From: Hamadaea tsunoensis DSM 44101
GTDB taxonomy: Bacteria; Actinomycetota; Actinomycetes; Mycobacteriales; Micromonosporaceae
Length of the DNA: 64,000 bases
Reading direction: 5' to 3'
Assembly: GCF_000428945.1 (NCBI RefSeq)
Contig: NZ_KE386822.1
Location: forward strand, 62,001 to 126,000
The notes beneath the pieces are model-generated. The model saw only the letters and a program-made list of their open reading frames with translations, was not told the origin of the DNA and searched no databases. A program made the position numbers and the translations under genes. Shown here piece after piece: positions 1 to 64,000 of the stretch (position 1 is its first letter; each line of letters starts with the position of its first letter).

Positions 1-816
1 GAGATCCCGCTGCAGGCGTACTTCCGGATCAACACCGAGAACATGGGCCAGTTCGAGCGGACGCTGATCATCGTCGACGAGGGCGCGTACGTGCACTACG
101 TCGAGGGTTGCACCGCGCCCATCTACTCGTCCGACTCGCTGCACAGCGCGGTCGTCGAGATCATCGTCAAGAAGGGCGGCCGCTGCCGCTACACGACGAT
201 CCAGAACTGGTCGAACAACGTCTACAACCTGGTCACCAAGCGCGCGGTCTGTCACGAGGGCGCGACCATGGAGTGGATCGACGGCAACATCGGCTCCAAG
301 GTGACGATGAAGTACCCGGCCGTCTACATGACCGGCGAGCACGCCAAGGGCGAGGTGCTCAGCGTGGCCATGGCCGGCGAGGGCCAGCACCAGGACGCGG
401 GCGCCAAGATGGTGCACGCCGCGCCGCACACCAGCAGCACGATCATCTCGAAGTCGATCGCGCGCGGCGGCGGCCGCACGTCCTACCGCGGCCTGATCCA
501 GGTACTCGAGGGGTCGCACCACAGCAAGTCCACGGTCAAGTGCGACGCGCTGCTGGTCGACACGATCTCCCGCTCCGACACCTACCCGTACGTCGACATC
601 CGCGAGGACGACGTCGCGATGGGGCACGAGGCCACGGTCTCCAAGGTGAGCGAGGACCAGCTCTTCTACCTCATGTCCCGCGGCATGTCCGAGGACGAGG
701 CCATGGCGATGATCGTGCGCGGCTTCATCGAGCCGATCGCCAAGGAGCTGCCCATGGAGTACGCCCTGGAGCTGAACCGCCTGATCGAACTGCAGATGGA
801 AGGTGCCGTCGGCTGA
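1..816 (+). CDS. sufB: SufB, Fe-S cluster scaffold subunit (5' end missing)
   Basis: The reading frame is open from base 1, so the window holds only the last 271 residues of a protein that is usually about 470-480 aa. SufB forms the SufBCD scaffold on which [Fe-S] clusters are built in the cytoplasm. The visible part is the C-terminal beta-helix and the conserved tail, with [28 protein letters not shown] and a C-terminal [17 protein letters not shown] block that also recurs in SufD. It overlaps the sufD start by one base (TGATG), which points to translational coupling. Identity is secure from sequence and from the complete suf operon downstream. Confidence 0.97.
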
Positions 817-2015
817 TGACGACGCTTACGAACGCCGCTCCGCCCAAGACCAAGAGTCAGGCGCTGCGGTCCTACGATGTCGCCGATTTCCCGGCCCTCA
901 CGGGTCTGGAGGAGGAGTGGCGTTTCACCCCGCTCAAGCGCCTGCGCGGACTCGCCTCGGCGACCGACGCGGTGGCGACCGGGGCGGCCCCGAAGCACGA
1001 GGCCGTCTCGCTGCCGGCCGGCGTGACGCTGTCGTCGATCGGGCGCGACGATCCCCGGCTGGGCAGCATCCTCGCGCCGTTCGACCGGATCAGCGCGCTC
1101 GCGTACGGGGGTGCGCCGGAGGCGCTGCTCGTCAGCGTGGCCAAGGAGGCGACCCCCGGTGAGCCTGCCATCCTGCGGCTCGTGGGCGGCGGCGCCGAGG
1201 GGCTGTCCTTCGGCCACACCTTCGTCGACGTCGGCCCGATGGCCGAGGTCACCCTCGTGCTGGAGCACACCGGCAGCGCCACCCTCGCCGACAACGTCGA
1301 GGTGTCGGTCGGCGCCGGGGCGCACCTGGTCTTCGTCACCATCTCCTCGTGGGCGCCGGACGCGGTCCAGGCGCAGCACATCCGGTTCCGGCTCGGCCGG
1401 GACGCCAAGGCCACGCACGTGCAGGTGACCCTCGGCGGCGACCTCGTACGCCAGTACACCTCGGTCGACTACGCGGACCGCGGCGGCGACATGAGCGCGT
1501 ACGGGCTGTACTTCGCGACCGAGGGGCAGCACCAGGAGCACCGCCTGCTGGTGGACCACTCGGTGCCGGACTGCCGGTCCTACGTGGGCTACCGCGGGGC
1601 GCTGCAGGGCGAGCAGGCGCACACGGTCTGGGTCGGCGACGTGCTGATCCAGAAGGAGGCGACCGGCACCGACACCTACGAGATCAACCGCAACCTGCTG
1701 CTGAGCGACGGGGCGCGGGCCGACTCGGTGCCGAACCTGGAGATCGAGACCGGCGAGGTCGCCGGGGCGGGCCACGCCAGCACGACCGGCCGGTTCGACG
1801 ACGAGCACCTGTTCTACCTGATGGCCCGGGGCATTCCCGAGACCGAGGCGCGCAAGCTGGTCGTGCGCGGCTTCTTCGCCGAACTGCTGGCGAAGATCCC
1901 GGTCGAGGAGATCCGCGAGCGGCTCGGCGGCGAGATCGAGGCCCGCCTCGTCGACGCGGAGTCCGCGTCGGTCGCCGCGGCGAAGGTCGAGGAGATCACG
2001 GAGGGGGCGCTGTGA
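816..2015 (+). CDS. sufD: SufD, Fe-S cluster assembly protein
   Basis: This 399-aa protein is the SufB paralogue that completes the SufBC2D scaffold. It shares the family tail with SufB (DEHLFYLMARGIPETEARKL, residues about 328-347) and carries the family segment GQHQEHRLLVDHSVPDCRS in its beta-helix core. The ATG overlaps the sufB stop by one base; this start gives normal SufD length. A longer in-frame extension reaches back into sufB but would be out of family. The 3' end overlaps the next gene by 4 bp (GTGA), so the operon is tightly coupled. Confidence 0.96.
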   Translation: MTTLTNAAPPKTKSQALRSYDVADFPALTGLEEEWRFTPLKRLRGLASATDAVATGAAPKHEAVSLPAGVTLSSIGRDDPRLGSILAPFDRISALAYGGAPEALLVSVAKEATPGEPAILRLVGGGAEGLSFGHTFVDVGPMAEVTLVLEHTGSATLADNVEVSVGAGAHLVFVTISSWAPDAVQAQHIRFRLGRDAKATHVQVTLGGDLVRQYTSVDYADRGGDMSAYGLYFATEGQHQEHRLLVDHSVPDCRSYVGYRGALQGEQAHTVWVGDVLIQKEATGTDTYEINRNLLLSDGARADSVPNLEIETGEVAGAGHASTTGRFDDEHLFYLMARGIPETEARKLVVRGFFAELLAKIPVEEIRERLGGEIEARLVDAESASVAAAKVEEITEGAL

Positions 2016-2344
2016 GCGAGCTTCTCGCCTGCGCCGTCGACGAGGTCGCCAAGGGCGCCGCGCTGCGGGTGGAGCTGGCGGGCGTCGACATCGCGATCGT
2101 GCACGCCGACGACGACAACTTCTACGCGATCCACGACGAGTGCTCGCACGCGGCCGTGCCGCTGTCGGACGGCGAGGTCGACGGCTGCACCCTGGAATGC
2201 TGGCTGCACGGCTCGCGTTTCGATCTTCGTACCGGCGAGCCGACGGGGCTGCCGGCCACCGAACCCGTCCCCGTCTATCCCGTCGAGATCCGCGACGGTT
2301 CTGTCTACGTCAGTCTGACGTCGAGCAATGGAGTCACCCGATGA
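2012..2344 (+). CDS. Rieske-type [2Fe-2S] ferredoxin in the suf operon
   Basis: This 110-aa protein has a complete Rieske ligand set: C44-x-H46 (in DECSHAAV) and C63-x2-H66 (in LECWLHGSRF). It resembles the ferredoxin subunit of non-haem dioxygenases but stands alone, with no oxygenase nearby. It lies between sufD and sufC and overlaps both by 4 bp (GTGA and ATGA). A Rieske gene in this place is a recurrent feature of actinobacterial suf operons. An electron-donating or cluster-sensing role in assembly is an inference. Confidence 0.93.
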   Translation: MSELLACAVDEVAKGAALRVELAGVDIAIVHADDDNFYAIHDECSHAAVPLSDGEVDGCTLECWLHGSRFDLRTGEPTGLPATEPVPVYPVEIRDGSVYVSLTSSNGVTR

Positions 2345-3102
2345 GCGTCCTGGAAATCCGCGACCTGCAGGTGTCGGTCAAGCTGCCGGAGGGCGAGCTC
2401 AAGCCGATCCTGGCCGGCGTCGACCTGACCGTACGCGCGGGCGAGACCCACGCGATCATGGGTCCCAACGGCTCGGGCAAGTCCACGCTCGCGTACTCGA
2501 TCGCGGGGCACCCGAAGTACGAGATCACCGGCGGCTCGGTCCACCTGGACGGCCGGGACGTGCTGGCGATGACGGTCGACGAGCGCGCCCGCGCCGGGCT
2601 GTTCCTCGCGATGCAGTACCCGGTCGAGGTCCCCGGCGTCTCCGTGGCGAACTTCCTGCGGACCGCCAAGACCGCGATCGACGGCGAGGCGCCGAAGCTG
2701 CGTACGTGGGCCGCCGAGCTGAAGGGCTCGATGGAGAAGCTCGGCATGGACCCGGCCTTCGCCCAGCGCAACGTCAACGAGGGCTTCTCCGGCGGCGAGA
2801 AGAAGCGGCACGAGATCGTGCAGCTCGAACTGCTCAAGCCGAAGATCGCCATCCTCGACGAGACCGACTCCGGCCTCGACGTCGACGCGCTGCGGGTGGT
2901 CAGCGAGGGCGTGAACCGCGTACAGGCCAACGGGGACACCGGTCTGCTGCTGATCACGCACTACACGCGCATCCTGCGCTACATCAAGCCCGACTTCGTG
3001 CACGTCTTCGTCGCCGGCCGGATCGTCGAGGAGGGTGGTCCCGAACTCGCCGAGAAGCTGGAAGCCGAGGGCTACGTCGCCTACACCACCGCCGCGGCCT
3101 GA
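2341..3102 (+). CDS. sufC: SufC, ABC-type ATPase of the SUF scaffold
   Basis: This 253-aa ATPase drives conformational change in the cytoplasmic SufBCD complex. Walker A GPNGSGKST spans residues 41-49. The SufC-type signature GFSGGEKKRHE spans 148-158 and Walker B with the family-specific DETDSGLD spans 173-180. The ATG overlaps the stop of the Rieske gene. It belongs to the soluble SufC branch of ABC ATPases, and no membrane permease is adjacent. sufS follows after 12 bp. Confidence 0.98.
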   Translation: MSVLEIRDLQVSVKLPEGELKPILAGVDLTVRAGETHAIMGPNGSGKSTLAYSIAGHPKYEITGGSVHLDGRDVLAMTVDERARAGLFLAMQYPVEVPGVSVANFLRTAKTAIDGEAPKLRTWAAELKGSMEKLGMDPAFAQRNVNEGFSGGEKKRHEIVQLELLKPKIAILDETDSGLDVDALRVVSEGVNRVQANGDTGLLLITHYTRILRYIKPDFVHVFVAGRIVEEGGPELAEKLEAEGYVAYTTAAA

Positions 3103-3114
3103 GAGGTTGATCCG

Positions 3115-4422
3115 ATGTCCGTGATCACCATTCCGCAGGGCATGCCGCAGTACGCGGACAAGCCCCGCTTCGACGTGGAGAAGATCCGGGCGGACTTCCC
3201 GATCCTGTCGCGTACGGTCAACGGGCATCCGCTCGTCTACCTCGACTCGGCGGCGACCTCACAGAAGCCGCGCCAGGTCGTCGAGGCGATCGCCGATCAC
3301 TACCTGAACCACAACGCCAACGTCGCGCGCTCGGTGCACACGCTGGGCACCGAGGCGACGGAGGCGTACGAGGGGGCGCGGGCGCTGGTCGCCGGGTTCA
3401 TCGGAGCCCGGGCGCCGGAGGAGATCGTCTTCACGAAGAACTCCACCGAGTCGATCAACCTGGTGGCGCACGCCTTCTCGCCCACCGCCGCCGACCCGCG
3501 GTTCCGCCTCGGGCCGGGGGACGAGGTCGTGATCTCCGAGATGGAGCACCACTCGAACCTCGTACCGTGGCAGATGGTGTGCGAGCGTACCGGGGCGACG
3601 CTGAAGTGGTTCGGCGTCACCGATCAGGGCCGGCTGGACGAGTCCGATCTGGACGGTCTGATCACCGAGCGGACGAAGATCGTCTCCCTCGTGCACTACT
3701 CGAACGTGCTCGGGACGATCAACGCGACGGCCCGCATCACGAAGCGCGTACGCGAGGTCGGCGCCCTGCTGATGCTGGACTGCTCGCAGACCGTCCCGCA
3801 CCTGCCGTTCGACGTGGTCGACTACGACGTGGACTTCGTGGCGTTCACCGGCCACAAGATGCTCGGCCCGACCGGGGTCGGCGTCCTGTGGGGCCGGTCG
3901 GAGCTGCTGGAGGCCATGCCGCCGTTCCTCGGGGGCGGGTCGATGGTCGAGACGGTCACGATGCCGAAGACCACGTTCGCCCCGCCGCCGGCCCGGTTCG
4001 AGGCCGGTACGCCGCCCATCGCCGAAGCCGTCGGCCTCGGTGCCGCCGTCCGGTACCTGCAGGACATCGGCATGGAGGCGATCCAGTGGCACGAGAAGGA
4101 GCTGACGGCGTACGCGCTGGACGCTCTGGCCACCGTGCCCGGGCTGAACCTGGTCGGGCCGTCGGTGCCGGTCGGCCGGGGCGGGACGCTCTCGTTCTCG
4201 CTGGCGGCCGCCGACGGTACGCCGATCCACCCGCACGACGTCGGCCAGGTGCTGGACAGCCTCGGCATCCAGGTACGCGTCGGCCACCACTGCGCGCGCC
4301 CGACGTGCGTACGCTTCGGGGTGGCCGCGCTGACCCGCGCCTCGTTCTACCTCTACACGACGACCGACGAGGTCGACGCCCTGGTGCGCGGCCTGGACCA
4401 GGTCCGGAAGGTGTTCGCGTAG
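3115..4422 (+). CDS. sufS: SufS, group II cysteine desulfurase
   Basis: This 435-aa PLP enzyme takes sulfur from L-cysteine to give alanine and a protein persulfide. The Schiff-base lysine is K248 in FTGHKMLGPTG. The persulfide cysteine is C393 in VGHHCARPTC, with the short loop typical of group II (SufS) enzymes that need a SufU or SufE partner. SufU is encoded 2 bp downstream, which fits. The start ATG follows a GAGAGG-type ribosome site 12 bp after sufC. Confidence 0.97.
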   Translation: MSVITIPQGMPQYADKPRFDVEKIRADFPILSRTVNGHPLVYLDSAATSQKPRQVVEAIADHYLNHNANVARSVHTLGTEATEAYEGARALVAGFIGARAPEEIVFTKNSTESINLVAHAFSPTAADPRFRLGPGDEVVISEMEHHSNLVPWQMVCERTGATLKWFGVTDQGRLDESDLDGLITERTKIVSLVHYSNVLGTINATARITKRVREVGALLMLDCSQTVPHLPFDVVDYDVDFVAFTGHKMLGPTGVGVLWGRSELLEAMPPFLGGGSMVETVTMPKTTFAPPPARFEAGTPPIAEAVGLGAAVRYLQDIGMEAIQWHEKELTAYALDALATVPGLNLVGPSVPVGRGGTLSFSLAAADGTPIHPHDVGQVLDSLGIQVRVGHHCARPTCVRFGVAALTRASFYLYTTTDEVDALVRGLDQVRKVFA

Positions 4423-4424
4423 CC

Positions 4425-4883
4425 ATGGAAATCGACCAGCTCTACCAGGAGATCATCCTCGATCACTACAAGCGCCCGCACGGCCGCGGCCTCCAGGACG
4501 CGACCGGTGAGCATGTGGGCGAGGCGCACCACGTCAACCCGACGTGCGGCGACGAGATCACCATCCGGGTGGACGCGCAGGACGAGAAGATCGCCGGCAT
4601 CTCGTGGGAGGGCCAGGGCTGCTCGATCTCCCAGGCCTCCGCGAGTGTCCTGCACGAACTGCTCACCGGTACGGGCGTGACCGACGCGCTGCGCGTACAC
4701 GGGGACTTCGTGGAACTGATGCAGAGCAAGGGCCAGCTGGAGCCGGACGAGGAGGTCCTCGGCGACGCCGTGGCCTTCGCCGGAGTGGCCAAGTACCCGG
4801 CGCGCGTGAAGTGCGCCCTGCTGTCGTGGATGGCGTTCAAGGACGCGCTCGCGCGTACCGGTGCGATGGAGGTTCAGTCATGA
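4425..4883 (+). CDS. sufU: SufU, zinc-dependent sulfurtransferase
   Basis: This 152-aa IscU-like protein accepts persulfide sulfur from SufS. Three conserved cysteines are visible: C41 (TCGDEI, with D43), C66 (GCSISQ) and C130 (KCALL). These match the zinc/sulfur ligands of Bacillus SufU. An insert lies between the second and third cysteines, as in Gram-positive SufU and unlike IscU. It starts 2 bp after sufS and its stop overlaps the next ATG (ATGA), so the three products are probably made together. Confidence 0.95.
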   Translation: MEIDQLYQEIILDHYKRPHGRGLQDATGEHVGEAHHVNPTCGDEITIRVDAQDEKIAGISWEGQGCSISQASASVLHELLTGTGVTDALRVHGDFVELMQSKGQLEPDEEVLGDAVAFAGVAKYPARVKCALLSWMAFKDALARTGAMEVQS

Positions 4884-5272
4884 GCGAGGAAACCCTGGCC
4901 GACACCGCGGCCGAGAGCCCGGTGGCCGTGAGCCCCGGGGCCGTGAGCAAGGCGACCGAGGCCGAGATCGAGGAGGCGATGAAGGACGTCGTCGACCCCG
5001 AGCTCGGGATCAACGTCGTCGACCTGGGCCTCGTCTACGGTACGCACGTCGACGACGACAACGTCGTCACGCTGGACATGACGCTGACGTCGGCGGCCTG
5101 CCCGCTGACCGACGTGATCGAGGACCAGGCGCGCCAGGCGCTGTGCGGCGGTCCCGGCGGCGGGCTCGCCAGCGACATCAGGATCAACTGGGTCTGGCTG
5201 CCGCCGTGGGGCCCGGACAAGATCACCGACGAGGGCCGCGACCAGCTGCGGGCACTCGGCTTCAACGTCTGA
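4880..5272 (+). CDS. DUF59/MIP18-family metal-sulfur cluster assembly factor (SufT-like)
   Basis: This 130-aa protein ends the suf operon. After a low-complexity Ala/Ser/Val leader (residues 1-30) it has the DUF59 hallmarks DPELGINVVDLGLVYG and LTSAACPLTD; the cysteine in the second motif is the expected reactive residue. SufT/MIP18 proteins help mature or deliver Fe-S clusters. The ATG overlaps the sufU stop. A 17-bp duplication covers the stop codon, see separate entry. Confidence 0.92.
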   Translation: MSEETLADTAAESPVAVSPGAVSKATEAEIEEAMKDVVDPELGINVVDLGLVYGTHVDDDNVVTLDMTLTSAACPLTDVIEDQARQALCGGPGGGLASDIRINWVWLPPWGPDKITDEGRDQLRALGFNV

Positions 5273-5290
5273 CCGGCTTCAACGTCTGAG
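5257..5290 (+). repeat. 17-bp tandem duplication at the sufT-like stop codon
   Basis: The last codons and stop of the gene (CGGCTTCAACGTCTGA plus one base) are repeated directly: 5257-5273 and 5274-5290 differ only at the final base. The second copy therefore repeats the sense of the last four residues and a stop just after the real stop. It looks like a recent slippage or small segmental duplication with no effect on the protein. Confidence 0.9.
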
Positions 5291-5320
5291 CGGCACCCCG
5301 CCGCGACTTCTGACGGAAAC

Positions 5321-5403
5321 CCAAGATCCCGTTGGGATCAGGGAAATCACCCGAATCTTGGCTCAAGATTACGGGCGGAACCCTGATCCCAACGGGATCT
5401 TGG
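5321..5403. repeat. 83-bp nested hairpin element, family B copy 1
   Basis: Two perfect 23-bp arms (5321-5343 and 5381-5403, beginning CCAAGATCCCGTTGGGATC) flank a 37-bp centre. The centre itself forms a second stem, CCCGAATCTTG against CAAGATTACGGG. The element lies between the convergent 3' ends of the suf operon and the methyltransferase gene, so it could act as a bidirectional terminator. Related copies occur at 35907, 41268 and 48241. Confidence 0.92.
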
Positions 5404-5436
5404 CGTGTCCGCTCTTGGTGTGTCCGCGGGGGCGGG

Positions 5437-6228
5437 TCAGCGCTTGATCGCGACGCCGCCGGACATGTAGACGTGCTCCACGTCGACCGCGGCGGCCTCG
5501 GCGTCCGGGTGCCACTCGCTGACCGGCACCACGCCCGGCTCCACCAGCTCCAGGCCGTCGAACATCGCGGTGACCTCCGCGATCGAGCGGGCCCGGGCGG
5601 CGATGCCGCTCGCGTTGTACTGCGCGGTCGCCCGGCGCGACTCCTCGGACTCGATGCGCACGGTCGAGACGGCCAGGGCGCTCCCGCTCGGCAGCGGGGC
5701 CAGGAACTCGTCGAGGATCCGGCGCAGCTCGGCGTCGTCGGTCACGAACTGCAGCACGGCGATGAGACTGACGGCCACCGGCTTCGACAGGTCGAAGGTC
5801 CGGGTGAGCTCCTGCGCGTGCAGGATCCCCTGGACGTCGCGCATGTCCGCGTCGATGTACGCCGTCATGCCCTGCGGCGCGCTGGTGAGCAGTGCCCGCG
5901 CGTGCACCAGCACGATGGGGTCATTGTCGACATAGACGATCCGCGACTCGGGTGCGGCCGACTGGACGACCTCATGCAGGTTCGGCGCTGTGGGCAGCCC
6001 GGTGCCGACGTCGAGGAACTGCCGGATGCCGACCTCGGCCGCGAGGTAGTGCGCGACCCGGGCCATGAACGTGCGGTTGGCCCGCATCGACGTGGCGAGG
6101 TTCGGCGCGGCATTCATGATCGACTCGGCGGCCCGGCGGTCGGCGTCGAAGTTGTCCTTGCCACCGAGCATGTAGTCGTAGATCCGTGCCGAGTGCGGAA
6201 TGTGAGTATTGAGCTCGACCGTCGACAT
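5437..6228 (-). CDS. SAM-dependent methyltransferase, DUF574 / Methyltransf_19 family (copy 1)
   Basis: This 263-aa protein begins MSTVELNTHIPHSARIYDYM and carries the family signature YDYMLGGKDNF followed by FLDVGTGLPT, the SAM-binding loop. DUF574 proteins are numerous in actinomycetes; their substrates are largely unknown. The ATG at 6228 is preferred over upstream in-frame starts because homologous residues begin there. It is divergent from a FIST gene and a c-di-GMP enzyme. A paralogue at 25319 sits beside another c-di-GMP enzyme, which suggests a functional link. Confidence 0.88.
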   Translation of the reverse strand: MSTVELNTHIPHSARIYDYMLGGKDNFDADRRAAESIMNAAPNLATSMRANRTFMARVAHYLAAEVGIRQFLDVGTGLPTAPNLHEVVQSAAPESRIVYVDNDPIVLVHARALLTSAPQGMTAYIDADMRDVQGILHAQELTRTFDLSKPVAVSLIAVLQFVTDDAELRRILDEFLAPLPSGSALAVSTVRIESEESRRATAQYNASGIAARARSIAEVTAMFDGLELVEPGVVPVSEWHPDAEAAAVDVEHVYMSGGVAIKR

Positions 6229-6401
6229 GGCCGGAAGCCTACTGCACTCCATCGTTGATGTGGATGCCCATGTGGACGCAGCGTGGTGCCGGGCGGCCGT
6301 CACCGCATTCCGTCAGCCGCTCGGCTCACCCCGGGTGGTCGGTGGGTCACAAGACAGCGGCTGTCCTTGATGGATGCGTCGCCGTGCCCAAGACTGAAGC
6401 A

Positions 6402-7562
6402 ATGCGAGCGTTCGGGGAGCGGCGCTGGGCCGGCGTGGGGGGATCGTCCGATCTGGACTCCCGTCGCGCCGCGCTGGCCGCCGCGACCGCCGCACTGGCC
6501 GGCGACGATCCCCGGCTGCTGCTCGTCTTCGGCTCGGCCCGGTACGACCCCGAGGCCGTACTGGCCGGCGTCGGCGAGGTCGCGGGCGGCGTACCGCTGA
6601 TCGGGTGCTCCTCGACGCGGGTCGTGGGCGGCCATGATCTCGTCGTGGTCGCGCTCGGCGGCCCCGGGCTGTCGGCCGTCACCGCCGCCGCCCCGCACGC
6701 CGCCGCCGACCGCCGCGCCGCCGGGTCGGCCGTCGCCGCCTGCGCCGTCGACCCCGGCGACCGCCCCCACCATGTGCTGATCATGCTCACCGACGGCGTC
6801 ACCCCCGGTCAGGAGGAGATCCTCGCCGGCGCGTACGCGATGGTGGGCGCGAGCGTGCCGATGGTGGGCGGGGCGGCCAGCCCGGACGCGTACGCGGGGC
6901 GGACGTTCCAGCTGCACGGCGACCAGGTGCTGACCGACGGGGTGGTCGGCGCGCTGCTGTCGTCCGACGGCCCGCTCGGCATCGGCCTGCGGCACGGCTG
7001 GCGCAAGGTCGGCGAGCCGATGATCGTCACGAAGAGCTCCGGCGGAGACGTGCACACCCTGGACGACCGGCCGGCGCTGACGGCGTACCTGGACCGGCTG
7101 GGGGCGCCCGCGGCCGCGTACGAGGACCCGGCGGCGTTCGAGACCTTCGCGCAGGTACGCCCGATCGGCATCCGCCGCCGTAGCGGAGAGGAGGTACGCG
7201 GAGTCAGCTCCCCCGGCATGTTCGGCTCCGGCGGCCTGAGATCCAGCGGCGAGGTCCCCGAGGGCGGTCTCGTCTGGCCGATGGAGGGCGACGAGCGCTC
7301 GGTCCTCGACTCCGCCGCCGACGCCTGCCGGGACGCGGTGGCCGCGCTGGAAGGCGTACCGCCGCTGGCCCTGCTCACCTTCGACTGCGAATCGCGCGGC
7401 CGGCTCCTGGGCGACGAGGGCGTACGCGCGGAACTGGCCCGGATGACCGGCGAGGTCCCCGGCGTACCGGTCGGCGGGCCGTACACGTGGGGCGAGATCT
7501 GCCGGACGCGCGGCATCAACGGCTTCCACAACCAGACGCTGGTCGTCTTGGCGGTGGGGTAG
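6402..7562 (+). CDS. FIST-domain sensor protein
   Basis: This 386-aa cytoplasmic protein consists of FIST_N (about residues 15-215, including GCSSTRVVGG and GGAASPD) and FIST_C (about 230-380, ending with VGGPYTWGEI and NQTLVVL). FIST domains are predicted small-ligand sensors usually fused to, or paired with, GGDEF, EAL or kinase modules. Here the stop codon abuts the ATG of a GAF-GGDEF-EAL protein with no spacer, so the two probably act together, with FIST as the input. The ligand is unknown. The start could also be a GTG at 6384. Confidence 0.87.
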   Translation: MRAFGERRWAGVGGSSDLDSRRAALAAATAALAGDDPRLLLVFGSARYDPEAVLAGVGEVAGGVPLIGCSSTRVVGGHDLVVVALGGPGLSAVTAAAPHAAADRRAAGSAVAACAVDPGDRPHHVLIMLTDGVTPGQEEILAGAYAMVGASVPMVGGAASPDAYAGRTFQLHGDQVLTDGVVGALLSSDGPLGIGLRHGWRKVGEPMIVTKSSGGDVHTLDDRPALTAYLDRLGAPAAAYEDPAAFETFAQVRPIGIRRRSGEEVRGVSSPGMFGSGGLRSSGEVPEGGLVWPMEGDERSVLDSAADACRDAVAALEGVPPLALLTFDCESRGRLLGDEGVRAELARMTGEVPGVPVGGPYTWGEICRTRGINGFHNQTLVVLAVG

Positions 7563-9845
7563 ATGCCGACGAACGCCACGGCGCTCGCCACCCAGCAGCT
7601 CGCCGAGTTCCTCGCGATGCTCTCGGCCGCGACCGATCCCGGTGCCGTCGCCCGCATCGCCGCCGAACGCGCGGCGCGGGCGCTGGAAGCCGAGGTCGCC
7701 GTCGTCCTGGGAGGCGGCCCGGCGGAGGGCTACGAACTCGTCAGCTCCGTCGGCTTCCCGGCGGGACGCGTACCCGGGGCCGACCTGACCGAGGTGGTGC
7801 TGGGGCGCCGGCAGCTGCTCGACGTGCCCGGCGCGGGCAAGTGCCACACGGCGGTGGCCCCGCTCGGCGATCCGGTCCCCGGCGCGCTGCTGGTGGCGCG
7901 GGCGGGAGCCGAGGGCTTCACCCCGGACGAGGGCAGCCTGCTGCGGGGCATGGCGCGGGTGCTGGAGCTGGTGGTGCAGAGCCTGGGCCGGCTGTCCGCC
8001 GAGCGAACGCAGGCGGTGCAGAACGCCCGGCTGCTCGCCTCCCTGCAGGAGCGGCACAACCTGCTCAACCAGCTGTCGCGGATCCAGCGCGCGATCAGCC
8101 GCCGCCAGCCGCTGACCGACATCCTGCACACGATCACCGCCTCGGCCAAGGAGCTGTTCGCCGACGACGAGGTGGTCGGGCTGCGCCTGCGCGATCCCGA
8201 CGACCCGGCGATGCTCATCCTGGTCTCGCAGCGCGGCATGCGCCCGCAGCTGGCCCGGGAGATCTGGCGGGTGGACGTCGAGGACGCCGGCGCCACCGGC
8301 CAGGCCGTCCTGCTCGACGACCTCGTCGTCATGGAGCGGTACGCCGACGCCGAGCACGGGATACCGCAGCTGGCCGCCGAGCACATCCAGGCCGCGATGG
8401 CCGCGCCGGTGCACGACAACGGGGAGGTGGCCGGGGGCCTGGCGGTGGCGTCCTACCGCGGCCGGGGGTACACCCGCCGGGACAGGGAGACGCTGCTCGT
8501 CTTCGCCGAGCACGTGAGCCTCGCCCTCAGCGATCACCGGACGCGGGAGAAGATGCGGGAGGCGTACCACGACGCGCTGACCGGCCTGGCCAGCCGCGGG
8601 CTCTTCCTCGACCAGCTGGAGCAGGCGCTGGCCCGGGCCGCCCGCAAGGACGCCCCGCTCGCGGTCCTCTTCGTCGACCTGGACCGGTTCAAGATCGTCA
8701 ACGACTCCCTCGGCCACGCCGCCGGCGACTCCCTGCTCATCGCGGTCGCCGACCGGCTGCGGTCCTGCCTGCGCGCGTCCGACGTGGCGGCCCGGTTCGG
8801 CGGTGACGAGTTCGCCGTGGTCCTGCCCGACCTGGGCGAACCCGAGCAGGCCCAGGCCGTCGCCCGGCGCATCACCGAAGTCGTCCAGGCCCCGTTCGTC
8901 GTCCTCGGCCGCGAGGTCTTCATCGACGCCAGCATCGGGATCGCGTACCGGGAGGAGGGCACGACCGGCGAGGAGCTCATCCGCCGCGCCGACCTCGCCA
9001 TGTACCAGGCCAAACGCAACGGCCGGGGGCAGACCGCGACCTTCCGCCCGGCCATGCAGGCGACCCTGCGGCGTACGCTCGATCTTGAGGCCCGGCTGCG
9101 CCGCGCGGTCGAGGACAGCGCCTTCGAGGTGCACTACCAGCCGATCGTCGCGCTCGCGGACGGCACGGTCGCCGGCGTCGAGGCCCTCGTGCGCTGGCGC
9201 CACCCGCAACGGGGCCTGGTCACCCCGGGCTCCTTCGTCCCGCTGGCCGAGGAGACCGGGCTCATCGTCCCCATCGGACTGCTGTCCCTGCGCGAGGCGT
9301 GCCGGCAGACCGCCAAGTGGAACAGCGTACGCCCGGGCCGGCCGCTCACCGTCGGCGTCAACATCTCGGCCCGGCAGCTGCACCAGCCGGACCTGCCCGA
9401 CGCCGTGGCCCGGATCCTCGCCGAGACCGACCTCGACCCGGGCTGCCTCGTCCTCGAACTGGCCGAGACCCTGCTGGCCGAGGACCCCGACGCGGCCCTG
9501 GACCGGCTGTGCAGCCTCAAGAACCTCGGCGTACGCCTCGCGCTCGACGACTTCGGCACGGCGTACGGGTCGCTGGCGCACCTGCGGCGGTACCCGGTCG
9601 ACATCATCAAGATAGATCCGTCGTATGTGGCCGGAATGGGCCGCTCGGCGGCGGCGGACCAGGCGGCGCAGGCGGCGATCACGCTCGGGCAGATCATGGG
9701 GCTGCAGACGATCGCCGAAGGCATCGAGACGGCCGGCCAGCTGGCCGCGCTGCGGGGGGCGGGGTGCGAACTCGGCCAGGGGCATTTCCTGGCCCGCCCG
9801 GTCGCCGCCGAGGAGGCCGACGAACTCCTCCGCACCTCCTTCTAA
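7563..9845 (+). CDS. GAF-GAF-GGDEF-EAL cyclic-di-GMP turnover protein
   Basis: This 760-aa soluble protein has two GAF-like segments (about residues 5-145 and 175-330), a GGDEF domain with an intact GGDEF signature at 413-417, an RxxD inhibitory-site candidate (RASD) just before it, and an EAL domain with EAL at 540-542. EAL-site elements DDFGTAYGSL, KIDPSYV, AEGIET and GQGHFLARP are present. ELAET replaces the usual ELTES. It could both make and break c-di-GMP. It is directly coupled to the FIST gene. Confidence 0.93.
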   Translation: MPTNATALATQQLAEFLAMLSAATDPGAVARIAAERAARALEAEVAVVLGGGPAEGYELVSSVGFPAGRVPGADLTEVVLGRRQLLDVPGAGKCHTAVAPLGDPVPGALLVARAGAEGFTPDEGSLLRGMARVLELVVQSLGRLSAERTQAVQNARLLASLQERHNLLNQLSRIQRAISRRQPLTDILHTITASAKELFADDEVVGLRLRDPDDPAMLILVSQRGMRPQLAREIWRVDVEDAGATGQAVLLDDLVVMERYADAEHGIPQLAAEHIQAAMAAPVHDNGEVAGGLAVASYRGRGYTRRDRETLLVFAEHVSLALSDHRTREKMREAYHDALTGLASRGLFLDQLEQALARAARKDAPLAVLFVDLDRFKIVNDSLGHAAGDSLLIAVADRLRSCLRASDVAARFGGDEFAVVLPDLGEPEQAQAVARRITEVVQAPFVVLGREVFIDASIGIAYREEGTTGEELIRRADLAMYQAKRNGRGQTATFRPAMQATLRRTLDLEARLRRAVEDSAFEVHYQPIVALADGTVAGVEALVRWRHPQRGLVTPGSFVPLAEETGLIVPIGLLSLREACRQTAKWNSVRPGRPLTVGVNISARQLHQPDLPDAVARILAETDLDPGCLVLELAETLLAEDPDAALDRLCSLKNLGVRLALDDFGTAYGSLAHLRRYPVDIIKIDPSYVAGMGRSAAADQAAQAAITLGQIMGLQTIAEGIETAGQLAALRGAGCELGQGHFLARPVAAEEADELLRTSF

Positions 9846-9960
9846 GGCTCTTCGGTCGCTTGTGTGGGTCCGGATCGCCCGTTTTCTGCAGGATCCGGGA
9901 ACTTGATCATGCTTTCCCGTCGTGATGGACCGGCCCGCTGTTGAGCGGCCCGCCGTGGAG

Positions 9961-10108
9961 TGATCATTTACCGCTATTTCGGCAGTCCACGGTGTGTCTC
10001 CTTGATCAAATACCGGCTATCCGGCAGGGAGGTGCGCTCTCGCCGTAATGACGGTATTTGATCAAGGTAATCGGCGTCGTGATGCCGCAATAGTGGTATT
10101 TGATCAAG
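9961..10108. repeat. Four-unit TTGATCAA repeat cluster, family C
   Basis: Units resembling CTTGATCAAATACCGCTATT followed by (N)CGGCAG occur forward at 9961-9985 and 10001-10027 and reversed at 10042-10066 and 10083-10108. Units 2 and 3 form a perfect 16-bp inverted repeat (10000-10015 and 10052-10067). The head-to-head arrangement, two forward then two reverse, suggests a cruciform or an array of protein sites. Confidence 0.85.
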
Positions 10109-10318
10109 TCCTCGGACTCCACTGCCGCCTGAGTGGGGCGAAGCATCATCCACCGTCGCCCGGCGGCAGCTCGTGACCTTTGTCGGCGGGGTTCGGCATG
10201 ATCAAGGTCGCACCGCTCGGCCGGCCAGGCATGGTCCGGGCTGTGGGATGGATCTTCCGGACGGTGGGACGTGCTTCGGACTTTGTCTCGATTTTCCAGT
10301 TTCGCGGCCATCCGGCCT

Positions 10319-10379
10319 TGATCATGTGATGCATATACGTCGAAAACCCCCGCCCGGCGACATATGCATCACATGATCA
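10319..10379. repeat. Inverted repeat with 18-bp perfect arms
   Basis: TGATCATGTGATGCATAT at 10319-10336 is matched by its exact reverse complement at 10362-10379, with a 25-bp centre. The match resumes imperfectly inside (GTCG/CGAC). It is AT-rich against the surrounding DNA and has no poly-U tail, so it is not a clear terminator. Confidence 0.85.
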
Positions 10380-10416
10380 TGGGGACGTCGAAGGTGCCGC
10401 CCTGGCTCCGCGTGGA

Positions 10417-10511
10417 CTTTGTCGCGACTGTCCGGCGCTGAGGTTCGCTGCCTCGGTTCAGTGGTGATCGTTGGCAATCATCGGTCCCCATACGAGACAG
10501 TCGCGACAAAA
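10417..10511. repeat. Inverted pair of the GACAGTCGCGACAAA motif, family D
   Basis: CTTTGTCGCGACTGTCCG (10417-10434) faces GAGACAGTCGCGACAAA (10493-10509). The same 18-mer occurs twice more, as CGGACAGTCGCGACAAAG, at 52723-52740 and 52832-52849. A weaker relative lies near 10280. TCGCGA is itself palindromic, which fits a protein-binding site or a REP-like unit. Confidence 0.8.
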
Positions 10512-10683
10512 GCTGGTTGACGGCAAAATGCCCATGGATAACCATCAATGATCTTGAATATCGACGTACAGTCAGGAAGTGTTCACGGAGCGGTAAGGAA
10601 CTCTTCCCGCCACACCCCTCCGGGGTCGGCCATTCAGACGGGACGATGGAACCGCTCACCGTCTTCCGGCTGGAGGAATATTC

Positions 10684-11583
10684 ATGCTCGTCAAGCGCAT
10701 CCTGATCGGAGCGAGCGCGCTCGCCCTGGTCGCCGCGGGCGCGACCGCCGCCCACGCGGCAACGAAGAACGACACCGCGACGAAGAACGACACCGCGACG
10801 ACGAACGCAGCCGCCGTCACGGCCGCCGTCCCCCGTCCCGACCACGTCGTGCTGGTGATGTTCGAGAACAAGAAGTACTCCTCGATCAGCGGCAGTTCCA
10901 GCGCGCCGTACTTCAACTCCCTGGCCGCGCAGGGTGCGAAGTTCACCAAGTCGTACGCGATCACCCATCCGAGCGAGCCGAACTACATCGCGCTGCTGTC
11001 GGGCTCGACGCAGGGCGTGACCTCGGACGCCTGCCCGGTGAACTTCTCCGGGGAGAACCTCGCGCACCAGCTGATCGCCGGCGGTTTCTCGTTCAAGGGG
11101 TACTCGGAGACGATGCCCTCGGACGGCTACACCGGCTGCAGCAGCGGCAACTACGCCCGCAAGCACAACAGCTGGGTGGACTTCTCGAACGTGCCGGCGG
11201 CCAGCAACGTGCGCTGGTCGACCTTCCCGACGTCGGCCAACTACGCGACGCTGCCGGCGGTGTCGTTCGTGAGCCCGAACCTGTGCAGCGACATGCACGA
11301 CTGCTCGATCGGCACGGGTGACACCTGGCTGAAGACCAACCTCGACGCGTACGCGCAGTGGGCGAAGACCCACAACAGCCTGCTGATCGTGACGTTCGAC
11401 GAGGACAGCGGCACCTCGGTGAACCAGATCTTCACGATCTTCGTCGGCCAGCACGTGAAGGTCGGCACGTACGCGGAGTCGATCAACCACTACACCGTGC
11501 TGCGTACGCTGGAGGACGCGTACGGGCTGGCGGCCATCGGCTCGGCGGCGTCGGCCACCCCGATCACCGACGTCTGGCAGTAG
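10684..11583 (+). CDS. Secreted phosphoesterase (alkaline phosphatase superfamily, PF04185-like)
   Basis: This 299-aa protein starts with a clear signal peptide (MLVKRILIGASALALVAAG, cleavage near AHA-AT) followed by a short ATKNDT repeat. The catalytic fold is recognised by DHVVLVMFENKKYSSI (metal-binding glutamate region), ITHPSEPNYIALLSGST (nucleophile region) and VTFDEDSG (C-terminal metal ligands). Family members are acid phosphatases and phospholipase C-type enzymes. The ATG follows a good GGAGGA site. An MFS transporter gene follows after 6 bp, so they are probably cotranscribed. Confidence 0.88.
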   Translation: MLVKRILIGASALALVAAGATAAHAATKNDTATKNDTATTNAAAVTAAVPRPDHVVLVMFENKKYSSISGSSSAPYFNSLAAQGAKFTKSYAITHPSEPNYIALLSGSTQGVTSDACPVNFSGENLAHQLIAGGFSFKGYSETMPSDGYTGCSSGNYARKHNSWVDFSNVPAASNVRWSTFPTSANYATLPAVSFVSPNLCSDMHDCSIGTGDTWLKTNLDAYAQWAKTHNSLLIVTFDEDSGTSVNQIFTIFVGQHVKVGTYAESINHYTVLRTLEDAYGLAAIGSAASATPITDVWQ

Positions 11584-11589
11584 ACACCG

Positions 11590-12849
11590 GTGTACCTGTC
11601 CACCATCGATCGTCCCGCGGCGTCCGGAGCGACTTCCGGCCGCCGCTGGACGGCCATCGGCGTGAACGTCGTGGCGCTGGGCACGGTCAGTCTCGTCACC
11701 GACGTCTCCTCGGAGATGGTGACGGCCGTCCTGCCGGTGTATCTGGTCGTCGGGCTCTCGCTGGGCCCGCTGGCGTACGGGGTGATCGACGGGGTCTACA
11801 CCGGTGCGACGGCCGCGCTGCGGCTCGTGGGCGGCTGGCTGGCGGATCGGACGCGGCGGCGCAAGACGGTCGCCGGGTTCGGGTACGCCCTCTCCGCGCT
11901 CGCGAAGCTCGGCCTGCTCGCGGCCGGTCCGCACGCCGGAGTGCTCGGTGCCGTGATCGCCGCCGACCGGACGGGCAAGGGTCTGCGGACGGCTCCCCGG
12001 GACGCGCTGATCACGTTGTCCGCGCCCGCTCCGCTGCTCGGCCGGGCGTTCGGCGTGCACCGGGCGATGGACTCGATCGGGGCCTTCCTCGGGCCGCTGG
12101 TCGCCCTCGGGGTGCTCGCCGCGACCGGGGCCTCGACGTTCACCGCGGTCACCCGGCAGTCCTTCGACGCCGTGTTCGTCGTGAGCTTCTGCGTCGCGGC
12201 TCTCGGCGTACTCGTGCTGGCGCTGTTCGTGAAGGAGCACCGGGAGCCGCACGCGGTCGCGCGGCCGAAGCTCCGGGAGGCCGGGGTTCTGTTGCGGGGC
12301 AACGGAAGGCTGGTCGGAGCGGCGGTCGTGCTGGGCACGGTCACGATCGGCGACGGGTTCGTCTACCTGCTGCTGCAACGGCGCGAGGAGCTCGCGGTGG
12401 GCTGGTTCCCGCTGCTCGCGGTGGGCACGAACCTGGCCTACCTGCTGCTGGCCGGACCGGTCGGCGTTCTCGCGGACCGGGTGGGGCGGCTGCCCGTGAT
12501 CCTCTCCGGGTACGCGTGCCTCGCCCTCGTCTACCTCCTGCTGTTCGGCCCGCTCGGCGGTACGCCGCTGGTGGTGCTGGTCCTGGCGCTCAACGGGCTC
12601 TTCTACGCGAGTACGGACGGGGTGCTCATGGCGCTGGCCGGACCCTTATTACCGGAGAACCTGCGCACGACCGGTCTGGCGCTGGTGCAGACCGGGCAGG
12701 CGCTGGCGTACCTGGTGTCGTCCGTCCTGTTCGGACTCGCCTGGACGGCCTGGGGGCCGGCGCCCGCCTCCCGGGTCGCGGCGCTCGCCGCCCTGCTCGG
12801 CATCGGCGCCACGTTCGCTCTGCTGAAAGGCGTACGCCGTGCGGACTAA
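11590..12849 (+). CDS. MFS transporter
   Basis: This 419-aa protein has about 12 hydrophobic segments and the MFS motif A GGWLADRTRRRK in the loop after the second helix, followed by KGLRTAPRDALITLSAP. The substrate is not evident. It starts with GTG six bases after the phosphoesterase stop and its end overlaps the next gene by 11 bp, so a three-gene operon (phosphoesterase, MFS, beta-propeller) is likely. Confidence 0.88.
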   Translation: MYLSTIDRPAASGATSGRRWTAIGVNVVALGTVSLVTDVSSEMVTAVLPVYLVVGLSLGPLAYGVIDGVYTGATAALRLVGGWLADRTRRRKTVAGFGYALSALAKLGLLAAGPHAGVLGAVIAADRTGKGLRTAPRDALITLSAPAPLLGRAFGVHRAMDSIGAFLGPLVALGVLAATGASTFTAVTRQSFDAVFVVSFCVAALGVLVLALFVKEHREPHAVARPKLREAGVLLRGNGRLVGAAVVLGTVTIGDGFVYLLLQRREELAVGWFPLLAVGTNLAYLLLAGPVGVLADRVGRLPVILSGYACLALVYLLLFGPLGGTPLVVLVLALNGLFYASTDGVLMALAGPLLPENLRTTGLALVQTGQALAYLVSSVLFGLAWTAWGPAPASRVAALAALLGIGATFALLKGVRRAD

Positions 12850-13822
12850 GCTCCTCGTCCTGCTGGCCGCGGTCGTCCTGCTGGCCGGGGTGGGCATCGG
12901 TTACGTCCGATACGTCGCGAGCCGGGCGGCAGCCTCGGACGCGCCCGCCGTCCAGGGTGTGAGCCTCGGCGCGCAGGACACCGTCGCCGCCGTCAGCACC
13001 GCACCGGGTGAACGCGGCCGGGTCGTCTTCGTGCACGACGGGCGCAGAGACGTCTCCGCCCTGTCCTGTACGCGGTTCTACGCGGCCGGCGGCGCCGGTG
13101 TCTGCCTGCGCCCGGACGGGCCGCTCGCCACCTACCAGGTCGCCCGGCTGACCTCCACACTGGACGTCGCCGAGACGATCCCGCTGGTGGGCGTGCCGAA
13201 CCGGGCGCGGGTGTCGGCCGACGGGAAGCTGCTGGCGTGGACGGTCTTCGTCACCGGCGACTCGTACAACAACGGCCGGTTCTCCACGCGCGTCGGCATC
13301 CTGGACGCGCGTACCGGGGACGTCGTGGCGACGCTGGAGGACTTCGCGGTCTTCGTGGGGGACCGGGCCTACCAGGCGGCCGACCTCAACTTCTGGGGCG
13401 TCACGTTCCTGCCGGACGACAACCGGTTCTACGCGACGATGTCCACGAAGGGCCACCGCTACCTGGTCGCCGGGGACATCAGGGCGCAGACCGTGCGGAC
13501 CGTCGCGTACGGCGGGCGGACCCTGGAGAACGTCGAGTGCCCGTCGCTGTCCCCGGACGGCACCCGGCTCGCGTTCAAGGCGGCGGTCGGCGGCGACCCC
13601 GCCCGCGGGTGGCGGCTGTCCGTCCTCGACCTCGCCACCGGCGCCGTCACCCCCACCGCCGAGACCCGGTCGGTCGACGACCAGGCAGCGTGGATCTCCA
13701 CAACCACTCTGGCGTACGCGATCCCGCGCGGCCAGGGTTCGGATGTGTGGGCCGTCGACGCCGACGGGGGCGGGCGGGCACGCGTACTGATCCCGGACGC
13801 GGCCTCGCCCGCCGCTCTCTAG
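12839..13822 (+). CDS. Membrane-anchored TolB-like beta-propeller protein
   Basis: This 327-aa protein begins with one membrane or signal segment (MRTKLLVLLAAVVLLAGVGI). The rest is exported and contains PD40/WD40-like blades such as NRARVSADGKLLAWTV and CPSLSPDGTRLAFKA. No catalytic residues are recognisable. Such propellers usually bind ligands or partner proteins outside the membrane. It starts with GTG inside the end of the MFS gene and converges on the next gene with only 3 bp between stops. Confidence 0.8.
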   Translation: MRTKLLVLLAAVVLLAGVGIGYVRYVASRAAASDAPAVQGVSLGAQDTVAAVSTAPGERGRVVFVHDGRRDVSALSCTRFYAAGGAGVCLRPDGPLATYQVARLTSTLDVAETIPLVGVPNRARVSADGKLLAWTVFVTGDSYNNGRFSTRVGILDARTGDVVATLEDFAVFVGDRAYQAADLNFWGVTFLPDDNRFYATMSTKGHRYLVAGDIRAQTVRTVAYGGRTLENVECPSLSPDGTRLAFKAAVGGDPARGWRLSVLDLATGAVTPTAETRSVDDQAAWISTTTLAYAIPRGQGSDVWAVDADGGGRARVLIPDAASPAAL

Positions 13823-13825
13823 GGG

Positions 13826-14500
13826 TCAGGCCTTCCTGCGCCGGGGCAGGCCGACGAGGCCGAGCACGATCAGGCCGCCGAGCGCGTACCAGGGCCAGGT
13901 CGCGGGGTGCTCCGCCGGACCCGTGCCGAGGCCGCCGGCCATGCCCGCCTTGTCGTACGCCGACCCGGGCAGCTTGTCCGCGTACCTGCCCGCCACCAGG
14001 GCGTGGTACGCGGCCACGGTCACCCCGGCCGCGCCGACCGACGTGCGCGCGTCGGCGTTGAGCGGGACGACCCGGCCGGCGGTCAAGGCGTACCAGGCGT
14101 GGATCTGCGGTTCGGTGAACGCCGTCCCGCCGAGGGCCGCCGCCTTGGTCGCGTACGCGGCCTCGTCGTCACCGGAGGCGATGTTCACGACGGTCCAGCC
14201 GCCGCCCGACTGGACACTCTGGACGGTGGCCGCCCGGCCGTTCGCGGTGGCGGTCGTGGCCACGTAGCCCAGCACCGTGACCGGCGCCGAGCCCGACCGG
14301 ACGAACCCCGGATTCAGCTGGTACGCCGCGACGGACGAGCCGAGGGTCGGCGTACCCCCGAGGAAGCGGGACAGGGCCGCGGTGGCCTGGGTGGCGGGTT
14401 GCCGCGCGGCGGCGAGGTCGGGGCCGTCGGCGGCCGAGGCCGGAGTGGCGAGCGCGAGGGCGGCGAGGACGCCGAGGCTCGCGACCAGGGTGAGCTTCAT
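13826..14500 (-). CDS. Exported protein with C-terminal membrane anchor, function unknown
   Basis: This 224-aa protein has an N-terminal signal peptide (MKLTLVASLGVLAALALATPASA), an extracytoplasmic body rich in Ala/Gly/Thr, and a C-terminal membrane helix (WYALGGLIVLGLVGL) followed by RRRKA. The tail resembles a sorting signal but has no LPXTG. The ATG at 14500 is chosen because a GAGGTG site lies seven bases upstream, overlapping the stop of the protease gene. Translational coupling to that protease suggests it is its substrate, inhibitor or anchor. This is inference. Confidence 0.72.
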   Translation of the reverse strand: MKLTLVASLGVLAALALATPASAADGPDLAAARQPATQATAALSRFLGGTPTLGSSVAAYQLNPGFVRSGSAPVTVLGYVATTATANGRAATVQSVQSGGGWTVVNIASGDDEAAYATKAAALGGTAFTEPQIHAWYALTAGRVVPLNADARTSVGAAGVTVAAYHALVAGRYADKLPGSAYDKAGMAGGLGTGPAEHPATWPWYALGGLIVLGLVGLPRRRKA

Positions 14501-14510
14501 GGCGGGCACC

Positions 14511-15209
14511 TCACATGCCGATCTGGTAGAGGGAGTGGGTCCAGAAGAACGAGCTGTTGGAGACGTAGTAGCTCCAGGTGGCCCAGTTGTAGCGGGTGTC
14601 CGACGGCCAGGGATCGCCCCAGTAGACCCAGTTCTGGCTCTTGTCGTAGCCGTAGAGGACCATCATGTGGCCGCCGCCGGACTGCCACTGGATCCGGGTC
14701 ATGACCGGGCGCAGCGCGTCGATCTCGTTGATCACGGTGTTGTAGGACAGGTAGCCGTTGTAGTAGTAGCCGGGCGAGATGCCGATCTGCCGGAACGCCT
14801 CCTGGTCGTTGCCCAGGTTGGCCTGGCTGTTCGGGCAGGTCGAGTTGATCGAGCGGTCGAAGGCGAGATTGCAGAACTGGTTCTGCGAGTAGGACGGGAA
14901 GCCCAGGTACGCCGCGACCGTGTTGCCGGAGGCGGCCCAGCACCAGTTGGAGTTCACCTGCGACTGCATGGTGATCCCCAGCTTGTGCCAGGTGTAGGAC
15001 GTGGTCGCTTGCCGGCCGGTCGCCTTCTCCTGTGCGGCACTCTTTTCCTGTGCGGGAGTCTTTTCCTGCGCGGCAGCGACATGGGCCGCCGGCTGTGCGG
15101 CGGCGGTGACGGGGGCGCTCGCGGCCGGCTGGGCGGGGAGCGCGACGGCGGCCGCGAGGACCGCGGCGAGGGTGACGGCCCGGGATCTCCGGGTGGCGGG
15201 GTTTCGCAT
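14511..15209 (-). CDS. Secreted papain-like cysteine protease
   Basis: This 232-aa protein has a signal peptide (residues 1-32, ending PAASA), then a linker with three AQEK repeats, then a papain-like/C39-type domain. The nucleophile motif is QSQVNSNWCWAAS and the histidine motif is SGGGHMMVLYGYD, with WGDPWPS after it. This fits the PF12385-like extracellular protease group. The start at 15209 gives a normal signal peptide; a TTG 12 codons upstream is possible. It forms a two-gene operon with the anchored protein downstream. Confidence 0.82.
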   Translation of the reverse strand: MRNPATRRSRAVTLAAVLAAAVALPAQPAASAPVTAAAQPAAHVAAAQEKTPAQEKSAAQEKATGRQATTSYTWHKLGITMQSQVNSNWCWAASGNTVAAYLGFPSYSQNQFCNLAFDRSINSTCPNSQANLGNDQEAFRQIGISPGYYYNGYLSYNTVINEIDALRPVMTRIQWQSGGGHMMVLYGYDKSQNWVYWGDPWPSDTRYNWATWSYYVSNSSFFWTHSLYQIGM

Positions 15210-15316
15210 GCGTGCCACGGTCGGGCCTGCGTGTTTCCCCGGCAAGACGTGAAACGGGTCGATGCGCTTGATCGTGAACCGCCACGCGCCGCCAGTAGCG
15301 CGAAGGCGTCGCTGCT

Positions 15317-15328
15317 GTGAATATTCAC
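15317..15328. promoter_or_regulatory. 12-bp perfect palindrome GTGAATATTCAC at an HTH gene start
   Basis: The palindrome ends exactly where the ATG of the HTH regulator begins (15329). An in-frame GTG in the palindrome could also be read as a start. The left half, GTGAATATT, recurs at 16265-16273 upstream of the chitinase gene. An autoregulatory operator is plausible but untested. Confidence 0.5.
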
Positions 15329-16222
15329 ATGATGGAGCGTGATGAGCTGTCGGTGCTGCTGCGGACGGGCCCGTTCCATCTCGCCCTGCGCGCCGCGATC
15401 GACGCCCGGGGCCTTGCCCTGCAACGGATCCAGCACAGGCTGGCCGAGCAGGGGGTCAGCGTCGGCGTGGCGACGCTCAGCTACTGGCAGTCCGGCCGCC
15501 GCCGGCCCGAGTCGCTGCCGGCCGTCCAGGCGCTCGAAGGGATCCTCGGCCTCGCGCCCGGCGCGCTGACCACACTGCTCGGGCCGCGCGGCGTACCGGC
15601 CGGCGGGCGGCGGTACGCCGATCTCATGTTCAGCGGCGACGAGATCGAGCGCATCGTCGGCGACCTCGACCCGGCGACCGACGGCCGGCTGCACACGCTC
15701 ATGTTCTCCGAGGAGGTCGAGCTGGGCGCCGACCGCTCCGCCGTACGCCGCAGCTGCCGCCAGGTCCTCACCGCGCACCAGGAGGCCGACCGCTACGTGA
15801 CCGTCGTGCAGGGCGAACCCGGCTGCGACGCCGCCCGGCTGGAGATCGTCCCCGGACTCGACTGCCGCCTCGGCCGCGTACGCCGATCGTTCGCCGGCGG
15901 CTTCCTCGTCGCGGAACTGATCTTCGACCGGCTCCTGCGGGCGGGGGACACGCACGTCCTCGACTACGAGGTGGTGGACCGCAACGGGCTGCCGGCCACG
16001 GAGTACTGGCGCGGAGTGCGCTTCCCGGCCCGGCTGCTGGTGCTGCGGGTGCGGTTCCATCCGGAGGCCCTGCCGGTGCGGTGTTACCGGTTCGCCCGCA
16101 AGCACGCGCACGGCGCGGACGTCAGCAGGGAGGAGCTGACGCTGTCGGGGCACCGCACCGTCCACATCGTCGAGCCCGACCTGACCCCGGGCATCATCGG
16201 CGTCCACTGGGACTGGACCTGA
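15329..16222 (+). CDS. Helix-turn-helix transcriptional regulator
   Basis: This 297-aa protein has an N-terminal XRE-like HTH region (about residues 10-75: LHLAL-type helix, then QHRLAEQGVSVGVATLSYWQ and SGRRRPES), and a longer C-terminal part without a recognised domain that is rich in beta-prone and Arg residues. It may sense a signal through that part. It is divergent from the protease operon and lies directly upstream of the chitinase gene. The ATG at 15329 is preferred because the upstream GTG lies within a palindrome. Confidence 0.75.
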   Translation: MMERDELSVLLRTGPFHLALRAAIDARGLALQRIQHRLAEQGVSVGVATLSYWQSGRRRPESLPAVQALEGILGLAPGALTTLLGPRGVPAGGRRYADLMFSGDEIERIVGDLDPATDGRLHTLMFSEEVELGADRSAVRRSCRQVLTAHQEADRYVTVVQGEPGCDAARLEIVPGLDCRLGRVRRSFAGGFLVAELIFDRLLRAGDTHVLDYEVVDRNGLPATEYWRGVRFPARLLVLRVRFHPEALPVRCYRFARKHAHGADVSREELTLSGHRTVHIVEPDLTPGIIGVHWDWT

Positions 16223-16264
16223 CCACGGCCCTCCGCGGGCGGGCGGGCATTGACGAAAGTAGGG

Positions 16265-16316
16265 GTGAATATTTTAATAAACCTTACTTACAGTTCCCCC
16301 AGGCTGTGGAGAAGAC
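16265..16316 (+). promoter_or_regulatory. AT-rich chitinase upstream region
   Basis: GTGAATATTTTAATAAACC followed by TTACTTACAG is strikingly AT-rich in this genome and lies 35-50 bp before the chitinase ATG. It shares the GTGAATATT half-site with the palindrome at 15317. AT-rich leader elements of this kind are common before secreted glycosidase genes of actinomycetes. Confidence 0.45.
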
Positions 16317-18236
16317 ATGAGACCCAAGCGCATGGCGGCACTGTCCGCCCTCGTCACCGTCCTGATCACCACCTTCGCCCTGACCGCCGCCGCCCCCGCG
16401 GGGGCCGCTGAGCTGATCACGAACGGCGGGCTGGAGTCCGGCGCGCTGAGCCCGTGGTCGTGCACCGGCTCGCTCGGCAGCGTCGTGGCCACCCCCGTCC
16501 ACACCGGGACGAAGGCGCTGCAGGGCGCCGCCTCCTCCTCGGACAACGCGAACTGTACGCAGACCGTCCCGGTCGTGTCCGGTACGGCGTACACGCTCAG
16601 CGCGTACGTGCGGGGCAGTTACGTGTACCTCGGCGTCACCGGCGGCAGCTCGACCTGGACGCCGAACGCGACCGACTGGACGAAGCTGACCGTCACGTTC
16701 ACGGCGTCCAGCTCCAGCGTCCAGGTCTTCCTGCACGGCTGGTACGGCACCGGCACCTACTACGCCGACGACGTCTCCCTGGACGGCCAGGGCGGATCGA
16801 GCGCGCCGGGCGTACCGGGCAACCCGTCGGCGGGCACGATCACCAACACCTCGGTGGCCCTCTCGTGGGGCGCCTCGACCGGTACGGTCACCGGTTACCG
16901 GGTCTACGAGGGCGGCACGGTCGTCTCGACCGGCACCGGGACCAGCGCGACGATCTCCGGGCTGACCGCCTGCACGACGCACACGTACAACGTGACCGCG
17001 TACAACAGCGTGGGGGAGTCGGCCCACTCGGGCAACGTCTCGGCCACCACGACCGGCTGCACCACCGGCGTCCCCGGTACGCCGGCCGGCCCCTCGGTCA
17101 CCGGCAGCACCGACACGTCGCTGAGCCTCGGCTGGGGCGCGTCCAGCGGAACCGTGACCGGCTACCGGGTGTACGAGGGCACCACGCTCAAGACCACGGT
17201 GACCGGGACCAGCGCGACGATCTCCGGGCTGACGGCCTGCTCGTCGCACACGTACGGGATCGCCGCGTACAACGGGACGGGTGAGTCGGCCAAGGCGAAC
17301 GTGACCGGAACGACCACCGGCTGCACCACCGGTACGCTGCCCAAGCACCTGCTCACCGGGTACTGGCAGAACTTCACCAACGGGGCGACCCCGCTCAAGC
17401 TGGCCTCGGTGCCGACCACCTACGACATCGTGGCGATCGCGTTCGCCAACGCCGACCCGGGCAACGCCGGCGGCGTCACGTTCACCGTCGACTCAGGACT
17501 GTCGTCGGCGCTCGGCGGGTACACCGACGCGCAGCTGAAGGCGGACGTGACCACGCTGCACTCGCGCGGCCAGAAGGTGATCCTGTCGGTCGGCGGCGAG
17601 AAGGGCTCGGTCTCGGTCGGCAGTTCGGCCGCGGCGACCAACTTCGCCAACAGCGTGTACGCGATCATGAGCAGCTTCGGCTTCGACGGCGTCGACATCG
17701 ACCTGGAGAACGGGCTCAACGCGACCTACATGGAGCAGGCGCTGCGCTCGCTGCGCTCGAAGGCGGGCAGCGGCCTGCTCATCACGATGGCACCGCAGAC
17801 GATCGACATGCAGTCCACCGGGACGGCGTACTTCAGCCTGGCCCTGAACATCAAGGACATCCTGACGATCGTGCACACCCAGTTCTACAACTCGGGCAGC
17901 ATGCTCGGCTGCGACCAGATGTTCGCGTACTCGCAGGGCACGGTGAACTTCATGACGGCGCTGGCCTGCATCCAGCTGCAGTCGGCGCTGCGGCCCGACC
18001 AGGTGGCGCTCGGCCTGCCGGCGACGTCCGGCGCGGCCGGCGGCGGCTACGTCGCGCCGTCCGTGGTCGACAGCGCGCTCGACTGCCTCGCGGCCGGGAC
18101 GGGCTGCGGCTCGTTCGTGCCGCCGGCGAAGTGGCCGGCGATCCGCGGCGCGATGACCTGGTCCATCAACTGGGACGCCGCGAACGGCTACAACTTCGCC
18201 AACACCGTGCACAGCCACCTCGTGGCGATGCCGTAG
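16317..18236 (+). CDS. Secreted GH18 chitinase with CBM and two FnIII domains
   Basis: This 639-aa enzyme has a signal peptide (residues 1-30), a carbohydrate-binding module (about 32-165, starting ITNGGLESGALSPW), two fibronectin-III domains (about 168-250 and 255-340) and a C-terminal GH18 barrel (about 342-639). The catalytic motif DGVDIDLE is at 457-464, with E464 the acid. It should hydrolyse chitin outside the cell. The two FnIII units share nearly identical segments (TGTSATISGLTAC), a sign of recent internal duplication. The gene follows an HTH regulator and may be controlled by it. Confidence 0.95.
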   Translation: MRPKRMAALSALVTVLITTFALTAAAPAGAAELITNGGLESGALSPWSCTGSLGSVVATPVHTGTKALQGAASSSDNANCTQTVPVVSGTAYTLSAYVRGSYVYLGVTGGSSTWTPNATDWTKLTVTFTASSSSVQVFLHGWYGTGTYYADDVSLDGQGGSSAPGVPGNPSAGTITNTSVALSWGASTGTVTGYRVYEGGTVVSTGTGTSATISGLTACTTHTYNVTAYNSVGESAHSGNVSATTTGCTTGVPGTPAGPSVTGSTDTSLSLGWGASSGTVTGYRVYEGTTLKTTVTGTSATISGLTACSSHTYGIAAYNGTGESAKANVTGTTTGCTTGTLPKHLLTGYWQNFTNGATPLKLASVPTTYDIVAIAFANADPGNAGGVTFTVDSGLSSALGGYTDAQLKADVTTLHSRGQKVILSVGGEKGSVSVGSSAAATNFANSVYAIMSSFGFDGVDIDLENGLNATYMEQALRSLRSKAGSGLLITMAPQTIDMQSTGTAYFSLALNIKDILTIVHTQFYNSGSMLGCDQMFAYSQGTVNFMTALACIQLQSALRPDQVALGLPATSGAAGGGYVAPSVVDSALDCLAAGTGCGSFVPPAKWPAIRGAMTWSINWDAANGYNFANTVHSHLVAMP

Positions 18237-18568
18237 TTCTCATCGTCCTCTCATCCTCGCCGGGGCAGAGTGGGTCGCGTGCCAGCGATCCGCAACTCCC
18301 GGCGGAGGCTCCCGACCGGACCTGGCCCCGCGGTGCGTGTGTCCTTCCTCGCGCGCTCCACGGTGGCCGGGCCCGGGCCCAGGGTGGTCCTGGTGGCACC
18401 TTGACGCGACCGCCAGTGCGGCGCCCACCGACCTTGGGGTCAAGAGGGGTTTACCGGGTCCGGGCGGCTCGTGCGGGATCATGGCGGGCGCCGGCGGCGC
18501 CGGTCGGGACCGGTCTCGTCCCGGTATCGGGGTGGCCGATGACTCCGAGACGGGACAGGGGATCCGAC

Positions 18569-18595
18569 CGGCCGCCGCCCTCAGGGCGGCGGCCG
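18569..18595. terminator. GC-rich hairpin
   Basis: The perfect 12-bp arms GGCCGCCGCCCT and AGGGCGGCGGCC are separated by one base, with one more flanking C-G pair. There is no T-run, as is usual in actinomycetes. It lies between the convergent chitinase and response regulator genes. Confidence 0.6.
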
Positions 18596-18607
18596 CCCCA
18601 TCTCCTC

Positions 18608-18683
18608 CCGACGATCTTGCGCGAATGCCCCGAATTTCGCGGCGTATGCCCGTTGTGCCGGTACATTCGCGCAAGATCGTCGG
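18608..18683 (-). repeat. 76-bp family A element, copy 1
   Basis: Perfect 20-bp arms CCGACGATCTTGCGCGAATG (18608-18627) and its complement (18664-18683) flank a 36-bp core. The core matches the other copies when read on the minus strand (GGCACAACGGGCATACGCC). It lies between convergent gene ends. Confidence 0.93.
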
Positions 18684-18744
18684 AAGGAAGGGCGGGGCGC
18701 GCCGGGGAGGGGGCGGAGGGGCGGCGGAAGGAAGGGCGGGGCGG

Positions 18745-19416
18745 TCAGGAGGCGGCGAAGCGGTAGCCGGCGCCGCGGACCGTCTGGATCGTGTCCCGGC
18801 CGAACGGCCGGTCCACCTTCTCCCGCAGGTAGCGGACGTAGACGTCGACGACGTTGGAGCCGCTCAGCTGGTCGGAGTCCCAGAGCTTGTCGATGAGATA
18901 GCTGCGCGAGAGGACCTGGTCGGGATGCCGCATCAGCTCATGGAGCAGCCCGAACTCCCGGGCCGACAGGGCCACCGGCTGCCCGTCGCGGGTCACCGTG
19001 CGGCGGGCCGGGTCCAGCGTCACGCCGGCCAGGTTCAGCACCGCCGGCCGCTGGCTGGGCGCCCGCCGGGTCAGGGCGCGCACGCGGGCGTACAGCTCCG
19101 CGAGGGCGACCGGCTTCACGAGATAGTCGTCCGCACCGGCGTCCAGCGCGGTCACCCGGTCGGCCACCGCGTCCCGCGCGGTCAGCACCAGGATCGGGGT
19201 CCAGCGCTCCTCGGCCCGCAGCGTCCGGGTCACGGAGATCCCGTCGCCGCCGGGGATCATCAGATCCAGGACGATCAGGTCGTACGCGAATTCGCGCGCG
19301 GCCCAGAGTGCTTCGGTGCCTGAGCCCGCGAGGTCGACCGCGTACCCCTCGCCGGACAGTCCTCTGCGCAGGGCCCCGGCCAGCGCCGTGTCGTCTTCCA
19401 CCAGAAGCAGCCGCAC
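18745..19416 (-). CDS. OmpR-family response regulator
   Basis: This 223-aa protein has a receiver domain (RLLLVEDD at the N-terminus and the phosphoacceptor in VLDLMIPGG) and a C-terminal winged helix (about 125-220, with DQLSGSNVVDVYVRYLREKV). It should bind DNA when phosphorylated by the kinase encoded next to it. The GTG at 19416 gives normal length. Unusually, it is divergent from its kinase, with only 19 bp between the two start codons. Confidence 0.93.
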   Translation of the reverse strand: MRLLLVEDDTALAGALRRGLSGEGYAVDLAGSGTEALWAAREFAYDLIVLDLMIPGGDGISVTRTLRAEERWTPILVLTARDAVADRVTALDAGADDYLVKPVALAELYARVRALTRRAPSQRPAVLNLAGVTLDPARRTVTRDGQPVALSAREFGLLHELMRHPDQVLSRSYLIDKLWDSDQLSGSNVVDVYVRYLREKVDRPFGRDTIQTVRGAGYRFAAS

Positions 19417-19435
19417 GACGACTACCGTACGCCGG

Positions 19436-20737
19436 GTGAGTCCCCGTCTTCGCCGTTGGACACCGCGTACGCTCCGCGGCCGCATCACCGCGGCGTACCT
19501 GGCCGCGCTGGTGGTGACGCTGGGCGTGTTCGGGATGGTCGGCTCGGCGCTGCTGGTGCACAACCTGCGCGCGGCCGACACCGACGAGGTGACCGCCCGC
19601 CTCGGCGACCTGGCTGCGGCCGTCCAGGCGGGCGACCTCACACCGGTCGACCGGGACCCGTTCGCGCAGGTGATCACCCGCGATCTGGTGACCGCCCGCT
19701 CCTCGGCCGCGCCGAGCAGCCCGGTGCTCACCGACGCCGAGCTCGCCCGGGCCCAGCAGGGACAGATCGTGGTGCACAAACGCGTACCCGGGCTCGGGTC
19801 GGACGCCGTGCTGGTGGCCACGCCGCTGTCGCCGGAGCGGGTGGCGGTCGCCGGATCCAGCCTGGACAGCGTCAACGAGGTGTCCCGCCGGCTCGTCGTC
19901 GGCGTCGCGATCAGCGTGCCGCTGCTCGTCCTGCTGCTGACGCTCGGCGTACGCCGCCTGGTCGGCACGGCGTTGCGGCCGGTCGCCGGGCTCACCGCCG
20001 AGGCACAGGAGATCAGCACCGCCGACCCCGGCGAGCGGCTGCCGGTCCCGCCCGGCGACGACGAGGTGGCCGCCCTCGCGCGTACGCTGAACGGAATGCT
20101 CGACCGGATCGCGGCCGCGTCGCGACGGGAGCGTTCGTTCCTCGACGCCGCCGCGCATGAACTCCGGACGCCGGTGGCGGCACTGCGCGCGGAGCTGGAG
20201 GTCGGTCTGGCCGCGGAGGGCGAGCGGGACGCGCGGCTGGCCCTGCGCGGCGCGCTGCGCGAGGCCGACCGGCTGGGCCGGCTGACCACGGACATGCTGA
20301 CGCTCGCCCGGGCCGGGGCCGGTGAGGTGCCGCTGGAGCGGGTGCCGACCGACGTCACCGACCGGATCCGGGCCACCGCAGCCCGGGTCGCCACCGTCTA
20401 CGCCCTGGCCGTCGAGATCACCGGCGAGGAGGTCGTGGCCGACGTCGATCCCGTCCGGCTCGACCAGGTGGTGACGAACCTGCTGGCCAACGCCGCGCAG
20501 GCGGGTGCGCGCCACGTCGCCGTACGCGTCGGCGAGCCGCTGGTGCTCGTGGTGGACGACGACGGGCCGGGTTTCCCACGCGCGCTGCTGCCGTTGAAGT
20601 TCCGCGACTCCGACGCGCCCGGCCTCGGACTGACCATTGTGGACATGGTGGCCCGTGCGCACGGGGGAGAACTGGTGGTGGGCAACGATTCGCCGCTCGG
20701 CGGTGCCCGCGTCACGGTACGCCTGAGCGCGCCGTGA
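19436..20737 (+). CDS. Membrane sensor histidine kinase
   Basis: This 433-aa kinase has two membrane helices (about residues 15-40 and 150-172) around an extracytoplasmic sensor of about 110 residues, a HAMP domain, HisKA with H241 in AAHELRTP, and a HATPase domain with an N-box (NLLANAAQAG), DDDGPGFP and GLGLTIVD. It should pair with the adjacent OmpR-type regulator. The GTG at 19436 is chosen because upstream in-frame codons would be antisense to the regulator gene. The input signal is unknown. Confidence 0.92.
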   Translation: MSPRLRRWTPRTLRGRITAAYLAALVVTLGVFGMVGSALLVHNLRAADTDEVTARLGDLAAAVQAGDLTPVDRDPFAQVITRDLVTARSSAAPSSPVLTDAELARAQQGQIVVHKRVPGLGSDAVLVATPLSPERVAVAGSSLDSVNEVSRRLVVGVAISVPLLVLLLTLGVRRLVGTALRPVAGLTAEAQEISTADPGERLPVPPGDDEVAALARTLNGMLDRIAAASRRERSFLDAAAHELRTPVAALRAELEVGLAAEGERDARLALRGALREADRLGRLTTDMLTLARAGAGEVPLERVPTDVTDRIRATAARVATVYALAVEITGEEVVADVDPVRLDQVVTNLLANAAQAGARHVAVRVGEPLVLVVDDDGPGFPRALLPLKFRDSDAPGLGLTIVDMVARAHGGELVVGNDSPLGGARVTVRLSAP

Positions 20738-20758
20738 CGGACGAGTGCCCGATACGGA

Positions 20759-20790
20759 GCCGCGGCCGCCTCCCGAGAGACGGCCGCGGC
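20759..20790. terminator. Hairpin between convergent genes
   Basis: GCCGCGGCCG (20759-20768) and CGGCCGCGGC (20781-20790) are perfect 10-bp arms with a 12-bp loop. It separates the ends of the histidine kinase and MBL hydrolase genes and could serve both. Confidence 0.7.
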
Positions 20791-20815
20791 AGGTCCGGCG
20801 GTGTGACCGGTTCGC

Positions 20816-21535
20816 TCAGGCGGCCGCCGCGACCGCCTGGATCTGCCGGATCGCCTCCGGGACGCCGCCGTTCCAGGGCGTGCCGTGGCCCGGCAGCACC
20901 CACGTGGCCGGCAGGTCCGCCAGCCGGGTGAGCGAGGCCAGCGCCTGCTGCGGGTCGTCGGTGAACGGCGCCGGCTGGGGACCGCGCCGCCCGGTGAGGA
21001 CGTGGCGGGTCGTGAGGCCGTCGCCCACGAAGATCGCATCCGCCACCGGCACGGAGACCGCGATGCTGCCGGGGGAGTGGCCCGGCAGGCCGATGATCTG
21101 CGGCGCGCCGGGCAAGTCGAGCACCTGTCCGTCGGCCACCTCGACCACCTCGGTCAGGTAGTTCGTGCGCAGGCCGCCCTTGCGGCTCGCGTACCAGAAG
21201 AAGCCGGCGGTGGCGCCGACCTTCATCGGGCCGTACGCGACCTTGGGCTTGGGGCCGCCCTTGGCGCGCTCGGCGTCGGCGGCGTGGATGTACACCGGTA
21301 CGCCGTGCTCGCGGCGCAGCCGCTCGGCGAACCCGATGTGGTCGCTGTCGCCGTGGGTGAGGACGACGCCGCGGATGTCGTCGAGCGAGCGGCCCATGGT
21401 CGCGAGTTCGGCGGTCAGTTCGCCGTAGTGGCCGGGGAGACCGGCATCGATGACCGTCACGCCTTCATCAGTGTCAACCAGGTAGACCGCGACGATGTCG
21501 TTACCGATGCGGTGCAGGTGCGGGCCGAGCTGCAT
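20816..21535 (-). CDS. MBL-fold metallohydrolase
   Basis: This 239-aa protein has the metallo-beta-lactamase fold: VTVIDAGLPGH, the metal motif THGDSDHIG (H-x-D-x-D-H, so one of the usual histidines is replaced by Asp), GLPGHSPGSIAV and a late VLPGHGTPW. The substrate is unknown; relatives include thiolesterases and lactonases. A GGAGAGGG site precedes the ATG. It is divergent from a TetR gene with a repeat-containing intergenic region, which suggests TetR control of this hydrolase. Confidence 0.87.
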   Translation of the reverse strand: MQLGPHLHRIGNDIVAVYLVDTDEGVTVIDAGLPGHYGELTAELATMGRSLDDIRGVVLTHGDSDHIGFAERLRREHGVPVYIHAADAERAKGGPKPKVAYGPMKVGATAGFFWYASRKGGLRTNYLTEVVEVADGQVLDLPGAPQIIGLPGHSPGSIAVSVPVADAIFVGDGLTTRHVLTGRRGPQPAPFTDDPQQALASLTRLADLPATWVLPGHGTPWNGGVPEAIRQIQAVAAAA

Positions 21536-21588
21536 GGTTGTGCCCTCTCCGAGGATGTTGCTACCTTCCGTCTGATGGCTACGCTACC

Positions 21589-21622
21589 TAGCTATCATGG
21601 CTATGGTCAATAGCTATGATGG
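21589..21622. promoter_or_regulatory. Candidate TetR operator
   Basis: The direct repeats TAGCTATCATGG (21589-21600) and TAGCTATGATGG (21611-21622) are centred 22 bp apart, two helical turns. Each contains the palindrome TAGCTA. They lie between the divergent MBL and TetR genes. Confidence 0.55.
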
Positions 21623-21673
21623 TGTCACGCGCGTCACGGTCGCCGACCGCGTCACGATCGGAAAGGAGGTCGG

Positions 21674-22231
21674 ATGCCCACGCCCGACCGGACCTCGCTC
21701 GACGAGATCATCCGCACCGGCCGCGAGATCCTCGAAAGCGACGGGCTGGGCCGCCTCACCATGCAGGCGGTCGCCGACCGGGTCGGCGTACGCGCACCGT
21801 CGCTGTACAAACGCGTACGCAACCGCGACGATCTCGTCCGGCTCATCGCGGAGGCGATCCTCCTCGACCTGACCGGGCGGCTGGAGGCGGTGGCCGACGG
21901 CGGGGATCCGCGCCGGGAACTCGGGCGGCTGGCCCATGCGCTGCGCGCGTTCGCTCATGCCCAGCCGGCCGGGTACCGCCTCGTCTTCACCTGGGGGCCG
22001 CCCGATCCGGCCACGCTCACCCGCTCCAGCGCGCCGATCCTGCGGGTGGCCGCCCGTCTGGCCGGGCCGGACCACGCGCTCCCGGCCGCGCGCACGATCA
22101 CCGCATGGGCCCACGGGTTCATCGGCATGGAACTGGCCGGGGCCTTCAACCTCGGCGGGGATCTCGACGTCGCCTTCGACTTCGGGATCGCCGCCCTCGC
22201 CGAAGCGCTCACCGCCGCGGGCACGGCCTAG
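21674..22231 (+). CDS. TetR-family transcriptional regulator
   Basis: This 185-aa protein has an N-terminal TetR HTH (about residues 8-55: ILESDGLGRLTMQAVADRVG then APSLYKRVRNRDDL) and a C-terminal ligand-binding domain of the TetR_C WHG-like type. It has a near-consensus ribosome site (AAAGGAGG) six bases before the ATG. Divergence from the MBL hydrolase gene suggests it controls that gene and itself. Confidence 0.9.
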   Translation: MPTPDRTSLDEIIRTGREILESDGLGRLTMQAVADRVGVRAPSLYKRVRNRDDLVRLIAEAILLDLTGRLEAVADGGDPRRELGRLAHALRAFAHAQPAGYRLVFTWGPPDPATLTRSSAPILRVAARLAGPDHALPAARTITAWAHGFIGMELAGAFNLGGDLDVAFDFGIAALAEALTAAGTA

Positions 22232-22258
22232 CCCCCGCCCCCTTCCGCCCGGCTTGTG

Positions 22259-22334
22259 GCGACGATCTTGCGCGAATGTACTGGCATAACAGGCATAAGC
22301 CGCGATTTTCGGGGCATTCGCGCAAGATCGTCGG
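22259..22334 (+). repeat. 76-bp family A element, copy 2
   Basis: Perfect 19-bp arms (22260-22278 and 22315-22333) of the CGACGATCTTGCGCGAATG type flank a 36-bp core. The core shares 27 or more positions with copy 1 read in reverse. It lies between the convergent TetR and beta-helix protein genes. Confidence 0.93.
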
Positions 22335-22343
22335 AAGAGAGGG

Positions 22344-23705
22344 TCAGGCGGAGACGTCGGCGGTCGCCCAGGAGTCGCGGAACGCGTACCGCTTCGGGTT
22401 GGCGGTATAGCGCAGGAACGCGGTGCCCGTCGTCGTGCCCACCGCCGTCGTCGTGTGCTGGAACCGGCAGCCCTCGTAGATCATCTTGCCGTTCGTGAGG
22501 GCGGCGCCGTCGGCCGACACCACGTGGTATCCGCCGAGTACGCAGTCCTGGTACCGCACGATCGGCAGCTTTCCGGCCCCGCCGCCCGTGTACCGGTGGA
22601 AGTTGAGGAAGCCGGGCGCGTCCTGAATCGCGGCCACGTCCGAGCACGACGTGAACGTGACGTTGCCCCGGTTCCAGTCGCAGTCGATGACCTTCTGGTC
22701 CGCGCTCTTCTTCGGCTCGAAGCGTACGCCGTCGACGTTGAGCCGGGCGTCGGTGATGTCGCCGTCCGCGGTGTAGCGCAGGACGAAGTAACGGGCGGCG
22801 GCCGTGCCGACCATCGACCACGAGCCGCCGAGGACGTTGATCGAGCCGCCGCGGTCGAACTTGAGCAGGTCGCCGCCGGCGACGGCGAAGTTGCAGGACA
22901 GGAAGAAGTAGTTCAGGAACTGGTCCTGCGGCTTGCTGCCGGCCGGGTCGGTGATGCCGCAGTGCAGGAACGCGTCGGTGAAGGTGGCGGTGGTGTCGGT
23001 CGAGCAGAGCACGAAGTGGTGCTCGCTGTTGTTGTTGGCGTACTTGTCGCCGTCGATCCCGATCACGCGGTTCCACTTGCCGCGCCACTCGACGTTGCGG
23101 TACTCGAAGTACTGGTTCTGCCCCGCGCCGTACTGCGGGTACACCGAGTCGGCCGCCACCGAGCCGACCGACCAGTAGTACGCGAAGTTGTTGTTCGCGT
23201 TGCCGGAGCTGAAGCTCATGTCCGCGAACGTCGTGTAGCGCAGGCGTACGGCCGCGGTGAGGAGGTTGTTCTCCCTCGGGTCGGCGCTGGCCGCGAAGGC
23301 GGTGTCGAAGGTGATCGTGGTGACGCGGACACCGGCCCCGCGGTAGCGCAGGCCGAAGATCTGATCGGCGGTGCCGGTCGTCGGCGACCACATCAGGATG
23401 TCCTTCTGGGTGATGCGGTAGTTGCCCGGCGGGAAGAAGATCTCCTTCTGCGCGACGCCGCCCACGCGGCCGGCGATCGCCGCGGTCACGGCGGCCTTGA
23501 CCGCCGCCGAGTCGTCCGTGACGCCGTCGCCCTTGGCGCCGTAGGTCTTCACGTCCACGGTGTAGACCGCCGGGTCCGTGTTCGCGGCCGCCGGGTCCGC
23601 GCCCAGCAGGGCCGCCGCGCCCGCGCCGCCGACCGCGGTGCCGACCATGCCGCCGACCATGCCCAGGCCGAGCCTGCGCCGGCTCAGTCTCTCGTCGTAC
23701 GCCAT
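22344..23705 (-). CDS. Tat-exported right-handed beta-helix protein (pectate lyase 3-like)
   Basis: This 453-aa protein starts with a twin-arginine signal (LSRRRLGLGMVGGMVG). The mature part opens with VDVKTYGAKGDGVTDDSAAV, the hallmark of the pectate-lyase-3/phage tail-spike superfamily, then continues as a repetitive beta-rich stretch. No catalytic residues can be assigned, so it may be a polysaccharide lyase, a hydrolase or a structural protein. A good GGAGG site precedes the ATG. Confidence 0.82.
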   Translation of the reverse strand: MAYDERLSRRRLGLGMVGGMVGTAVGGAGAAALLGADPAAANTDPAVYTVDVKTYGAKGDGVTDDSAAVKAAVTAAIAGRVGGVAQKEIFFPPGNYRITQKDILMWSPTTGTADQIFGLRYRGAGVRVTTITFDTAFAASADPRENNLLTAAVRLRYTTFADMSFSSGNANNNFAYYWSVGSVAADSVYPQYGAGQNQYFEYRNVEWRGKWNRVIGIDGDKYANNNSEHHFVLCSTDTTATFTDAFLHCGITDPAGSKPQDQFLNYFFLSCNFAVAGGDLLKFDRGGSINVLGGSWSMVGTAAARYFVLRYTADGDITDARLNVDGVRFEPKKSADQKVIDCDWNRGNVTFTSCSDVAAIQDAPGFLNFHRYTGGGAGKLPIVRYQDCVLGGYHVVSADGAALTNGKMIYEGCRFQHTTTAVGTTTGTAFLRYTANPKRYAFRDSWATADVSA

Positions 23706-23773
23706 CCTGCCTCCCCTGCTCCAGATGATCTGTACAAAGTAGACCGATGGCGTGGCCGGTACAAGATCGTTGA

Positions 23774-25003
23774 TCAGGACGGCGGGGTCAGGTCGGCGGC
23801 CCGGTCCAGCAGTGCCCGCCGCTCCGCGTCGCCGTGGGTACGCTCCGCGGCCAGCCGGAACAGCCGGGCGGCGCGTACCGGGTCGCCGTCACGGGCGGTC
23901 AGATCGGCCTCGACGGCCACGGCCAGCGGATAGTCGTCCAGCGCCCCGCCCGTGCGCGCCTGGGCCAGCAGGAGCAGCCCGGCGGCGGCCCCGTACGCGT
24001 ACCCGTGCGCGACCGCGCGGTTCAGCTCGATGACCGGGCTGGGCTGGACGCGGGCCAGCTCGTCGTAGAGCTCCGCGATCCGGGGCCAGTCCGTCGCGTC
24101 GGCCGTCGGGGCGGTCGCGTGGCAGAGGGCGATCCGGGCCTGGAGCGCGTACGCGCCGGAAGTGTCGACAGTGGACAGCACGGACCGTGCCTCGGCGACG
24201 GCGGCGTGGTCCCACCGGGAGCGGTCCTGCTTGTCGAGGGTGACGAGGTGGCCGTCGGCGTCGCGGCGGGCCGCGCGGCGGGAGTCCTGCAGCAGGAAGA
24301 GCGCGAGCAGCGCGGCGGCCTCGGGCTCGGCGGGCAGCAGCCGGGCGAGCAGCCGCGCGAGCCGGACGGCCTCGGCGGCGAAGGCCGGCTCGCCGTCGGC
24401 GTTGTAGCCGGTCGTGAACAGCAGGTAGAGCACTGCCAGCACCCCCGGTACGCGGTCGGCCAGCGCGGCGCCCTCGGGTACGCGGTACGGGATGCGGGCG
24501 TCGGAGATCTTGGTCTTGGCCCGGGTGAGCCGGCGGGTCATCGTGGCCTCGGTGACCAGGAACGCCCGGGCGATGTCGGCGGTCGGGACGGCGCAGATCG
24601 TCCGCAGCGTGAGCGCGACCCGGGCCTCCAGCGGCAGCGCGGGATGGCAGCAGGTGAAGATCAGCCGCAGCCGGTCGTCCTCGACCTCCCCGTCCGCGGC
24701 CTGCTCGGCGGTCGCCGCGGTCAGCGCCAGCACGGCCAGCTCGCGCAGCTTGCGCCGCTCCACGTCGGCCCGGCGCAGCAGATCCAGCGCGCGGTTGCGG
24801 GCGACGGTCATCAGCCAGCCGCCGGGATTGCCGGGAACGCCGTCCGCGGGCCATCGCGCCAGCGCCTGCGCCAGCGCGTCCTGCGCGCAGTCCTCGGCCA
24901 GGGTCCAGTCGCCGGTGATCCGGATGAGGGCCGCCACGATCCGGGGGTACGCGTCCACGGCCGCCTGGGCGGCGGCAGCCCGTGCCTCATCACTCACCCG
25001 CAC
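23774..25003 (-). CDS. ECF RNA polymerase sigma factor with C-terminal extension (ECF42-type)
   Basis: This 409-aa protein has sigma region 2 (about residues 10-75, DWTLAEDCAQDALAQAL), region 4 (about 115-165, VPTADIARAFLVTEATMTRR) and a long alpha-helical TPR-like extension of about 230 residues containing the conserved FTTGYNADGEPAFAAEA. This architecture is typical of group ECF42, which is controlled through the extension and normally encoded with DGPF/YCII-domain proteins. No such partner is in the window. The start is GTG at 25003 or 24997. Confidence 0.9.
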   Translation of the reverse strand: MRVSDEARAAAAQAAVDAYPRIVAALIRITGDWTLAEDCAQDALAQALARWPADGVPGNPGGWLMTVARNRALDLLRRADVERRKLRELAVLALTAATAEQAADGEVEDDRLRLIFTCCHPALPLEARVALTLRTICAVPTADIARAFLVTEATMTRRLTRAKTKISDARIPYRVPEGAALADRVPGVLAVLYLLFTTGYNADGEPAFAAEAVRLARLLARLLPAEPEAAALLALFLLQDSRRAARRDADGHLVTLDKQDRSRWDHAAVAEARSVLSTVDTSGAYALQARIALCHATAPTADATDWPRIAELYDELARVQPSPVIELNRAVAHGYAYGAAAGLLLLAQARTGGALDDYPLAVAVEADLTARDGDPVRAARLFRLAAERTHGDAERRALLDRAADLTPPS

Positions 25004-25318
25004 ACCCTACTGACGAACGCGTACCCCCACTGCGGACGCCGCCCTTCTCGCGAGGGCTCAGGATCCCGCGCCCTCGTCCGCCGATCCCGCGCCCTCGTTC
25101 GACGATCCTGAGCCCTCGTTCGGCGATCTTGCGCGAATGTTCGGGCTTGTTGGGCATTCCAGGCAGATTTTCGGACATTCGCGCAAGATCGCCGCGATGG
25201 CGGTTCGCCGGGATGCAAGTTGCATCGACGGTTCCCGTGGGCGGTTGAACCGCATATGCTCGGTACCGGATCTCCGGCCGCCCTCGGGCGGCGCGGTCGC
25301 CGGCTGAAAGGTGTGTCG
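25004..25318. other. 315-bp divergent intergenic region
   Basis: It separates the sigma factor gene from the second DUF574 methyltransferase. It contains three short direct repeats near 25060-25120 (variants of GATCCTGAGCCCTCGTTCG) followed by the family A element at 25120-25195. Promoters for both genes should lie here, though no consensus is clear. Confidence 0.6.
25120..25195 (+). repeat. 76-bp family A element, copy 3 (covarying arms)
   Basis: Perfect 20-bp arms CGGCGATCTTGCGCGAATGT (25121-25140) and complement (25175-25194). Relative to the other copies an A-T pair is changed to G-C on both sides, a compensatory change that keeps the stem. This is the only copy between divergent genes. 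Confidence 0.93.
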
Positions 25319-26125
25319 ATGGAACGTCCCCGCTGGGCACCCGACGGCCTGGATCTCGATCGGCCCAGCGTGGCCCGGGTCTACGACTACTACCTGGGCG
25401 GATCGCACAACTTCGCGGTGGATCGCGAGTTCGCCGAGCAGGTCATCGGCCAGATGCCCAACGTGCCCGAGCTGACCCGGCAGAACCGCGGCTTCCTGCG
25501 CCGGGCGGTCCGCGATCTGGCGCGCGCGGGGGTGGAGCAGTTCGTCGACCTCGGCTCCGGCATACCGACGGTGGGCAACGTGCACGACGTCGCCCAGGAG
25601 ATCAACCCGGCCGCCCGCGTGGCCTATGTGGACTGGGATCCGGTCGCGGTCGCGCACGGCCAGGCCATTCTGGAGGACAACCCGCGCACGGCCGTGATCG
25701 GCGCCGATCTGCGCGACCCCGCGGCGGTCTTCGCGCAGCCGGCGGTGAGCGCGCTCATCGACCCGGCCAAGCCGACGGCCGTGCTGCTCATCGCGGTGCT
25801 CCACTTCGTGCCGGACGAGGAGAAGCCGGCCGATCTCGTGGCCGCCATCGCCGGCCTGCTCGCGCCCGGCAGCTACATCGCGATCTCGCACGCCAGCCCG
25901 GAGAAGGAGGAGTCGGTGCTCGACCGGGCGGCGACCCTCTACCGGCAGACGGCCAGCCCGGTGACCACCCGGTCGCCCGCCGAGATCGCGGCCCTCTTCG
26001 GCGACCTGGAAATGCTCGACCCCGGTGTCGTGCGTACGCCGCTGTGGCGGCCGGACTTCCCGGACGAGCTCGGACCGGAGGCGGCGGCGTATCCGGGGTG
26101 CGCCGGCGTCGCCCGCGTCGGGTAG
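25319..26125 (+). CDS. SAM-dependent methyltransferase, DUF574 / Methyltransf_19 family (copy 2)
   Basis: This 268-aa protein carries the family signature ARVYDYYLGGSHNFAVDREF and the SAM-loop FVDLGSGIPT, then YVDWDPVAVAHG. It is clearly paralogous to the gene at 5437. The ATG at 25319 follows GAAAGGTG. A PAS-GGDEF-EAL gene starts 12 bp downstream on the same strand, so the two are almost certainly cotranscribed. The methyl acceptor is unknown. Confidence 0.88.
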   Translation: MERPRWAPDGLDLDRPSVARVYDYYLGGSHNFAVDREFAEQVIGQMPNVPELTRQNRGFLRRAVRDLARAGVEQFVDLGSGIPTVGNVHDVAQEINPAARVAYVDWDPVAVAHGQAILEDNPRTAVIGADLRDPAAVFAQPAVSALIDPAKPTAVLLIAVLHFVPDEEKPADLVAAIAGLLAPGSYIAISHASPEKEESVLDRAATLYRQTASPVTTRSPAEIAALFGDLEMLDPGVVRTPLWRPDFPDELGPEAAAYPGCAGVARVG

Positions 26126-26137
26126 CCGGGGCCGGCC

Positions 26138-28240
26138 GTGACAGCGCCCAGCGCCCAGGAGATCGCCCGGCGGTGGGTCCGCGCCGTGGCCGAGACGAGC
26201 TACATCGCCATCGACCGGCCCTCGCTCACCGAGCGGCTGGCCGTGCGCGTCACCACCCTGCTCGGCCTGCTCGCCGGGGACGGCACCGACTGGTCGCCGG
26301 CCCGGGAGATCGGCACGGCCCTGGTCGCCTCGCATTTCACGTCCACCGACGCGCTCACCGGCACGCTCGATGTGCTCGGCACCGACCTGTCGGCGTACGC
26401 GGACGCGACCGGCCGGGCCGACCGCCTCCGGCGGATGCTGCACGAACTCGCCGCCGGGTACGCCGACGCGCTGCGCGAGCGTACGCTGAGCGAGCAGGAG
26501 CGCATCCACACCGCGGTGATCCGCGCGCGGGCCGAGGCCGAACAGGCGCGCTGGGACAGCGAAGCGCGGTTCAAGGCGGTCTTCGCCGACGCCGCGATCG
26601 GTATCGGGATCGGCGATCTGTCCGGCCGCATCCTCGAGGTGAACCAGGCCCTCTGCGAGATGCTCGGCTACTCCGTGGAGGAACTGCGCGGCCTCAAGGC
26701 GGCCGACTTCACGCACCCCGCCGACGATCCGGAGGTCTGGGCGCAGCTGGGCGAGCTGTTCGCCGGGCGTACCGACCACTTCCGGGTGCAGAAGGCGTAC
26801 TACCGCCGCGACGGCGAGGAGATCTGGACCGACCTGGTGGTCTCGCTGATCCGCGCCCAGGACGGTACGCCCCGGTTCGCGGTCGGGATGGTCGAGGACG
26901 TCACCGACCGGCACCGGCTGCTGACCCAGCTGGAGTACCAGGCGACCCACGATCCGCTGACCGGGCTGCCGAACCGCACGGTCTTCTACGACCGGCTCGC
27001 GGAGGTGCTCGGCGACCAGGAGCCGGGGGCGGCCGTCGGCGTGTGCTTCCTCGACCTCGACGGCTTCAAGATGATCAACGACACCCTCGGGCACGACGCC
27101 GGGGACGCGCTGCTGCGTACGGTGGCGCAACGGCTGCACGACGGCCTGGCCGCACCGGACCGGCTGGTGGCGCGGATGGGCGGCGACGAGTTCGTGGTGC
27201 TGATCGCGCCCGGCGCGGGCGCCGACGTGCTGGCCGCGATCGCCGAGGCGGCGCTGGCGATCGTCCGCCGTCCGGTGCAGGTGGACGGCCATTCGCTGGC
27301 GGTCTCGGCGAGCATCGGCGTCGTCGTCCGCAACGCGGTCACGACGACGGCCGCCGAGCTGATGAAGGCGGCCGACACCACGCTGTACTGGGCCAAGAGC
27401 GACGGCCGGGACCGGTGGGCGATGTTCGATCCGCACCGGCACGCCCAGGCGGTCGGGCGCTACCGGCTGTCGGCCCAGTTGCCGCGGGCGATCGAGGAGG
27501 ATCAGTTCCTCCTGGACTACCAGCCGCTCGTACGCCTGGAGGACGGCGCCCTCGTCGGCGTGGAGGCCCTCGTGCGGTGGCGGCATCCCGAACACGGCCT
27601 GCTGCGCCCGGACCGGTTCATCGAGATGGCCGAGCTGTCGGGACACATCGGCCGGCTCGGGCGCTGGGTGCTGCGCGAGGCGTGCCGCCAGGCGGCGCGC
27701 TGGCGGGCGGCCGATCCGGACTGGCAGCCCCTGGTCAGCGTCAACCTCTCGGTACGCCAGGTCGCCCATGCCTCCATTGTGGACGAAGTGCGCGACGTGC
27801 TGGCCGAGACCGGCATGGAGCCCGGTTCGCTGCAACTGGAGCTGACCGAGAGCGCCCTCATGGCGACCAAGGGCGAACCCTTGTCGACCCTGCACCGCCT
27901 GGCCGACCTCGGCGTACGCATCGCGATCGACGACTTCGGCACGGGGTACTCGAATCTCGCGTACCTGAGCCGGCTGCCGATCCACGCGCTCAAGCTGGCC
28001 GGTCCGTTCGTGGCGGCGCTGCGCCGGCCGACGGGCCCGGACGAGAGCGACGTCGAGATCCTGTCCACCCTGGTGCATCTGGCGCACACGCTCAAGCTGA
28101 CCGTCACCGCCGAGGAGGTGGAGACCGCCGCGCAGGCCGAACTCCTCGCCGGGCTCGGCTGCGATCTCGGGCAGGGGTGGCACTTCGGCATGCCGGTGGC
28201 GGGCGGCGAGATCCTCCGGTTGCGACACCCGGCGAACTGA
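26138..28240 (+). CDS. PAS-GGDEF-EAL cyclic-di-GMP turnover protein
   Basis: This 700-aa protein has an uncharacterised N-terminal helical region (about residues 1-120), a coiled segment, a PAS domain (about 145-265), GGDEF with the motif at 348-352, and EAL with the motif at 476-478. The GGDEF domain lacks the arginine of the RxxD inhibitory site (AAPD instead). In the EAL domain DDFGTGYSNL and ELTES are intact, but the usual KIDxSF is KLAGPF and the later motif is AEEVET, so phosphodiesterase activity is uncertain. It starts at GTG 26138, coupled to a DUF574 methyltransferase. Confidence 0.92.
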   Translation: MTAPSAQEIARRWVRAVAETSYIAIDRPSLTERLAVRVTTLLGLLAGDGTDWSPAREIGTALVASHFTSTDALTGTLDVLGTDLSAYADATGRADRLRRMLHELAAGYADALRERTLSEQERIHTAVIRARAEAEQARWDSEARFKAVFADAAIGIGIGDLSGRILEVNQALCEMLGYSVEELRGLKAADFTHPADDPEVWAQLGELFAGRTDHFRVQKAYYRRDGEEIWTDLVVSLIRAQDGTPRFAVGMVEDVTDRHRLLTQLEYQATHDPLTGLPNRTVFYDRLAEVLGDQEPGAAVGVCFLDLDGFKMINDTLGHDAGDALLRTVAQRLHDGLAAPDRLVARMGGDEFVVLIAPGAGADVLAAIAEAALAIVRRPVQVDGHSLAVSASIGVVVRNAVTTTAAELMKAADTTLYWAKSDGRDRWAMFDPHRHAQAVGRYRLSAQLPRAIEEDQFLLDYQPLVRLEDGALVGVEALVRWRHPEHGLLRPDRFIEMAELSGHIGRLGRWVLREACRQAARWRAADPDWQPLVSVNLSVRQVAHASIVDEVRDVLAETGMEPGSLQLELTESALMATKGEPLSTLHRLADLGVRIAIDDFGTGYSNLAYLSRLPIHALKLAGPFVAALRRPTGPDESDVEILSTLVHLAHTLKLTVTAEEVETAAQAELLAGLGCDLGQGWHFGMPVAGGEILRLRHPAN

Positions 28241-28243
28241 CGG

Positions 28244-28273
28244 CCGCCGGACCGACGACCGCCGGACCGACGA
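28244..28273 (+). repeat. Two tandem 15-bp units
   Basis: CCGCCGGACCGACGA is repeated exactly at 28244-28258 and 28259-28273, followed by a partial third. It lies just after the c-di-GMP enzyme stop codon, with no evident role. Confidence 0.75.
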
Positions 28274-28376
28274 CCGCCCTGGTGGCGGGACAAGTGCGGG
28301 ACACGGGCGCGGAAACTTTCGCGCAGATCACCACGTCAACGACCGCGTCACGAAATCTTCATCGACACTGTTGTTT

Positions 28377-28390
28377 TGGGAGCGTTCCCA
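28377..28390. promoter_or_regulatory. CebR-type operator upstream of cellulase
   Basis: TGGGAGCGTTCCCA differs at one position from the 14-bp palindrome TGGGAGCGCTCCCA bound by the LacI-family cellobiose regulator CebR of actinomycetes. It lies 80 bp before the GH6 cellulase ATG, so cellobiose-inducible control is expected. No cebR gene is in the window. Confidence 0.75.
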
Positions 28391-28469
28391 TGCCATGATC
28401 CCATCACTTCTTCGCCGGGCGCGGCTGTTCCACCAGGCGCTCCCGGCACAACGCCCATGGAGTGTCCTT

Positions 28470-30353
28470 ATGAGATCAGTCCCCTTCAGCGGACGGGTCC
28501 GGCAGGCTCTGCGTTCCCCCGTTCGCCGTGCGGTCGTCGCGGCTAGCGTGGTCGCGCTGAGCTCCGCCGGCGTCGTGGCGATGGCGAGTTCGGCCAGCGC
28601 CGCGGCGGGGTGCCAGGTCGCGTACACCACGAACCAGTGGCAGGGCGGGTTCACCGGCACTGTCACGATCACCAACCTCGGCGACCCGATCGCCAACGGC
28701 TGGAACCTCGGCTTCGACTTCCCGGCGGCCGGCCAGGCCGTGACGCAGGGTTGGAGCGCCACGTGGACCCAGTCCGGCGCGCACGTCAACGCGGCGAGCC
28801 TGGACTGGAACAAGAGCCTGGCGACGAACGGCAACGTCCAGATCGGCTTCAACGGCGCCTGGACGACGAGCAACCCGAACCCGGCGAGCTTCACGCTCAA
28901 CGGGGTCGTCTGCAACGGTGGCGTGACCACCAGCCCGAGCGCGTCGAAGTCCGCTTCGGCGTCCCCCTCTGCCTCTGCCTCTGCCTCTGCCTCTGCCTCG
29001 GCCTCTGCCTCGGCGTCGCCTTCGCGCTCGGCGAGCGCGAGCGCCAGCCCGAGTGCCAGCGCGAGCCCGAGCGTGAGCACCTCGCCCGTCCCCCCGGGTA
29101 CGCACGTCGACAACCCGTACGCGGGCGCGACGGGCTACGTCAACCCGGAGTGGAAGGCCAAGGCCACCGCCGAGACCGGCGGCAGCCGCGTCGCGAACAC
29201 CTCGACGGCCGTCTGGCTCGACCGGATCGCCGCGATCAACGGCGTGAACGGCGGGATGGGTCTCAAGGCCCACCTGGACGCCGCCGTGCAGCAGGACGCC
29301 GCCAACGGCAGCGCCCCGCTGACCGTCGAGTTCGTCATCTACGACCTGCCCAACCGGGACTGCTCGGCCCTGGCCAGCAACGGTGAGCTGCTCGTGGCCA
29401 ACGACGGCCTCAACAAGTACAAGACGCAGTACATCGACCCGATCGCCGCCCTGATGGCGCAGCCCGCGTACGCGAACCTGCGCATCGTCACGGTGATCGA
29501 GCCGGACTCGCTGCCGAACCTCCTCACCAACCTGAGCTTCGCGAAGTGCGCCGAGGCGCAGTCCAGCGGGGCCTACGTCCAGGGAGTCCAGTACGCGCTG
29601 AACAAGCTGCACGCTCTGTCCAACGTGTACACGTACATCGACTCGGCGCACCACGCCTGGCTCGGCTGGGACAGCAACTTCACCCCGGCCGTGAACCAGT
29701 TCTACACCGTCGCGTCGGGCACGACCGCCGGGGTGAACAGCGTGGACGGCTTCATCGTCAACACCGCCAACTACTCGGCCGCGACCGAGCAGTTCTTCAC
29801 CGCCGCGACCTCGGTCAACGGCACCACCGTGCGCCAGTCCAAGTGGGTCGACTGGAACCAGTACGTCGACGAGCAGAGCTTCGCCGCCGCGCTGCGCACG
29901 GCGCTCATCGCGAAGGGCTTCCCGTCGACGATCGGCATGCTGGTCGACACCTCCCGCAACGGCTGGGGCGGCACCGCCCGGCCCGCCGCGGCGAGCACGT
30001 CGACCGACGTGAACACGTTCGTCAACGACTCGCGCATCGACCGCCGGATCCACGCCGGTAACTGGTGCAACCAGAGCGGCGCCGGTCTCGGTGCCCGCCC
30101 GGTCGCCAGCCCGGCCGCCGGCTTCGACGCGTACGTCTGGATCAAGCCGCCGGGTGAGTCGGACGGTTCGAGCACCGCCATCGCCAACGACGAGGGCAAG
30201 GGCTTCGACCGCATGTGCGACCCCACCTACACCGGCAACTCGCTCAACGGCAACAACCTCACCGGGGCGCTGCCCAACGCGCCGCTCGCCGGCCAGTGGT
30301 TCTCCGCCCAGTTCCAGCAGCTCATGGCGAACGCGTACCCGCCGCTGTCCTGA
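28470..30353 (+). CDS. Secreted GH6 cellulase with N-terminal CBM2
   Basis: This 627-aa enzyme has a long signal peptide (about residues 1-45), a CBM2 domain (about 48-150, CQVAYTTNQWQGGFTGTVTI to GVVC), a Ser/Ala/Pro-rich linker of about 60 residues with SAS repeats, and a GH6 catalytic domain. Both GH6 signatures are complete: VIYDLPNRDCSALASNG, with the catalytic Asp at 297, and VTVIEPDSLP, with Asp 346. It should cut crystalline or amorphous cellulose to cellobiose. The ATG at 28470 has a GGAG site eight bases upstream. A CebR-like operator precedes it. Confidence 0.95.
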   Translation: MRSVPFSGRVRQALRSPVRRAVVAASVVALSSAGVVAMASSASAAAGCQVAYTTNQWQGGFTGTVTITNLGDPIANGWNLGFDFPAAGQAVTQGWSATWTQSGAHVNAASLDWNKSLATNGNVQIGFNGAWTTSNPNPASFTLNGVVCNGGVTTSPSASKSASASPSASASASASASASASASPSRSASASASPSASASPSVSTSPVPPGTHVDNPYAGATGYVNPEWKAKATAETGGSRVANTSTAVWLDRIAAINGVNGGMGLKAHLDAAVQQDAANGSAPLTVEFVIYDLPNRDCSALASNGELLVANDGLNKYKTQYIDPIAALMAQPAYANLRIVTVIEPDSLPNLLTNLSFAKCAEAQSSGAYVQGVQYALNKLHALSNVYTYIDSAHHAWLGWDSNFTPAVNQFYTVASGTTAGVNSVDGFIVNTANYSAATEQFFTAATSVNGTTVRQSKWVDWNQYVDEQSFAAALRTALIAKGFPSTIGMLVDTSRNGWGGTARPAAASTSTDVNTFVNDSRIDRRIHAGNWCNQSGAGLGARPVASPAAGFDAYVWIKPPGESDGSSTAIANDEGKGFDRMCDPTYTGNSLNGNNLTGALPNAPLAGQWFSAQFQQLMANAYPPLS

Positions 30354-30362
30354 TCTGCCGCA

Positions 30363-30392
30363 GTGGGGTCCCGGGCTCGCCCGGGACCCCAC
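30363..30392. terminator. Strong hairpin after the cellulase gene
   Basis: The perfect 13-bp arms GTGGGGTCCCGGG and CCCGGGACCCCAC are closed by a CTCG tetraloop. It lies ten bases after the GH6 stop, before the convergent AraC gene, and is a convincing bidirectional terminator. Confidence 0.88.
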
Positions 30393-30436
30393 CCGCGTTC
30401 CTCCGCCCGGATGCGGGGAATGCTGGTGAAAATGGA

Positions 30437-31228
30437 TCAAGCCGCCCGGTAGCGCCCCGGGGTCGTGCCGATGACCGCCGTGAACGCCGCGATGAAGCTG
30501 CTGGGATTGGACCAGCCACAGGCGTGCGCGGTGTTCGTGATGTCGTGGCCCTCGGCGAGGAGCACGAGCGCACGGTAGATGCGCAGCTGCGTACGCCATT
30601 CGTAGAACGTCATGCCGAGTTCGTCGTGGAACAGCCGGCTGAGCGTACGCGCGCCGGCGCCGACCGTCCGGCCGAGATCCGCCAGCGTGGAGTCGTCCGC
30701 GGGGTTCTCGTAGAGCCGCCGGGCGACGGCGCGCAGGCGGTCGTCGCGCGGCTCCGGCAGGTGCAGCGGTTGCTCGTGGGTCTCCGTCAGTTCGTCGGCG
30801 AGGACGCGCAGCAGCCGGGAACGGGCCGATCGGGTGTGGCCGGGGGCCGTGTCCTCGTAGTTGCGGGGCCCGGTCAGGGCGAGCAGGACCTCGCGGGCGA
30901 GGCCGGAGGCCAGGAACACGGCCGGCCGGTCGGGGAGCAGCCGGGCGAGGGCCGGGGTGAGGAAGACGACCCGGATGTCGGTGTCGCCGTGGGCGCGGTG
31001 GCGGTGCGTGAACGCGGCGGGCGTCCAGGCGATCCGGTTGGCGGGCACGATCGAGGTGCCGCGCTCGGTGTGCACGGCCAGGACGCCGTTCGCCGCGTAG
31101 ACCAGATGGCCCCGCGTATGCGACTGCGTCCCGCTCGCCTCGCCGGACGGCCACAGGTGGCGGCCGCCGGACGGCCACATGTGCGAGGTCACGCCGGTGG
31201 CCCGGGGAGCTTGGCGGGCTACGGGCAT
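30437..31228 (-). CDS. AraC-family transcriptional regulator
   Basis: This 263-aa protein has an N-terminal cupin-like sensing domain (about residues 15-130, with SHTRGHLVYAANGVLAV) and a C-terminal double HTH (about 155-260: GARTLSRLFHDELGMTFYEW and ITNTAHACGWSNPSSFIAAF, ending TPGRYR). A GGAGG site precedes the ATG. Its divergent neighbour is an alpha/beta hydrolase, a likely target. Confidence 0.92.
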   Translation of the reverse strand: MPVARQAPRATGVTSHMWPSGGRHLWPSGEASGTQSHTRGHLVYAANGVLAVHTERGTSIVPANRIAWTPAAFTHRHRAHGDTDIRVVFLTPALARLLPDRPAVFLASGLAREVLLALTGPRNYEDTAPGHTRSARSRLLRVLADELTETHEQPLHLPEPRDDRLRAVARRLYENPADDSTLADLGRTVGAGARTLSRLFHDELGMTFYEWRTQLRIYRALVLLAEGHDITNTAHACGWSNPSSFIAAFTAVIGTTPGRYRAA

Positions 31229-31322
31229 CAGTTGGCCTCCTCACGGTAGTAAGCCACGGCCTGCGCCGGTGAGACTACCTCGTGGCGGCTGGCGGTGCCG
31301 CGATCGTGGAGGGGAGAAGCAC

Positions 31323-32036
31323 ATGGCGACGTTCGTTCTCGTACCCGGTGCGTGGCACGGATCCTGGGCGTTCGAGAAGGTGGTGCCGCGGCTGGCGGAG
31401 GCCGGCCACACCGTGCACGCGCTGACCTTGACCGGCCTGCGGCCGGACGACGACGAGGCGACGGTCGCGGCCACGAACCTCGACACGCACGCCGGCGACG
31501 TCCTGCGGCTGCTCGACGGCGCCCGGCTCACGGACGTGACGCTGGTCGGCCACAGCTACGGCGGGATGGTGATCGCGGCCGCGGCGGACCGGGCCGGCGG
31601 CCGGATCTCCCGGCTGGTGCACCTGGACGCGTACGTGCCGCGGGACGGCGATTCGTGCTGGGCGACCACGTCCGACGGGTACCGCCAGGCGTTCGTCGCG
31701 GGCGCGGCGGACACCGGCTACGCCGTGCGCCCGCCGGACGGTGGCGACCCCCGCCGCCGCCCGCATCCGGTCGCCTCGCTCCTGCAGCGGATCCGGCTCA
31801 CCGGCGGGTTCGACCGGGTCCCGCGCCGCGAGTTCGTCTACTGCTCGGGCTGGGCGGACCGCACACCGTTCGCGGGGCTCCGGGCCCGGCTCGCCGCCGA
31901 TCCCGGCTGGCAGGTCCACGACATCGCGACGGTCCACAACGCGATGCGTGATGACCCGGCGGGGGTCGCCGCGATCCTTCTCGCCGGGGAGTCCACACAG
32001 GATCGGGCGGCCGGACTCGCGGAGATCAGCCGGTGA
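31323..32036 (+). CDS. Alpha/beta-fold hydrolase
   Basis: This 237-aa protein begins MATFVLVPGAWHGSW, with the oxyanion region near HGSW. The nucleophile elbow is LVGHSYGGMV and the catalytic histidine probably lies in ATVHNAMRDDP. It belongs to the plant salicylate/methyl-ester hydrolase-like branch; the substrate is unknown. GGAGGGGAG precedes the ATG. Its last 11 bp overlap the converging DUF998 gene. Confidence 0.87.
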   Translation: MATFVLVPGAWHGSWAFEKVVPRLAEAGHTVHALTLTGLRPDDDEATVAATNLDTHAGDVLRLLDGARLTDVTLVGHSYGGMVIAAAADRAGGRISRLVHLDAYVPRDGDSCWATTSDGYRQAFVAGAADTGYAVRPPDGGDPRRRPHPVASLLQRIRLTGGFDRVPRREFVYCSGWADRTPFAGLRARLAADPGWQVHDIATVHNAMRDDPAGVAAILLAGESTQDRAAGLAEISR

Positions 32037-32634
32037 CCGGGTGCCGCCGATCGGGCAGCCGGAGGAACGCGGCCCAGCCGAGGACCGCGGCGATGGCGAC
32101 GAGCTGGATACGCTGCCAGACGCCGGGGACGGTGTCGGTGAAGCCGGCGATCGCCGTGGTGAGCAGGAGAGTGCCGCACAGTACGCCGCCGGTCCACCGG
32201 GCCCGCCCGGCCGCGGCCGCGGTGAGGCAGGCGGCGGCCACCGCGATGCCGAGGACCGCGGCCGAGGACGAGAGGCCGTGCAGGGCGTGCAGCCACGACC
32301 CCGCGTCCGGATCGCACGCGGGATCCGCGGTGGGCGAGCAGCCCATCGTGGTGACGCCTCCGTCGACCATTGTGGACACACCGAAGAGTGCGAGTCCCCA
32401 CCAGCCCCAGCGGACGAGCGAGCCGGTCGAGCGGAGGGCGGAGACCGTGCCCACCAGTGCGCACAGGAGCCCGCACGCGACGTCGCACAGCTGGAAGAAG
32501 AGATGATGGGGCTGGGTGGGCGCGGCGTACTCGCTGGCGTAGCCGGAGACCGCGCCGACCGCGGGGTCCAGCCAGGGGCCGAGGATCCAGGACGAGTAGA
32601 GGACCGCCGCCGCGATCAGCGCCCACCGCCTCAT
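32026..32634 (-). CDS. DUF998 integral membrane protein
   Basis: This 202-aa protein has about six hydrophobic helices with the DUF998 pattern (SYSSWILGPW-like start, DVACGLLCALVGTVSAL, GVSTMVDGGVTTMGC). Its ATG overlaps the lysX stop (ATGA), so it is translated with lysX. The function of DUF998 is unknown. Coupling to an aminoacyl-lipid synthase suggests a role in membrane lipid handling, by inference only. Confidence 0.85.
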   Translation of the reverse strand: MRRWALIAAAVLYSSWILGPWLDPAVGAVSGYASEYAAPTQPHHLFFQLCDVACGLLCALVGTVSALRSTGSLVRWGWWGLALFGVSTMVDGGVTTMGCSPTADPACDPDAGSWLHALHGLSSSAAVLGIAVAAACLTAAAAGRARWTGGVLCGTLLLTTAIAGFTDTVPGVWQRIQLVAIAAVLGWAAFLRLPDRRHPVTG

Positions 32635-35600
32635 GGGGTCGCCCGGACCAGCGGGAAGGGCAGTGTCTCGCGGATGCTCCGGCCGGTCAGCAGCATCACG
32701 AGGCGGTCGACGCCGATGCCGAGGCCGCCGGTGGGCGGCATGGCGTACTCGAGGGCGAGCAGGAAGTCGTCGTCGAGTTCCATCGCCTCCGGGTCGCCGC
32801 CCGCGGCCAGCAGCGACTGCTCGGTCAGGCGGCGGCGCTGCTCCACCGGGTCGGTCAGCTCCGAGTAGGCCGTGCCCAGCTCCGTGCCGAAGGCGACCAG
32901 GTCCCAGCGTTCGGCCAGCCGCGGGTCGTCGCGGTGGCCGCGGGTCAGCGGGGAGACGTCCGTGGGGAAGTCCTTGTAGAAGGTCGGGCGCTGGGTCCGA
33001 TGCTCCACCAGGCGCTCGTACATCTCCAGGAGGACGGCCCCTCTCGTCCACTTCGGATCGACGGGTACGCCGGCCGGCCCGCACAGTTTCCGCAACGTCT
33101 TCAGGTCGGTGTCGGCCGTCACCGTCTCGCCGAGCGCCTCGGAGACGGCCTCGTCGACCGTGCGTACGGGCCAGAGGCCGGAGAGGTCGATCTCGGTCCC
33201 GTCGTGCACGGCGATCGGGCGGCCGTGCACGGCGGTGGCGACTTCCTGGACGACCTCGCGGGTGAGGTCGAGCATGCTCATGTAGTCGGCGTACGCCTGG
33301 TACGCCTCCAGCATCGTGAACTCGGGGTTGTGCTTGAAGGAGACGCCCTCGTTGCGGAAGGTCCGGCCGACCTCGAACACCTTCTCGACGCCGCCGACGG
33401 CCAGCCGCTTCAGGTAGAGCTCCGGCGCGATGCGCAGATACAGGTCGAGGTCGTACGCGTTGATGTGGGTGACGAACGGCCGCGCGTTCGCCCCGCCGTG
33501 GATCCGTTGCAGGATGGGCGTTTCGACCTCGAGGAACCCCCGGCCCACGAGGCTGGTACGCAACGTGTGCACGGCCGTGCTCCGGGCCCGCAGGACGTCG
33601 CGGGCCTTGGTGCTCGTGATGAGGTCGAGGTAGCGGCGACGCGTACGGGCCTCGGGATCGGTGAGGCCGCGGTGCTTGTCCGGCAACGGCCGCAGGCATT
33701 TCGCGGTGAGGGTCCAGCCCGCGACGGCCACGCTCGGTTCGCCGCGGCGGGTGGTGACGATCTCGCCGGTCACGCCGACGTGGTCGCCGATGTCCACGAG
33801 TTCCCGCCAGCGGGCAACCTCGTCCGGGGTGGACCGCTCGTCGAACATCACCTGCAGGTCGCCGGACCAGTCCCGGAGAGTGGCGAACACGTACCGGCCG
33901 TGGTCGCGGGCCAGCACGACGCGCCCGGCCACCGCCGCCGTCCGCCCGGTACGCGAGTCCGTCGGCAGCCCCGCCGCGGCCCGGACGACACCGGCACACG
34001 TCTCGGTACGTGCGAAGCCGACGGGGTAGGGCTCGATCCCGGCCTGGCGCATCCGGTCCAGCTTGGCAAGGCGTACACCCACCTGTTGAGCCGGAGCGGC
34101 GGTGGGGGCGACGGGCTCGGTGACCGCGAGTGGCGCGGCGCCCGGCTGGTAGAGCGGGGGAGTGTGGCCGGAGGCGATCGGGACGAAGCCTTCGGCGACG
34201 GCCGACGCGAGGCCGACGCGGGCGAGTTCGCGGCGCTCGGCGAAGCAGAGGTAGCGCGGCACCCAGTGGGGCTGGAACTTGGCGTTGGCCCGGTACAGCG
34301 ATTCGAGCTGCCACCAGCGGGACAGGAACAGCAGGGTGCGCCGCCACAGCCGGAGCACGGGACCGGCGCCGATGCGCGCGCCCTCGGCGAAGACGGCGCG
34401 GAAGACGGCGAAGTTGAGCGAGACGCGTTCGACGTCGAACCGCGCGGCGTCCTTCATCAGCGCGGCGACCATGAACTCGGTGAGCCCGTTGTCCGCCTCG
34501 CGATCCCTGCGCATCAGGTCCAGGGAGATCCCGGTGCCGCCCCACGGGCTGAACGAGAGCAGCGCCTTGGTCTCGCCCGCGGCGTCGACCGCCTCGACGA
34601 GCAGGCAGCGGCCGTCGTTCGGGTCGCCGAGCCGGCCGAGCGCCATCGAGAAGCCGCGCTCGTTCTCGGTGTCGCGCCAGTGCGTCGCGGCGTCCGCGAT
34701 CCGGCGCATCTCGTCGTCGGGGATGTCGGCGTGGCGGCGGATGCGGGCGGTGTGGCCGGAGCGTTCGACGCGGTGCACGGCCTGGCGTACCGGGCGCATG
34801 TCCCGTCCGTCCACAGTGAACTCGGCCGGCAGCAGGATCGCCTCGTCCCCGAGGTGCAGCACCTTCAGCCCCGCCCGCGCGTACGCGGTCGCGCCGGCCT
34901 CGCTCGCGCCCATCACGGCGGTCGTCCAGGCGTAGGTGCGGGCCTGGTCGAGCCAGACGCGGATGGCCGCGCCCCACGCCTCGGGATCGCCGAGCGGGTC
35001 GCCGCTGGCCAGGCTCACGCCGTTGACCACGCGATAGGTCAGGGCCGCCTTGCCGCTCGGGGCGAACAGGACGGCCTTGTCCCGCCGGGTGGCGAAGTAG
35101 CCGAGCGAGTCGTTGTCGCCGTACCTCGCCAGCAGCTCCCGGACGCGCTGCTCGTCGGCGGGTTCGAGGACGGCCGCCCGGCGCTGCGAGCGCAGGAGCG
35201 TGAACAGGGCGGCGAACAGCGCCAGCGCGCCGAACAGGCCCAGCAGCAGGTTGACCCAGCCGGCCGCCTCGCCGGTGATCGCCACGTCGAACGTCACGGC
35301 GCCGCCCAGGACGCGGGTGGCCGCGTACAGCAGCCGGTCGCCGGTGTTCTCCAGGCTGCCCGGGAAGAGGGTCAGCAGGCCGAAGCCGACGGCGATGCCG
35401 GCCGCCACGCCGGCGACGAACACGAGCAGGGCGCGCCGCAGGCTGCCGGCGCGTACGCGGGCGTAGAACTCGCCCCGCGCCCAGGTCAGCACGGCCAGCG
35501 CCACCAGCGGCAGGAGCAGGGAGAAGGCGAGCTGCCGGGCGTCGGACGCGGTCAGCACCTTCGCACCCTGGTCGTCCTCGAGGTCCGGGTCGGCCAGCCA

Positions 35601-35879
35601 GAGGATCAGGAAGGCCACCAGCACGACGGTCACGAACGCGAAGTAGACCGTCAGCACCACCCGGGCGACGCGCTTGCGCCGGGCGCACGCGGCCACGAGG
35701 ACGGCCAGGAAGGCGGCGTAGCCGAGGTTGGCCGGTGCGGGCAGGACGTAGTCGTCGATCGCCGTGCGTACCGGCTGGACCCGGTCGCTCAACGCGCCGC
35801 CGACGGCCCCCAGGGCGCTCAGCACGGCGACGATGCCCAGCACCCACGCGAAGATCCGTGGTACGCGCGTACGCCACAT
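32631..35879 (-). CDS. lysX: LysX, bifunctional lysyl-tRNA synthetase / lysylphosphatidylglycerol synthase
   Basis: This 1082-aa fusion has an N-terminal membrane region (about residues 1-215, six to seven helices), an MprF-type DUF2156 aminoacyl-transferase domain (about 220-560), an OB-fold anticodon-binding domain (about 590-700) and a class II LysRS catalytic domain. Motif 2 (GRTFRNEGVSFKHNPEFTM) is near residue 840 and motif 3 (GLGIGVDRLVMLLTG) near 1050. The enzyme charges tRNA with lysine and transfers it to phosphatidylglycerol, reducing membrane charge and raising resistance to cationic peptides. The domain order matches LysX of Mycobacterium tuberculosis. Confidence 0.95.
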   Translation of the reverse strand: MWRTRVPRIFAWVLGIVAVLSALGAVGGALSDRVQPVRTAIDDYVLPAPANLGYAAFLAVLVAACARRKRVARVVLTVYFAFVTVVLVAFLILWLADPDLEDDQGAKVLTASDARQLAFSLLLPLVALAVLTWARGEFYARVRAGSLRRALLVFVAGVAAGIAVGFGLLTLFPGSLENTGDRLLYAATRVLGGAVTFDVAITGEAAGWVNLLLGLFGALALFAALFTLLRSQRRAAVLEPADEQRVRELLARYGDNDSLGYFATRRDKAVLFAPSGKAALTYRVVNGVSLASGDPLGDPEAWGAAIRVWLDQARTYAWTTAVMGASEAGATAYARAGLKVLHLGDEAILLPAEFTVDGRDMRPVRQAVHRVERSGHTARIRRHADIPDDEMRRIADAATHWRDTENERGFSMALGRLGDPNDGRCLLVEAVDAAGETKALLSFSPWGGTGISLDLMRRDREADNGLTEFMVAALMKDAARFDVERVSLNFAVFRAVFAEGARIGAGPVLRLWRRTLLFLSRWWQLESLYRANAKFQPHWVPRYLCFAERRELARVGLASAVAEGFVPIASGHTPPLYQPGAAPLAVTEPVAPTAAPAQQVGVRLAKLDRMRQAGIEPYPVGFARTETCAGVVRAAAGLPTDSRTGRTAAVAGRVVLARDHGRYVFATLRDWSGDLQVMFDERSTPDEVARWRELVDIGDHVGVTGEIVTTRRGEPSVAVAGWTLTAKCLRPLPDKHRGLTDPEARTRRRYLDLITSTKARDVLRARSTAVHTLRTSLVGRGFLEVETPILQRIHGGANARPFVTHINAYDLDLYLRIAPELYLKRLAVGGVEKVFEVGRTFRNEGVSFKHNPEFTMLEAYQAYADYMSMLDLTREVVQEVATAVHGRPIAVHDGTEIDLSGLWPVRTVDEAVSEALGETVTADTDLKTLRKLCGPAGVPVDPKWTRGAVLLEMYERLVEHRTQRPTFYKDFPTDVSPLTRGHRDDPRLAERWDLVAFGTELGTAYSELTDPVEQRRRLTEQSLLAAGGDPEAMELDDDFLLALEYAMPPTGGLGIGVDRLVMLLTGRSIRETLPFPLVRATP

Positions 35880-35906
35880 CCGTCGATCATCGCGCGCGGG
35901 ATGCCC

Positions 35907-35960
35907 CGATGATCCCGTTTGGACCAGGGAACCCGCCCGAATCTTGGACCAAGATCACGC
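35907..35960. repeat. Degenerate family B element, copy 2
   Basis: The left half and centre align with the 83-bp element (GATCCCGTTTGGACCAGGG, then GCCCGAATCTTGG / CCAAGATC), but the right outer arm is eroded. It lies between the divergent lysX and phosphoketolase genes, unlike the intact copies at 5321 and 48241, which lie between convergent gene ends. Confidence 0.7.
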
Positions 35961-36027
35961 GCGGCGGACGACCTGAAGATGGGCGAACGCGCTACGCGGC
36001 ACCTTCGCGTTTGGCACCGTGATAGCC

Positions 36028-38415
36028 ATGACCGTCACGAACCCGACCTCGGTCGAGAGCCATCTGGACGAGAACGAGCTGGCGACGCTGGACGCCTGGT
36101 GGCGCGCGGCCAACTACCTGACCGTCGGGCAGATCTACCTGCTGGACAACCCGCTCCTGCGCGAGCCGCTGAGCATCGAGCACATCAAGCCGCGGCTGCT
36201 CGGCCACTGGGGCACGAGCCCCGGCCTGAACCTGCTCTGGGCGCACATGAACCGGGCGATCATCGCCCGCGACCTCAACGCGCTGTTCATCACCGGCCCG
36301 GGCCACGGCGGCCCGGCCATCGTGGCCAACACCTGGCTGGAGGGCACCTACAGCGAGCTGTACCCATCGATCGGCACCGACGAGGCCGGCATGCAGCGGC
36401 TGTTCCGCCAGTTCTCGTTCCCGGGCGGCATCCCCTCGCACGTGGCGGCCGAGGTGCCCGGCTCGATCCACGAGGGCGGGGAACTCGGGTACTCGCTGAT
36501 GCACGCGTACGGCGCGGCGTTCGACAACCCCGACCTGCTGGTCGCCTGCGTGGTCGGCGACGGCGAGGCGGAGACCGGCCCGCTGTCGGCGTCCTGGCTC
36601 GGCAACGTCTTCTGCAACCCGGCCACCGACGGGGCGGTGCTGCCGATCCTGCACCTCAACGGGTACAAGATCGCCAACCCCACGCTGCTCGCGCGCATCC
36701 CGGAGGAGGACCTCCTCGGGCTGATGCGCGGCTACGGCTACGAGCCCTTCCTCGTCTCCGGGGACGACCCCGCCGACGTCCACCAGCAGCTCGCCCGCGC
36801 GCTGGACACCGCGCTCGACCGGATCCGCGACATCCAGCACAAGGCGCGTACCACCGGTGACGGCTCGCGGCCCCGCTGGCCCATGATCATTCTGCGTACG
36901 CCGAAAGGCTGGACCGGCCCCGCCAAGGTGGACGGCGTCCAGGTGGAAGGGACGTTCCGGGCGCACCAGGTGCCGCTGGACGGGGTGCGCTCGAACGCCG
37001 AGCACCGGGCGGAGCTGGAGCGCTGGCTGCGGTCCTACCGGCCGGAGGAGCTGTTCGACGCGACGGGCCGGCCGGTCGGCCTGCTGGCCCCGCTCGCGCC
37101 GAAGGGCGACCGCCGAATGAGCGCCAACCCGTCGGCCAACGGCGGCGTCGTCCTGCGCGACCTCGTGCTCCCCGACATCGGCGCGTACGCGGTGGAGGTC
37201 ACCGCGCCCGGCAGCGCGCAGGCCGAGGCCACCCGGGTGACAGGCAGGTGGCTGGCCGAGGTGACGCGGGCGAACCCGGACCGGTTCCGCCTGTTCGGGC
37301 CGGACGAGGTCGCCTCCAACCGGCTCGGTGCGGTGCTCGACGTGACCGACCGGCAGTTCACGGCCGAGATCCGCCCCGGCGACGACCACCTGGCCCCGGC
37401 CGGGCGGGTCGTGGAGGTGCTGTCCGAGCACCTGTGCCAGGGTTTCCTGGAGGGCTACCTGCTCACCGGCCGGCACGGGCTGCTCACCTCGTACGAGGCG
37501 TTCACCCACGTCGTGGACTCGATGGTCAACCAGCACGCGAAGTGGCTGAAGGTGACCCGCGAGATCCCCTGGCGGCGGCCGCTCGCGTCGCTGACCTACC
37601 TGCTGTCCAGCCACGTGTGGCGGCAGGACCACAACGGCTTCTCCCACCAGGACCCCGGCTTCATCGACCACGTGGTGAACAAGAAGGCCTCGGTCGTGCG
37701 CGTCTACCTGCCGCCGGACGCCAACACCCTGCTGTCCACGATGGACCACTGCCTGCGCAGCCGGCACTACATCAACGTGATCGTGGCGGGGAAGCAGCCC
37801 GCGCCGAACTGGCTGACGATGGAGGAGGCCGCGCTGCACTGCCGCCGGGGCCTCGGCATCTGGGACTGGGCCGGCACGGAGACGCCCGCGGCCGGGGAGC
37901 CCGACGTGGTGCTCGCCTGCGCCGGGGACGTCCCGACCCTGGAGACGCTCGCGGCCGCCGACCTGCTGCGCCAGCACCTGCCGCAGTTGCGCGTACGCGT
38001 CGTGAACGTCGTGGACCTCATGCGGCTGCAGCCGGAGACCGAGCATCCGCACGGGCTGTCCGACCAGCAGTTCGACGCGATCTTCACGCAGGACAAGCCG
38101 GTCGTGTTCGCGTACCACGGGTATCCGGCGCTGATCCACCGGCTGACCTACCGCCGGCACAACCACCGCAACATCCACGTCCGCGGCTACAAGGAAGAGG
38201 GCACGACGACCACCCCGTTCGACATGGTCATGCTCAACGACCTCGACCGGTTCCACCTGGTCATCGACGTGATCGACCGCGTACCCGGGCTGGGGGTGAA
38301 GGCGGCCGGGCTGCGCCAGCGGATGTCCGACGCGCGGCAGACGTGCCGGGACTACACGCGGCGCACGGGCGAGGACGACCCGCGGATCACCGGCTGGAGC
38401 TGGCCCGCGCGCTGA
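36028..38415 (+). CDS. xfp: Phosphoketolase (xylulose-5-P / fructose-6-P)
   Basis: This 795-aa thiamine-diphosphate enzyme cleaves xylulose 5-phosphate or fructose 6-phosphate with phosphate to give acetyl phosphate. Landmarks include [32 protein letters not shown], the ThDP-binding [13 protein letters not shown] and the C-terminal [15 protein letters not shown]. Length is normal. The start is ATG 36028 or GTG 36019; neither has a strong ribosome site. A GH13 glucosidase follows after 45 bp, which suggests a carbohydrate-use operon. Confidence 0.95.
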
Positions 38416-38460
38416 GGCCGCCGGCGGGCCGCGCGGGTGGATCTTGGGTAGGGTGGTGAC

Positions 38461-40059
38461 GTGACCGAGGACTGGTGGCGGCACGCCGCGATCTATCAGA
38501 TCTACCCGCGCAGCTTCGCCGACGGCGACGGTGACGGCGTCGGCGACATCACGGGCATCCGCGCCCGCCTGCCCTACCTGCGGGAGCTGGGCATCGACGC
38601 GGTCTGGCTCAGCCCGTGGTACACCTCGCCGCAGGCCGACGCCGGCTACGACGTCGCCGACTACCGCGACATCGACCCGCTCTTCGGTACGCTCGCCGAC
38701 GCCGAGGCGTTCATCCACGAGGCGCACGACCACGCGATCCGGGTGATCGTGGACATCGTGCCGAACCACTGCTCGGACCGGCACCCGTGGTTCCAGGCGG
38801 CGCTCGCGGCCGGCCCCGGCTCGCCCGAGCGGGAGCTGTTCTGGTTCCGGCCCGGCCGGGGTGAGCACGGCGAACTGCCGCCCAACGACTGGCAGTCCAA
38901 CTTCGGCGGCCCGGCCTGGACCCGCGTGCCTGATGGTCAGTGGTACCTGCACATGTTCGCGCCCGAGCAGCCCGACTGGAACTGGGACAACCCCCGCGTC
39001 CGCGAGGATTTCGAGCGTACGCTGCGGTTCTGGCTGGACCGCGGCGTCGACGGGTTCCGCATCGACGTCGCCGACAACCTGGTCAAGGACCCGAACCTGC
39101 CCGACGTGGCGACGCTGCCGGACGGCGCGGTCATGCCGTGGGGCGACCAGGAGGGCGTGCACGAGATCTACCGGGAGTGGCGCAAGATCGCCGACTCGTA
39201 CCCGCAGCGGGCGATCTTCGTCGGCGAGGTGTGGCTGCCCGACCCCGTACGCTTCACCCGCTTCCTGCGCCCGGACGAGCTGCACACCGGTTTCAACTTC
39301 GCGTTCCTCTCGGCGCCGTGGGAGCCGGCCGAGCTGCGGCGCACGATCGACGCCACCCTGTCGACGCACGCGCTCGTGCACGCCCCGGCGACCTGGGTAC
39401 TGTCCAATCACGACGTTCCCCGGGTCGTGACCCGGTACGGGCGGGCGCAGACCGCGCACACGTGGGAGTCCTCGAAGACCGCGCACGTCGCCGACCTCGC
39501 CCTCGGTACGCGTCGCGCCCGGGCGGCCGCCCTGCTGACCACGAGCCTCCCGGGTTCCGTCTACGTCTACCAGGGCGAGGAGCTGGGCCTGCCGGAGGTG
39601 CAGGACATCCCGGAGGAACTGCTCGCCGACCCCCGCTGGATCCGCTCCGGCCACACCGACCGGGGCCGGGACGGCTGCCGCGTACCGCTGCCGTGGAGCG
39701 GGGACGCGCCGCCGTTCGGGTTCGGGCCGGCCGGCTCGACGCCGTGGCTGCCGCAGCCGCCGGGGTGGGCCGCGCTGACGGCCGAGGCCGAGGCGGACGA
39801 TCCGGGATCGACCCTGTCGCTCTACCGTTCCGCGCTGCGGATCCGGCACGCCGAACCCGATCTGCTCGGCGAGGACATGGAGTGGCTGCCGTCGTCCGGG
39901 AACGTGCTCGCGTACCGGCGGGGGCGGATCGGCTGCATGATCAACTTTGCCGACCCGCCGGTTCCGCTGCCGGTCGGGGCGCAGGTCCTGCTCACGAGCG
40001 AGCCGGTCGACGGCGACCTGCTGCCGACCGACGTCGCCGCCTGGTTCCGCCTACCCTGA
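38461..40059 (+). CDS. GH13 alpha-glucosidase (oligo-1,6-glucosidase type)
   Basis: This 532-aa cytoplasmic enzyme (no signal peptide) has the four GH13 regions: DIVPNH, GFRIDVAD with nucleophile D202, FVGEVWLPD with acid E256, and LSNHDVPR with D318. The early YQIYPRSFADGDGDGVGDI, with its QIYPRSF, is typical of alpha-glucosidases and trehalose-type enzymes that act on short oligosaccharides. The start is GTG. It lies behind phosphoketolase, probably feeding glucose into that route. Confidence 0.92.
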   Translation: MTEDWWRHAAIYQIYPRSFADGDGDGVGDITGIRARLPYLRELGIDAVWLSPWYTSPQADAGYDVADYRDIDPLFGTLADAEAFIHEAHDHAIRVIVDIVPNHCSDRHPWFQAALAAGPGSPERELFWFRPGRGEHGELPPNDWQSNFGGPAWTRVPDGQWYLHMFAPEQPDWNWDNPRVREDFERTLRFWLDRGVDGFRIDVADNLVKDPNLPDVATLPDGAVMPWGDQEGVHEIYREWRKIADSYPQRAIFVGEVWLPDPVRFTRFLRPDELHTGFNFAFLSAPWEPAELRRTIDATLSTHALVHAPATWVLSNHDVPRVVTRYGRAQTAHTWESSKTAHVADLALGTRRARAAALLTTSLPGSVYVYQGEELGLPEVQDIPEELLADPRWIRSGHTDRGRDGCRVPLPWSGDAPPFGFGPAGSTPWLPQPPGWAALTAEAEADDPGSTLSLYRSALRIRHAEPDLLGEDMEWLPSSGNVLAYRRGRIGCMINFADPPVPLPVGAQVLLTSEPVDGDLLPTDVAAWFRLP

Positions 40060-40114
40060 CACCGTCCCGGCACCTGCGATCATCATTCGTATCCTGATCG
40101 CGGGAAGGGACACG

Positions 40115-40915
40115 ATGGACGGCTCGACGGTCAGCTCGGTGGCGGTGCCCCACAGCGTGGACATCGCCTCGGTCATGCTCGGCGCCGCGCAGGGCGCCCT
40201 GTTCGCCGCGGGTGTCGCCGCCAAGCAGCGGATCGACCTGATCGGGGTGGCGCTCATCAGCATCGCCACCGGGCTCGGCGGCGGCATCGTCCGCGACCTG
40301 CTGCTCAACGAGGTCCCGGCGGCCTTGCGCAGCAACGGATACGTCTCCGCCGCGCTGCTCGCGGCGATCGTCGCGTCGGCCTTCAGCCGCCTGCTGTCCC
40401 GGCTCGACCCGCTCGTGGTCGCCTTCGACGCCCTCTCGCTCGGGCTCTACCTGGTCGTCGGGCTGTCCAAGGCGGTCGCCGCCGGGCTCGGGTCGGTGCC
40501 CGCCGTCTTCGTCGGCATCCTCGCCTGCACGGCCGGCGGCGTCATCCGCGACATCCTGCTGCGTACCGAGATCGCGCTGGTCACCGTCGGCTCGTTCTAC
40601 GCCTTCGCGGCCCTCGGCGGCGCGCTCGTCTTCATGGTCGCCCAACCGCACGTGGGCACCAGTCACGCCGCGTGGGCGTCGGTCATCGTGACTTTCAGCG
40701 TACGCATGATGTCGATCTGGTTCGGGTGGAGCACCCCGCACGCGAGCGCGCTGAACCTGGAGGCCGGTATGGAGCGGATGGAGCAGCTGGCGCGGTCGGG
40801 CGTACAGGTGATCACGAGGGGTTCGGGGTTCATGCGCCCGCGGGTGCGCGCGGAGAACGCCCCCGGCCGGGGACGGACCGGGGGCGTTCGAGGGGGAGAG
40901 CCCGACGGCGACTGA
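40115..40915 (+). CDS. TRIC-type cation channel family protein (UPF0126)
   Basis: This 266-aa membrane protein has two repeats of the UPF0126/TRIC unit, each with a glycine-rich signature (ATGLGGGIVRDLLL and CTAGGVIRDILL), about six to seven helices in all. Family members form trimeric monovalent cation channels. The C-terminal 60 residues are hydrophilic and Arg/Gly-rich, and a GC hairpin lies inside the codons of that tail. GGGAAGGGAC precedes the ATG. Confidence 0.88.
   Translation: MDGSTVSSVAVPHSVDIASVMLGAAQGALFAAGVAAKQRIDLIGVALISIATGLGGGIVRDLLLNEVPAALRSNGYVSAALLAAIVASAFSRLLSRLDPLVVAFDALSLGLYLVVGLSKAVAAGLGSVPAVFVGILACTAGGVIRDILLRTEIALVTVGSFYAFAALGGALVFMVAQPHVGTSHAAWASVIVTFSVRMMSIWFGWSTPHASALNLEAGMERMEQLARSGVQVITRGSGFMRPRVRAENAPGRGRTGGVRGGEPDGD
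40856..40888. terminator. Terminator-like hairpin inside the 3' end of the TRIC gene
   Basis: AACGCCCCCGG (40856-40866) and CCGGGGGCGTT (40878-40888) are perfect 11-bp arms with an 11-bp loop. They lie 25-57 bp before the stop codon, so the stem is translated. It may end transcription of this gene, because the next gene is convergent after 12 bp. Confidence 0.55.
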
Positions 40916-40927
40916 GCGCCGGAAGGG

Positions 40928-41197
40928 TCAGACGCTTCGCCGGCCGCGCAGCCCGGCGAAGAGCGCGACCCCCACCGCCGCCAGCACCACCTGGATGACG
41001 ATCTCGATCCAGTCGACGCCCGACGTGTCGGCCCAGCCGGCCGCGCGGGCGATGGCGGTGCCGATGAGGGCCGCCACGATGCCGATGACGATGGTCAGCC
41101 AGATCGGGATGCTCTGCGGGCCGGGGACGAGGAGCCGGCCGAGCGCACCGATGATGAGACCGACGATGATGGCCGAGATGATGCCGGATACGGTCAT
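40928..41197 (-). CDS. GlsB/YeaQ/YmgE-family small membrane protein
   Basis: This 89-aa protein has three hydrophobic helices (IISAIIVGLIIGALGRLLVP, IWLTIVIGIVAALIGTAIAR, IEIVIQVVLAAVGVALFAGL) with the family GALGRLLVPG motif. Such proteins are linked to envelope stress; the molecular role is unknown. The ATG at 41197 has a near-perfect GGGAGGA site, so the longer in-frame reading is rejected. Confidence 0.92.
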   Translation of the reverse strand: MTVSGIISAIIVGLIIGALGRLLVPGPQSIPIWLTIVIGIVAALIGTAIARAAGWADTSGVDWIEIVIQVVLAAVGVALFAGLRGRRSV

Positions 41198-41267
41198 TGT
41201 TCCTCCCTCAGCAATGCCTACGGGCGGTCGTGTACCCGAACGTCCCGTTCGCAAACCCGGCGGCAGT

Positions 41268-41350
41268 TCAAGATCCTGCTTGGATCACGGTTGTCACCCG
41301 AATCTTGGGCCATGATCCGGGTGATTTCCCTGATCCAAGCGGGATCATGG
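41268..41350. repeat. 83-bp nested hairpin element, family B copy 3
   Basis: Imperfect outer arms (TCAAGATCCTGCTTGGATCA facing TGATCCAAGCGGGATCATGG) flank an inner stem TCACCCGAATCTTGG/CATGATCCGGGTGA. The total length equals that of copies 1 and 4. It lies upstream of the acetyltransferase gene and its last bases supply an ATG that should not be taken as the start. Confidence 0.9.
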
Positions 41351-41391
41351 GGCCGGGCGGGGGCCGGGTGGAGGTGCGGGAAGATGGGGGT

Positions 41392-41667
41392 GTGGAGATC
41401 ACGGACGCCCCCGACCTCGACCGCTTCGAAGCCCGCGTCGACGGCGAACTCGCCGGCTACCTGGAGTACGCGAGACACGGCGGCGTCTGGGCCTACAACC
41501 ACGCCTTCACCTTCCCGGAGTTCCGCGGCCGGGGGATCGCCGCCGAGGTCACGCGGTTCGCGCTGGACGCCGCCGAGGCCGCCGGGGTACGCGTACGCGC
41601 GGTGTGCCCGTTCGTCGCCGACTACCTCGCGGCCCACCCCGGGTACGCCCACCTGAAGACCGACTGA
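41392..41667 (+). CDS. Small GNAT acetyltransferase (NATD1/YjdJ-like)
   Basis: This 91-aa single-domain protein reads VDGELAGYLEY, then AYNHAFTFPEFRGRGIAAEV (the acetyl-CoA loop is RGRGIA), then VRAVCPFVADYLAAHPGY, which is the signature of the minimal YjdJ/NATD1 branch. GTG 41392 gives typical family length; other in-frame starts at 41368 and 41347 exist. The substrate is unknown. Confidence 0.82.
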   Translation: MEITDAPDLDRFEARVDGELAGYLEYARHGGVWAYNHAFTFPEFRGRGIAAEVTRFALDAAEAAGVRVRAVCPFVADYLAAHPGYAHLKTD

Positions 41668-41735
41668 CGGGACGGATGTTCCGAAGAGTGACCGGGGACT
41701 CCTCGGAGCACCCCCGGCGGTGGCAGGATGAACCC

Positions 41736-42464
41736 ATGCAGCCCCCGCACGCCCTCCTGCTCGATTTCGGCGGAGTCCTCGCCGAGAAGACCGACCGGAC
41801 CGTCGACCCCGGTCTCTACGAGTGGGTCCACCAGGTGACGGGTGGCGTGCTCGGGACCGAGCGGATCAAGGCCGACATGGCCGCCGCCAACAAGGCCCGC
41901 AACGAGTGGCGCGAGAACGCCGAAAATCCCGAGCTGAGCCATGAGCAGCTGTGGCGCGACTTCGTCGCCAAGGACTGGCCCGAGCCGGCGCGCGAGGCCG
42001 CCGTGGCGTACGCGTCCGAGTTCACGTACGCGTGGGAGAACGCCCGGTTCCGGCTCGTCGACGGCATGGCGGAGGTGCTGGAGTGGGCGCTCGGCCGCGG
42101 GCTGCCCGTCGCCGTGGTCAGCAACACCCGCTGCGGCAAGGTGTTCCGCGACTTCCTCGACGAGGCCGGCCTGACCGGTGCGCTGCCGGTGCAGATCTAC
42201 AGCGACGAGGCCGGCGTCTTCAAGCCGCACCCGGAGATGATCTTCGCGGCGGCCCGCGCGCTGAACGTCTCGCCGGCCCGGTGCTGGTTCGTCGGGGATT
42301 CCCTGCACCGCGACATCGAGTGCGGCCGCCGGGCCGGCGTCGCGGCGGCGGTCCTGCGCCCGTCGCGCTACCGGGACAACGAGCAGTGGGACATCGAGCC
42401 CGACGCCGTCGTCACCGACGGCCACGAGCTGCTCAAACTGCTCAAGGACGCTCTGGAGCCGTGA
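41736..42464 (+). CDS. HAD-family hydrolase
   Basis: This 242-aa protein has HAD motif I as LLDFGGVLAE (a DxG variant: the second Asp of DxD is replaced by Gly), motif II near VVSNTRC, the lysine in FKPHPEMI and motif IV in CWFVGDSLHRDIECG. The missing second Asp makes ordinary phosphatase action doubtful; haloacid dehalogenase-like members share this. It overlaps the converging PH-domain gene by 23 bp. Confidence 0.87.
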   Translation: MQPPHALLLDFGGVLAEKTDRTVDPGLYEWVHQVTGGVLGTERIKADMAAANKARNEWRENAENPELSHEQLWRDFVAKDWPEPAREAAVAYASEFTYAWENARFRLVDGMAEVLEWALGRGLPVAVVSNTRCGKVFRDFLDEAGLTGALPVQIYSDEAGVFKPHPEMIFAAARALNVSPARCWFVGDSLHRDIECGRRAGVAAAVLRPSRYRDNEQWDIEPDAVVTDGHELLKLLKDALEP

Positions 42465-43767
42465 GCGCCCGGGCCGCCCGCGCCCGCTCGGTCAGCTCCC
42501 ACGCCAGCGCGTACGCCTCGTGGACGTCGCGTTCGGGCGCGCTCGCCGACGGGGCGCCGGCCAGGTCGACGTGCACCGTGGCCAGCCCGAGCCGCTGCTG
42601 CAGCCAGCCCTGCTCGACCCGGACCGACTGGATGCGGGCGTAGGGGACCAGGCGCAGCCGGCGGGTCAGCACACCGTCCACAGTGGCGAAGACATGCTCG
42701 GTCGCCCCGGCTGCCAGCACGGTACGCGCCAGCGGCACGACCCATTTCGCCCGGTCCGGTACGCCGGTCAGCGGCAGCGCGGCGATGTCGACGGCGGCCA
42801 GCCGGTCGGGTGCCGGGCGGGGCAGGCACCACGGTACGACGGCCCGCGCCTGTTCCGTGACGGCCACCGGCAGCAGCGTCGTGCCCATGTGCTTCTCTTC
42901 GTCCTTGGCGCCCTCGGCACCGTGGGCGGCGATGTCGAGGTTGACGCGTACCCAGCGCTTCATCCGCCAGAGCAGCGGCCACGTGATCGTGACGGCCTGT
43001 ACGCGTTGCACCGGCACCACCTGGCTGCGCGTCTCGGTGAGCCCCCGGCGGATGTGCAACCGGTCGTCGGCGATGGTCAGCCGGCAGCGCCAGTCCCGCG
43101 TGATCCGGCGTACCGGGCGCAGGATGGCGCCGATCAGGGCGGTGACGGTGCTCGCGACGGCCACGAAGCCGAAGCTGCCGTTGGTGACGAACTGCAGCCC
43201 GATCAGCGCGACACCGATCGGCAGGTAGATCACTTCGGGTGACAGGGACTGGCTGAGCAGCAGCTCGTCGTCGCGGGTCTCGTAGAGGACCTGTTCGGCC
43301 GAGGGCTGCTCGGCGGCGGCGTCCCCGCGGGCGTTGGCCAGCTCCAGCAGGTGTTTGCGCAGGTCCTGTGCCTCGCCGACGGTCAGGTACGCGAGCGGCG
43401 CCTCGGCCTTGCCGCCGCCGACCACTTCGAGGCGGAGCTCGGCGAGCCCGGTGAGCTGCGCGAGCAGCGGCCGCACGACCTCCACGGACTGCAGCCGTTC
43501 GAGCGGGATCGCCCGCGTGCGCCGGGAGAACGTGCCCTCGTGGATGCGCAGTTCCCGGCCGGTGATCTCGTAGCCGGTGTACCGCCAGGCGACGACCGAG
43601 ATCGCGACGGCGCCGAGCAGCACGACGACCACGCCGATCGCGAACTTCTCCAGCCCGAGCTGCGAGTAGCCCTGCCAGGACACGACCGCCACGACGGCGA
43701 CGAGCTGCCGGGCGCTGTGCAGGAACGGCGAGAGCGGGTGCAGCCTGCGCCGGGGCAGGTCGGTCAC
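42442..43767 (-). CDS. Bacterial PH-domain membrane protein, large (YdbT-like)
   Basis: This 441-aa protein has two or three bPH_2 (PF03703, formerly DUF304) repeats: GYEITGRELRIHEGTFSRRT with IPLERLQSVEVV, then DRLHIRRGLTETRSQVVPVQ, and a third related VLTRRLRLVPYARIQSVRVE. Membrane helices lie near residues 20-60 and 195-240. It starts with GTG overlapping the stop of the small PH gene (GTGA). The pair corresponds to ydbT/ydbS of Bacillus subtilis, which protect against some antimicrobial peptides. Confidence 0.88.
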   Translation of the reverse strand: MTDLPRRRLHPLSPFLHSARQLVAVVAVVSWQGYSQLGLEKFAIGVVVVLLGAVAISVVAWRYTGYEITGRELRIHEGTFSRRTRAIPLERLQSVEVVRPLLAQLTGLAELRLEVVGGGKAEAPLAYLTVGEAQDLRKHLLELANARGDAAAEQPSAEQVLYETRDDELLLSQSLSPEVIYLPIGVALIGLQFVTNGSFGFVAVASTVTALIGAILRPVRRITRDWRCRLTIADDRLHIRRGLTETRSQVVPVQRVQAVTITWPLLWRMKRWVRVNLDIAAHGAEGAKDEEKHMGTTLLPVAVTEQARAVVPWCLPRPAPDRLAAVDIAALPLTGVPDRAKWVVPLARTVLAAGATEHVFATVDGVLTRRLRLVPYARIQSVRVEQGWLQQRLGLATVHVDLAGAPSASAPERDVHEAYALAWELTERARAARALTAPERP

Positions 43768-44267
43768 AGCCCTTCCTTCCCGATCTCCCCGAGGGTGGTC
43801 AGGCGGTCCCGCAGCCGGGCGGCCTCGGCGGGGTCCAGTCCCGGCACGCGCGCGTCGCTCGCCGCCGCCGCGGTGTGCAACTGGACCGTGGCCAGGCCGA
43901 ACATGCGCTCCAGCGGGCCCGCGCTCACGTCGACGAACTGCATCCGCGCGTACGGCACGATGCTCAGGTGGCGGCGGACCAGCCCGTGCCGCACGAGCAG
44001 GTCCTGCTCCCGCTCGGCGTACCCCCAGGAGCGCACGCTGCGCCCGACGGTGCCGACGCGGATCAGCACTCCCGCGGCGATGACGCCGAAGATCAGGAAG
44101 ACCCAGCCCCAGTGCCACACGAACCAGACGGCGGCGGTGGCCGCGGCCGGGATGATCAGGTTTCCCAGCAGCTGCAGCCGCTTGAGCGTGGTCAGCTTGG
44201 CGGAGACCGGATGCCAGTCGACGGTGTCGGGCCACGGGCGCAGTGCGTCGGACACGGGGGAGCTCAC
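43764..44267 (-). CDS. Bacterial PH-domain membrane protein, small (YdbS-like)
   Basis: This 167-aa protein has two adjacent membrane helices (about residues 32-72) and one bPH_2 domain (DLLVRHGLVRRHLSIVPYAR then MQFVDVSAGPLERMFGLATV). It is translated just before the larger PH protein with a 4-bp overlap, so they probably form a complex. The start is GTG 44267. Confidence 0.88.
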   Translation of the reverse strand: MSSPVSDALRPWPDTVDWHPVSAKLTTLKRLQLLGNLIIPAAATAAVWFVWHWGWVFLIFGVIAAGVLIRVGTVGRSVRSWGYAEREQDLLVRHGLVRRHLSIVPYARMQFVDVSAGPLERMFGLATVQLHTAAAASDARVPGLDPAEAARLRDRLTTLGEIGKEGL

Positions 44268-44276
44268 GCCTGAAAT

Positions 44277-44474
44277 CTACGCGAGCCCTTCCACATCACG
44301 AAGGAATCCGCGCGCCGCGAGGAAGTCGGCCAGTGACGCGCGATGCTCGTCGCAGGCCAGCCAGGTCTTGCGGCGTTCGGGCTCGTGCAGCTTGGGGTTG
44401 TTCCACAGCAGCTTGTACGCGGCGGGGCGCCGGCAGCCTTTGGCGGAGCACAGAAGCTCGGATTCCTCGGACAC
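44277..44474 (-). CDS. Small conserved zinc-ribbon-like protein
   Basis: This 65-aa protein starts at GTG 44474 (VSEESELLCSAKGC). It has a C-x4-C pair, a WNNPKLHEPERRKTWLAC segment and C-x2-H (ACDEH), which looks like a small metal-binding fold. Similar short actinobacterial proteins are sometimes labelled acetone carboxylase subunits without good basis. It precedes the PH-domain pair by 9 bp on the same strand and is probably in one transcript with it. Confidence 0.75.
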   Translation of the reverse strand: MSEESELLCSAKGCRRPAAYKLLWNNPKLHEPERRKTWLACDEHRASLADFLAARGFLRDVEGLA

Positions 44475-44713
44475 CGGACCGATGGTAGTGGTGCAATCGG
44501 TCGGGTGGAGTGTGAGCGCCGGGCGGCCACGGGGGAAGCCGCCCGGCGACGCGGAAATAGTAACCACATCGGCCGGGTGCGTGTCCAGTCCTCCTCCGTG
44601 CCCGATCGGTCGATTCTCCGCGCCGATCGCGAGCCCCGCGCGCCGTTCAGGGCGGCTCCTGCGGCGATATGCCACTCTTATCCAGGTATTGCGTCACTCT
44701 ATGGAGGCGATCC

Positions 44714-45813
<1,100 letters not shown>

Positions 45814-45817
<4 letters not shown>

Positions 45818-46695
45818 CCGAGCCGCACGACGCCGTCCTCGCGCGCCTGCACCTGCAGGTGACGCGGCGGCTCGACGGGCTGCTCCAGGGCGACTACCTG
45901 GGTCTGCTGCCGGGGCCGGGCAGCGAGGCCGGCGAGTCCCGCGAATACCGCCCCGGCGACGACGTACGCCGCATGGACTGGCCGGTCACGGCCCGTACCA
46001 CCGTCCCGCACGTACGCCTGACCGAGGCCGACCGCGAACTGGAGACCTGGCTGGCCGTCGACGGCTCGGCGAGCCTGGACTTCGGCACCGCCCGGATGCG
46101 GAAATGGGATCTGGCGATCTGTGCCGCCGCGGCGATGACCCACCTGACCGCGCGCGGCGGCAACCGGGTCGGCGCCGTGCTCGCCACCGGCGGCAGGATC
46201 CGGCCCGTCCCCGCCCGGGGCGGCCGCCGGGGCGCCCAGGCCCTCCTGCACGCCATCGCGCACCTGGAACCGCGGCCGGGGCGGACGAACCTGGGGGATC
46301 TGCTCGACACGCTGATGCGCCCGCCCCGCCGGCGCGGGCTGGTCGTGGTGATCTCCGACTTCCTCGGCCCGGTCGGCGAATGGCAGCGTCCCCTCGCCCG
46401 CCTCGGCGTACGCCACGACCTGCTGGCCGTGGAGATCGTCGACCCGCGCGAACTCGAACTGCCGCCGGTCGGCTTCCTCGAAGTGGTCGACCCGGAGACC
46501 GGCGACGTGCACGAGGTCGACGTCGACGAGCGGCTGGCGGCCGCGTACGCGCGCGCCGCGCAGGAACACCGGTCGGCGGTCGCCACCGGGCTCCGGGCGG
46601 CCGGGGCGGGTCGGTTGCGGCTGCGTACGGACTCGGATTGGTTGCGCGACACGGTCAACTTCGTGGCCGGACGGCGCAAGGGGAGGGACCGATGA
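45814..46695 (+). CDS. DUF58 domain protein
   Basis: This 293-aa protein carries the DUF58 core: ESREYRPGDDVRRMDWPVTA followed by a VWA-like region with LAVDGSASLDFG (D-x-S-x-S). It is soluble, with no membrane helix. Such proteins link MoxR to its VWA partner. It overlaps moxR (GTGA) and the VWA gene (ATGA), which indicates a complex made in fixed ratio. Confidence 0.93.
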
Positions 46696-47642
46696 TCAGT
46701 TTCCTGCAGCCGTGGGCGCTCATCGCCCTGCTCCCGGTCGCGCTCGTGGCCGCCGCGTACGTCTGGCGGCAGTACCGCAAGCGGACCAACGCGCTGCGCT
46801 TCTCCACAGTCGACATGCTGAAGACGCTGGCGCCCAAGGGGATCGGCAAGAAGCGCCACATCACCGCGGGCGCGCTGCTGCTCAGCCTGTTCACGCTGGC
46901 GCTGGCCGTCGCGCGGCCCACGATGGCGATGGAGGTCCCGCTGGAACGGGCCACCATCGTGCTCGCGATCGACGTCTCCCTGTCCATGCAGGCGCAGGAC
47001 GTCGACCCCACCCGGATCGCGGCCGCCGAGGAGGCCGCGAAGAACTTCGCGGCCGATCTGCCCCCGGCGTACAACCTGGGGCTGGTGGCCTTCGCGAAGA
47101 CGGCGAGCGTGCTGGTCTCGCCGGGCAAGGACCGCGCGGCCGTGGTCACGGCCCTGGACGGCCTGCACCTGGACGAGGCGACGGCGACCGGCGACGCGGT
47201 GTTCACCGCCCTGGACGCGATCAAGTCGGTGCCCGGCGACGGCGCGGAGGGCCCGCCGCCGGCCCGCATCCTGCTGCTGTCGGACGGCTACCGCACGGCG
47301 GGCCGGCCGATCGAGGACGCGGCGGCCGCGGCGGTGGAGGCGGACGTGCCGGTGTCGACGATCGCGTTCGGTACGGACGACGGCGTCGTGGACATCGGCG
47401 GGCTGCCGCAGAAGGTGCCGGTGGACCGCGAGGCGCTCGCGCAGCTGGCCGAGTCGACCGGCGGCTACTTCGCCCAGGCGGCGACGGCCGCGGAGCTGAA
47501 GCAGGTGTACGACAACCTGGGCTCGTCCATCGGCCACCGGCACGAGCAGCGCGAGGTGACCGTGTGGTTCGCGGCCGGTGCGCTGCTGTTCGGCATCTGC
47601 GCCGCGGGACTCAGCCTGCTGTGGGGCAGCCGGCTGCCCTGA
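46692..47642 (+). CDS. Membrane-anchored VWA protein (BatA-like)
   Basis: This 316-aa protein has two N-terminal membrane helices (about residues 6-25 and 57-76), a VWA domain with MIDAS DVSLSMQ starting at D94 and the conserved ATGDAV threonine, and a C-terminal helix (about 293-313). It should be the metal-dependent substrate receptor of the MoxR system at the membrane. It corresponds in place to Rv1481. Confidence 0.94.
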   Translation: MISFLQPWALIALLPVALVAAAYVWRQYRKRTNALRFSTVDMLKTLAPKGIGKKRHITAGALLLSLFTLALAVARPTMAMEVPLERATIVLAIDVSLSMQAQDVDPTRIAAAEEAAKNFAADLPPAYNLGLVAFAKTASVLVSPGKDRAAVVTALDGLHLDEATATGDAVFTALDAIKSVPGDGAEGPPPARILLLSDGYRTAGRPIEDAAAAAVEADVPVSTIAFGTDDGVVDIGGLPQKVPVDREALAQLAESTGGYFAQAATAAELKQVYDNLGSSIGHRHEQREVTVWFAAGALLFGICAAGLSLLWGSRLP

Positions 47643-47685
47643 TGCGTCCGAACCCGATGCATCCGAATCTGATGCATCCGAAGTG
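47641..47685 (+). repeat. Three tandem 15-bp units after the VWA gene
   Basis: The units GATGCGTCCGAACCC, GATGCATCCGAATCT and GATGCATCCGAAGTG directly follow the VWA stop codon. The first overlaps the stop. They lie just before a terminator hairpin. Confidence 0.85.
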
Positions 47686-47698
47686 GATGGACGTTTGT

Positions 47699-47722
47699 CG
47701 GCCGGCCCGCGGGGGCCGGCCG
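47699..47722. terminator. Terminator hairpin of the moxR operon
   Basis: The perfect 10-bp arms CGGCCGGCCC and GGGCCGGCCG are closed by GCGG. It lies between the converging VWA gene and a 26-aa membrane peptide gene. Confidence 0.85.
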
Positions 47723-47738
47723 TAACGCTGGCCGGGCG

Positions 47739-47819
47739 TCAGTGGCTGGCCAGGAGGAAGAGGGTGAAGACCCACGCGCAGGCGAGAGTGAACCCCAGGG
47801 GAGCGACGTAACGGCTCAT
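47739..47819 (-). CDS. 26-aa single-helix membrane peptide (candidate)
   Basis: The frame reads MSRYVAPLGFTLACAWVF and then TLFLLASH. Nearly all of it is one hydrophobic helix, with a positively charged N-terminus. A GGAG site lies eight bases before the ATG and a strong terminator lies just past the stop. The AUG, ribosome site, helix and terminator together favour a real gene. No function is known; small membrane regulators or toxins look like this. Confidence 0.5.
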   Translation of the reverse strand: MSRYVAPLGFTLACAWVFTLFLLASH

Positions 47820-48055
47820 GGTGGACTCCAGCGACGAGTTCGGGATGGGAACGCGGGACGCTGAAAGTCGTGGCTGAGCGCGGCCGTCCACACGCGCAGG
47901 TAGCCCCGCCAGACGGCGGAGCGGCGAATGCGGCGGCGCGGCGAGGCGCGGGAGAATTATCCGCGCGCGACGGCCCAGCCACGACTGGGAGGATCGCTAT
48001 CTCGCACAGCGATCACCTCCTGCGAGCCGGGCGCCTGGGCGCACAACGGACAGAT

Positions 48056-48106
48056 CATTGGGGAATACTCGCCATTGGGGAACAATCGCCAATGGGGAAA
48101 TACCCG
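48056..48106 (+). repeat. Three 17-bp direct repeats (iteron-like)
   Basis: CATTGGGGAATACTCGC, CATTGGGGAACAATCGC and CAATGGGGAAATACCCG follow one another with an exact 17-bp period from 48056. The shared core is CAWTGGGGAA. They have no coding sense, so a regulator binding array is likely. Confidence 0.85.
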
Positions 48107-48240
48107 GAAGGGATCCTACCCGTTACCGTGTCGCCGGTTCCACCCGCCTCCGCCGACTCGCCGCAAGCTCTGTCCGTCCGGCGGATCCCCCGCTCCCGAG
48201 CCCGCCCAGCCGGGCCAACCCCAAGATCCTTGGCTGACGC

Positions 48241-48323
48241 CCAAGATCCTGCTTGGATCAGGGAAATCACCCGAATCTTGGGCCATGATCCGGGTGATTT
48301 CCGTGATCCGAACAGGATCGTCG
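48241..48323. repeat. 83-bp nested hairpin element, family B copy 4
   Basis: The inner stem is long: GGAAATCACCCGAATCTTG pairs with CATGATCCGGGTGATTTCC with two mismatches. The outer arms are CCAAGATCCTGCTTGGATCA against GTGATCCGAACAGGATCGTCG-type sequence, partly eroded. It lies between converging genes, 18 bp before the DUF7144 stop. Confidence 0.9.
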
Positions 48324-48340
48324 ACGTGGACGGGACGCGG

Positions 48341-48733
48341 CTACTCGGCGCGGACGACGGACAGGGACCAGATGACGAAGACGTCGAGCGCGATGATGAT
48401 GATGGCCCAGACGGGCTGGTAGGGCAGCCAGATGAAGTTCATGATCGCGGAGACCGAGGCGAACGCGATGCCGAGTCCCCGCCACATCCACGATGTGCTG
48501 TAGAGCAGGAAGAAACCGGTGATCGCGGCGAGGATGCCGATGATCAGGTGTATCCAGCCCCAGCCCGTGACGTTGATCTTGTACGTGTAGTTCGGCGCGA
48601 CCACGAAGTACGCGCCCCGGGCGATGGCCGCGATGCCCTGCAGTGCCTGGAAGACACCGGCCATCATGAGGGTGATCGAGGCGAAGAGCAGCCCGCCCCG
48701 GGCCCACGAATTGCTGGTCGAATCCTGCGACAT
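48341..48733 (-). CDS. Four-helix membrane protein (DUF7144-like)
   Basis: This 130-aa protein has four hydrophobic helices and the pattern GGLLFASITLMMAGVFQALQ, NVTGWGWIHLIIGILAAITG, WMWRGLGIAFASVSAIMNF, WAIIIIALDVFVIWSL. This matches a common actinobacterial small membrane family of unknown function. GGAA lies before the ATG. Confidence 0.82.
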   Translation of the reverse strand: MSQDSTSNSWARGGLLFASITLMMAGVFQALQGIAAIARGAYFVVAPNYTYKINVTGWGWIHLIIGILAAITGFFLLYSTSWMWRGLGIAFASVSAIMNFIWLPYQPVWAIIIIALDVFVIWSLSVVRAE

Positions 48734-48920
48734 GCTTCCTGTGTACGCGTATTCGCCCCATTATGTGGGTGAATCTAGAGATCGGTCCGGCCTGATTGTG
48801 GAACCCCTACAACATTGATAGTTGGATTTCGTGCGTGACCTCGCCGGTGGCATACGCGGGGCGGCCCTTAGGCTCCACCAGGGAATGGCATGACGGCAAA
48901 ACTGCGAGAGGGGAGCGGGC

Positions 48921-49634
48921 GTGGCTCGCACCGTACTGGTCACCGGCGGTAACCGGGGCATCGGCCTGGCGATCGCGCAGGCGTTCGCGAAGCAGGGCGA
49001 CCGGGTCGCGATCACCCATCGGGGCAGCTGGGACCCGGCGACGGCGCCGGACCTGTTCCCGGTCGTCTGCGACATCACCGATCCGGCCGCGGTCGACGCC
49101 GCGTTCACGGCGATCGAGGCGGAGCTCGGCCCGGTCGAGGTCCTGATCGCCAACGCCGGCGTCACCGACGACACGCTGATCATGCGGATGTCGGAGGAGC
49201 AGTTCAGCCGGGTCGTCGAGACCAACCTCGGCGGCGCGTGGCGGGTCGCCAAGCGCTCGGCGACGAAGATGGTCCGCGCCCGCTGGGGCCGGATGATCTT
49301 CATCTCGTCGGTCGTCGGCCTGCTCGGCAGCGCCGGCCAGGTGAACTACGCGGCGAGCAAGGCGGGGCTGGTCGGCATCGCCCGGTCCCTGACCCGCGAG
49401 CTCGGTACGCGCAACATCACCGCCAACGTGGTGGCACCGGGCTATGTGGACACCGACATGACGGCGAAGCTGTCCGACGACCTCAAGGCCCAGTACCTCA
49501 AGATGATCCCGGCCGGCCGGTTCGCGACGGCAGACGAGATCGCGGGCGCGTGCACCTGGCTGGCGAGCGACGCCGCGGGCTACGTGTCGGGCGCGGTCAT
49601 CCCGGTCGACGGCGGCCTGGGCATGGGCCACTGA
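48921..49634 (+). CDS. fabG: 3-oxoacyl-ACP reductase FabG (MabA-like)
   Basis: This 237-aa short-chain dehydrogenase reduces 3-oxoacyl-ACP with NADPH in fatty acid elongation. The cofactor motif is TGGNRGIG near the N-terminus, NAGV follows, and the catalytic Tyr143-x3-Lys147 lies in NYAASKAG. The start is GTG 48921 after GAGAGGGGAG. It lies 49 bp upstream of inhA, the same arrangement as mabA-inhA in mycobacteria. Confidence 0.95.
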   Translation: MARTVLVTGGNRGIGLAIAQAFAKQGDRVAITHRGSWDPATAPDLFPVVCDITDPAAVDAAFTAIEAELGPVEVLIANAGVTDDTLIMRMSEEQFSRVVETNLGGAWRVAKRSATKMVRARWGRMIFISSVVGLLGSAGQVNYAASKAGLVGIARSLTRELGTRNITANVVAPGYVDTDMTAKLSDDLKAQYLKMIPAGRFATADEIAGACTWLASDAAGYVSGAVIPVDGGLGMGH

Positions 49635-49683
49635 CGTTCCGCCGTCCCCAGTCATTCAGAGTTTTGCGAGCAAGGAGGCGAGC

Positions 49684-50445
49684 GTGCTGCTCGAAGGCAA
49701 GAAGATCCTGGTCACCGGCGTGATCACCGACCAGTCGATCGCGTTCAGCGTGGCGAAGCTCGCCCTCGAGCAGGGCGCCGAGATCGTGCTGACGGCGTAC
49801 CCGCGCCCGACGCTGGTCGAGCGGATCGCGAAGCGGCTGCCGACGACGCCGCCCGTCATCCCGCTCGACGTGACGAACCCCGAGGAGCTGGCGGGCCTGG
49901 CCGACAAGGTCAAGGAGTACCTGCCGACCCTCGACGGGGTCGTGCACTCGATCGGGTTCGCGCCGCAGACCGCGCTCGGCGGCAACTTCCTGGAGACGCC
50001 GTGGGAGGACGTGGCCACCGCGCTGCACGCCTCCACGTACTCCTACAAGTCGCTGGCGGCCGCGCTGCTGCCGCTCCTGCAGCCGGGCGGCTCGGTGGTC
50101 GGGCTCACGTTCGACGCCACGGTGTCGTACCCGGTCTACGACTGGATGGGCGTGGCCAAGGCGGGCCTGGAGTCGGCCAGCCGCTACCTCGCCCGTTACC
50201 TCGGCGAGAAGGGCATCCGCAGCAACCTGGTGTCCGCGGGACCGCTGCGCTCGATGGCGGCCAAGTCGATCCCCGGCTTCGAGAAGTTCGAGGAGTCGTG
50301 GGCCGAGCGGGCGCCGCTGCGCTGGGAGCTGACCAACCAGGAGCCGGCCGCCAAGGCGGTCATCGCCCTGCTGTCGGACTGGTTCCCGGCCACCACCGGC
50401 GAGATCGTGCACGTCGACGGCGGCTACCACGCGATGGCCGGCTAG
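49684..50445 (+). CDS. inhA: NADH-dependent enoyl-ACP reductase InhA/FabI
   Basis: This 253-aa enzyme catalyses the last step of each fatty acid elongation cycle. It reads GKKILVTGVITDQSIAFSVA at the cofactor site. The catalytic set is F143, Y152 and K159 (FDATVSYPVYDWMGVAK), with the same spacing as F149, Y158 and K165 of mycobacterial InhA. The start is GTG 49684. It forms an operon with fabG and hemH. Confidence 0.96.
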   Translation: MLLEGKKILVTGVITDQSIAFSVAKLALEQGAEIVLTAYPRPTLVERIAKRLPTTPPVIPLDVTNPEELAGLADKVKEYLPTLDGVVHSIGFAPQTALGGNFLETPWEDVATALHASTYSYKSLAAALLPLLQPGGSVVGLTFDATVSYPVYDWMGVAKAGLESASRYLARYLGEKGIRSNLVSAGPLRSMAAKSIPGFEKFEESWAERAPLRWELTNQEPAAKAVIALLSDWFPATTGEIVHVDGGYHAMAG

Positions 50446-50467
50446 CTTGACTGGCTAGTCTGGCTTC

Positions 50468-51544
50468 GTGCCGATAGACGCTTTTCTGCTGCTTTCCTTC
50501 GGCGGCCCCGAGGGCCCCGACGACGTCCTGCCCTTCCTGCGCAACGTGACGGCGGGGCGGGGCGTCCCGGAGGAGCGGCTGCTCGAGGTGGCCGAGCACT
50601 ACCAGCATTTCGGCGGCGTCTCGCCGATCAACGAGCAGTGCCGCGTACTGCTGCGGGCCATCGAGGCCGACTTCCGCGACCAGGGAGTCGGCCTCCCGCT
50701 GTACTGGGGCAACCGGAACTGGAAGCCCCTGCTCGCCGACACCGTGGCGCGGATGCGCGACGACGGGATCACGCACGCGATCGCCCTCGCCACCAGCGCG
50801 TACGCCGGATATTCGTCGTGCCGGCAGTACCTGGAGGACATCGAGGCGGCCCGTGCCCACGTGGGACCGGGCGCGCCCGAGATCACGAAGCTCCCGCACT
50901 TCTACGACCGGCCCGGCTTCATCGAGCCCAACGCCGACGCCGTACGCGACGCGCTGGCCAAGGTCGGCGGCGACGCCCATCTGGTGTTCACGGCGCACTC
51001 CGTCCCCGTCTCGGCGGCGCGTACGGCGGGGCCGCCCGCCGACGAGCGCTCGCGCGAGTCGCCAGGAGTGCGGTCAGGGAACCTCTACGAGGACCAGCTG
51101 CGGGAGGCGGCCAGGCTGGTGGCCGAACGGGTCGACCCGGCCCTGTCCTGGGATCTCGTCTGGCAGTCGCGCTCCGGCCCGCCGCAGGTCCCGTGGCTGG
51201 AGCCGGACGTGAACGACTTCCTGCGTACGCTGCCGGCGCGCAACGTCGTGGTGAGCCCGATCGGTTTCGTCTCCGACCACCTCGAGGTCGTCTGGGATCT
51301 GGACACGGAGGCCGCCGCGACTGCCGCCGAACTGGGGATGGGATACGCCCGGGCGGCCACCGCCGGCACCGATCCACGGTTTGTGCGTATGGTCACAGAC
51401 CTCGTACAAGAGGCGTTCACCCCGTCCGACCCACGCCCGTCACAGGGGCTCGGTACGCTTTCGCGCAGACAGACGTGCGGTGCGGGCTGCTGCCCGCGCC
51501 AAACGCGGCCGCGGATGGGTGTGGGAGCAGATGAGCGAGCGTAA
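50468..51544 (+). CDS. hemH: Ferrochelatase (HemH/CpfC)
   Basis: This 358-aa protein inserts iron into (copro)porphyrin. It reads AFLLLSFGGPEGPDDVLPFL at the N-terminus and has the catalytic histidine in FTAHSVPVSA and the glutamate region in SPIGFVSDHLEVVWDLD. Actinobacterial members act on coproporphyrin III. A C-terminal tail with CGAGCC (about residues 340-345) may bind the [2Fe-2S] cluster known in actinobacterial ferrochelatases. The last 14 bp overlap the next gene. The order fabG-inhA-hemH matches Rv1483-Rv1485. Confidence 0.94.
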   Translation: MPIDAFLLLSFGGPEGPDDVLPFLRNVTAGRGVPEERLLEVAEHYQHFGGVSPINEQCRVLLRAIEADFRDQGVGLPLYWGNRNWKPLLADTVARMRDDGITHAIALATSAYAGYSSCRQYLEDIEAARAHVGPGAPEITKLPHFYDRPGFIEPNADAVRDALAKVGGDAHLVFTAHSVPVSAARTAGPPADERSRESPGVRSGNLYEDQLREAARLVAERVDPALSWDLVWQSRSGPPQVPWLEPDVNDFLRTLPARNVVVSPIGFVSDHLEVVWDLDTEAAATAAELGMGYARAATAGTDPRFVRMVTDLVQEAFTPSDPRPSQGLGTLSRRQTCGAGCCPRQTRPRMGVGADERA

Positions 51545-52310
51545 GCCGATCGAGAGCTGGCTGACCGACATGGACGGCGTCCTCGTGCACGAGGGTGTGC
51601 CGGTCCCGGGCGCCACGGACTTCATCGGCCGGCTGCGCGCCTCCGGCAAGCCGTTCCTGGTGCTCACCAACAACAGCATCTACACGCCGCGCGACCTGCA
51701 CGCGCGGCTGACCCGGCTCGGCTTCGACCTGCCCGAGGACGCGATCTGGACCTCGGCCCTCGCGACCGCGCAGTTCCTGGCCGACCAGCGGCCGGGCGGC
51801 AGCGCGTTCGTCATCGGGGAGGCCGGCCTGACCACGGCGCTGCACTCGGCGGGCTACATCCTCACCGACTACAAGCCGGACTACGTCGTGCTCGGAGAGA
51901 CCCGCAACTACAGCTTCGAAGCGATCACCACGATGATCCGCCTGATCAACAACGGCTCGCGGTTCATCTGCACGAACCCGGACGCCACCGGCCCCTCGAA
52001 CGAGGGCGCGCTGCCGGCCGCCGGCTCGGTCGCCGCCCTCGTCACCAAGGCCACCGGCGTCGAGCCGTACTTCGTGGGCAAGCCGAACCCGATGATGATG
52101 CGTTCGGCGCTCAACAAGATCGGCGCGCATTCCGAGTCGGCCGCGATGATCGGCGACCGGATGGACACCGACGTGCTCTGCGGCCTGGAGGCAGGGCTGC
52201 GCACGTTCCTCGTCCTCACCGGGATCAGCAGCAAGGAGGACGTGGAGCGCTATCCGTTCCGCCCGTCCGAGGTGGTCGACTCCGTGGCATCCCTGGTGGA
52301 CCGCATCTGA
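51531..52310 (+). CDS. HAD-IIA family phosphatase (NagD-like)
   Basis: This 259-aa protein has motif I WLTDMDGVLVHEG (D-x-D intact), motif II LVLTNNSIYTPRD, the cap segment GETRNYSFEAITTM, the lysine in FVGKPNP and motif IV IGDRMDTDVLCG. NagD-type enzymes dephosphorylate nucleotides or sugar phosphates. The start ATG 51531 lies within hemH with GGGAG upstream, so it is cotranscribed. Confidence 0.92.
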   Translation: MSERKPIESWLTDMDGVLVHEGVPVPGATDFIGRLRASGKPFLVLTNNSIYTPRDLHARLTRLGFDLPEDAIWTSALATAQFLADQRPGGSAFVIGEAGLTTALHSAGYILTDYKPDYVVLGETRNYSFEAITTMIRLINNGSRFICTNPDATGPSNEGALPAAGSVAALVTKATGVEPYFVGKPNPMMMRSALNKIGAHSESAAMIGDRMDTDVLCGLEAGLRTFLVLTGISSKEDVERYPFRPSEVVDSVASLVDRI

Positions 52311-52326
52311 TTGCGCCCAGGAGCGT

Positions 52327-52402
52327 CCGACGATCTTGCGCGAATGTCCCGGCATTTCGGGCATAGCCGACGAAAGTTGAGGCATTCGCGCAAGATCGTT
52401 GG
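52327..52402 (+). repeat. 76-bp family A element, copy 4
   Basis: The 20-bp arms CCGACGATCTTGCGCGAATG (52327-52346) and CATTCGCGCAAGATCGTTGG (52383-52402) differ from perfect pairing by one G-T, which in RNA read on this strand is a G-U wobble. The 36-bp core contains GGCATTTCGGGCAT. It follows the NagD-like gene stop by 16 bp. Confidence 0.93.
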
Positions 52403-52537
52403 GGCTTTTGATCTTGGGTTCGGGGTGGAAGCTACTTCTCGGCCGCTGTGGATCGCGCCAGCACCGTTTCACCCTCGGCCTTCGCCCGTGATGCGGGAAG
52501 GATCTTCCATCAGGTGAACCTGGATCACCGATTTCTT

Positions 52538-52681
52538 GATCATTTACGGCTGAGGTGTATTTCCGGCGCCCTCTGCATGATCGATGACGCTTCAGGTGCA
52601 GTCAGGGGCCGTCGGAGTGCACCAGAACCGTCATGGATCATGCAACCGACAGCGGTTTTTACACCACAGCCGTAAACGATC
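52538..52681. repeat. Imperfect 22-bp inverted repeat with long spacer
   Basis: GATCATTTACGGCTGAGGTGTA (52538-52559, first 20 shown by key bases GATCATTTACGGCTGAGGTG) is matched by a reverse complement at 52660-52681 with two mismatches. The 100-bp centre has no other obvious feature. The GATCATTTACGG start resembles the family C units near 10 kb. Confidence 0.7.
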
Positions 52682-52722
52682 GACGCCACCCGCTACCACC
52701 CGCCACCGCGGGGCACCCATAT

Positions 52723-52849
52723 CGGACAGTCGCGACAAAGGCCGAATCGGCCGCGCTGAACCAGCCGCGCCGAACCGGCCGCGCCAGCCGCCGTGACCTC
52801 CACAGTGTCGCGGGGCGCTGAGCGTACAAGTCGGACAGTCGCGACAAAG
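52723..52849 (+). repeat. Two direct copies of the family D 18-mer
   Basis: CGGACAGTCGCGACAAAG occurs exactly at 52723-52740 and 52832-52849. The same motif, inverted and paired, is found at 10417-10511. Confidence 0.85.
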
Positions 52850-52911
52850 GGCCGCGAGCCTAAGGGGCGGCGGGCCTAAGGGGCAGCGGGGCGTGAGGAG
52901 CGGAGGCTGGA

Positions 52912-53703
52912 TCAGATCAGGGGCGCGTTGATGGCCGCGGTGATGGCGCGGCGTGACGCGGCGGCCAGCGGGCGCAGGGCCTCGTCGCGGCGCTGGGCCT
53001 CGAACGCGTTGAGCGAGCCGCCGGGCGCTTCCTGGCCGGCGAGGATGAGGACCCGTTCGAGCAGGAGCGCGCGCGAGTAGAGGCGGCGTGCGGGGCCGTC
53101 GTAGCCGGGCGGGAGTTCGGCCTCGGTGGGGCGGCGCAGGGCCGAGATCGCACTGCCGAGTTCGGGCCGCCAGCGGGCGACGTCGAGGCGGGCGAGTTCG
53201 GTGGTCGTCTCCTGGAGCGCGAGCGACAACTCCCCGTCGGCCTCGCGCACCGTGGGGCGGGGGCCGTTCGGGTGCAGCGGGGGCGCCTCGAAGGCCTGCC
53301 AGCTGACGGTGACGAAGACGTCGCCCGAACCGGACACGTGCTCGGTGGTCTGCGGTGTGAGACCCATGATCCCGGCCAGTACGCCTTCCCCCGCCGTCAG
53401 CGCCGAGGCGGTGAACTCGCCCGGGCCGAGGCCGTCGGGGTCGCCGGGCGCGGGCAGGGTCAGCCGGATCTCGTCCGGGTGCAGCTGGCGCAGGTGCGGC
53501 AGGGCATCCCGCAGCGGCAGGGCGGACCACGTGCCGGGCAGTTCGGTGGCCAGGTGTTCCTCGGCGGGCGCCTGCGGCGGGCGTTCGATGTTGTCGATCG
53601 CATCGTCGAAGGAGGACAGACCCGCGCGCCACGCCCGGCACCACGCCACGAAGCGGGCCGAGCGACGTTCGGCGAGGGCCACCGAGTGCGCCGCAGCTGA
53701 CAT
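52912..53703 (-). CDS. Conserved actinobacterial protein of unknown function
   Basis: This 263-aa soluble protein has no recognised domain. It has a helical N-terminus (VALAERRSARFVAWCRAW), a central proline-rich beta-like part (RLTLPAPGDPDGLGPGEF) and a helical C-terminus. Its place after hemH and on the opposite strand corresponds to Rv1486c in M. tuberculosis; homology is likely but was not tested. It may be part of the conserved fabG-inhA-hemH neighbourhood. Confidence 0.78.
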   Translation of the reverse strand: MSAAAHSVALAERRSARFVAWCRAWRAGLSSFDDAIDNIERPPQAPAEEHLATELPGTWSALPLRDALPHLRQLHPDEIRLTLPAPGDPDGLGPGEFTASALTAGEGVLAGIMGLTPQTTEHVSGSGDVFVTVSWQAFEAPPLHPNGPRPTVREADGELSLALQETTTELARLDVARWRPELGSAISALRRPTEAELPPGYDGPARRLYSRALLLERVLILAGQEAPGGSLNAFEAQRRDEALRPLAAASRRAITAAINAPLI

Positions 53704-53772
53704 GGTGATCAGAATACGCCGACGGCGGCGCCGGATACATCAGTCACGGCCTGTTCACTAGCATTCACGTTC

Positions 53773-55299
53773 GTGTCCACCCTGCGAAACAACCGAATCC
53801 TGTTCGGCCTTCTGGCGACCGTCCCCGCGCTGCTGTTGCTGTGCAGCGGTTACGTCGTCCCCACAGTCCAGACCCTGTACGCGAGTTTCACCGACGCGAG
53901 TCTCCTGCGCGACGGTACGAAATCCGTGGGGCTGAACAACTACGACGCCGTCCTGCGGGCGTTCGGGGACGGGCTCACCCTGGATCTGCGGCTGGTGGTG
54001 GGCGTGCTGGCGATCGCGCTGCTGCTCGGCGGTGGGCTGGGATTCCTGGCGCACAAGGCCGGCCGGTGGGGCCGCCGCCTCGTGTACGCGGTGTTCGCGC
54101 TGCCGCTGGCCGCCGCCCTGGCACCGTTCGTGCAGGCGATGAGCTGGGTGGGCGGACCGGTGGAGGACCTTCGCATGCGCCCGGTCGAGCAGATGCTCAT
54201 CGCCGGATTCGGGGCACTCGTGGCACTCGGCGCGATCACGGTGATGCTGGCGGCCCGGGGCGGTCTGGGTGCGATCCTCGTCGCCGCGGGCACGCTGGCG
54301 GGCAGCCTCGTCGCCGTGGCCTCGCAGGCGTTCTCGTTCGCGGTGTTGGGGATCCCAACGGGGTTGCCGGCCTTGACGATCTACACGTTCGCCTTCCGGA
54401 CCGGCCGGCTCGGTGTGGCCTCCGCGGCGTCCGTGCTGCTGCTGATTCCGCTCATGGTGCTCGGGATCGGCGTGACGCTGCTGCTGATCCTGACGCGTAC
54501 GCGCATCGCGCCGGCAGCACAGGCGCCGGCAGCACAGGCGCCCGCCGCGCAGACGGGCGGCTGGCTGGGCGGAACCGGTGCGGCGGTCGTCGTCCTGGGT
54601 CTCGCGAGCCTTGCCGGGCTGGTGGTGTGGCTGCCCCGCCTGGTGGAGTTCGGCGATCCAGGCAATCTCGGTACGCACCTGGCCAACACCTGGCTGCCGC
54701 CGCTCGTGAGCACCGTCGTCGGGATCTGTGCGGCGGCTCTGGCCGGCTTCGGCATCGGCGGGCTGCGCCCGTTCGGCGACCGGAGCGAGCTGTTGCTGCT
54801 GCCGTTCGCGCCGTGGCTGTTCGTCGGGCTGGCCCCGTTGATGACCGCGTACTGGGATCATTCGCTGCTGCGCGACGCGCCCGCGTTCTTCCGGCTGCTC
54901 ACGCCCGGTTCGCTGGTGATACCCGTTCTCGTGGGCAGCACGCTGCTCTTCCGCGGGCTGGCGGAGCTGCCGGCCGCCAAGGTTTTCGCGATCGCCGGGC
55001 CGCTGCTGGGCGCCGCCGCGTACGTGGTGTGGGTACTGCGCGCACAGCAGCCGCTGTGGGCGCTGCTCACGGTCAACGAGCCCGCCCAGCAGACCATGCC
55101 GGTCTCGGCCTTCACGAGGATGTTCGCGTACGGCACGCGGACGGGAACGGGGACGGCCGGGTGGGTCTATCCACTGCCGATCTACCTGATCTCCGCGGCC
55201 GTGATCGCCGTCGTGCTGATCCTCGTGGTGGACCGGCTGACGGTGCGTACCGGGCGGGCGCCCGCGCGGCCGATAGAATCTGAGGGTGACCAGGTATGA
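53773..55299 (+). CDS. ABC-type permease-like polytopic membrane protein
   Basis: This 508-aa protein has about 12-13 hydrophobic helices. The first part (FGLLATVPALLLLCSGYVVP then LYASFTDASLLRDG and GLNNYDAVLRAF) matches the N-terminus of MalF-like sugar permeases. A flexible linker of three APAAQ repeats lies near residue 250, after which a second helical block follows. No ATPase or solute-binding protein gene is nearby. The usual EAA loop is not obvious, so transport activity is uncertain. The start is GTG. Confidence 0.7.
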   Translation: MSTLRNNRILFGLLATVPALLLLCSGYVVPTVQTLYASFTDASLLRDGTKSVGLNNYDAVLRAFGDGLTLDLRLVVGVLAIALLLGGGLGFLAHKAGRWGRRLVYAVFALPLAAALAPFVQAMSWVGGPVEDLRMRPVEQMLIAGFGALVALGAITVMLAARGGLGAILVAAGTLAGSLVAVASQAFSFAVLGIPTGLPALTIYTFAFRTGRLGVASAASVLLLIPLMVLGIGVTLLLILTRTRIAPAAQAPAAQAPAAQTGGWLGGTGAAVVVLGLASLAGLVVWLPRLVEFGDPGNLGTHLANTWLPPLVSTVVGICAAALAGFGIGGLRPFGDRSELLLLPFAPWLFVGLAPLMTAYWDHSLLRDAPAFFRLLTPGSLVIPVLVGSTLLFRGLAELPAAKVFAIAGPLLGAAAYVVWVLRAQQPLWALLTVNEPAQQTMPVSAFTRMFAYGTRTGTGTAGWVYPLPIYLISAAVIAVVLILVVDRLTVRTGRAPARPIESEGDQV

Positions 55300-56092
55300 C
55301 GACGTCCTTTCCGGGCCACGCCGGCCCCGCCGCGAGATCCCCGTCCACGCCGCCGAACCCGGCATGGTCGTCGAGGACGCCGATTCGGGGTTCTGCGGTG
55401 CCGTCGTCGGATTCGAGGGCGGCGCCGTCGTCCTGGAGGACCGCCACGGCAAGCGCCGGATCTTCCCGCTGGAACCGGCGGCGTTTCTGCTGGACGGCGT
55501 ACCGGTCACGTTGACGAGGCCGGTCGCCGCGCCGCAAGGCGGGCTCCGGCTCACCGCTTCGGGCTCGATCGCGGTCGCGGACCGGCGCGCCCGCGTCGCC
55601 CGGGCCGGCCGGATCTGGGTCGAAGGGCTGCACGACGCCGCCCTCGTCGAACGCGTCTGGGGCGACGATCTCCGCGTCGAGGGCGTCGTCGTCGAGCCGC
55701 TGGACGGGATCGACGACCTGCCCGCCCGGGTCGCGGAGTTCGGGCCCGGGGCGGACGCGCGGCTCGGCGTACTCGTCGATCATCTGACGCCGGACACCAA
55801 GGAGAGCCGGATCGTGGCCCGGGTGACCTCGCCGCACGTGCTCGTGACCGGGCATCCGTACGTGGACATCTGGCAGGCGGTGAAGCCGGCGTCGGTGGGG
55901 ATCCGGGCCTGGCCCGTCGTTCCGCGGGGGACGCCGTGGAAGGAAGGGGTGTGCGCGGCGCTCGGGGTGCCGGATCCGCGGGAGATGTGGCGGCTGATCC
56001 TGTCGCGGGTGGACAGTTACCGCGACCTGGAGACGCCGCTGATCGGGGCGGTGGAGCGGCTCATCGACTTCGTCGTCGAGCCCGCTCCCTAG
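55286..56092 (+). CDS. DUF3097 family protein
   Basis: This 268-aa soluble protein reads MVVEDADSGFCGAVVGFEGG, then HGKRRIFPLEPAAFLLDG, and has a distinctive WVEGLHDAALVERVWGDDLR. This last motif resembles Toprim-like acidic sequences (EGxxDAxxVE). DUF3097 is conserved across actinobacteria and has no known role; a nucleic acid-linked function is a guess from that motif. It overlaps the permease gene by 14 bp, so they are coexpressed. Confidence 0.88.
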   Translation: MTRYDDVLSGPRRPRREIPVHAAEPGMVVEDADSGFCGAVVGFEGGAVVLEDRHGKRRIFPLEPAAFLLDGVPVTLTRPVAAPQGGLRLTASGSIAVADRRARVARAGRIWVEGLHDAALVERVWGDDLRVEGVVVEPLDGIDDLPARVAEFGPGADARLGVLVDHLTPDTKESRIVARVTSPHVLVTGHPYVDIWQAVKPASVGIRAWPVVPRGTPWKEGVCAALGVPDPREMWRLILSRVDSYRDLETPLIGAVERLIDFVVEPAP

Positions 56093-56096
56093 CGCC

Positions 56097-57434
56097 TCAC
56101 TGATCGTCGGCCGGGAACCGTCGGAACAGGAACGTCGCTATGTCCAATGTGGTCACGGCGCCGTCCTCGTCCCGGAGCACCGCCAGGATCTCGCCGTCGT
56201 TCTCCCCGGCGACGCCGCGCCACCGGTCCTCGGCCTCGTACCGGAAGCGCATCGGATCGCGCGGCCGGGTCAGCGAGTCCAGCACCAGCTCCGCCCCGTC
56301 GAGGCGGGCCTCGTACTCACGCCCCATCCACCACCAGCGCCCGAGCACGTCCGCGATCGGCCCGGCCGCCGCGGCCGGTGCGGGTACCCAGGGCGCGATC
56401 GTGGCGGGCTCGCCCTCCAGCACCGTGCGCATCAGGGCGAAGGCGAGCGACCCCAGCGAACCGTCCCTGATCGTGTACGCGTTCGCGTAGCACACGACGC
56501 CCGTCCGGGAGGGCCGGTGGACCACGAGGGCGGCGAGGTAGCCGGGCATCGAGCCGCCGTGCCCGACATAGACGCGCTCGCCCTGGCGGTACAGCTCGAT
56601 GCCGAGGCCGTGCGCGCCGCTCCAGGTGTCGAGGTCGTTCATGACGACGGGCGCGGTCATCTCCCGCAAGGTCGCCGGGGCCAGTACCGAAGGGTCGGGG
56701 TCGGCCAGGAAGGCGGCCCACTTCGCCAGGTCCGCCGGAGTCGACCAGAGCTGTCCGGCCGGTGCCATGGCCCCCGTGTCCGTACGCGGCTCCTCGCGCA
56801 GCGTGTCGAGCCACGGGTGCACCACGTAGCCGGGCGCGTACGGCCCCTCCGGGTGATAGCTGGTACGCGTCATCCCCAGCGGGGTCAGCAGCCGCTGCTG
56901 GACGAGAGTGGCCCACTCCGTGCCGGTGACCCGGTGGAGAACCGCCCCCAGCAGCCCGTACGCCAGATTGGAGTAGTGGTAGCCGTGGTGCGGTTCGAGC
57001 GCGAGCTTCTCCGGGGTCAGCTCGGCGAGCAGCTTCTCGATGTCGCCGCCGTCGCTGCGCTCCCACCAGTCGCCGTCCGGTTCCCGCTGCAACCCGGAGG
57101 AGTGGGCGAGCAGCTGGCGGAGGGTGACGCCGGCGCCGACCGGCGTACCGGGGAGATGGCGGTAGAGCAGGTCGTCGAGGGCCAGCCGGCCGGCGTCGCG
57201 CAACTGCATCAGCAGGACGGCCGTCAGCGTCTTGGAGATCGATCCGATGCGGAACTGCACGTCGGCGAGGTCCTCGCCGGACACCGGGCGGCCGTGCAGC
57301 GTACCGGCGCCGCTCACATGGGCCGTCGCGCCGTCGCGTACCACCGAGGCGGCCACGCAGGGCGACCTGCCGTCCGCCTGGGCGCGGGCGACGAGCTGGT
57401 CGAGGGCGAGAGCCGTGGTCGGCTGCAGCGGCAT
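56097..57434 (-). CDS. Serine hydrolase, class C beta-lactamase/DD-peptidase family
   Basis: This 445-aa protein has S65-x-x-K68 (GSISKTL), the Y-x-N motif in YHYSNLAYGLLG and a late GHGGSMPGY in place of KTG. It has no signal peptide, so it is probably a cytoplasmic esterase or peptidase and not a secreted beta-lactamase. The C-terminal 80 residues form an extra beta-rich domain. GGAG precedes the ATG. It is convergent with DUF3097 (4 bp apart). Confidence 0.87.
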   Translation of the reverse strand: MPLQPTTALALDQLVARAQADGRSPCVAASVVRDGATAHVSGAGTLHGRPVSGEDLADVQFRIGSISKTLTAVLLMQLRDAGRLALDDLLYRHLPGTPVGAGVTLRQLLAHSSGLQREPDGDWWERSDGGDIEKLLAELTPEKLALEPHHGYHYSNLAYGLLGAVLHRVTGTEWATLVQQRLLTPLGMTRTSYHPEGPYAPGYVVHPWLDTLREEPRTDTGAMAPAGQLWSTPADLAKWAAFLADPDPSVLAPATLREMTAPVVMNDLDTWSGAHGLGIELYRQGERVYVGHGGSMPGYLAALVVHRPSRTGVVCYANAYTIRDGSLGSLAFALMRTVLEGEPATIAPWVPAPAAAAGPIADVLGRWWWMGREYEARLDGAELVLDSLTRPRDPMRFRYEAEDRWRGVAGENDGEILAVLRDEDGAVTTLDIATFLFRRFPADDQ

Positions 57435-57486
57435 GGCGTCTCCAGTCGCGGGGAGGACAGGGGGCGGACATTACCGCTCAACTGCG

Positions 57487-57504
57487 TAACGGTGGAAACC
57501 GTTA
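57487..57504. promoter_or_regulatory. Palindrome TAACGGT-GGAA-ACCGTTA
   Basis: Perfect 7-bp arms with a 4-bp spacer lie between the divergent serine hydrolase and nfeD genes, about 53 bp upstream of each start. It is a plausible operator for one or both. Confidence 0.5.
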
Positions 57505-57559
57505 TCCGTTTCAGGCCGCCCGTGTGACAGGCATTGCGCGGGCGTGCCACGATCAACCC

Positions 57560-57991
57560 GTGGAAAGTTGGGGATGGTGGCTGGTCGCCGCCGGAGCACT
57601 CGTCATCGGCGAGCTCTTCGCGGGCGACTTCGTGCTGCTCATGCTGGCCGCGGGCGCCGCGGCCGCCGGCTTGGCCGGCGTACTGGGCCTGGGCATCGTC
57701 GGCGAGCTGCTGGTCTTCGTCGTCGTGTCCGGACTGGCGCTGTTCTTCGTGCGCCCCTGGATCAAGAACCGCTTCTACCGCAGCTCGGACCAGGTGAAGA
57801 TCGGCGTCTCGACGATCCTGGGCGCCGAGGCGGTCGTGCTGGAGCGCGTCGACGCCGAGGGCGGCCAGGTCAATCTCAGCGGCGAACTCTGGCGGGCCCG
57901 GCCCTACGACACCACGCGGGTTTTCGAACCAGGTGACCGCGTCCGGGTCATCGAGGTTGATGGCGCCACCGTACTGGTGGGGAAGGAATGA
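57560..57991 (+). CDS. NfeD-family membrane protein
   Basis: This 143-aa short NfeD has three membrane helices (about residues 5-75) and a C-terminal OB-fold beta domain (GAEAVVLERVDAEGGQVNLS, GELWRARPYD, PGDRVRVIEVDGATVLV). NfeD proteins bind SPFH partners, and the SPFH gene follows by one base. The start is GTG 57560. It corresponds to Rv1487. Confidence 0.92.
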   Translation: MESWGWWLVAAGALVIGELFAGDFVLLMLAAGAAAAGLAGVLGLGIVGELLVFVVVSGLALFFVRPWIKNRFYRSSDQVKIGVSTILGAEAVVLERVDAEGGQVNLSGELWRARPYDTTRVFEPGDRVRVIEVDGATVLVGKE

Positions 57992-57992
57992 G

Positions 57993-59054
57993 ATGGAACC
58001 ACTGCAGTTGTTCCTATATCTAGTCATCGGGATCGTCGCCCTGATCGTGGTGATCACTCTGCTGCGCTCGGTGCGTCAGGTACCGCAGCAGCGCAACGAC
58101 GTCGTCGAACGGCTCGGCAAGTACCACCGGACGCTGCAGCCTGGCCTGAACATCCTGGTGCCGTTCGTCGATGCCGTCCGGACCAAGGTGGACCTGCGCG
58201 AGCAGGTGGTCAGCTTCCCGCCGCAGCCGGTCATCACCTCCGACAACCTCGTGGTGTCGATCGACACGGTCCTCTACTTCAAGGTCGTCGACCCGGTGAA
58301 GGCGACGTACGAGATCGCCAACTTCCTGCAGGCGATCGAGCAGCTGACGGTGACGACCTTGCGTAACGTCATCGGCTCGATGGACCTCGAGCGCGCGCTG
58401 ACCAGCCGCGAGGAGGTCAACCGGCACCTGTCGGTCGTGCTCGACGAGACGACCGGCCGCTGGGGCGTCAAGGTGACCCGCGTCGAGATCAAGGCGATCG
58501 AGCCGCCGCCCAGCATCCGCGACTCGATGGAGAAGCAGATGCGCGCCGAGCGTGACCGCCGGGCGGCGATCCTCACGGCCGAGGGCGTCAAGCAGTCGCA
58601 GATCCTCACGGCCGAGGGCGAGAAGCAGGCGGCCGTCCTGCGCGCCGACGGTGACCGGCAGGCCCGCATCCTGCAGGCGGCCGGTCAGGCCAAGGCCATC
58701 GAGACGGTCGTGGGCGCGATCCACGCCGCCGACATGGACAGCACCGTCATGGCGTACCAGTACCTGCAGGCGCTGCCGATGATCGCCCAGGGCGCCTCGA
58801 ACAAGCTCTGGATCATCCCGGCCGAGCTGAGCAAGGCGCTGGAGGGCATCAGCAGCGCGTTCGGCAACCTCCAGCCGCCGGCGCCGCCGAGCGAGCGCAA
58901 GCCGCGGCCGGTCGCCACGCCGGACAACTCCGACGCCATCGAGGCGGCCCGCGCCGCCGCGGCGGCCGTCGCCGAGATCGAGGCGGAGACCAAGGCGGAG
59001 ACCGCGGGTGTGATCCCGCTGAAGCCGGCCGCTCCCGAGCCGCCGCAGCAGTAG
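57993..59054 (+). CDS. SPFH/band-7 membrane protein (stomatin-like, QmcA type)
   Basis: This 353-aa protein has one N-terminal membrane helix (about residues 5-25), the SPFH domain (about 30-200, with ERLGKYHRTLQPGLNILVPF and DTVLYFKVVDP), a long coiled coil with three EG-K-Q repeats (AEGVKQSQIL, AEGEKQAAVL, ADGDRQARIL) and an Ala/Glu-rich tail. It should form ring-like membrane assemblies with NfeD. GGGGAAGGAA precedes the ATG. It corresponds to Rv1488. Confidence 0.94.
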   Translation: MEPLQLFLYLVIGIVALIVVITLLRSVRQVPQQRNDVVERLGKYHRTLQPGLNILVPFVDAVRTKVDLREQVVSFPPQPVITSDNLVVSIDTVLYFKVVDPVKATYEIANFLQAIEQLTVTTLRNVIGSMDLERALTSREEVNRHLSVVLDETTGRWGVKVTRVEIKAIEPPPSIRDSMEKQMRAERDRRAAILTAEGVKQSQILTAEGEKQAAVLRADGDRQARILQAAGQAKAIETVVGAIHAADMDSTVMAYQYLQALPMIAQGASNKLWIIPAELSKALEGISSAFGNLQPPAPPSERKPRPVATPDNSDAIEAARAAAAAVAEIEAETKAETAGVIPLKPAAPEPPQQ

Positions 59055-59065
59055 GTCCTGATCAC

Positions 59066-59111
59066 GTGCCCCGGTGGGCGTCCGGCCTTCGCCGGCCGCC
59101 GGCCGGGGCAC
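59066..59111. terminator. Nested hairpin after the nfeD-SPFH operon
   Basis: The outer arms GTGCCCCGG (59066-59074) and CCGGGGCAC (59103-59111) enclose an inner stem CCGGC-CTTC-GCCGG region. It ends ten bases before the GTG of the methyltransferase gene. Confidence 0.7.
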
Positions 59112-59120
59112 AATGACGTC

Positions 59121-59921
59121 GTGGACCTGATCACCTCCGCGGCGGACGAGCGGATCGCCGACTACCGGGCGCTGACCGACGTCGAGCTGCGTACGCGCTG
59201 GGAGCCCCCGCACGGCCTGTTCATCGCCGAGGGGGAACTCGTGCTCCGCCGGGCGCTCGCCGCCGGTTACGTCCCGCGCAGCTTCCTCGTCGAGGCGAAG
59301 CGGACGGCCCAGATCGCCGACCTCGCCGGCCTGGCGCCGGTCTACGCGGGCGACGCGGACGTGCTGGAGGAGATCACCGGTTTCCACGTGCACCGCGGGG
59401 TGCTGGCGAGTTTCCACCGCAAGCCGCTGCCCGCGCCGGCCGAGGTACTGGCCGCCGCCCGCCGGGTCGTCATCCTGGAGGACATCAACAACCACACGAA
59501 CATCGGCGCGATCTTCCGGGGCGTCGCCGGGCTCGGGATGGACGCCGTCCTGCTCTCGCCCACCTGCGCGGACCCGCTCTACCGCCGCAGCGTACGCGTG
59601 AGCATGGGCGAGGTGTTCGCCATCCCGTACGCCTTCCTCGCCGACTGGCCGGCCGGCCTGGACGACGTCCGCAAGGCCGGGTTCACCGTGCTGGCCCTGA
59701 CCCCGTCCGCCGACGCGGTCCCGATGAACCTCCTCGACGCCGCGCGGCGAGAACGCCCGGCTCTGCTCATGGGCGCGGAGGGTCCGGGGCTGTCCCGGCA
59801 CGCACTGGCGGCCAGCGACATCCGCGTACGCATCCCCATGCGGCGTGGTGTGGATTCGCTGAACGTGGCCGCGGCGACCGCCGTCGCGTGCTGGGAACTG
59901 ACCCGCGACGATCCGGCCTGA
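59121..59921 (+). CDS. SpoU/TrmH-family RNA 2'-O-ribose methyltransferase
   Basis: This 266-aa SPOUT enzyme has an N-terminal substrate-binding part (about residues 1-100, FIAEGELVLRRALAAGY) and the trefoil-knot motifs NHTNIGAIFR, LLSPTCADPLYRRSVRVSMG and LLMGAEGPGLS followed by MRRGVDSLNVAAATAVACW. It methylates tRNA or rRNA; the site cannot be told from sequence. The start is GTG 59121. The PucR gene follows after 2 bp. Confidence 0.92.
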   Translation: MDLITSAADERIADYRALTDVELRTRWEPPHGLFIAEGELVLRRALAAGYVPRSFLVEAKRTAQIADLAGLAPVYAGDADVLEEITGFHVHRGVLASFHRKPLPAPAEVLAAARRVVILEDINNHTNIGAIFRGVAGLGMDAVLLSPTCADPLYRRSVRVSMGEVFAIPYAFLADWPAGLDDVRKAGFTVLALTPSADAVPMNLLDAARRERPALLMGAEGPGLSRHALAASDIRVRIPMRRGVDSLNVAAATAVACWELTRDDPA

Positions 59922-59923
59922 CC

Positions 59924-61543
59924 ATGGCCGACCCCGTCCTGCCGACCGTACGCGACGTCGTGGCGCTCGCCCCGATGCAGGTGGGCGAGCCGCGTATCGT
60001 CGCCGGCGCGCGGTATCTCGACCGGCCCGTCCGCTGGGTGCACTCCTCGGAGGTGCCCGACATCGCCTCCCTGCTCAAGGGCGGTGAACTGGTCCTCATC
60101 ACCGGGATCGGCCTGCCCGCCGAGGACGACGGCGTCCGCGCCTTCGTCCAGGACCTCGCCGGCGTCGGGGTCGCCGGTCTCGTGGTGGAACTCGGCCGCC
60201 GCTACATCGGCAGCGTCCCGAAGACGATGGCGGCCGCCGCCGAGGAGTACGCCCTGCCGCTCGTCGAGCTGCGTCGGCCGACCCCGTTCGTGCAGATCAC
60301 CGAGGCGGTACACGCGCTCATCGTGGACGCCCAGCTGACCGAGCTGCGCGCCTCCGAGGAGATCCACCAGCGGTTCACCGAGCTGAGCGTCGAGGGCGCC
60401 GAGCCAGCCGAGGTCGTGCACCAGGCCGCCCAACTGGCCGGGTACCCGATCGTGCTGGAGAACCTGGCCCGCAAGGTGCTCGCCTTCGACGCCGCCGGCG
60501 GCCGCGCCGAACTCCTGCTCGACGGCTGGGAGCAGCACTCCCGGCGGATCGCCGTCGCCGGGCGTACCGGCTACGACGCCGAGGCCGGCTGGCTGGTCAC
60601 CGCGGTCGGTGCTCGCGGGCAGGACTGGGGGCGGCTGCTGCTGCGCTGGCCGGGCGCGGGCGACCCGCCGACCCGGCTGACCATCCTGCTCGAACGCGCG
60701 GCCTCCACGCTCGCGCTCGGCCGCCTCATCCGCCGCGACGAGCAGGGCCTGGAACGCCAGCTGCACGGCACCCTGCTGGCCGCCCTCCTCGACCACAGCC
60801 TGCCGGTCGACGAGGTCTCGCTGCGCGCCCGGGCCCTCGGCGTCACCCTCGACAAGCGGCGGCTGGTCGGCGTGGTCGTCCGTCCCCGCCTGCCCGGGGC
60901 CGACAGCGCCGAGGCGGCCGCCCGCCTGCGCGACCTGGCCGACACCGCCAGCCAGGCCGTCCGCGACGCCAAGCTCACCGGCCTGCTCAGCGTCCTCGAC
61001 GACCAGGTCGTCGGCGGCCTGCTCGCCGTCCGCTCGGCCGCCGACGAGGACGCCGCCCTCACCCGCTTCGCCGCCGCCCTGCGCCGCGGCCGCGAGGAGG
61101 TGCTCATCGCCGCCGGCTCCGGAGTGGACAGCCTGCGCGAAGCCCGCCGCTCCCTCGTGGAGGCCCGCCAGGTCGCCGACGCCGCCCGCCACGACGCTCC
61201 GCCGGCCGCGCCCGTCCTGCGCCTGCCGCACGTCGGCCTCGCGGGCCTGCTCCACCTGCTGCGCGACGAGCCCCGCCTGCAGACCTTCGTGGAACGCCAG
61301 CTGGGCGCGCTGCTCGCGTACGACGCCCAGCACCCCCGGGATCAACTGCTGCCCACCCTCCGCGTCTACCTGGAGGCGGGCCGCAACAAGTCCATCGCGG
61401 CGTCAGCCGCGCACCTGTCCCGCCCGGCCTTCTACGAACGCCTCGCCCGCATAGGCCGGATCCTCGACGTGGACCTGGATTCCGTCGCGGTCTGCCTCTC
61501 GCTCCACGTCGCACTCCTGGCCTGGGAGGCCATTCGTTCCTGA
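59924..61543 (+). CDS. PucR-family transcriptional regulator
   Basis: This 539-aa protein has an N-terminal PucR domain (about residues 8-130, with VRWVHSSEVPDIASLLKGGE), a GGDEF-related central segment and a C-terminal PucR-type HTH (AGRNKSIAASAAHLSRPAFY then ERLARIGRILDVDLD). Regulators of this family sense intermediates of purine, amino acid or GABA catabolism. The aminotransferase/dehydrogenase operon 750 bp downstream is a likely target. Confidence 0.92.
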   Translation: MADPVLPTVRDVVALAPMQVGEPRIVAGARYLDRPVRWVHSSEVPDIASLLKGGELVLITGIGLPAEDDGVRAFVQDLAGVGVAGLVVELGRRYIGSVPKTMAAAAEEYALPLVELRRPTPFVQITEAVHALIVDAQLTELRASEEIHQRFTELSVEGAEPAEVVHQAAQLAGYPIVLENLARKVLAFDAAGGRAELLLDGWEQHSRRIAVAGRTGYDAEAGWLVTAVGARGQDWGRLLLRWPGAGDPPTRLTILLERAASTLALGRLIRRDEQGLERQLHGTLLAALLDHSLPVDEVSLRARALGVTLDKRRLVGVVVRPRLPGADSAEAAARLRDLADTASQAVRDAKLTGLLSVLDDQVVGGLLAVRSAADEDAALTRFAAALRRGREEVLIAAGSGVDSLREARRSLVEARQVADAARHDAPPAAPVLRLPHVGLAGLLHLLRDEPRLQTFVERQLGALLAYDAQHPRDQLLPTLRVYLEAGRNKSIAASAAHLSRPAFYERLARIGRILDVDLDSVAVCLSLHVALLAWEAIRS

Positions 61544-61553
61544 AGCGCAGCGC

Positions 61554-61629
61554 CCGACGATCTTGCGCGAATGTTCGGGCATTTCGGGCGTACCGGACGA
61601 AATTCGAGACACTCGCGCAAGATCGTCGG
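61554..61629 (+). repeat. 76-bp family A element, copy 5
   Basis: The 20-bp arms (61554-61573 and 61610-61629, CCGACGATCTTGCGCGAATG type) have a single A-C mismatch, which is a G-U wobble if the minus strand is transcribed. The core contains GGCATTTCGGGCGTACCGG. It lies between the convergent PucR and GNAT genes. Confidence 0.93.
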
Positions 61630-61640
61630 GTACTTCGTGG

Positions 61641-62129
61641 TCAGAGGGCTCTCGTCATCCACTCGATGTTGAGGGCGGGGTTCGAGTGGAGCGCCTCGAA
61701 CCGGCCGGTGGGCTCGAAGCCGTGCCGGAGGTAGATCTTGCGGGCGCCGTCGTTGCCTTCGGTGACGCCGAGGGTCATGCGGTCGAAGCCCTGCTCGCGG
61801 CCCCAGTCGACGATCTCCTCGATGAGGGCCCCGGCCGCGCCGCTGCCGCGGTGCTCGACGTCGACCCACATGGCGACCAGGATGGGCCGGTTCTCGTCCG
61901 GGAGGAGGAGGCCCGCGGCCTGCCCGGCCGGTACGCCGTCCCGGAAGGCCATCGCGGTGACGCGCTTCCGGCCGTCCTCGACCCACCATCGCTGCCAGTA
62001 CGCGTCGTCCCCGGCGACCGCGTCGGCGTGCTTCTCGCCATAGGCGTCGGGGGCGCCGAGGAGGGCCCGCAGGCGCATTTCTTTCCAGGTCTGCCAGTCG
62101 TCGCGGGTGAGCCGCCGTACTTCGATCAC
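61641..62129 (-). CDS. GNAT-family N-acetyltransferase
   Basis: This 162-aa protein has the full GNAT fold: EVRRLTRDDWQTWKEMRLRA, VAMWVDVEHRGSGAAGALIE (acetyl-CoA loop RGSGAAG) and GVTEGNDGARKIYLRHGFEP with a terminal FEALHSNP. The start is GTG 62129. The acceptor is unknown. It lies between PucR and the catabolic operon, on the opposite strand. Confidence 0.9.
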   Translation of the reverse strand: MIEVRRLTRDDWQTWKEMRLRALLGAPDAYGEKHADAVAGDDAYWQRWWVEDGRKRVTAMAFRDGVPAGQAAGLLLPDENRPILVAMWVDVEHRGSGAAGALIEEIVDWGREQGFDRMTLGVTEGNDGARKIYLRHGFEPTGRFEALHSNPALNIEWMTRAL

Positions 62130-62194
62130 GCCTTCGGACTCTAGTCACGGCGTACTGCGGGGAACACCGGGATATTTTTTGTACGCCTAACGCT

Positions 62195-62225
62195 GTGTCA
62201 AATCTTGTGACGCGGCGCGTGACAC
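62195..62225. promoter_or_regulatory. Inverted repeat GTGTCA-N19-TGACAC
   Basis: GTGTCA (62195-62200) and TGACAC (62220-62225) lie 70-100 bp before the aminotransferase ATG, with TTGTGAC between them. An AT-rich stretch (GATATTTTTTG) is just upstream. A PucR site is possible, but the consensus is not established. Confidence 0.4.
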
Positions 62226-62295
62226 TGTGCTGGTTGTCCGGGGCCGGGGCGCGGTGAAAGTGTCGGGGGACACACTCTGTGAGGAGAGGGCTGCC

Positions 62296-63582
62296 ATGTC
62301 CGACGATCTGCTCGCCCGGCACCGGGCCGTGCTGCCGAACTGGGTCTCACCGCTGTACGACGAACCGATCGAGCTCGTCTCCGGGAAGGGCAGCCGGGTG
62401 ACGGCCGCCGACGGGCGTACGTATCTGGACTTCTTCGGGGGTGTGCTGACGACCTCGATCGGCTACGACATCGCCGAGATCTCCGACGCCGTACGCGCCC
62501 AGATCGACACCGGGATCGCGCACTCGTCGACGCTGTACCTGATCCGCCGGCAGGTCGAGCTGGCGGAGAAGATCGCGCGGCTGTCGGGGATACCGGACGC
62601 GAAGGTGTTCCTGGCCAACTCGGGCACCGAGGCCAACGAGACCGCGCTGATGCTGGCCACGCAGTTCCGGCGGAGCAACCAGATCCTGGCGATGCGCAAT
62701 TCGTACCACGGGCGGAGTTTCGGGGCGCTCGGGGTGACCGGCAACCGCGGCTGGTCGGCGTCGAGCCTGACCCCGGTCAACGTCAGCTACCTGCACTCGG
62801 GGGACCGGCTGCGCGGGATCTTCGCGGGTCTGTCGGACGCCGAGTACACGGCGCGGGCGGTCGAGGACCTGCGGGAGGTGCTGGCGACGACCACGAGCGG
62901 GGACGTCGCGTGCCTCATCGCCGAGCCGATCCAGGGCGTCGGCGGTTTCGTGGCCCCGCCGGACGGGTTCTTCGGGGCGCTCAAGGAGGTGCTGGACGAG
63001 TACGGCATCCTGTGGATCTCCGACGAGGTGCAGACCGGCTGGGGGCGTACGGGCGAGCACTTCTGGGGGTACCAGGCGCACGACGCGGTGCCGGACATGC
63101 TCACCTTCGCGAAGGGCATCGGCAACGGGTACGCCCTCGGCGGCGTGGTCGCCCGCGCGGAGGTGATGGACTGCCTGAGCGCGACGTCGTTCAACACGTT
63201 CGGCGGCAACCCGGTCTCCAGCGCGGCCGGCGGCGCGGTGCTCGACTACATCCTCGACCACGATCTGCAGGCTAACGCGGCCCGGGTCGGCGCGATCATC
63301 CACGAAGGACTGCACCGGGCGGCGGCCACGCTGCCGGTCGTCGGCGACGTCCGCGGCAAGGGGCTGATGATCGCCGTCGAGTTCGTCGAGCCGGGCACTA
63401 CCAGGCCGAACCCGGCCGCCGCGCTGCGCGTACTCGAGGAATGCAAGAAAAACGGCCTGCTGGTCGGCAAGGGCGGCCTGTACGCGAACGTCCTGCGGAT
63501 GGGGCCGCCCTTGACCCTGACCGAGGCGGAGGCCGAGGAAGGCCTGGAGATCCTGCTGGCGGCGATCGGGAGCGTGCGATGA
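62296..63582 (+). CDS. Class III aminotransferase
   Basis: This 428-aa PLP enzyme has the family segments FFGGVLTTSIGYDI, NSGTEANETALMLATQF, ISDEVQTGWGRTG and the Schiff-base lysine K273 in LTFAKGIGNGY. Length is normal. It overlaps a methylmalonate-semialdehyde dehydrogenase gene by 4 bp, which fits an omega-amino acid transaminase (beta-alanine, GABA or beta-aminoisobutyrate) whose semialdehyde product is passed on. GAGGAGAGGG precedes the ATG. Confidence 0.92.
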   Translation: MSDDLLARHRAVLPNWVSPLYDEPIELVSGKGSRVTAADGRTYLDFFGGVLTTSIGYDIAEISDAVRAQIDTGIAHSSTLYLIRRQVELAEKIARLSGIPDAKVFLANSGTEANETALMLATQFRRSNQILAMRNSYHGRSFGALGVTGNRGWSASSLTPVNVSYLHSGDRLRGIFAGLSDAEYTARAVEDLREVLATTTSGDVACLIAEPIQGVGGFVAPPDGFFGALKEVLDEYGILWISDEVQTGWGRTGEHFWGYQAHDAVPDMLTFAKGIGNGYALGGVVARAEVMDCLSATSFNTFGGNPVSSAAGGAVLDYILDHDLQANAARVGAIIHEGLHRAAATLPVVGDVRGKGLMIAVEFVEPGTTRPNPAAALRVLEECKKNGLLVGKGGLYANVLRMGPPLTLTEAEAEEGLEILLAAIGSVR

Positions 63583-64000
63583 AGCGGGTGCAGCACTTTG
63601 CCGGAGGCAAGCCGTGGCCGACCGACGGCCGCAGTGGTGACCTCTACGATCCGGCGACCGGGCAGGTCAGCGGCAGCGTGGACTTCGCCTCGGCGTCCGA
63701 TGTGGACGCTGTGGTGCGGATCGCCGCGGATGCCTTCGCCACCTGGCGCGACGCCTCGCTCGCGCGCCGCACGCAGGTCATGTTCGCCTTCCGCGAGCTG
63801 GTCAACGCGCGGCGCGAGCAGCTCGCGGCCGTGATCACCGACGAGCACGGCAAGGTCCTCTCCGACGCCGCCGGCGAGGTGCAGCGCGGTCTGGAGGTCA
63901 TCGAGTACGCGTGCGGCATCCCGGCCGCCCAGCGCGGCGGTTTCAGCGAGAACGTCTCGACCGGCGTCGACTCGTACGCGATCCGCCAGCCGCTCGGGGT
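63579..64000 (+). CDS. mmsA: Methylmalonate-semialdehyde dehydrogenase, CoA-acylating (3' end missing)
   Basis: Only the first 140 residues are in the window; the family is about 490-500 aa. The sequence KRVQHFAGGKPW, then DPATGQVSGSVDFAS, EHGKVLSDAAGEVQRGLEVI and YACGIPAAQRGGFSENVSTG matches MMSDH closely, including the SYAIRQPLGV end. It converts malonate or methylmalonate semialdehyde to acetyl- or propionyl-CoA. The ATG overlaps the aminotransferase stop. Confidence 0.93.
   Translation, partial: MKRVQHFAGGKPWPTDGRSGDLYDPATGQVSGSVDFASASDVDAVVRIAADAFATWRDASLARRTQVMFAFRELVNARREQLAAVITDEHGKVLSDAAGEVQRGLEVIEYACGIPAAQRGGFSENVSTGVDSYAIRQPLG

Follow-up and report, generated by a model that had tools for sequence, protein, structure and literature searches.

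A dispersed 76-bp hairpin of fixed length at gene 3' ends in Hamadaea tsunoensis and its possible role as a bidirectional terminator

The window, a 64,000-nucleotide stretch of Hamadaea tsunoensis DSM 44101 DNA, contains five copies of a 76-bp element, each composed of 20-nt inverted arms around a 36-nt core. Their positions, covariance model (CM) scores, and neighboring predicted genes are as follows.

18608..18683, minus strand: 76-bp hairpin, copy 1; arms 18608-18627 and 18664-18683, 36-nt core; CM 94.9 bits; between convergent predicted genes 16317-18236(+) and 18745-19416(-)
22259..22334, plus strand: 76-bp hairpin, copy 2; arms 22259-22278 and 22315-22334; CM 90.0 bits; between convergent predicted genes 21674-22231(+) and 22344-23705(-)
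25120..25195, plus strand: 76-bp hairpin, copy 3; arms 25120-25139 and 25176-25195, with a paired arm change; CM 87.5 bits; between divergent predicted genes 23774-24958(-) and 25370-26125(+)
52327..52402, plus strand: 76-bp hairpin, copy 4; arms 52327-52346 and 52383-52402; CM 93.4 bits; between convergent predicted genes 51531-52310(+) and 52912-53682(-)
61554..61629, plus strand: 76-bp hairpin, copy 5; arms 61554-61573 and 61610-61629; CM 96.1 bits; between convergent predicted genes 59924-61543(+) and 61641-62129(-)

These coordinates were confirmed in the sequence. The same five copies formed the top direct-repeat family of the window in a repeat search, in which copy 1 was inverted relative to the other four. 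Further details of the preliminary description also held: copy 3 has A-T changed to G-C in both arms, and copies 4 and 5 carry single wobble changes (one G.U in copy 4; in copy 5, an A.C on the oriented strand that is G.U on the other). By our own codon-usage gene calls, four of the five copies lie between convergent predicted genes, copy 3 being the exception. Neither an Rfam match above the gathering score nor a tRNA was found in the window. A locus search with a protein neighboring the element led to three distant loci.

The abundance of the element is far above chance. With a covariance model built from 30 copies, at least 150 copies were found in the genome (150 of 150 scored candidates at E ≤ 7.2e-21), and arm counts put the genome-wide number at about 220. 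Half-arm matches with up to three mismatches numbered 244 + 263 in the genome, against 30 + 36 for the reversed pattern, and exact 13-bp arm pairs occurred 124 times, against 0 in the control. In 1.22 Mb of slices from the 9.48-Mb genome, the covariance search gave 88 copies at 81.8 bits or more and one at 67.7 bits, the other matches being weak (24 bits or less), and the core was exactly 36 nt in 87 of 89 copies. The genome-wide search that had been proposed earlier returned many further copies, nearly all of one length in the slices, and so does not refute the element.

The inner arms, which themselves served to find the copies, were nearly invariant, with the arm motif CGATCTTGC, and core positions were off consensus in 22% of cases. 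The core was asymmetric, as first described, and conserved in part, with copies about 70% identical there. The arm motifs are 52 bp apart from start to start, or about five helical turns. Such a near-invariant motif at fixed spacing would point to a factor that recognizes the arm sequence specifically. The earlier claim of covarying arms was weakly true in this genome, where conservation is chiefly of sequence and covariation is modest: 2 of 21 arm pairs were changed on both sides, a value matched or beaten in 184 of 500 shuffles, and 8 cells were changed on both arm sides, against 2.5 in shuffles. A nested structure in the core, sought through covariation, was rejected, since the strongest column links join neighboring blocks (positions 22-24 and 41-44) and so point to exchangeable modules rather than pairs. 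Across 87 copies, a stable hairpin was predicted both ways, with mean minimum free energies of -48.3 and -44.3 kcal/mol on the two strands.

Near-identical copies were found in unrelated flanks. For 15 of 15 copy pairs with two or fewer core differences (pairs wholly inside a composite-repeat group excluded), both flanks were less than 60% identical. Thus, the element is a discrete dispersed unit, and its mobility is supported by this comparison of sequences. Together with the constant length, the copy number, and the placement at gene ends, the unrelated flanks bear out the initial view of a defined structured element rather than random palindromes. Among 87 copies, direct repeats of 2 to 10 bp directly outside the element, as left by target-site duplication, were not above the swapped-flank expectation (2-bp repeats, 2 seen and 4.1 expected), and the 12 bases on either side held no conserved motif, the element ends being mostly paired. 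One outlier was observed two bases further out, where 3-bp repeats were seen 5 times against 1.0 expected in the same 87 copies.

The RAYT-type transposase gene suggested at the outset did not turn up: Y1 (PF01797) had 0 matches in this genome, and 5 of 14 control genomes were positive. Another genus of the same family carries a related hairpin, usually of 77 bp. There, Y1 was present in 6 of 11 genomes and did not track the elements: it was absent in carriers G137 and G146, and G140, with three Y1 copies, yielded no exact arm pair. Of these 11 species, seven carry the hairpin with exact arm pairs, G140 has a decayed copy, and three have another hairpin family. Mobilization by RAYT/Y1 is unsupported, as the gene was not found in the window's genome or in these two sister-genus carriers. 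An autonomous parent with the same ends was not seen in the 1.22 Mb of slices. Phages, plasmids, and viral contigs gave no match, the viral scan using one exact arm pattern.

A REP/MITE-like selfish element without host function might explain these data, although we regard this as doubtful. It would survive at 3' ends because it is harmful elsewhere, and its arms would be kept because a trans-acting enzyme needs them. A discrete 76-bp unit in unrelated flanks is what such an element would look like, and no match was found in three congeneric genomes. Hardly any decayed copies were found by the covariance search in the 1.22 Mb (besides the copy at 67.7 bits, one cut by a contig end and two split by insertion). 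The arm search tolerated up to four mismatches per 16-nt arm and met hardly any, although heavily decayed copies would escape. However, target duplication, Y1 transposase, and, in the slices, an autonomous partner with the same arms were all missing.

In total, 81 of the 87 copies lay in gaps between predicted genes, the contexts being 45 convergent, 30 tandem, 6 divergent, 4 at slice edges, and 2 inside genes predicted with our own codon-usage caller rather than taken from annotation. Convergent gaps make up 25.9% of the intergenic length, and elements were enriched there (P = 1.4e-8) in a sample whose slices outside C1:1-360000 were mostly centered on exact or best-matching copies. Within the 360 kb taken without such selection, 7 of 18 copies were convergent and the enrichment was not significant (P = 0.16). 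The median distance was 49.5 bp to gene 3' ends, compared with 150 bp to 5' ends. Mapping against gene ends, as had been recommended, placed the copies mainly at 3' ends, with convergent gaps favored.

Relative to tandem genes, 15 copies had the same orientation and 15 the opposite one. This indifference to gene direction suits a selfish element, the core being polar yet its use strand-neutral, and it leaves the earlier small-RNA reading unsupported. If one strand were read as a small RNA or a cis RNA element, this would account for the asymmetric core and for the G.U pairs confined to one strand in some arm columns. The G.U bias looked promising in those columns, but once both directions were counted the two strands had 40 and 29 such pairs, with no clear bias (22 arm columns, 34 sister-genus copies). 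As the window also lacks an Rfam match, we consider this explanation extremely improbable.

The flanks of the element were skewed in mirror image. C reached 0.48-0.52 and G 0.22-0.25 on the left, with the reverse on the right, compared with about 0.32-0.36 each in control gaps, and a C-rich, G-poor stretch of 60-100 nt precedes the hairpin on each strand. The same mirror skew surrounds family 2, the sister-genus family, and a third family, and all four hairpin families lie mainly at gene 3' ends, with C enriched in the left flank and G in the right. No such skew was seen around unique hairpins at convergent ends (left, C 0.40 and G 0.31; right, C 0.36 and G 0.31). Extended pairing between the flanks was rejected as its cause, since the gains over swapped flanks were too small, both in duplex energy (-33.8 versus -32.9; sd, 0.55) and in contiguous stem extension (1.36 versus 1.02; sd, 0.13). 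Upstream C-rich, G-poor RNA is a feature of Rho-dependent terminators and is present at the element. In tandem pairs, the side toward the next gene was skewed just as strongly, and termination from there serves no obvious use; this counts against a terminator reading.

A U-tract was absent, with 1.1 T in the 8 nt after convergent copies compared with 2.4 after unique convergent hairpins, and on this ground membership among intrinsic terminators was rejected. If the copies were ordinary intrinsic terminators sharing sequence by coincidence, a strong hairpin on both strands and a location after stop codons would be expected, as was found. However, the copies are dispersed versions of one sequence, the 36-nt core stands against a median loop of 8 nt in unique hairpins, and neither the missing U-tract nor the skew fits, so this explanation is highly unlikely.

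In the sister genus, one exact length was found in 34 of 41 copies, differing by one nucleotide from that of the window's family, and nine arm pairs were invariant in all 34 exact-length copies. Arm covariation was clearer there than in the window's genome. Covariation was seen in the pairs that adjoin the invariant segment on its inner side (both-side changes in 30 cells versus 12.1; 0 of 500 shuffles), and the number of pairs with both-side changes was not exceptional (8 versus 6.4; 115 of 500 shuffles). In three species that lack the sister-genus hairpin, another hairpin family, also of fixed length, occupies the two orthologous gene ends examined; the third family has unrelated arms and the same habits.

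A protein-binding site would make the hairpin secondary: the spaced arm motifs would bind a DNA protein, whether a roadblock, a gyrase-like protein, or a nucleoid protein, by which converging polymerases are stopped or relaxed. Positive supercoils meet at convergent gene ends, and the nine invariant pairs and the single exact length in both families would be natural for such a site. The covariation just inside the invariant segment and the like behavior of a third family with unrelated arms speak against it, and we consider it rather unlikely.

In 15 comparisons of orthologous sites in the sister genus, 11 of 390 arm positions differed, compared with 70 of 643 in the core, 1199 of 16623 in coding sequence, and 352 of 3350 in the intergenic flank, which had 387 gap columns in addition. 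The arms changed about four times less than the core or flanks (arms versus core, P = 1e-6), in pairs drawn from element-based hits, which favors conserved elements. L145 enters two of the 15 comparisons, and L065:4453 and L068:10171, probably one locus at two contig ends, were both counted; the intergenic region is poorly called in L140/L146, without which the result holds. These sequence differences support constraint on the arms at standing orthologous copies, which the spread of a selfish element alone leaves unexplained.

Ordinary hairpins were scarce beside the repeats. In the window's genome, with repeats masked first, 7 of 64 convergent gaps that hold a family-1 or family-2 element had one, compared with 29 of 77 gaps that hold neither (P = 3.9e-4), a rarity that also counts against a selfish element. 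In long gaps (150-400 bp unmasked), this substitution pattern was absent (2 of 4 with the element, 0 of 8 without). Two loci only were followed across 11 species, which belong to few clades and are not independent. At Q1, six species have no repeat hairpin, and the gap of five of these contains an ordinary hairpin, as does none of the five gaps that have a repeat; the ordinary-hairpin match of G137 falls past the stop codon of the next gene. At Q2, it was present in 11 of 11 species, repeat carriers included, and the repeat was altogether absent from two species, so the repeat is dispensable there.

MITEs are short, noncoding sequences with terminal inverted repeats, dispersed as units. The element shares these traits and differs in its fixed internal length and in lacking a target-site duplication and, in the slices, a parent with the same ends. 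DNA uptake sequences are also abundant as single copies. An uptake motif was rejected here because single arms were nearly absent: five unpaired arms occurred in 1.22 Mb at up to two mismatches, of which two were attributed to insertions and the others to a chance match, a contig end, and a truncation. Inverted uptake sequences are described in PMC2267715 as forming gene-end terminators, and the element resembles them in having a short conserved motif in inverted pairs that form gene-end hairpins. REPs of the GTAG and CGTC superfamilies, according to the main text of PMC3733652, in which "actinobact" does not occur, are 20-40 bp long, have a stem of 5-13 bp and a loop of 2-20 bp, and bear a tetranucleotide tag that stays unpaired, and CGTC REPs also lack a known transposase. 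Like the REPs described there, the element is palindromic, high in copy number, and intergenic, downstream of genes or between convergent genes, and its families are species specific with several per genome. Unlike them, it is 76 bp long with 20-bp arms, a fixed 36-nt core, and skewed flanks, it has no GTAG/CGTC tag, and Y1 transposase was not found (PMC3733652). The proposed general class, REP/MITE-like or bidirectional terminator, stands, without the RAYT, size, and tag features of REPs. In the relevant parts of a Streptomyces Term-seq report (PMC12207403), transcript ends are GC-rich, with long stable hairpins and weak U-tracts, Rho is perhaps used more often, and A-rich tracts, a usual mark of bidirectional terminators, are virtually missing. 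The element is likewise GC-rich, with a long stable hairpin, few Us, and no T-run, whereas those parts of the report do not present the Streptomyces ends as a dispersed repeat whose arms are invariant and whose core is fixed (PMC12207403).

We put at about an even chance that these REP-like mobile hairpins are used as bidirectional, U-tract-less, possibly Rho-assisted terminators. The anatomy of a bidirectional terminator, a hairpin that is stable on either strand and lies close to gene ends that face each other, is present, and the hairpin probably helps end transcription from both sides. The 76-bp unit would spread whole via some enzyme and be retained mainly at gene 3' ends. Read from either side, the 20-bp stem would fold into a strong hairpin that may stall the polymerase or shield against 3' exonucleases. 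Rho may load onto the C-rich leader, and a sequence-specific factor would read the arms. We infer termination, the role of Rho, and this factor from the arrangement of the element. A plain terminator would need neither invariant arms nor an exact 36-nt core, which counts against a terminator reading. As a more tentative extension, several lineages of one actinobacterial family may have independently evolved mobile fixed-length hairpins as sequence-specific bidirectional terminators, each family with its own arm-reading factor and a two-strand C-rich leader, the families replacing each other or ordinary terminators at the same gene ends in different species.

Little is understood of how transcripts end without U-tracts in very GC-rich bacteria, notably between facing genes. 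A dispersed hairpin under constraint where it stands, often at sites without ordinary terminators, and exchanged there for unrelated hairpins would tie mobile DNA directly to the ends of transcripts. With a mirror C-to-G skew around four families, the idea of Rho involvement becomes testable, and species that lack or have lost a family would serve as natural controls for tracing the arm-reading factor.

The five copies of the 76-bp element in the window were found exactly where the preliminary description had placed them and form the window's top repeat family; our own gene caller likewise put four between convergent genes, with one (25120-25195) between divergent genes. In the surrounding genome (9.48 Mb, 68 contigs), a covariance model gave at least 150 matches, all with E values of ≤7.2e-21, and 146 of the 150 matches listed had the exact 76-bp length, as read from their coordinates. 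A single arm half with ≤3 mismatches occurred 244 + 263 times, versus 30 + 36 times for the reversed control, which points to ~220 full copies. For copy analysis, 60 slices plus the window (1.22 Mb) were sampled, including a contiguous 360 kb of contig C1 selected independently of copies. Within this sample, the core was 36 nt in 87 of 89 paired elements, and 88 of the 89 scored ≥81.8 bits, with one at 67.7 bits. Below that lay one copy truncated by a contig end (55 bits) and two broken by insertions (~30 bits), and the remaining weak matches were at ≤24 bits. Decaying copies were nearly absent.

The arms and the core behave very differently. Mismatches per copy averaged 0.10 over 26 inner arm positions versus 8.0 over the 36-nt core, with cores oriented iteratively against a profile (minimum margin, 29). 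Among 87 copies, 83 distinct core sequences were found, with a pairwise identity of about 70%. The strongest links between core columns joined neighboring blocks that occur in alternative versions, and the core is thus best described as a fixed-length mosaic of modules. The mean folding energies on the two strands were -48 and -44 kcal/mol, a strong hairpin on each.

Of 354 genomes of the bacterial family, 8 had exact 13-bp arm pairs (control, 0): 129 in the window's own genome and 2 to 20 in each of seven genomes of a sister genus. Three other congeners of the window's genome had no exact arm pair and no BLAST match to the element. The GATC-to-GATC length was 67 nt in all sister-genus copies among the matches listed, versus 66 nt in the window's genome, and one copy in genome G139 was 1 nt shorter than usual for the sister genus; the sister-genus unit is therefore usually, not always, 1 nt longer. 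A single exact length was shared by 34 of 41 sister-genus copies, the others ranging from 57 to 72; 21 of the 41 were convergent, 13 tandem, and 3 divergent, and 4 lay in predicted genes. Nine arm pairs were invariant across the 34 exact-length copies. Covariation was seen just inside them, where 30 cells were changed on both sides versus 12.1 after shuffling (0/500), an excess that can be inflated by relatedness; the number of pairs changed on both sides (8 versus 6.4; 115/500) was not exceptional.

Copies with nearly the same core often occupy different surroundings. Of 45 copy pairs with ≤2 core differences, 23 had <60% identity in both 20-bp flanks, and after exclusion of pairs with both copies in larger composite repeats, the flanks were unrelated in 15/15, which indicates that the 76-bp unit spreads by itself. 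No target duplication was evident at the copies, and the RAYT-type (Y1) transposase proposed as something to look for was not found in the window's genome. The same insertion interrupts the core of two different copies (L036:15498-15578 and L061:13557-13637); in both, an open frame encoding an HTH_38 domain, a domain of IS30-type transposases, lies at the insertion start. Identical copies and flanks on two contigs (L065:4453 and L068:10171) are probably a single locus assembled twice. The short motif GGACAGTCGCGACAAAGG often lies beside 76-bp copies and belongs to composite repeats of roughly 400 to 650 bp flanked by inverted 76-bp copies, several of them close to contig ends. Other repeats were also seen.

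Repeats besides the 76-bp element (window positions unless a locus is named)
10421-10507, 52707-52741, 52816-52850; also L036, L037, L066: motif GGACAGTCGCGACAAAGG
L061:524-587, L065:4255-4318, L066:5598-5661, and others: hairpin family beginning TTGATCA, several copies 63-65 bp
16815-17291: two ~210-nt direct copies, 75% identical, within a predicted coding region
5320-5403: family 2 hairpin
41267-41351: family 2 hairpin
48237-48327: family 2 hairpin
35906-35964: partial relative of family 2

Spread of the unit accounts for the copies; it does not account for what was found at orthologous sites. Over 15 orthologous comparisons among sister-genus species, located via the elements and thus biased toward conserved ones, 11/390 arm positions differed, versus 70/643 in the core, 352/3350 (plus 387 gap columns) in the intergenic flank, and 1199/16623 in coding sequence. 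The arms of standing copies are thus under constraint. The core changed at a flank-like rate (P = 0.78), and its length was unchanged in 11 of 15 comparisons.

Of the 87 copies, 45 lay in convergent gaps, 30 in tandem gaps, and 6 in divergent gaps; a further 4 were at slice edges, and 2 fell within predicted genes. Copies were enriched in convergent gaps, which represent 25.9% of the intergenic length (P = 1.4e-8); in the unselected 360 kb alone, 7 of 18 were convergent, which was not significant (P = 0.16). In tandem pairs, the element lay in the same orientation 15 times and the opposite 15 times. With families 1 (the 76-bp element) and 2 masked beforehand, an ordinary hairpin (stem ≥9, loop 3 to 10) was present in 7/64 convergent gaps with an element versus 29/77 without (P = 3.9e-4). 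By unmasked gap length, the counts were 1/27 versus 13/36 (30 to 80 bp) and 2/13 versus 9/16 (80 to 150 bp), and ran in the opposite direction at 150 to 400 bp (2/4 versus 0/8).

Family 2 (CCAAGATCC...GGATCTTGG) was exactly 83 bp long in 30 of 36 matches in the 1.22 Mb, with central halves in two interchangeable versions; its placement resembled that of the 76-bp element, with 20 matches in convergent, 9 in tandem, and 4 in divergent gaps, 2 at edges, and 1 in a gene. At L040:6225-6331, the left arm of a 76-bp element is truncated and lies directly against an 83-bp element. Among 43 convergent gaps of ≥20 bp in the unselected 360 kb, one of four repeat families was present in 19, and families 1 and 2 never occurred together.

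Two orthologous convergent loci, Q1 and Q2, were compared across all 11 sister-genus species. At Q2, the hairpin was present in five species and missing from two, with 5 bp in place of about 121 in the query, and G019, G144, and G145 carried a different hairpin in its place. G140 (L177) retained a decayed relic, aligning to the real copies of three species with scores of 21.5 to 23.5 (shuffled control, about 10; SD, 1.6 to 1.8); its genome has no exact arm pair, yet contains three open Y1 transposase frames. An ordinary hairpin lay alongside in 11/11 species, and Q2 therefore shows no substitution. Two species had the hairpin at Q1, G019, G144, and G145 had the different one, and six had neither. 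An ordinary hairpin was found in the Q1 gap of 5/6 species without a repeat hairpin and 0/5 with one, the match in G137 falling past the next gene's stop codon, outside the gap; the G140 gap had no perfect stem of ≥8. The replacing hairpin, a third family, was matched 62 to 74 times per genome in G019, G144, and G145, counting both strands; four carriers had no match, and the other four species had 1 to 10. In 20/20 copies examined its arm-to-arm length was 59, with 16 convergent and 4 tandem. Altogether, four families of gene-end hairpins with a fixed length were distinguished; two have the same arms, and all four have similar habits.

Around 76-bp copies, the left flank was C-rich and the right flank G-rich over about 60 to 100 bp (about 0.4 to 0.5 versus 0.2 to 0.3), maximally close to the element and alike in convergent, tandem, and divergent settings. 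Family 2 and the third family showed the same skew; in control gaps, C and G were about equal. Unique hairpins in the window's genome had short loops (median, 8) and no mirror skew, and at convergent ends had more T after the stem than 76-bp elements. Locus-specific flank pairing did not account for the skew when tested. Short tandem repeats, noted by eye, are common in the flanks (e.g., L009:2871, L012:15277, and L028:7627) and look slippage-prone beside the hairpin. Rho loads at C-rich, G-poor RNA, and leader RNA arriving from either side would be of this kind.

A terminator role accounts for where the elements lie, why ordinary hairpins are scarce in gaps that hold them, and how another hairpin can take their place; the invariant arms and fixed core are left unexplained. 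REP elements are the nearest known class, and the 76-bp element differs from them in size, stem, tag, and transposase, as these are defined in PMC3733652; PMC12207403, PMC4681348, and PMC2267715 served for further comparison. No description of these hairpins was recognized among the best-ranked matches of a literature search by title and abstract opening, with few subscription papers covered. Since spread and a terminator role each explain part of the findings, we favor a mobile hairpin that may serve as a bidirectional transcript end, in which a sequence-specific factor putatively reads the arms and Rho may assist.
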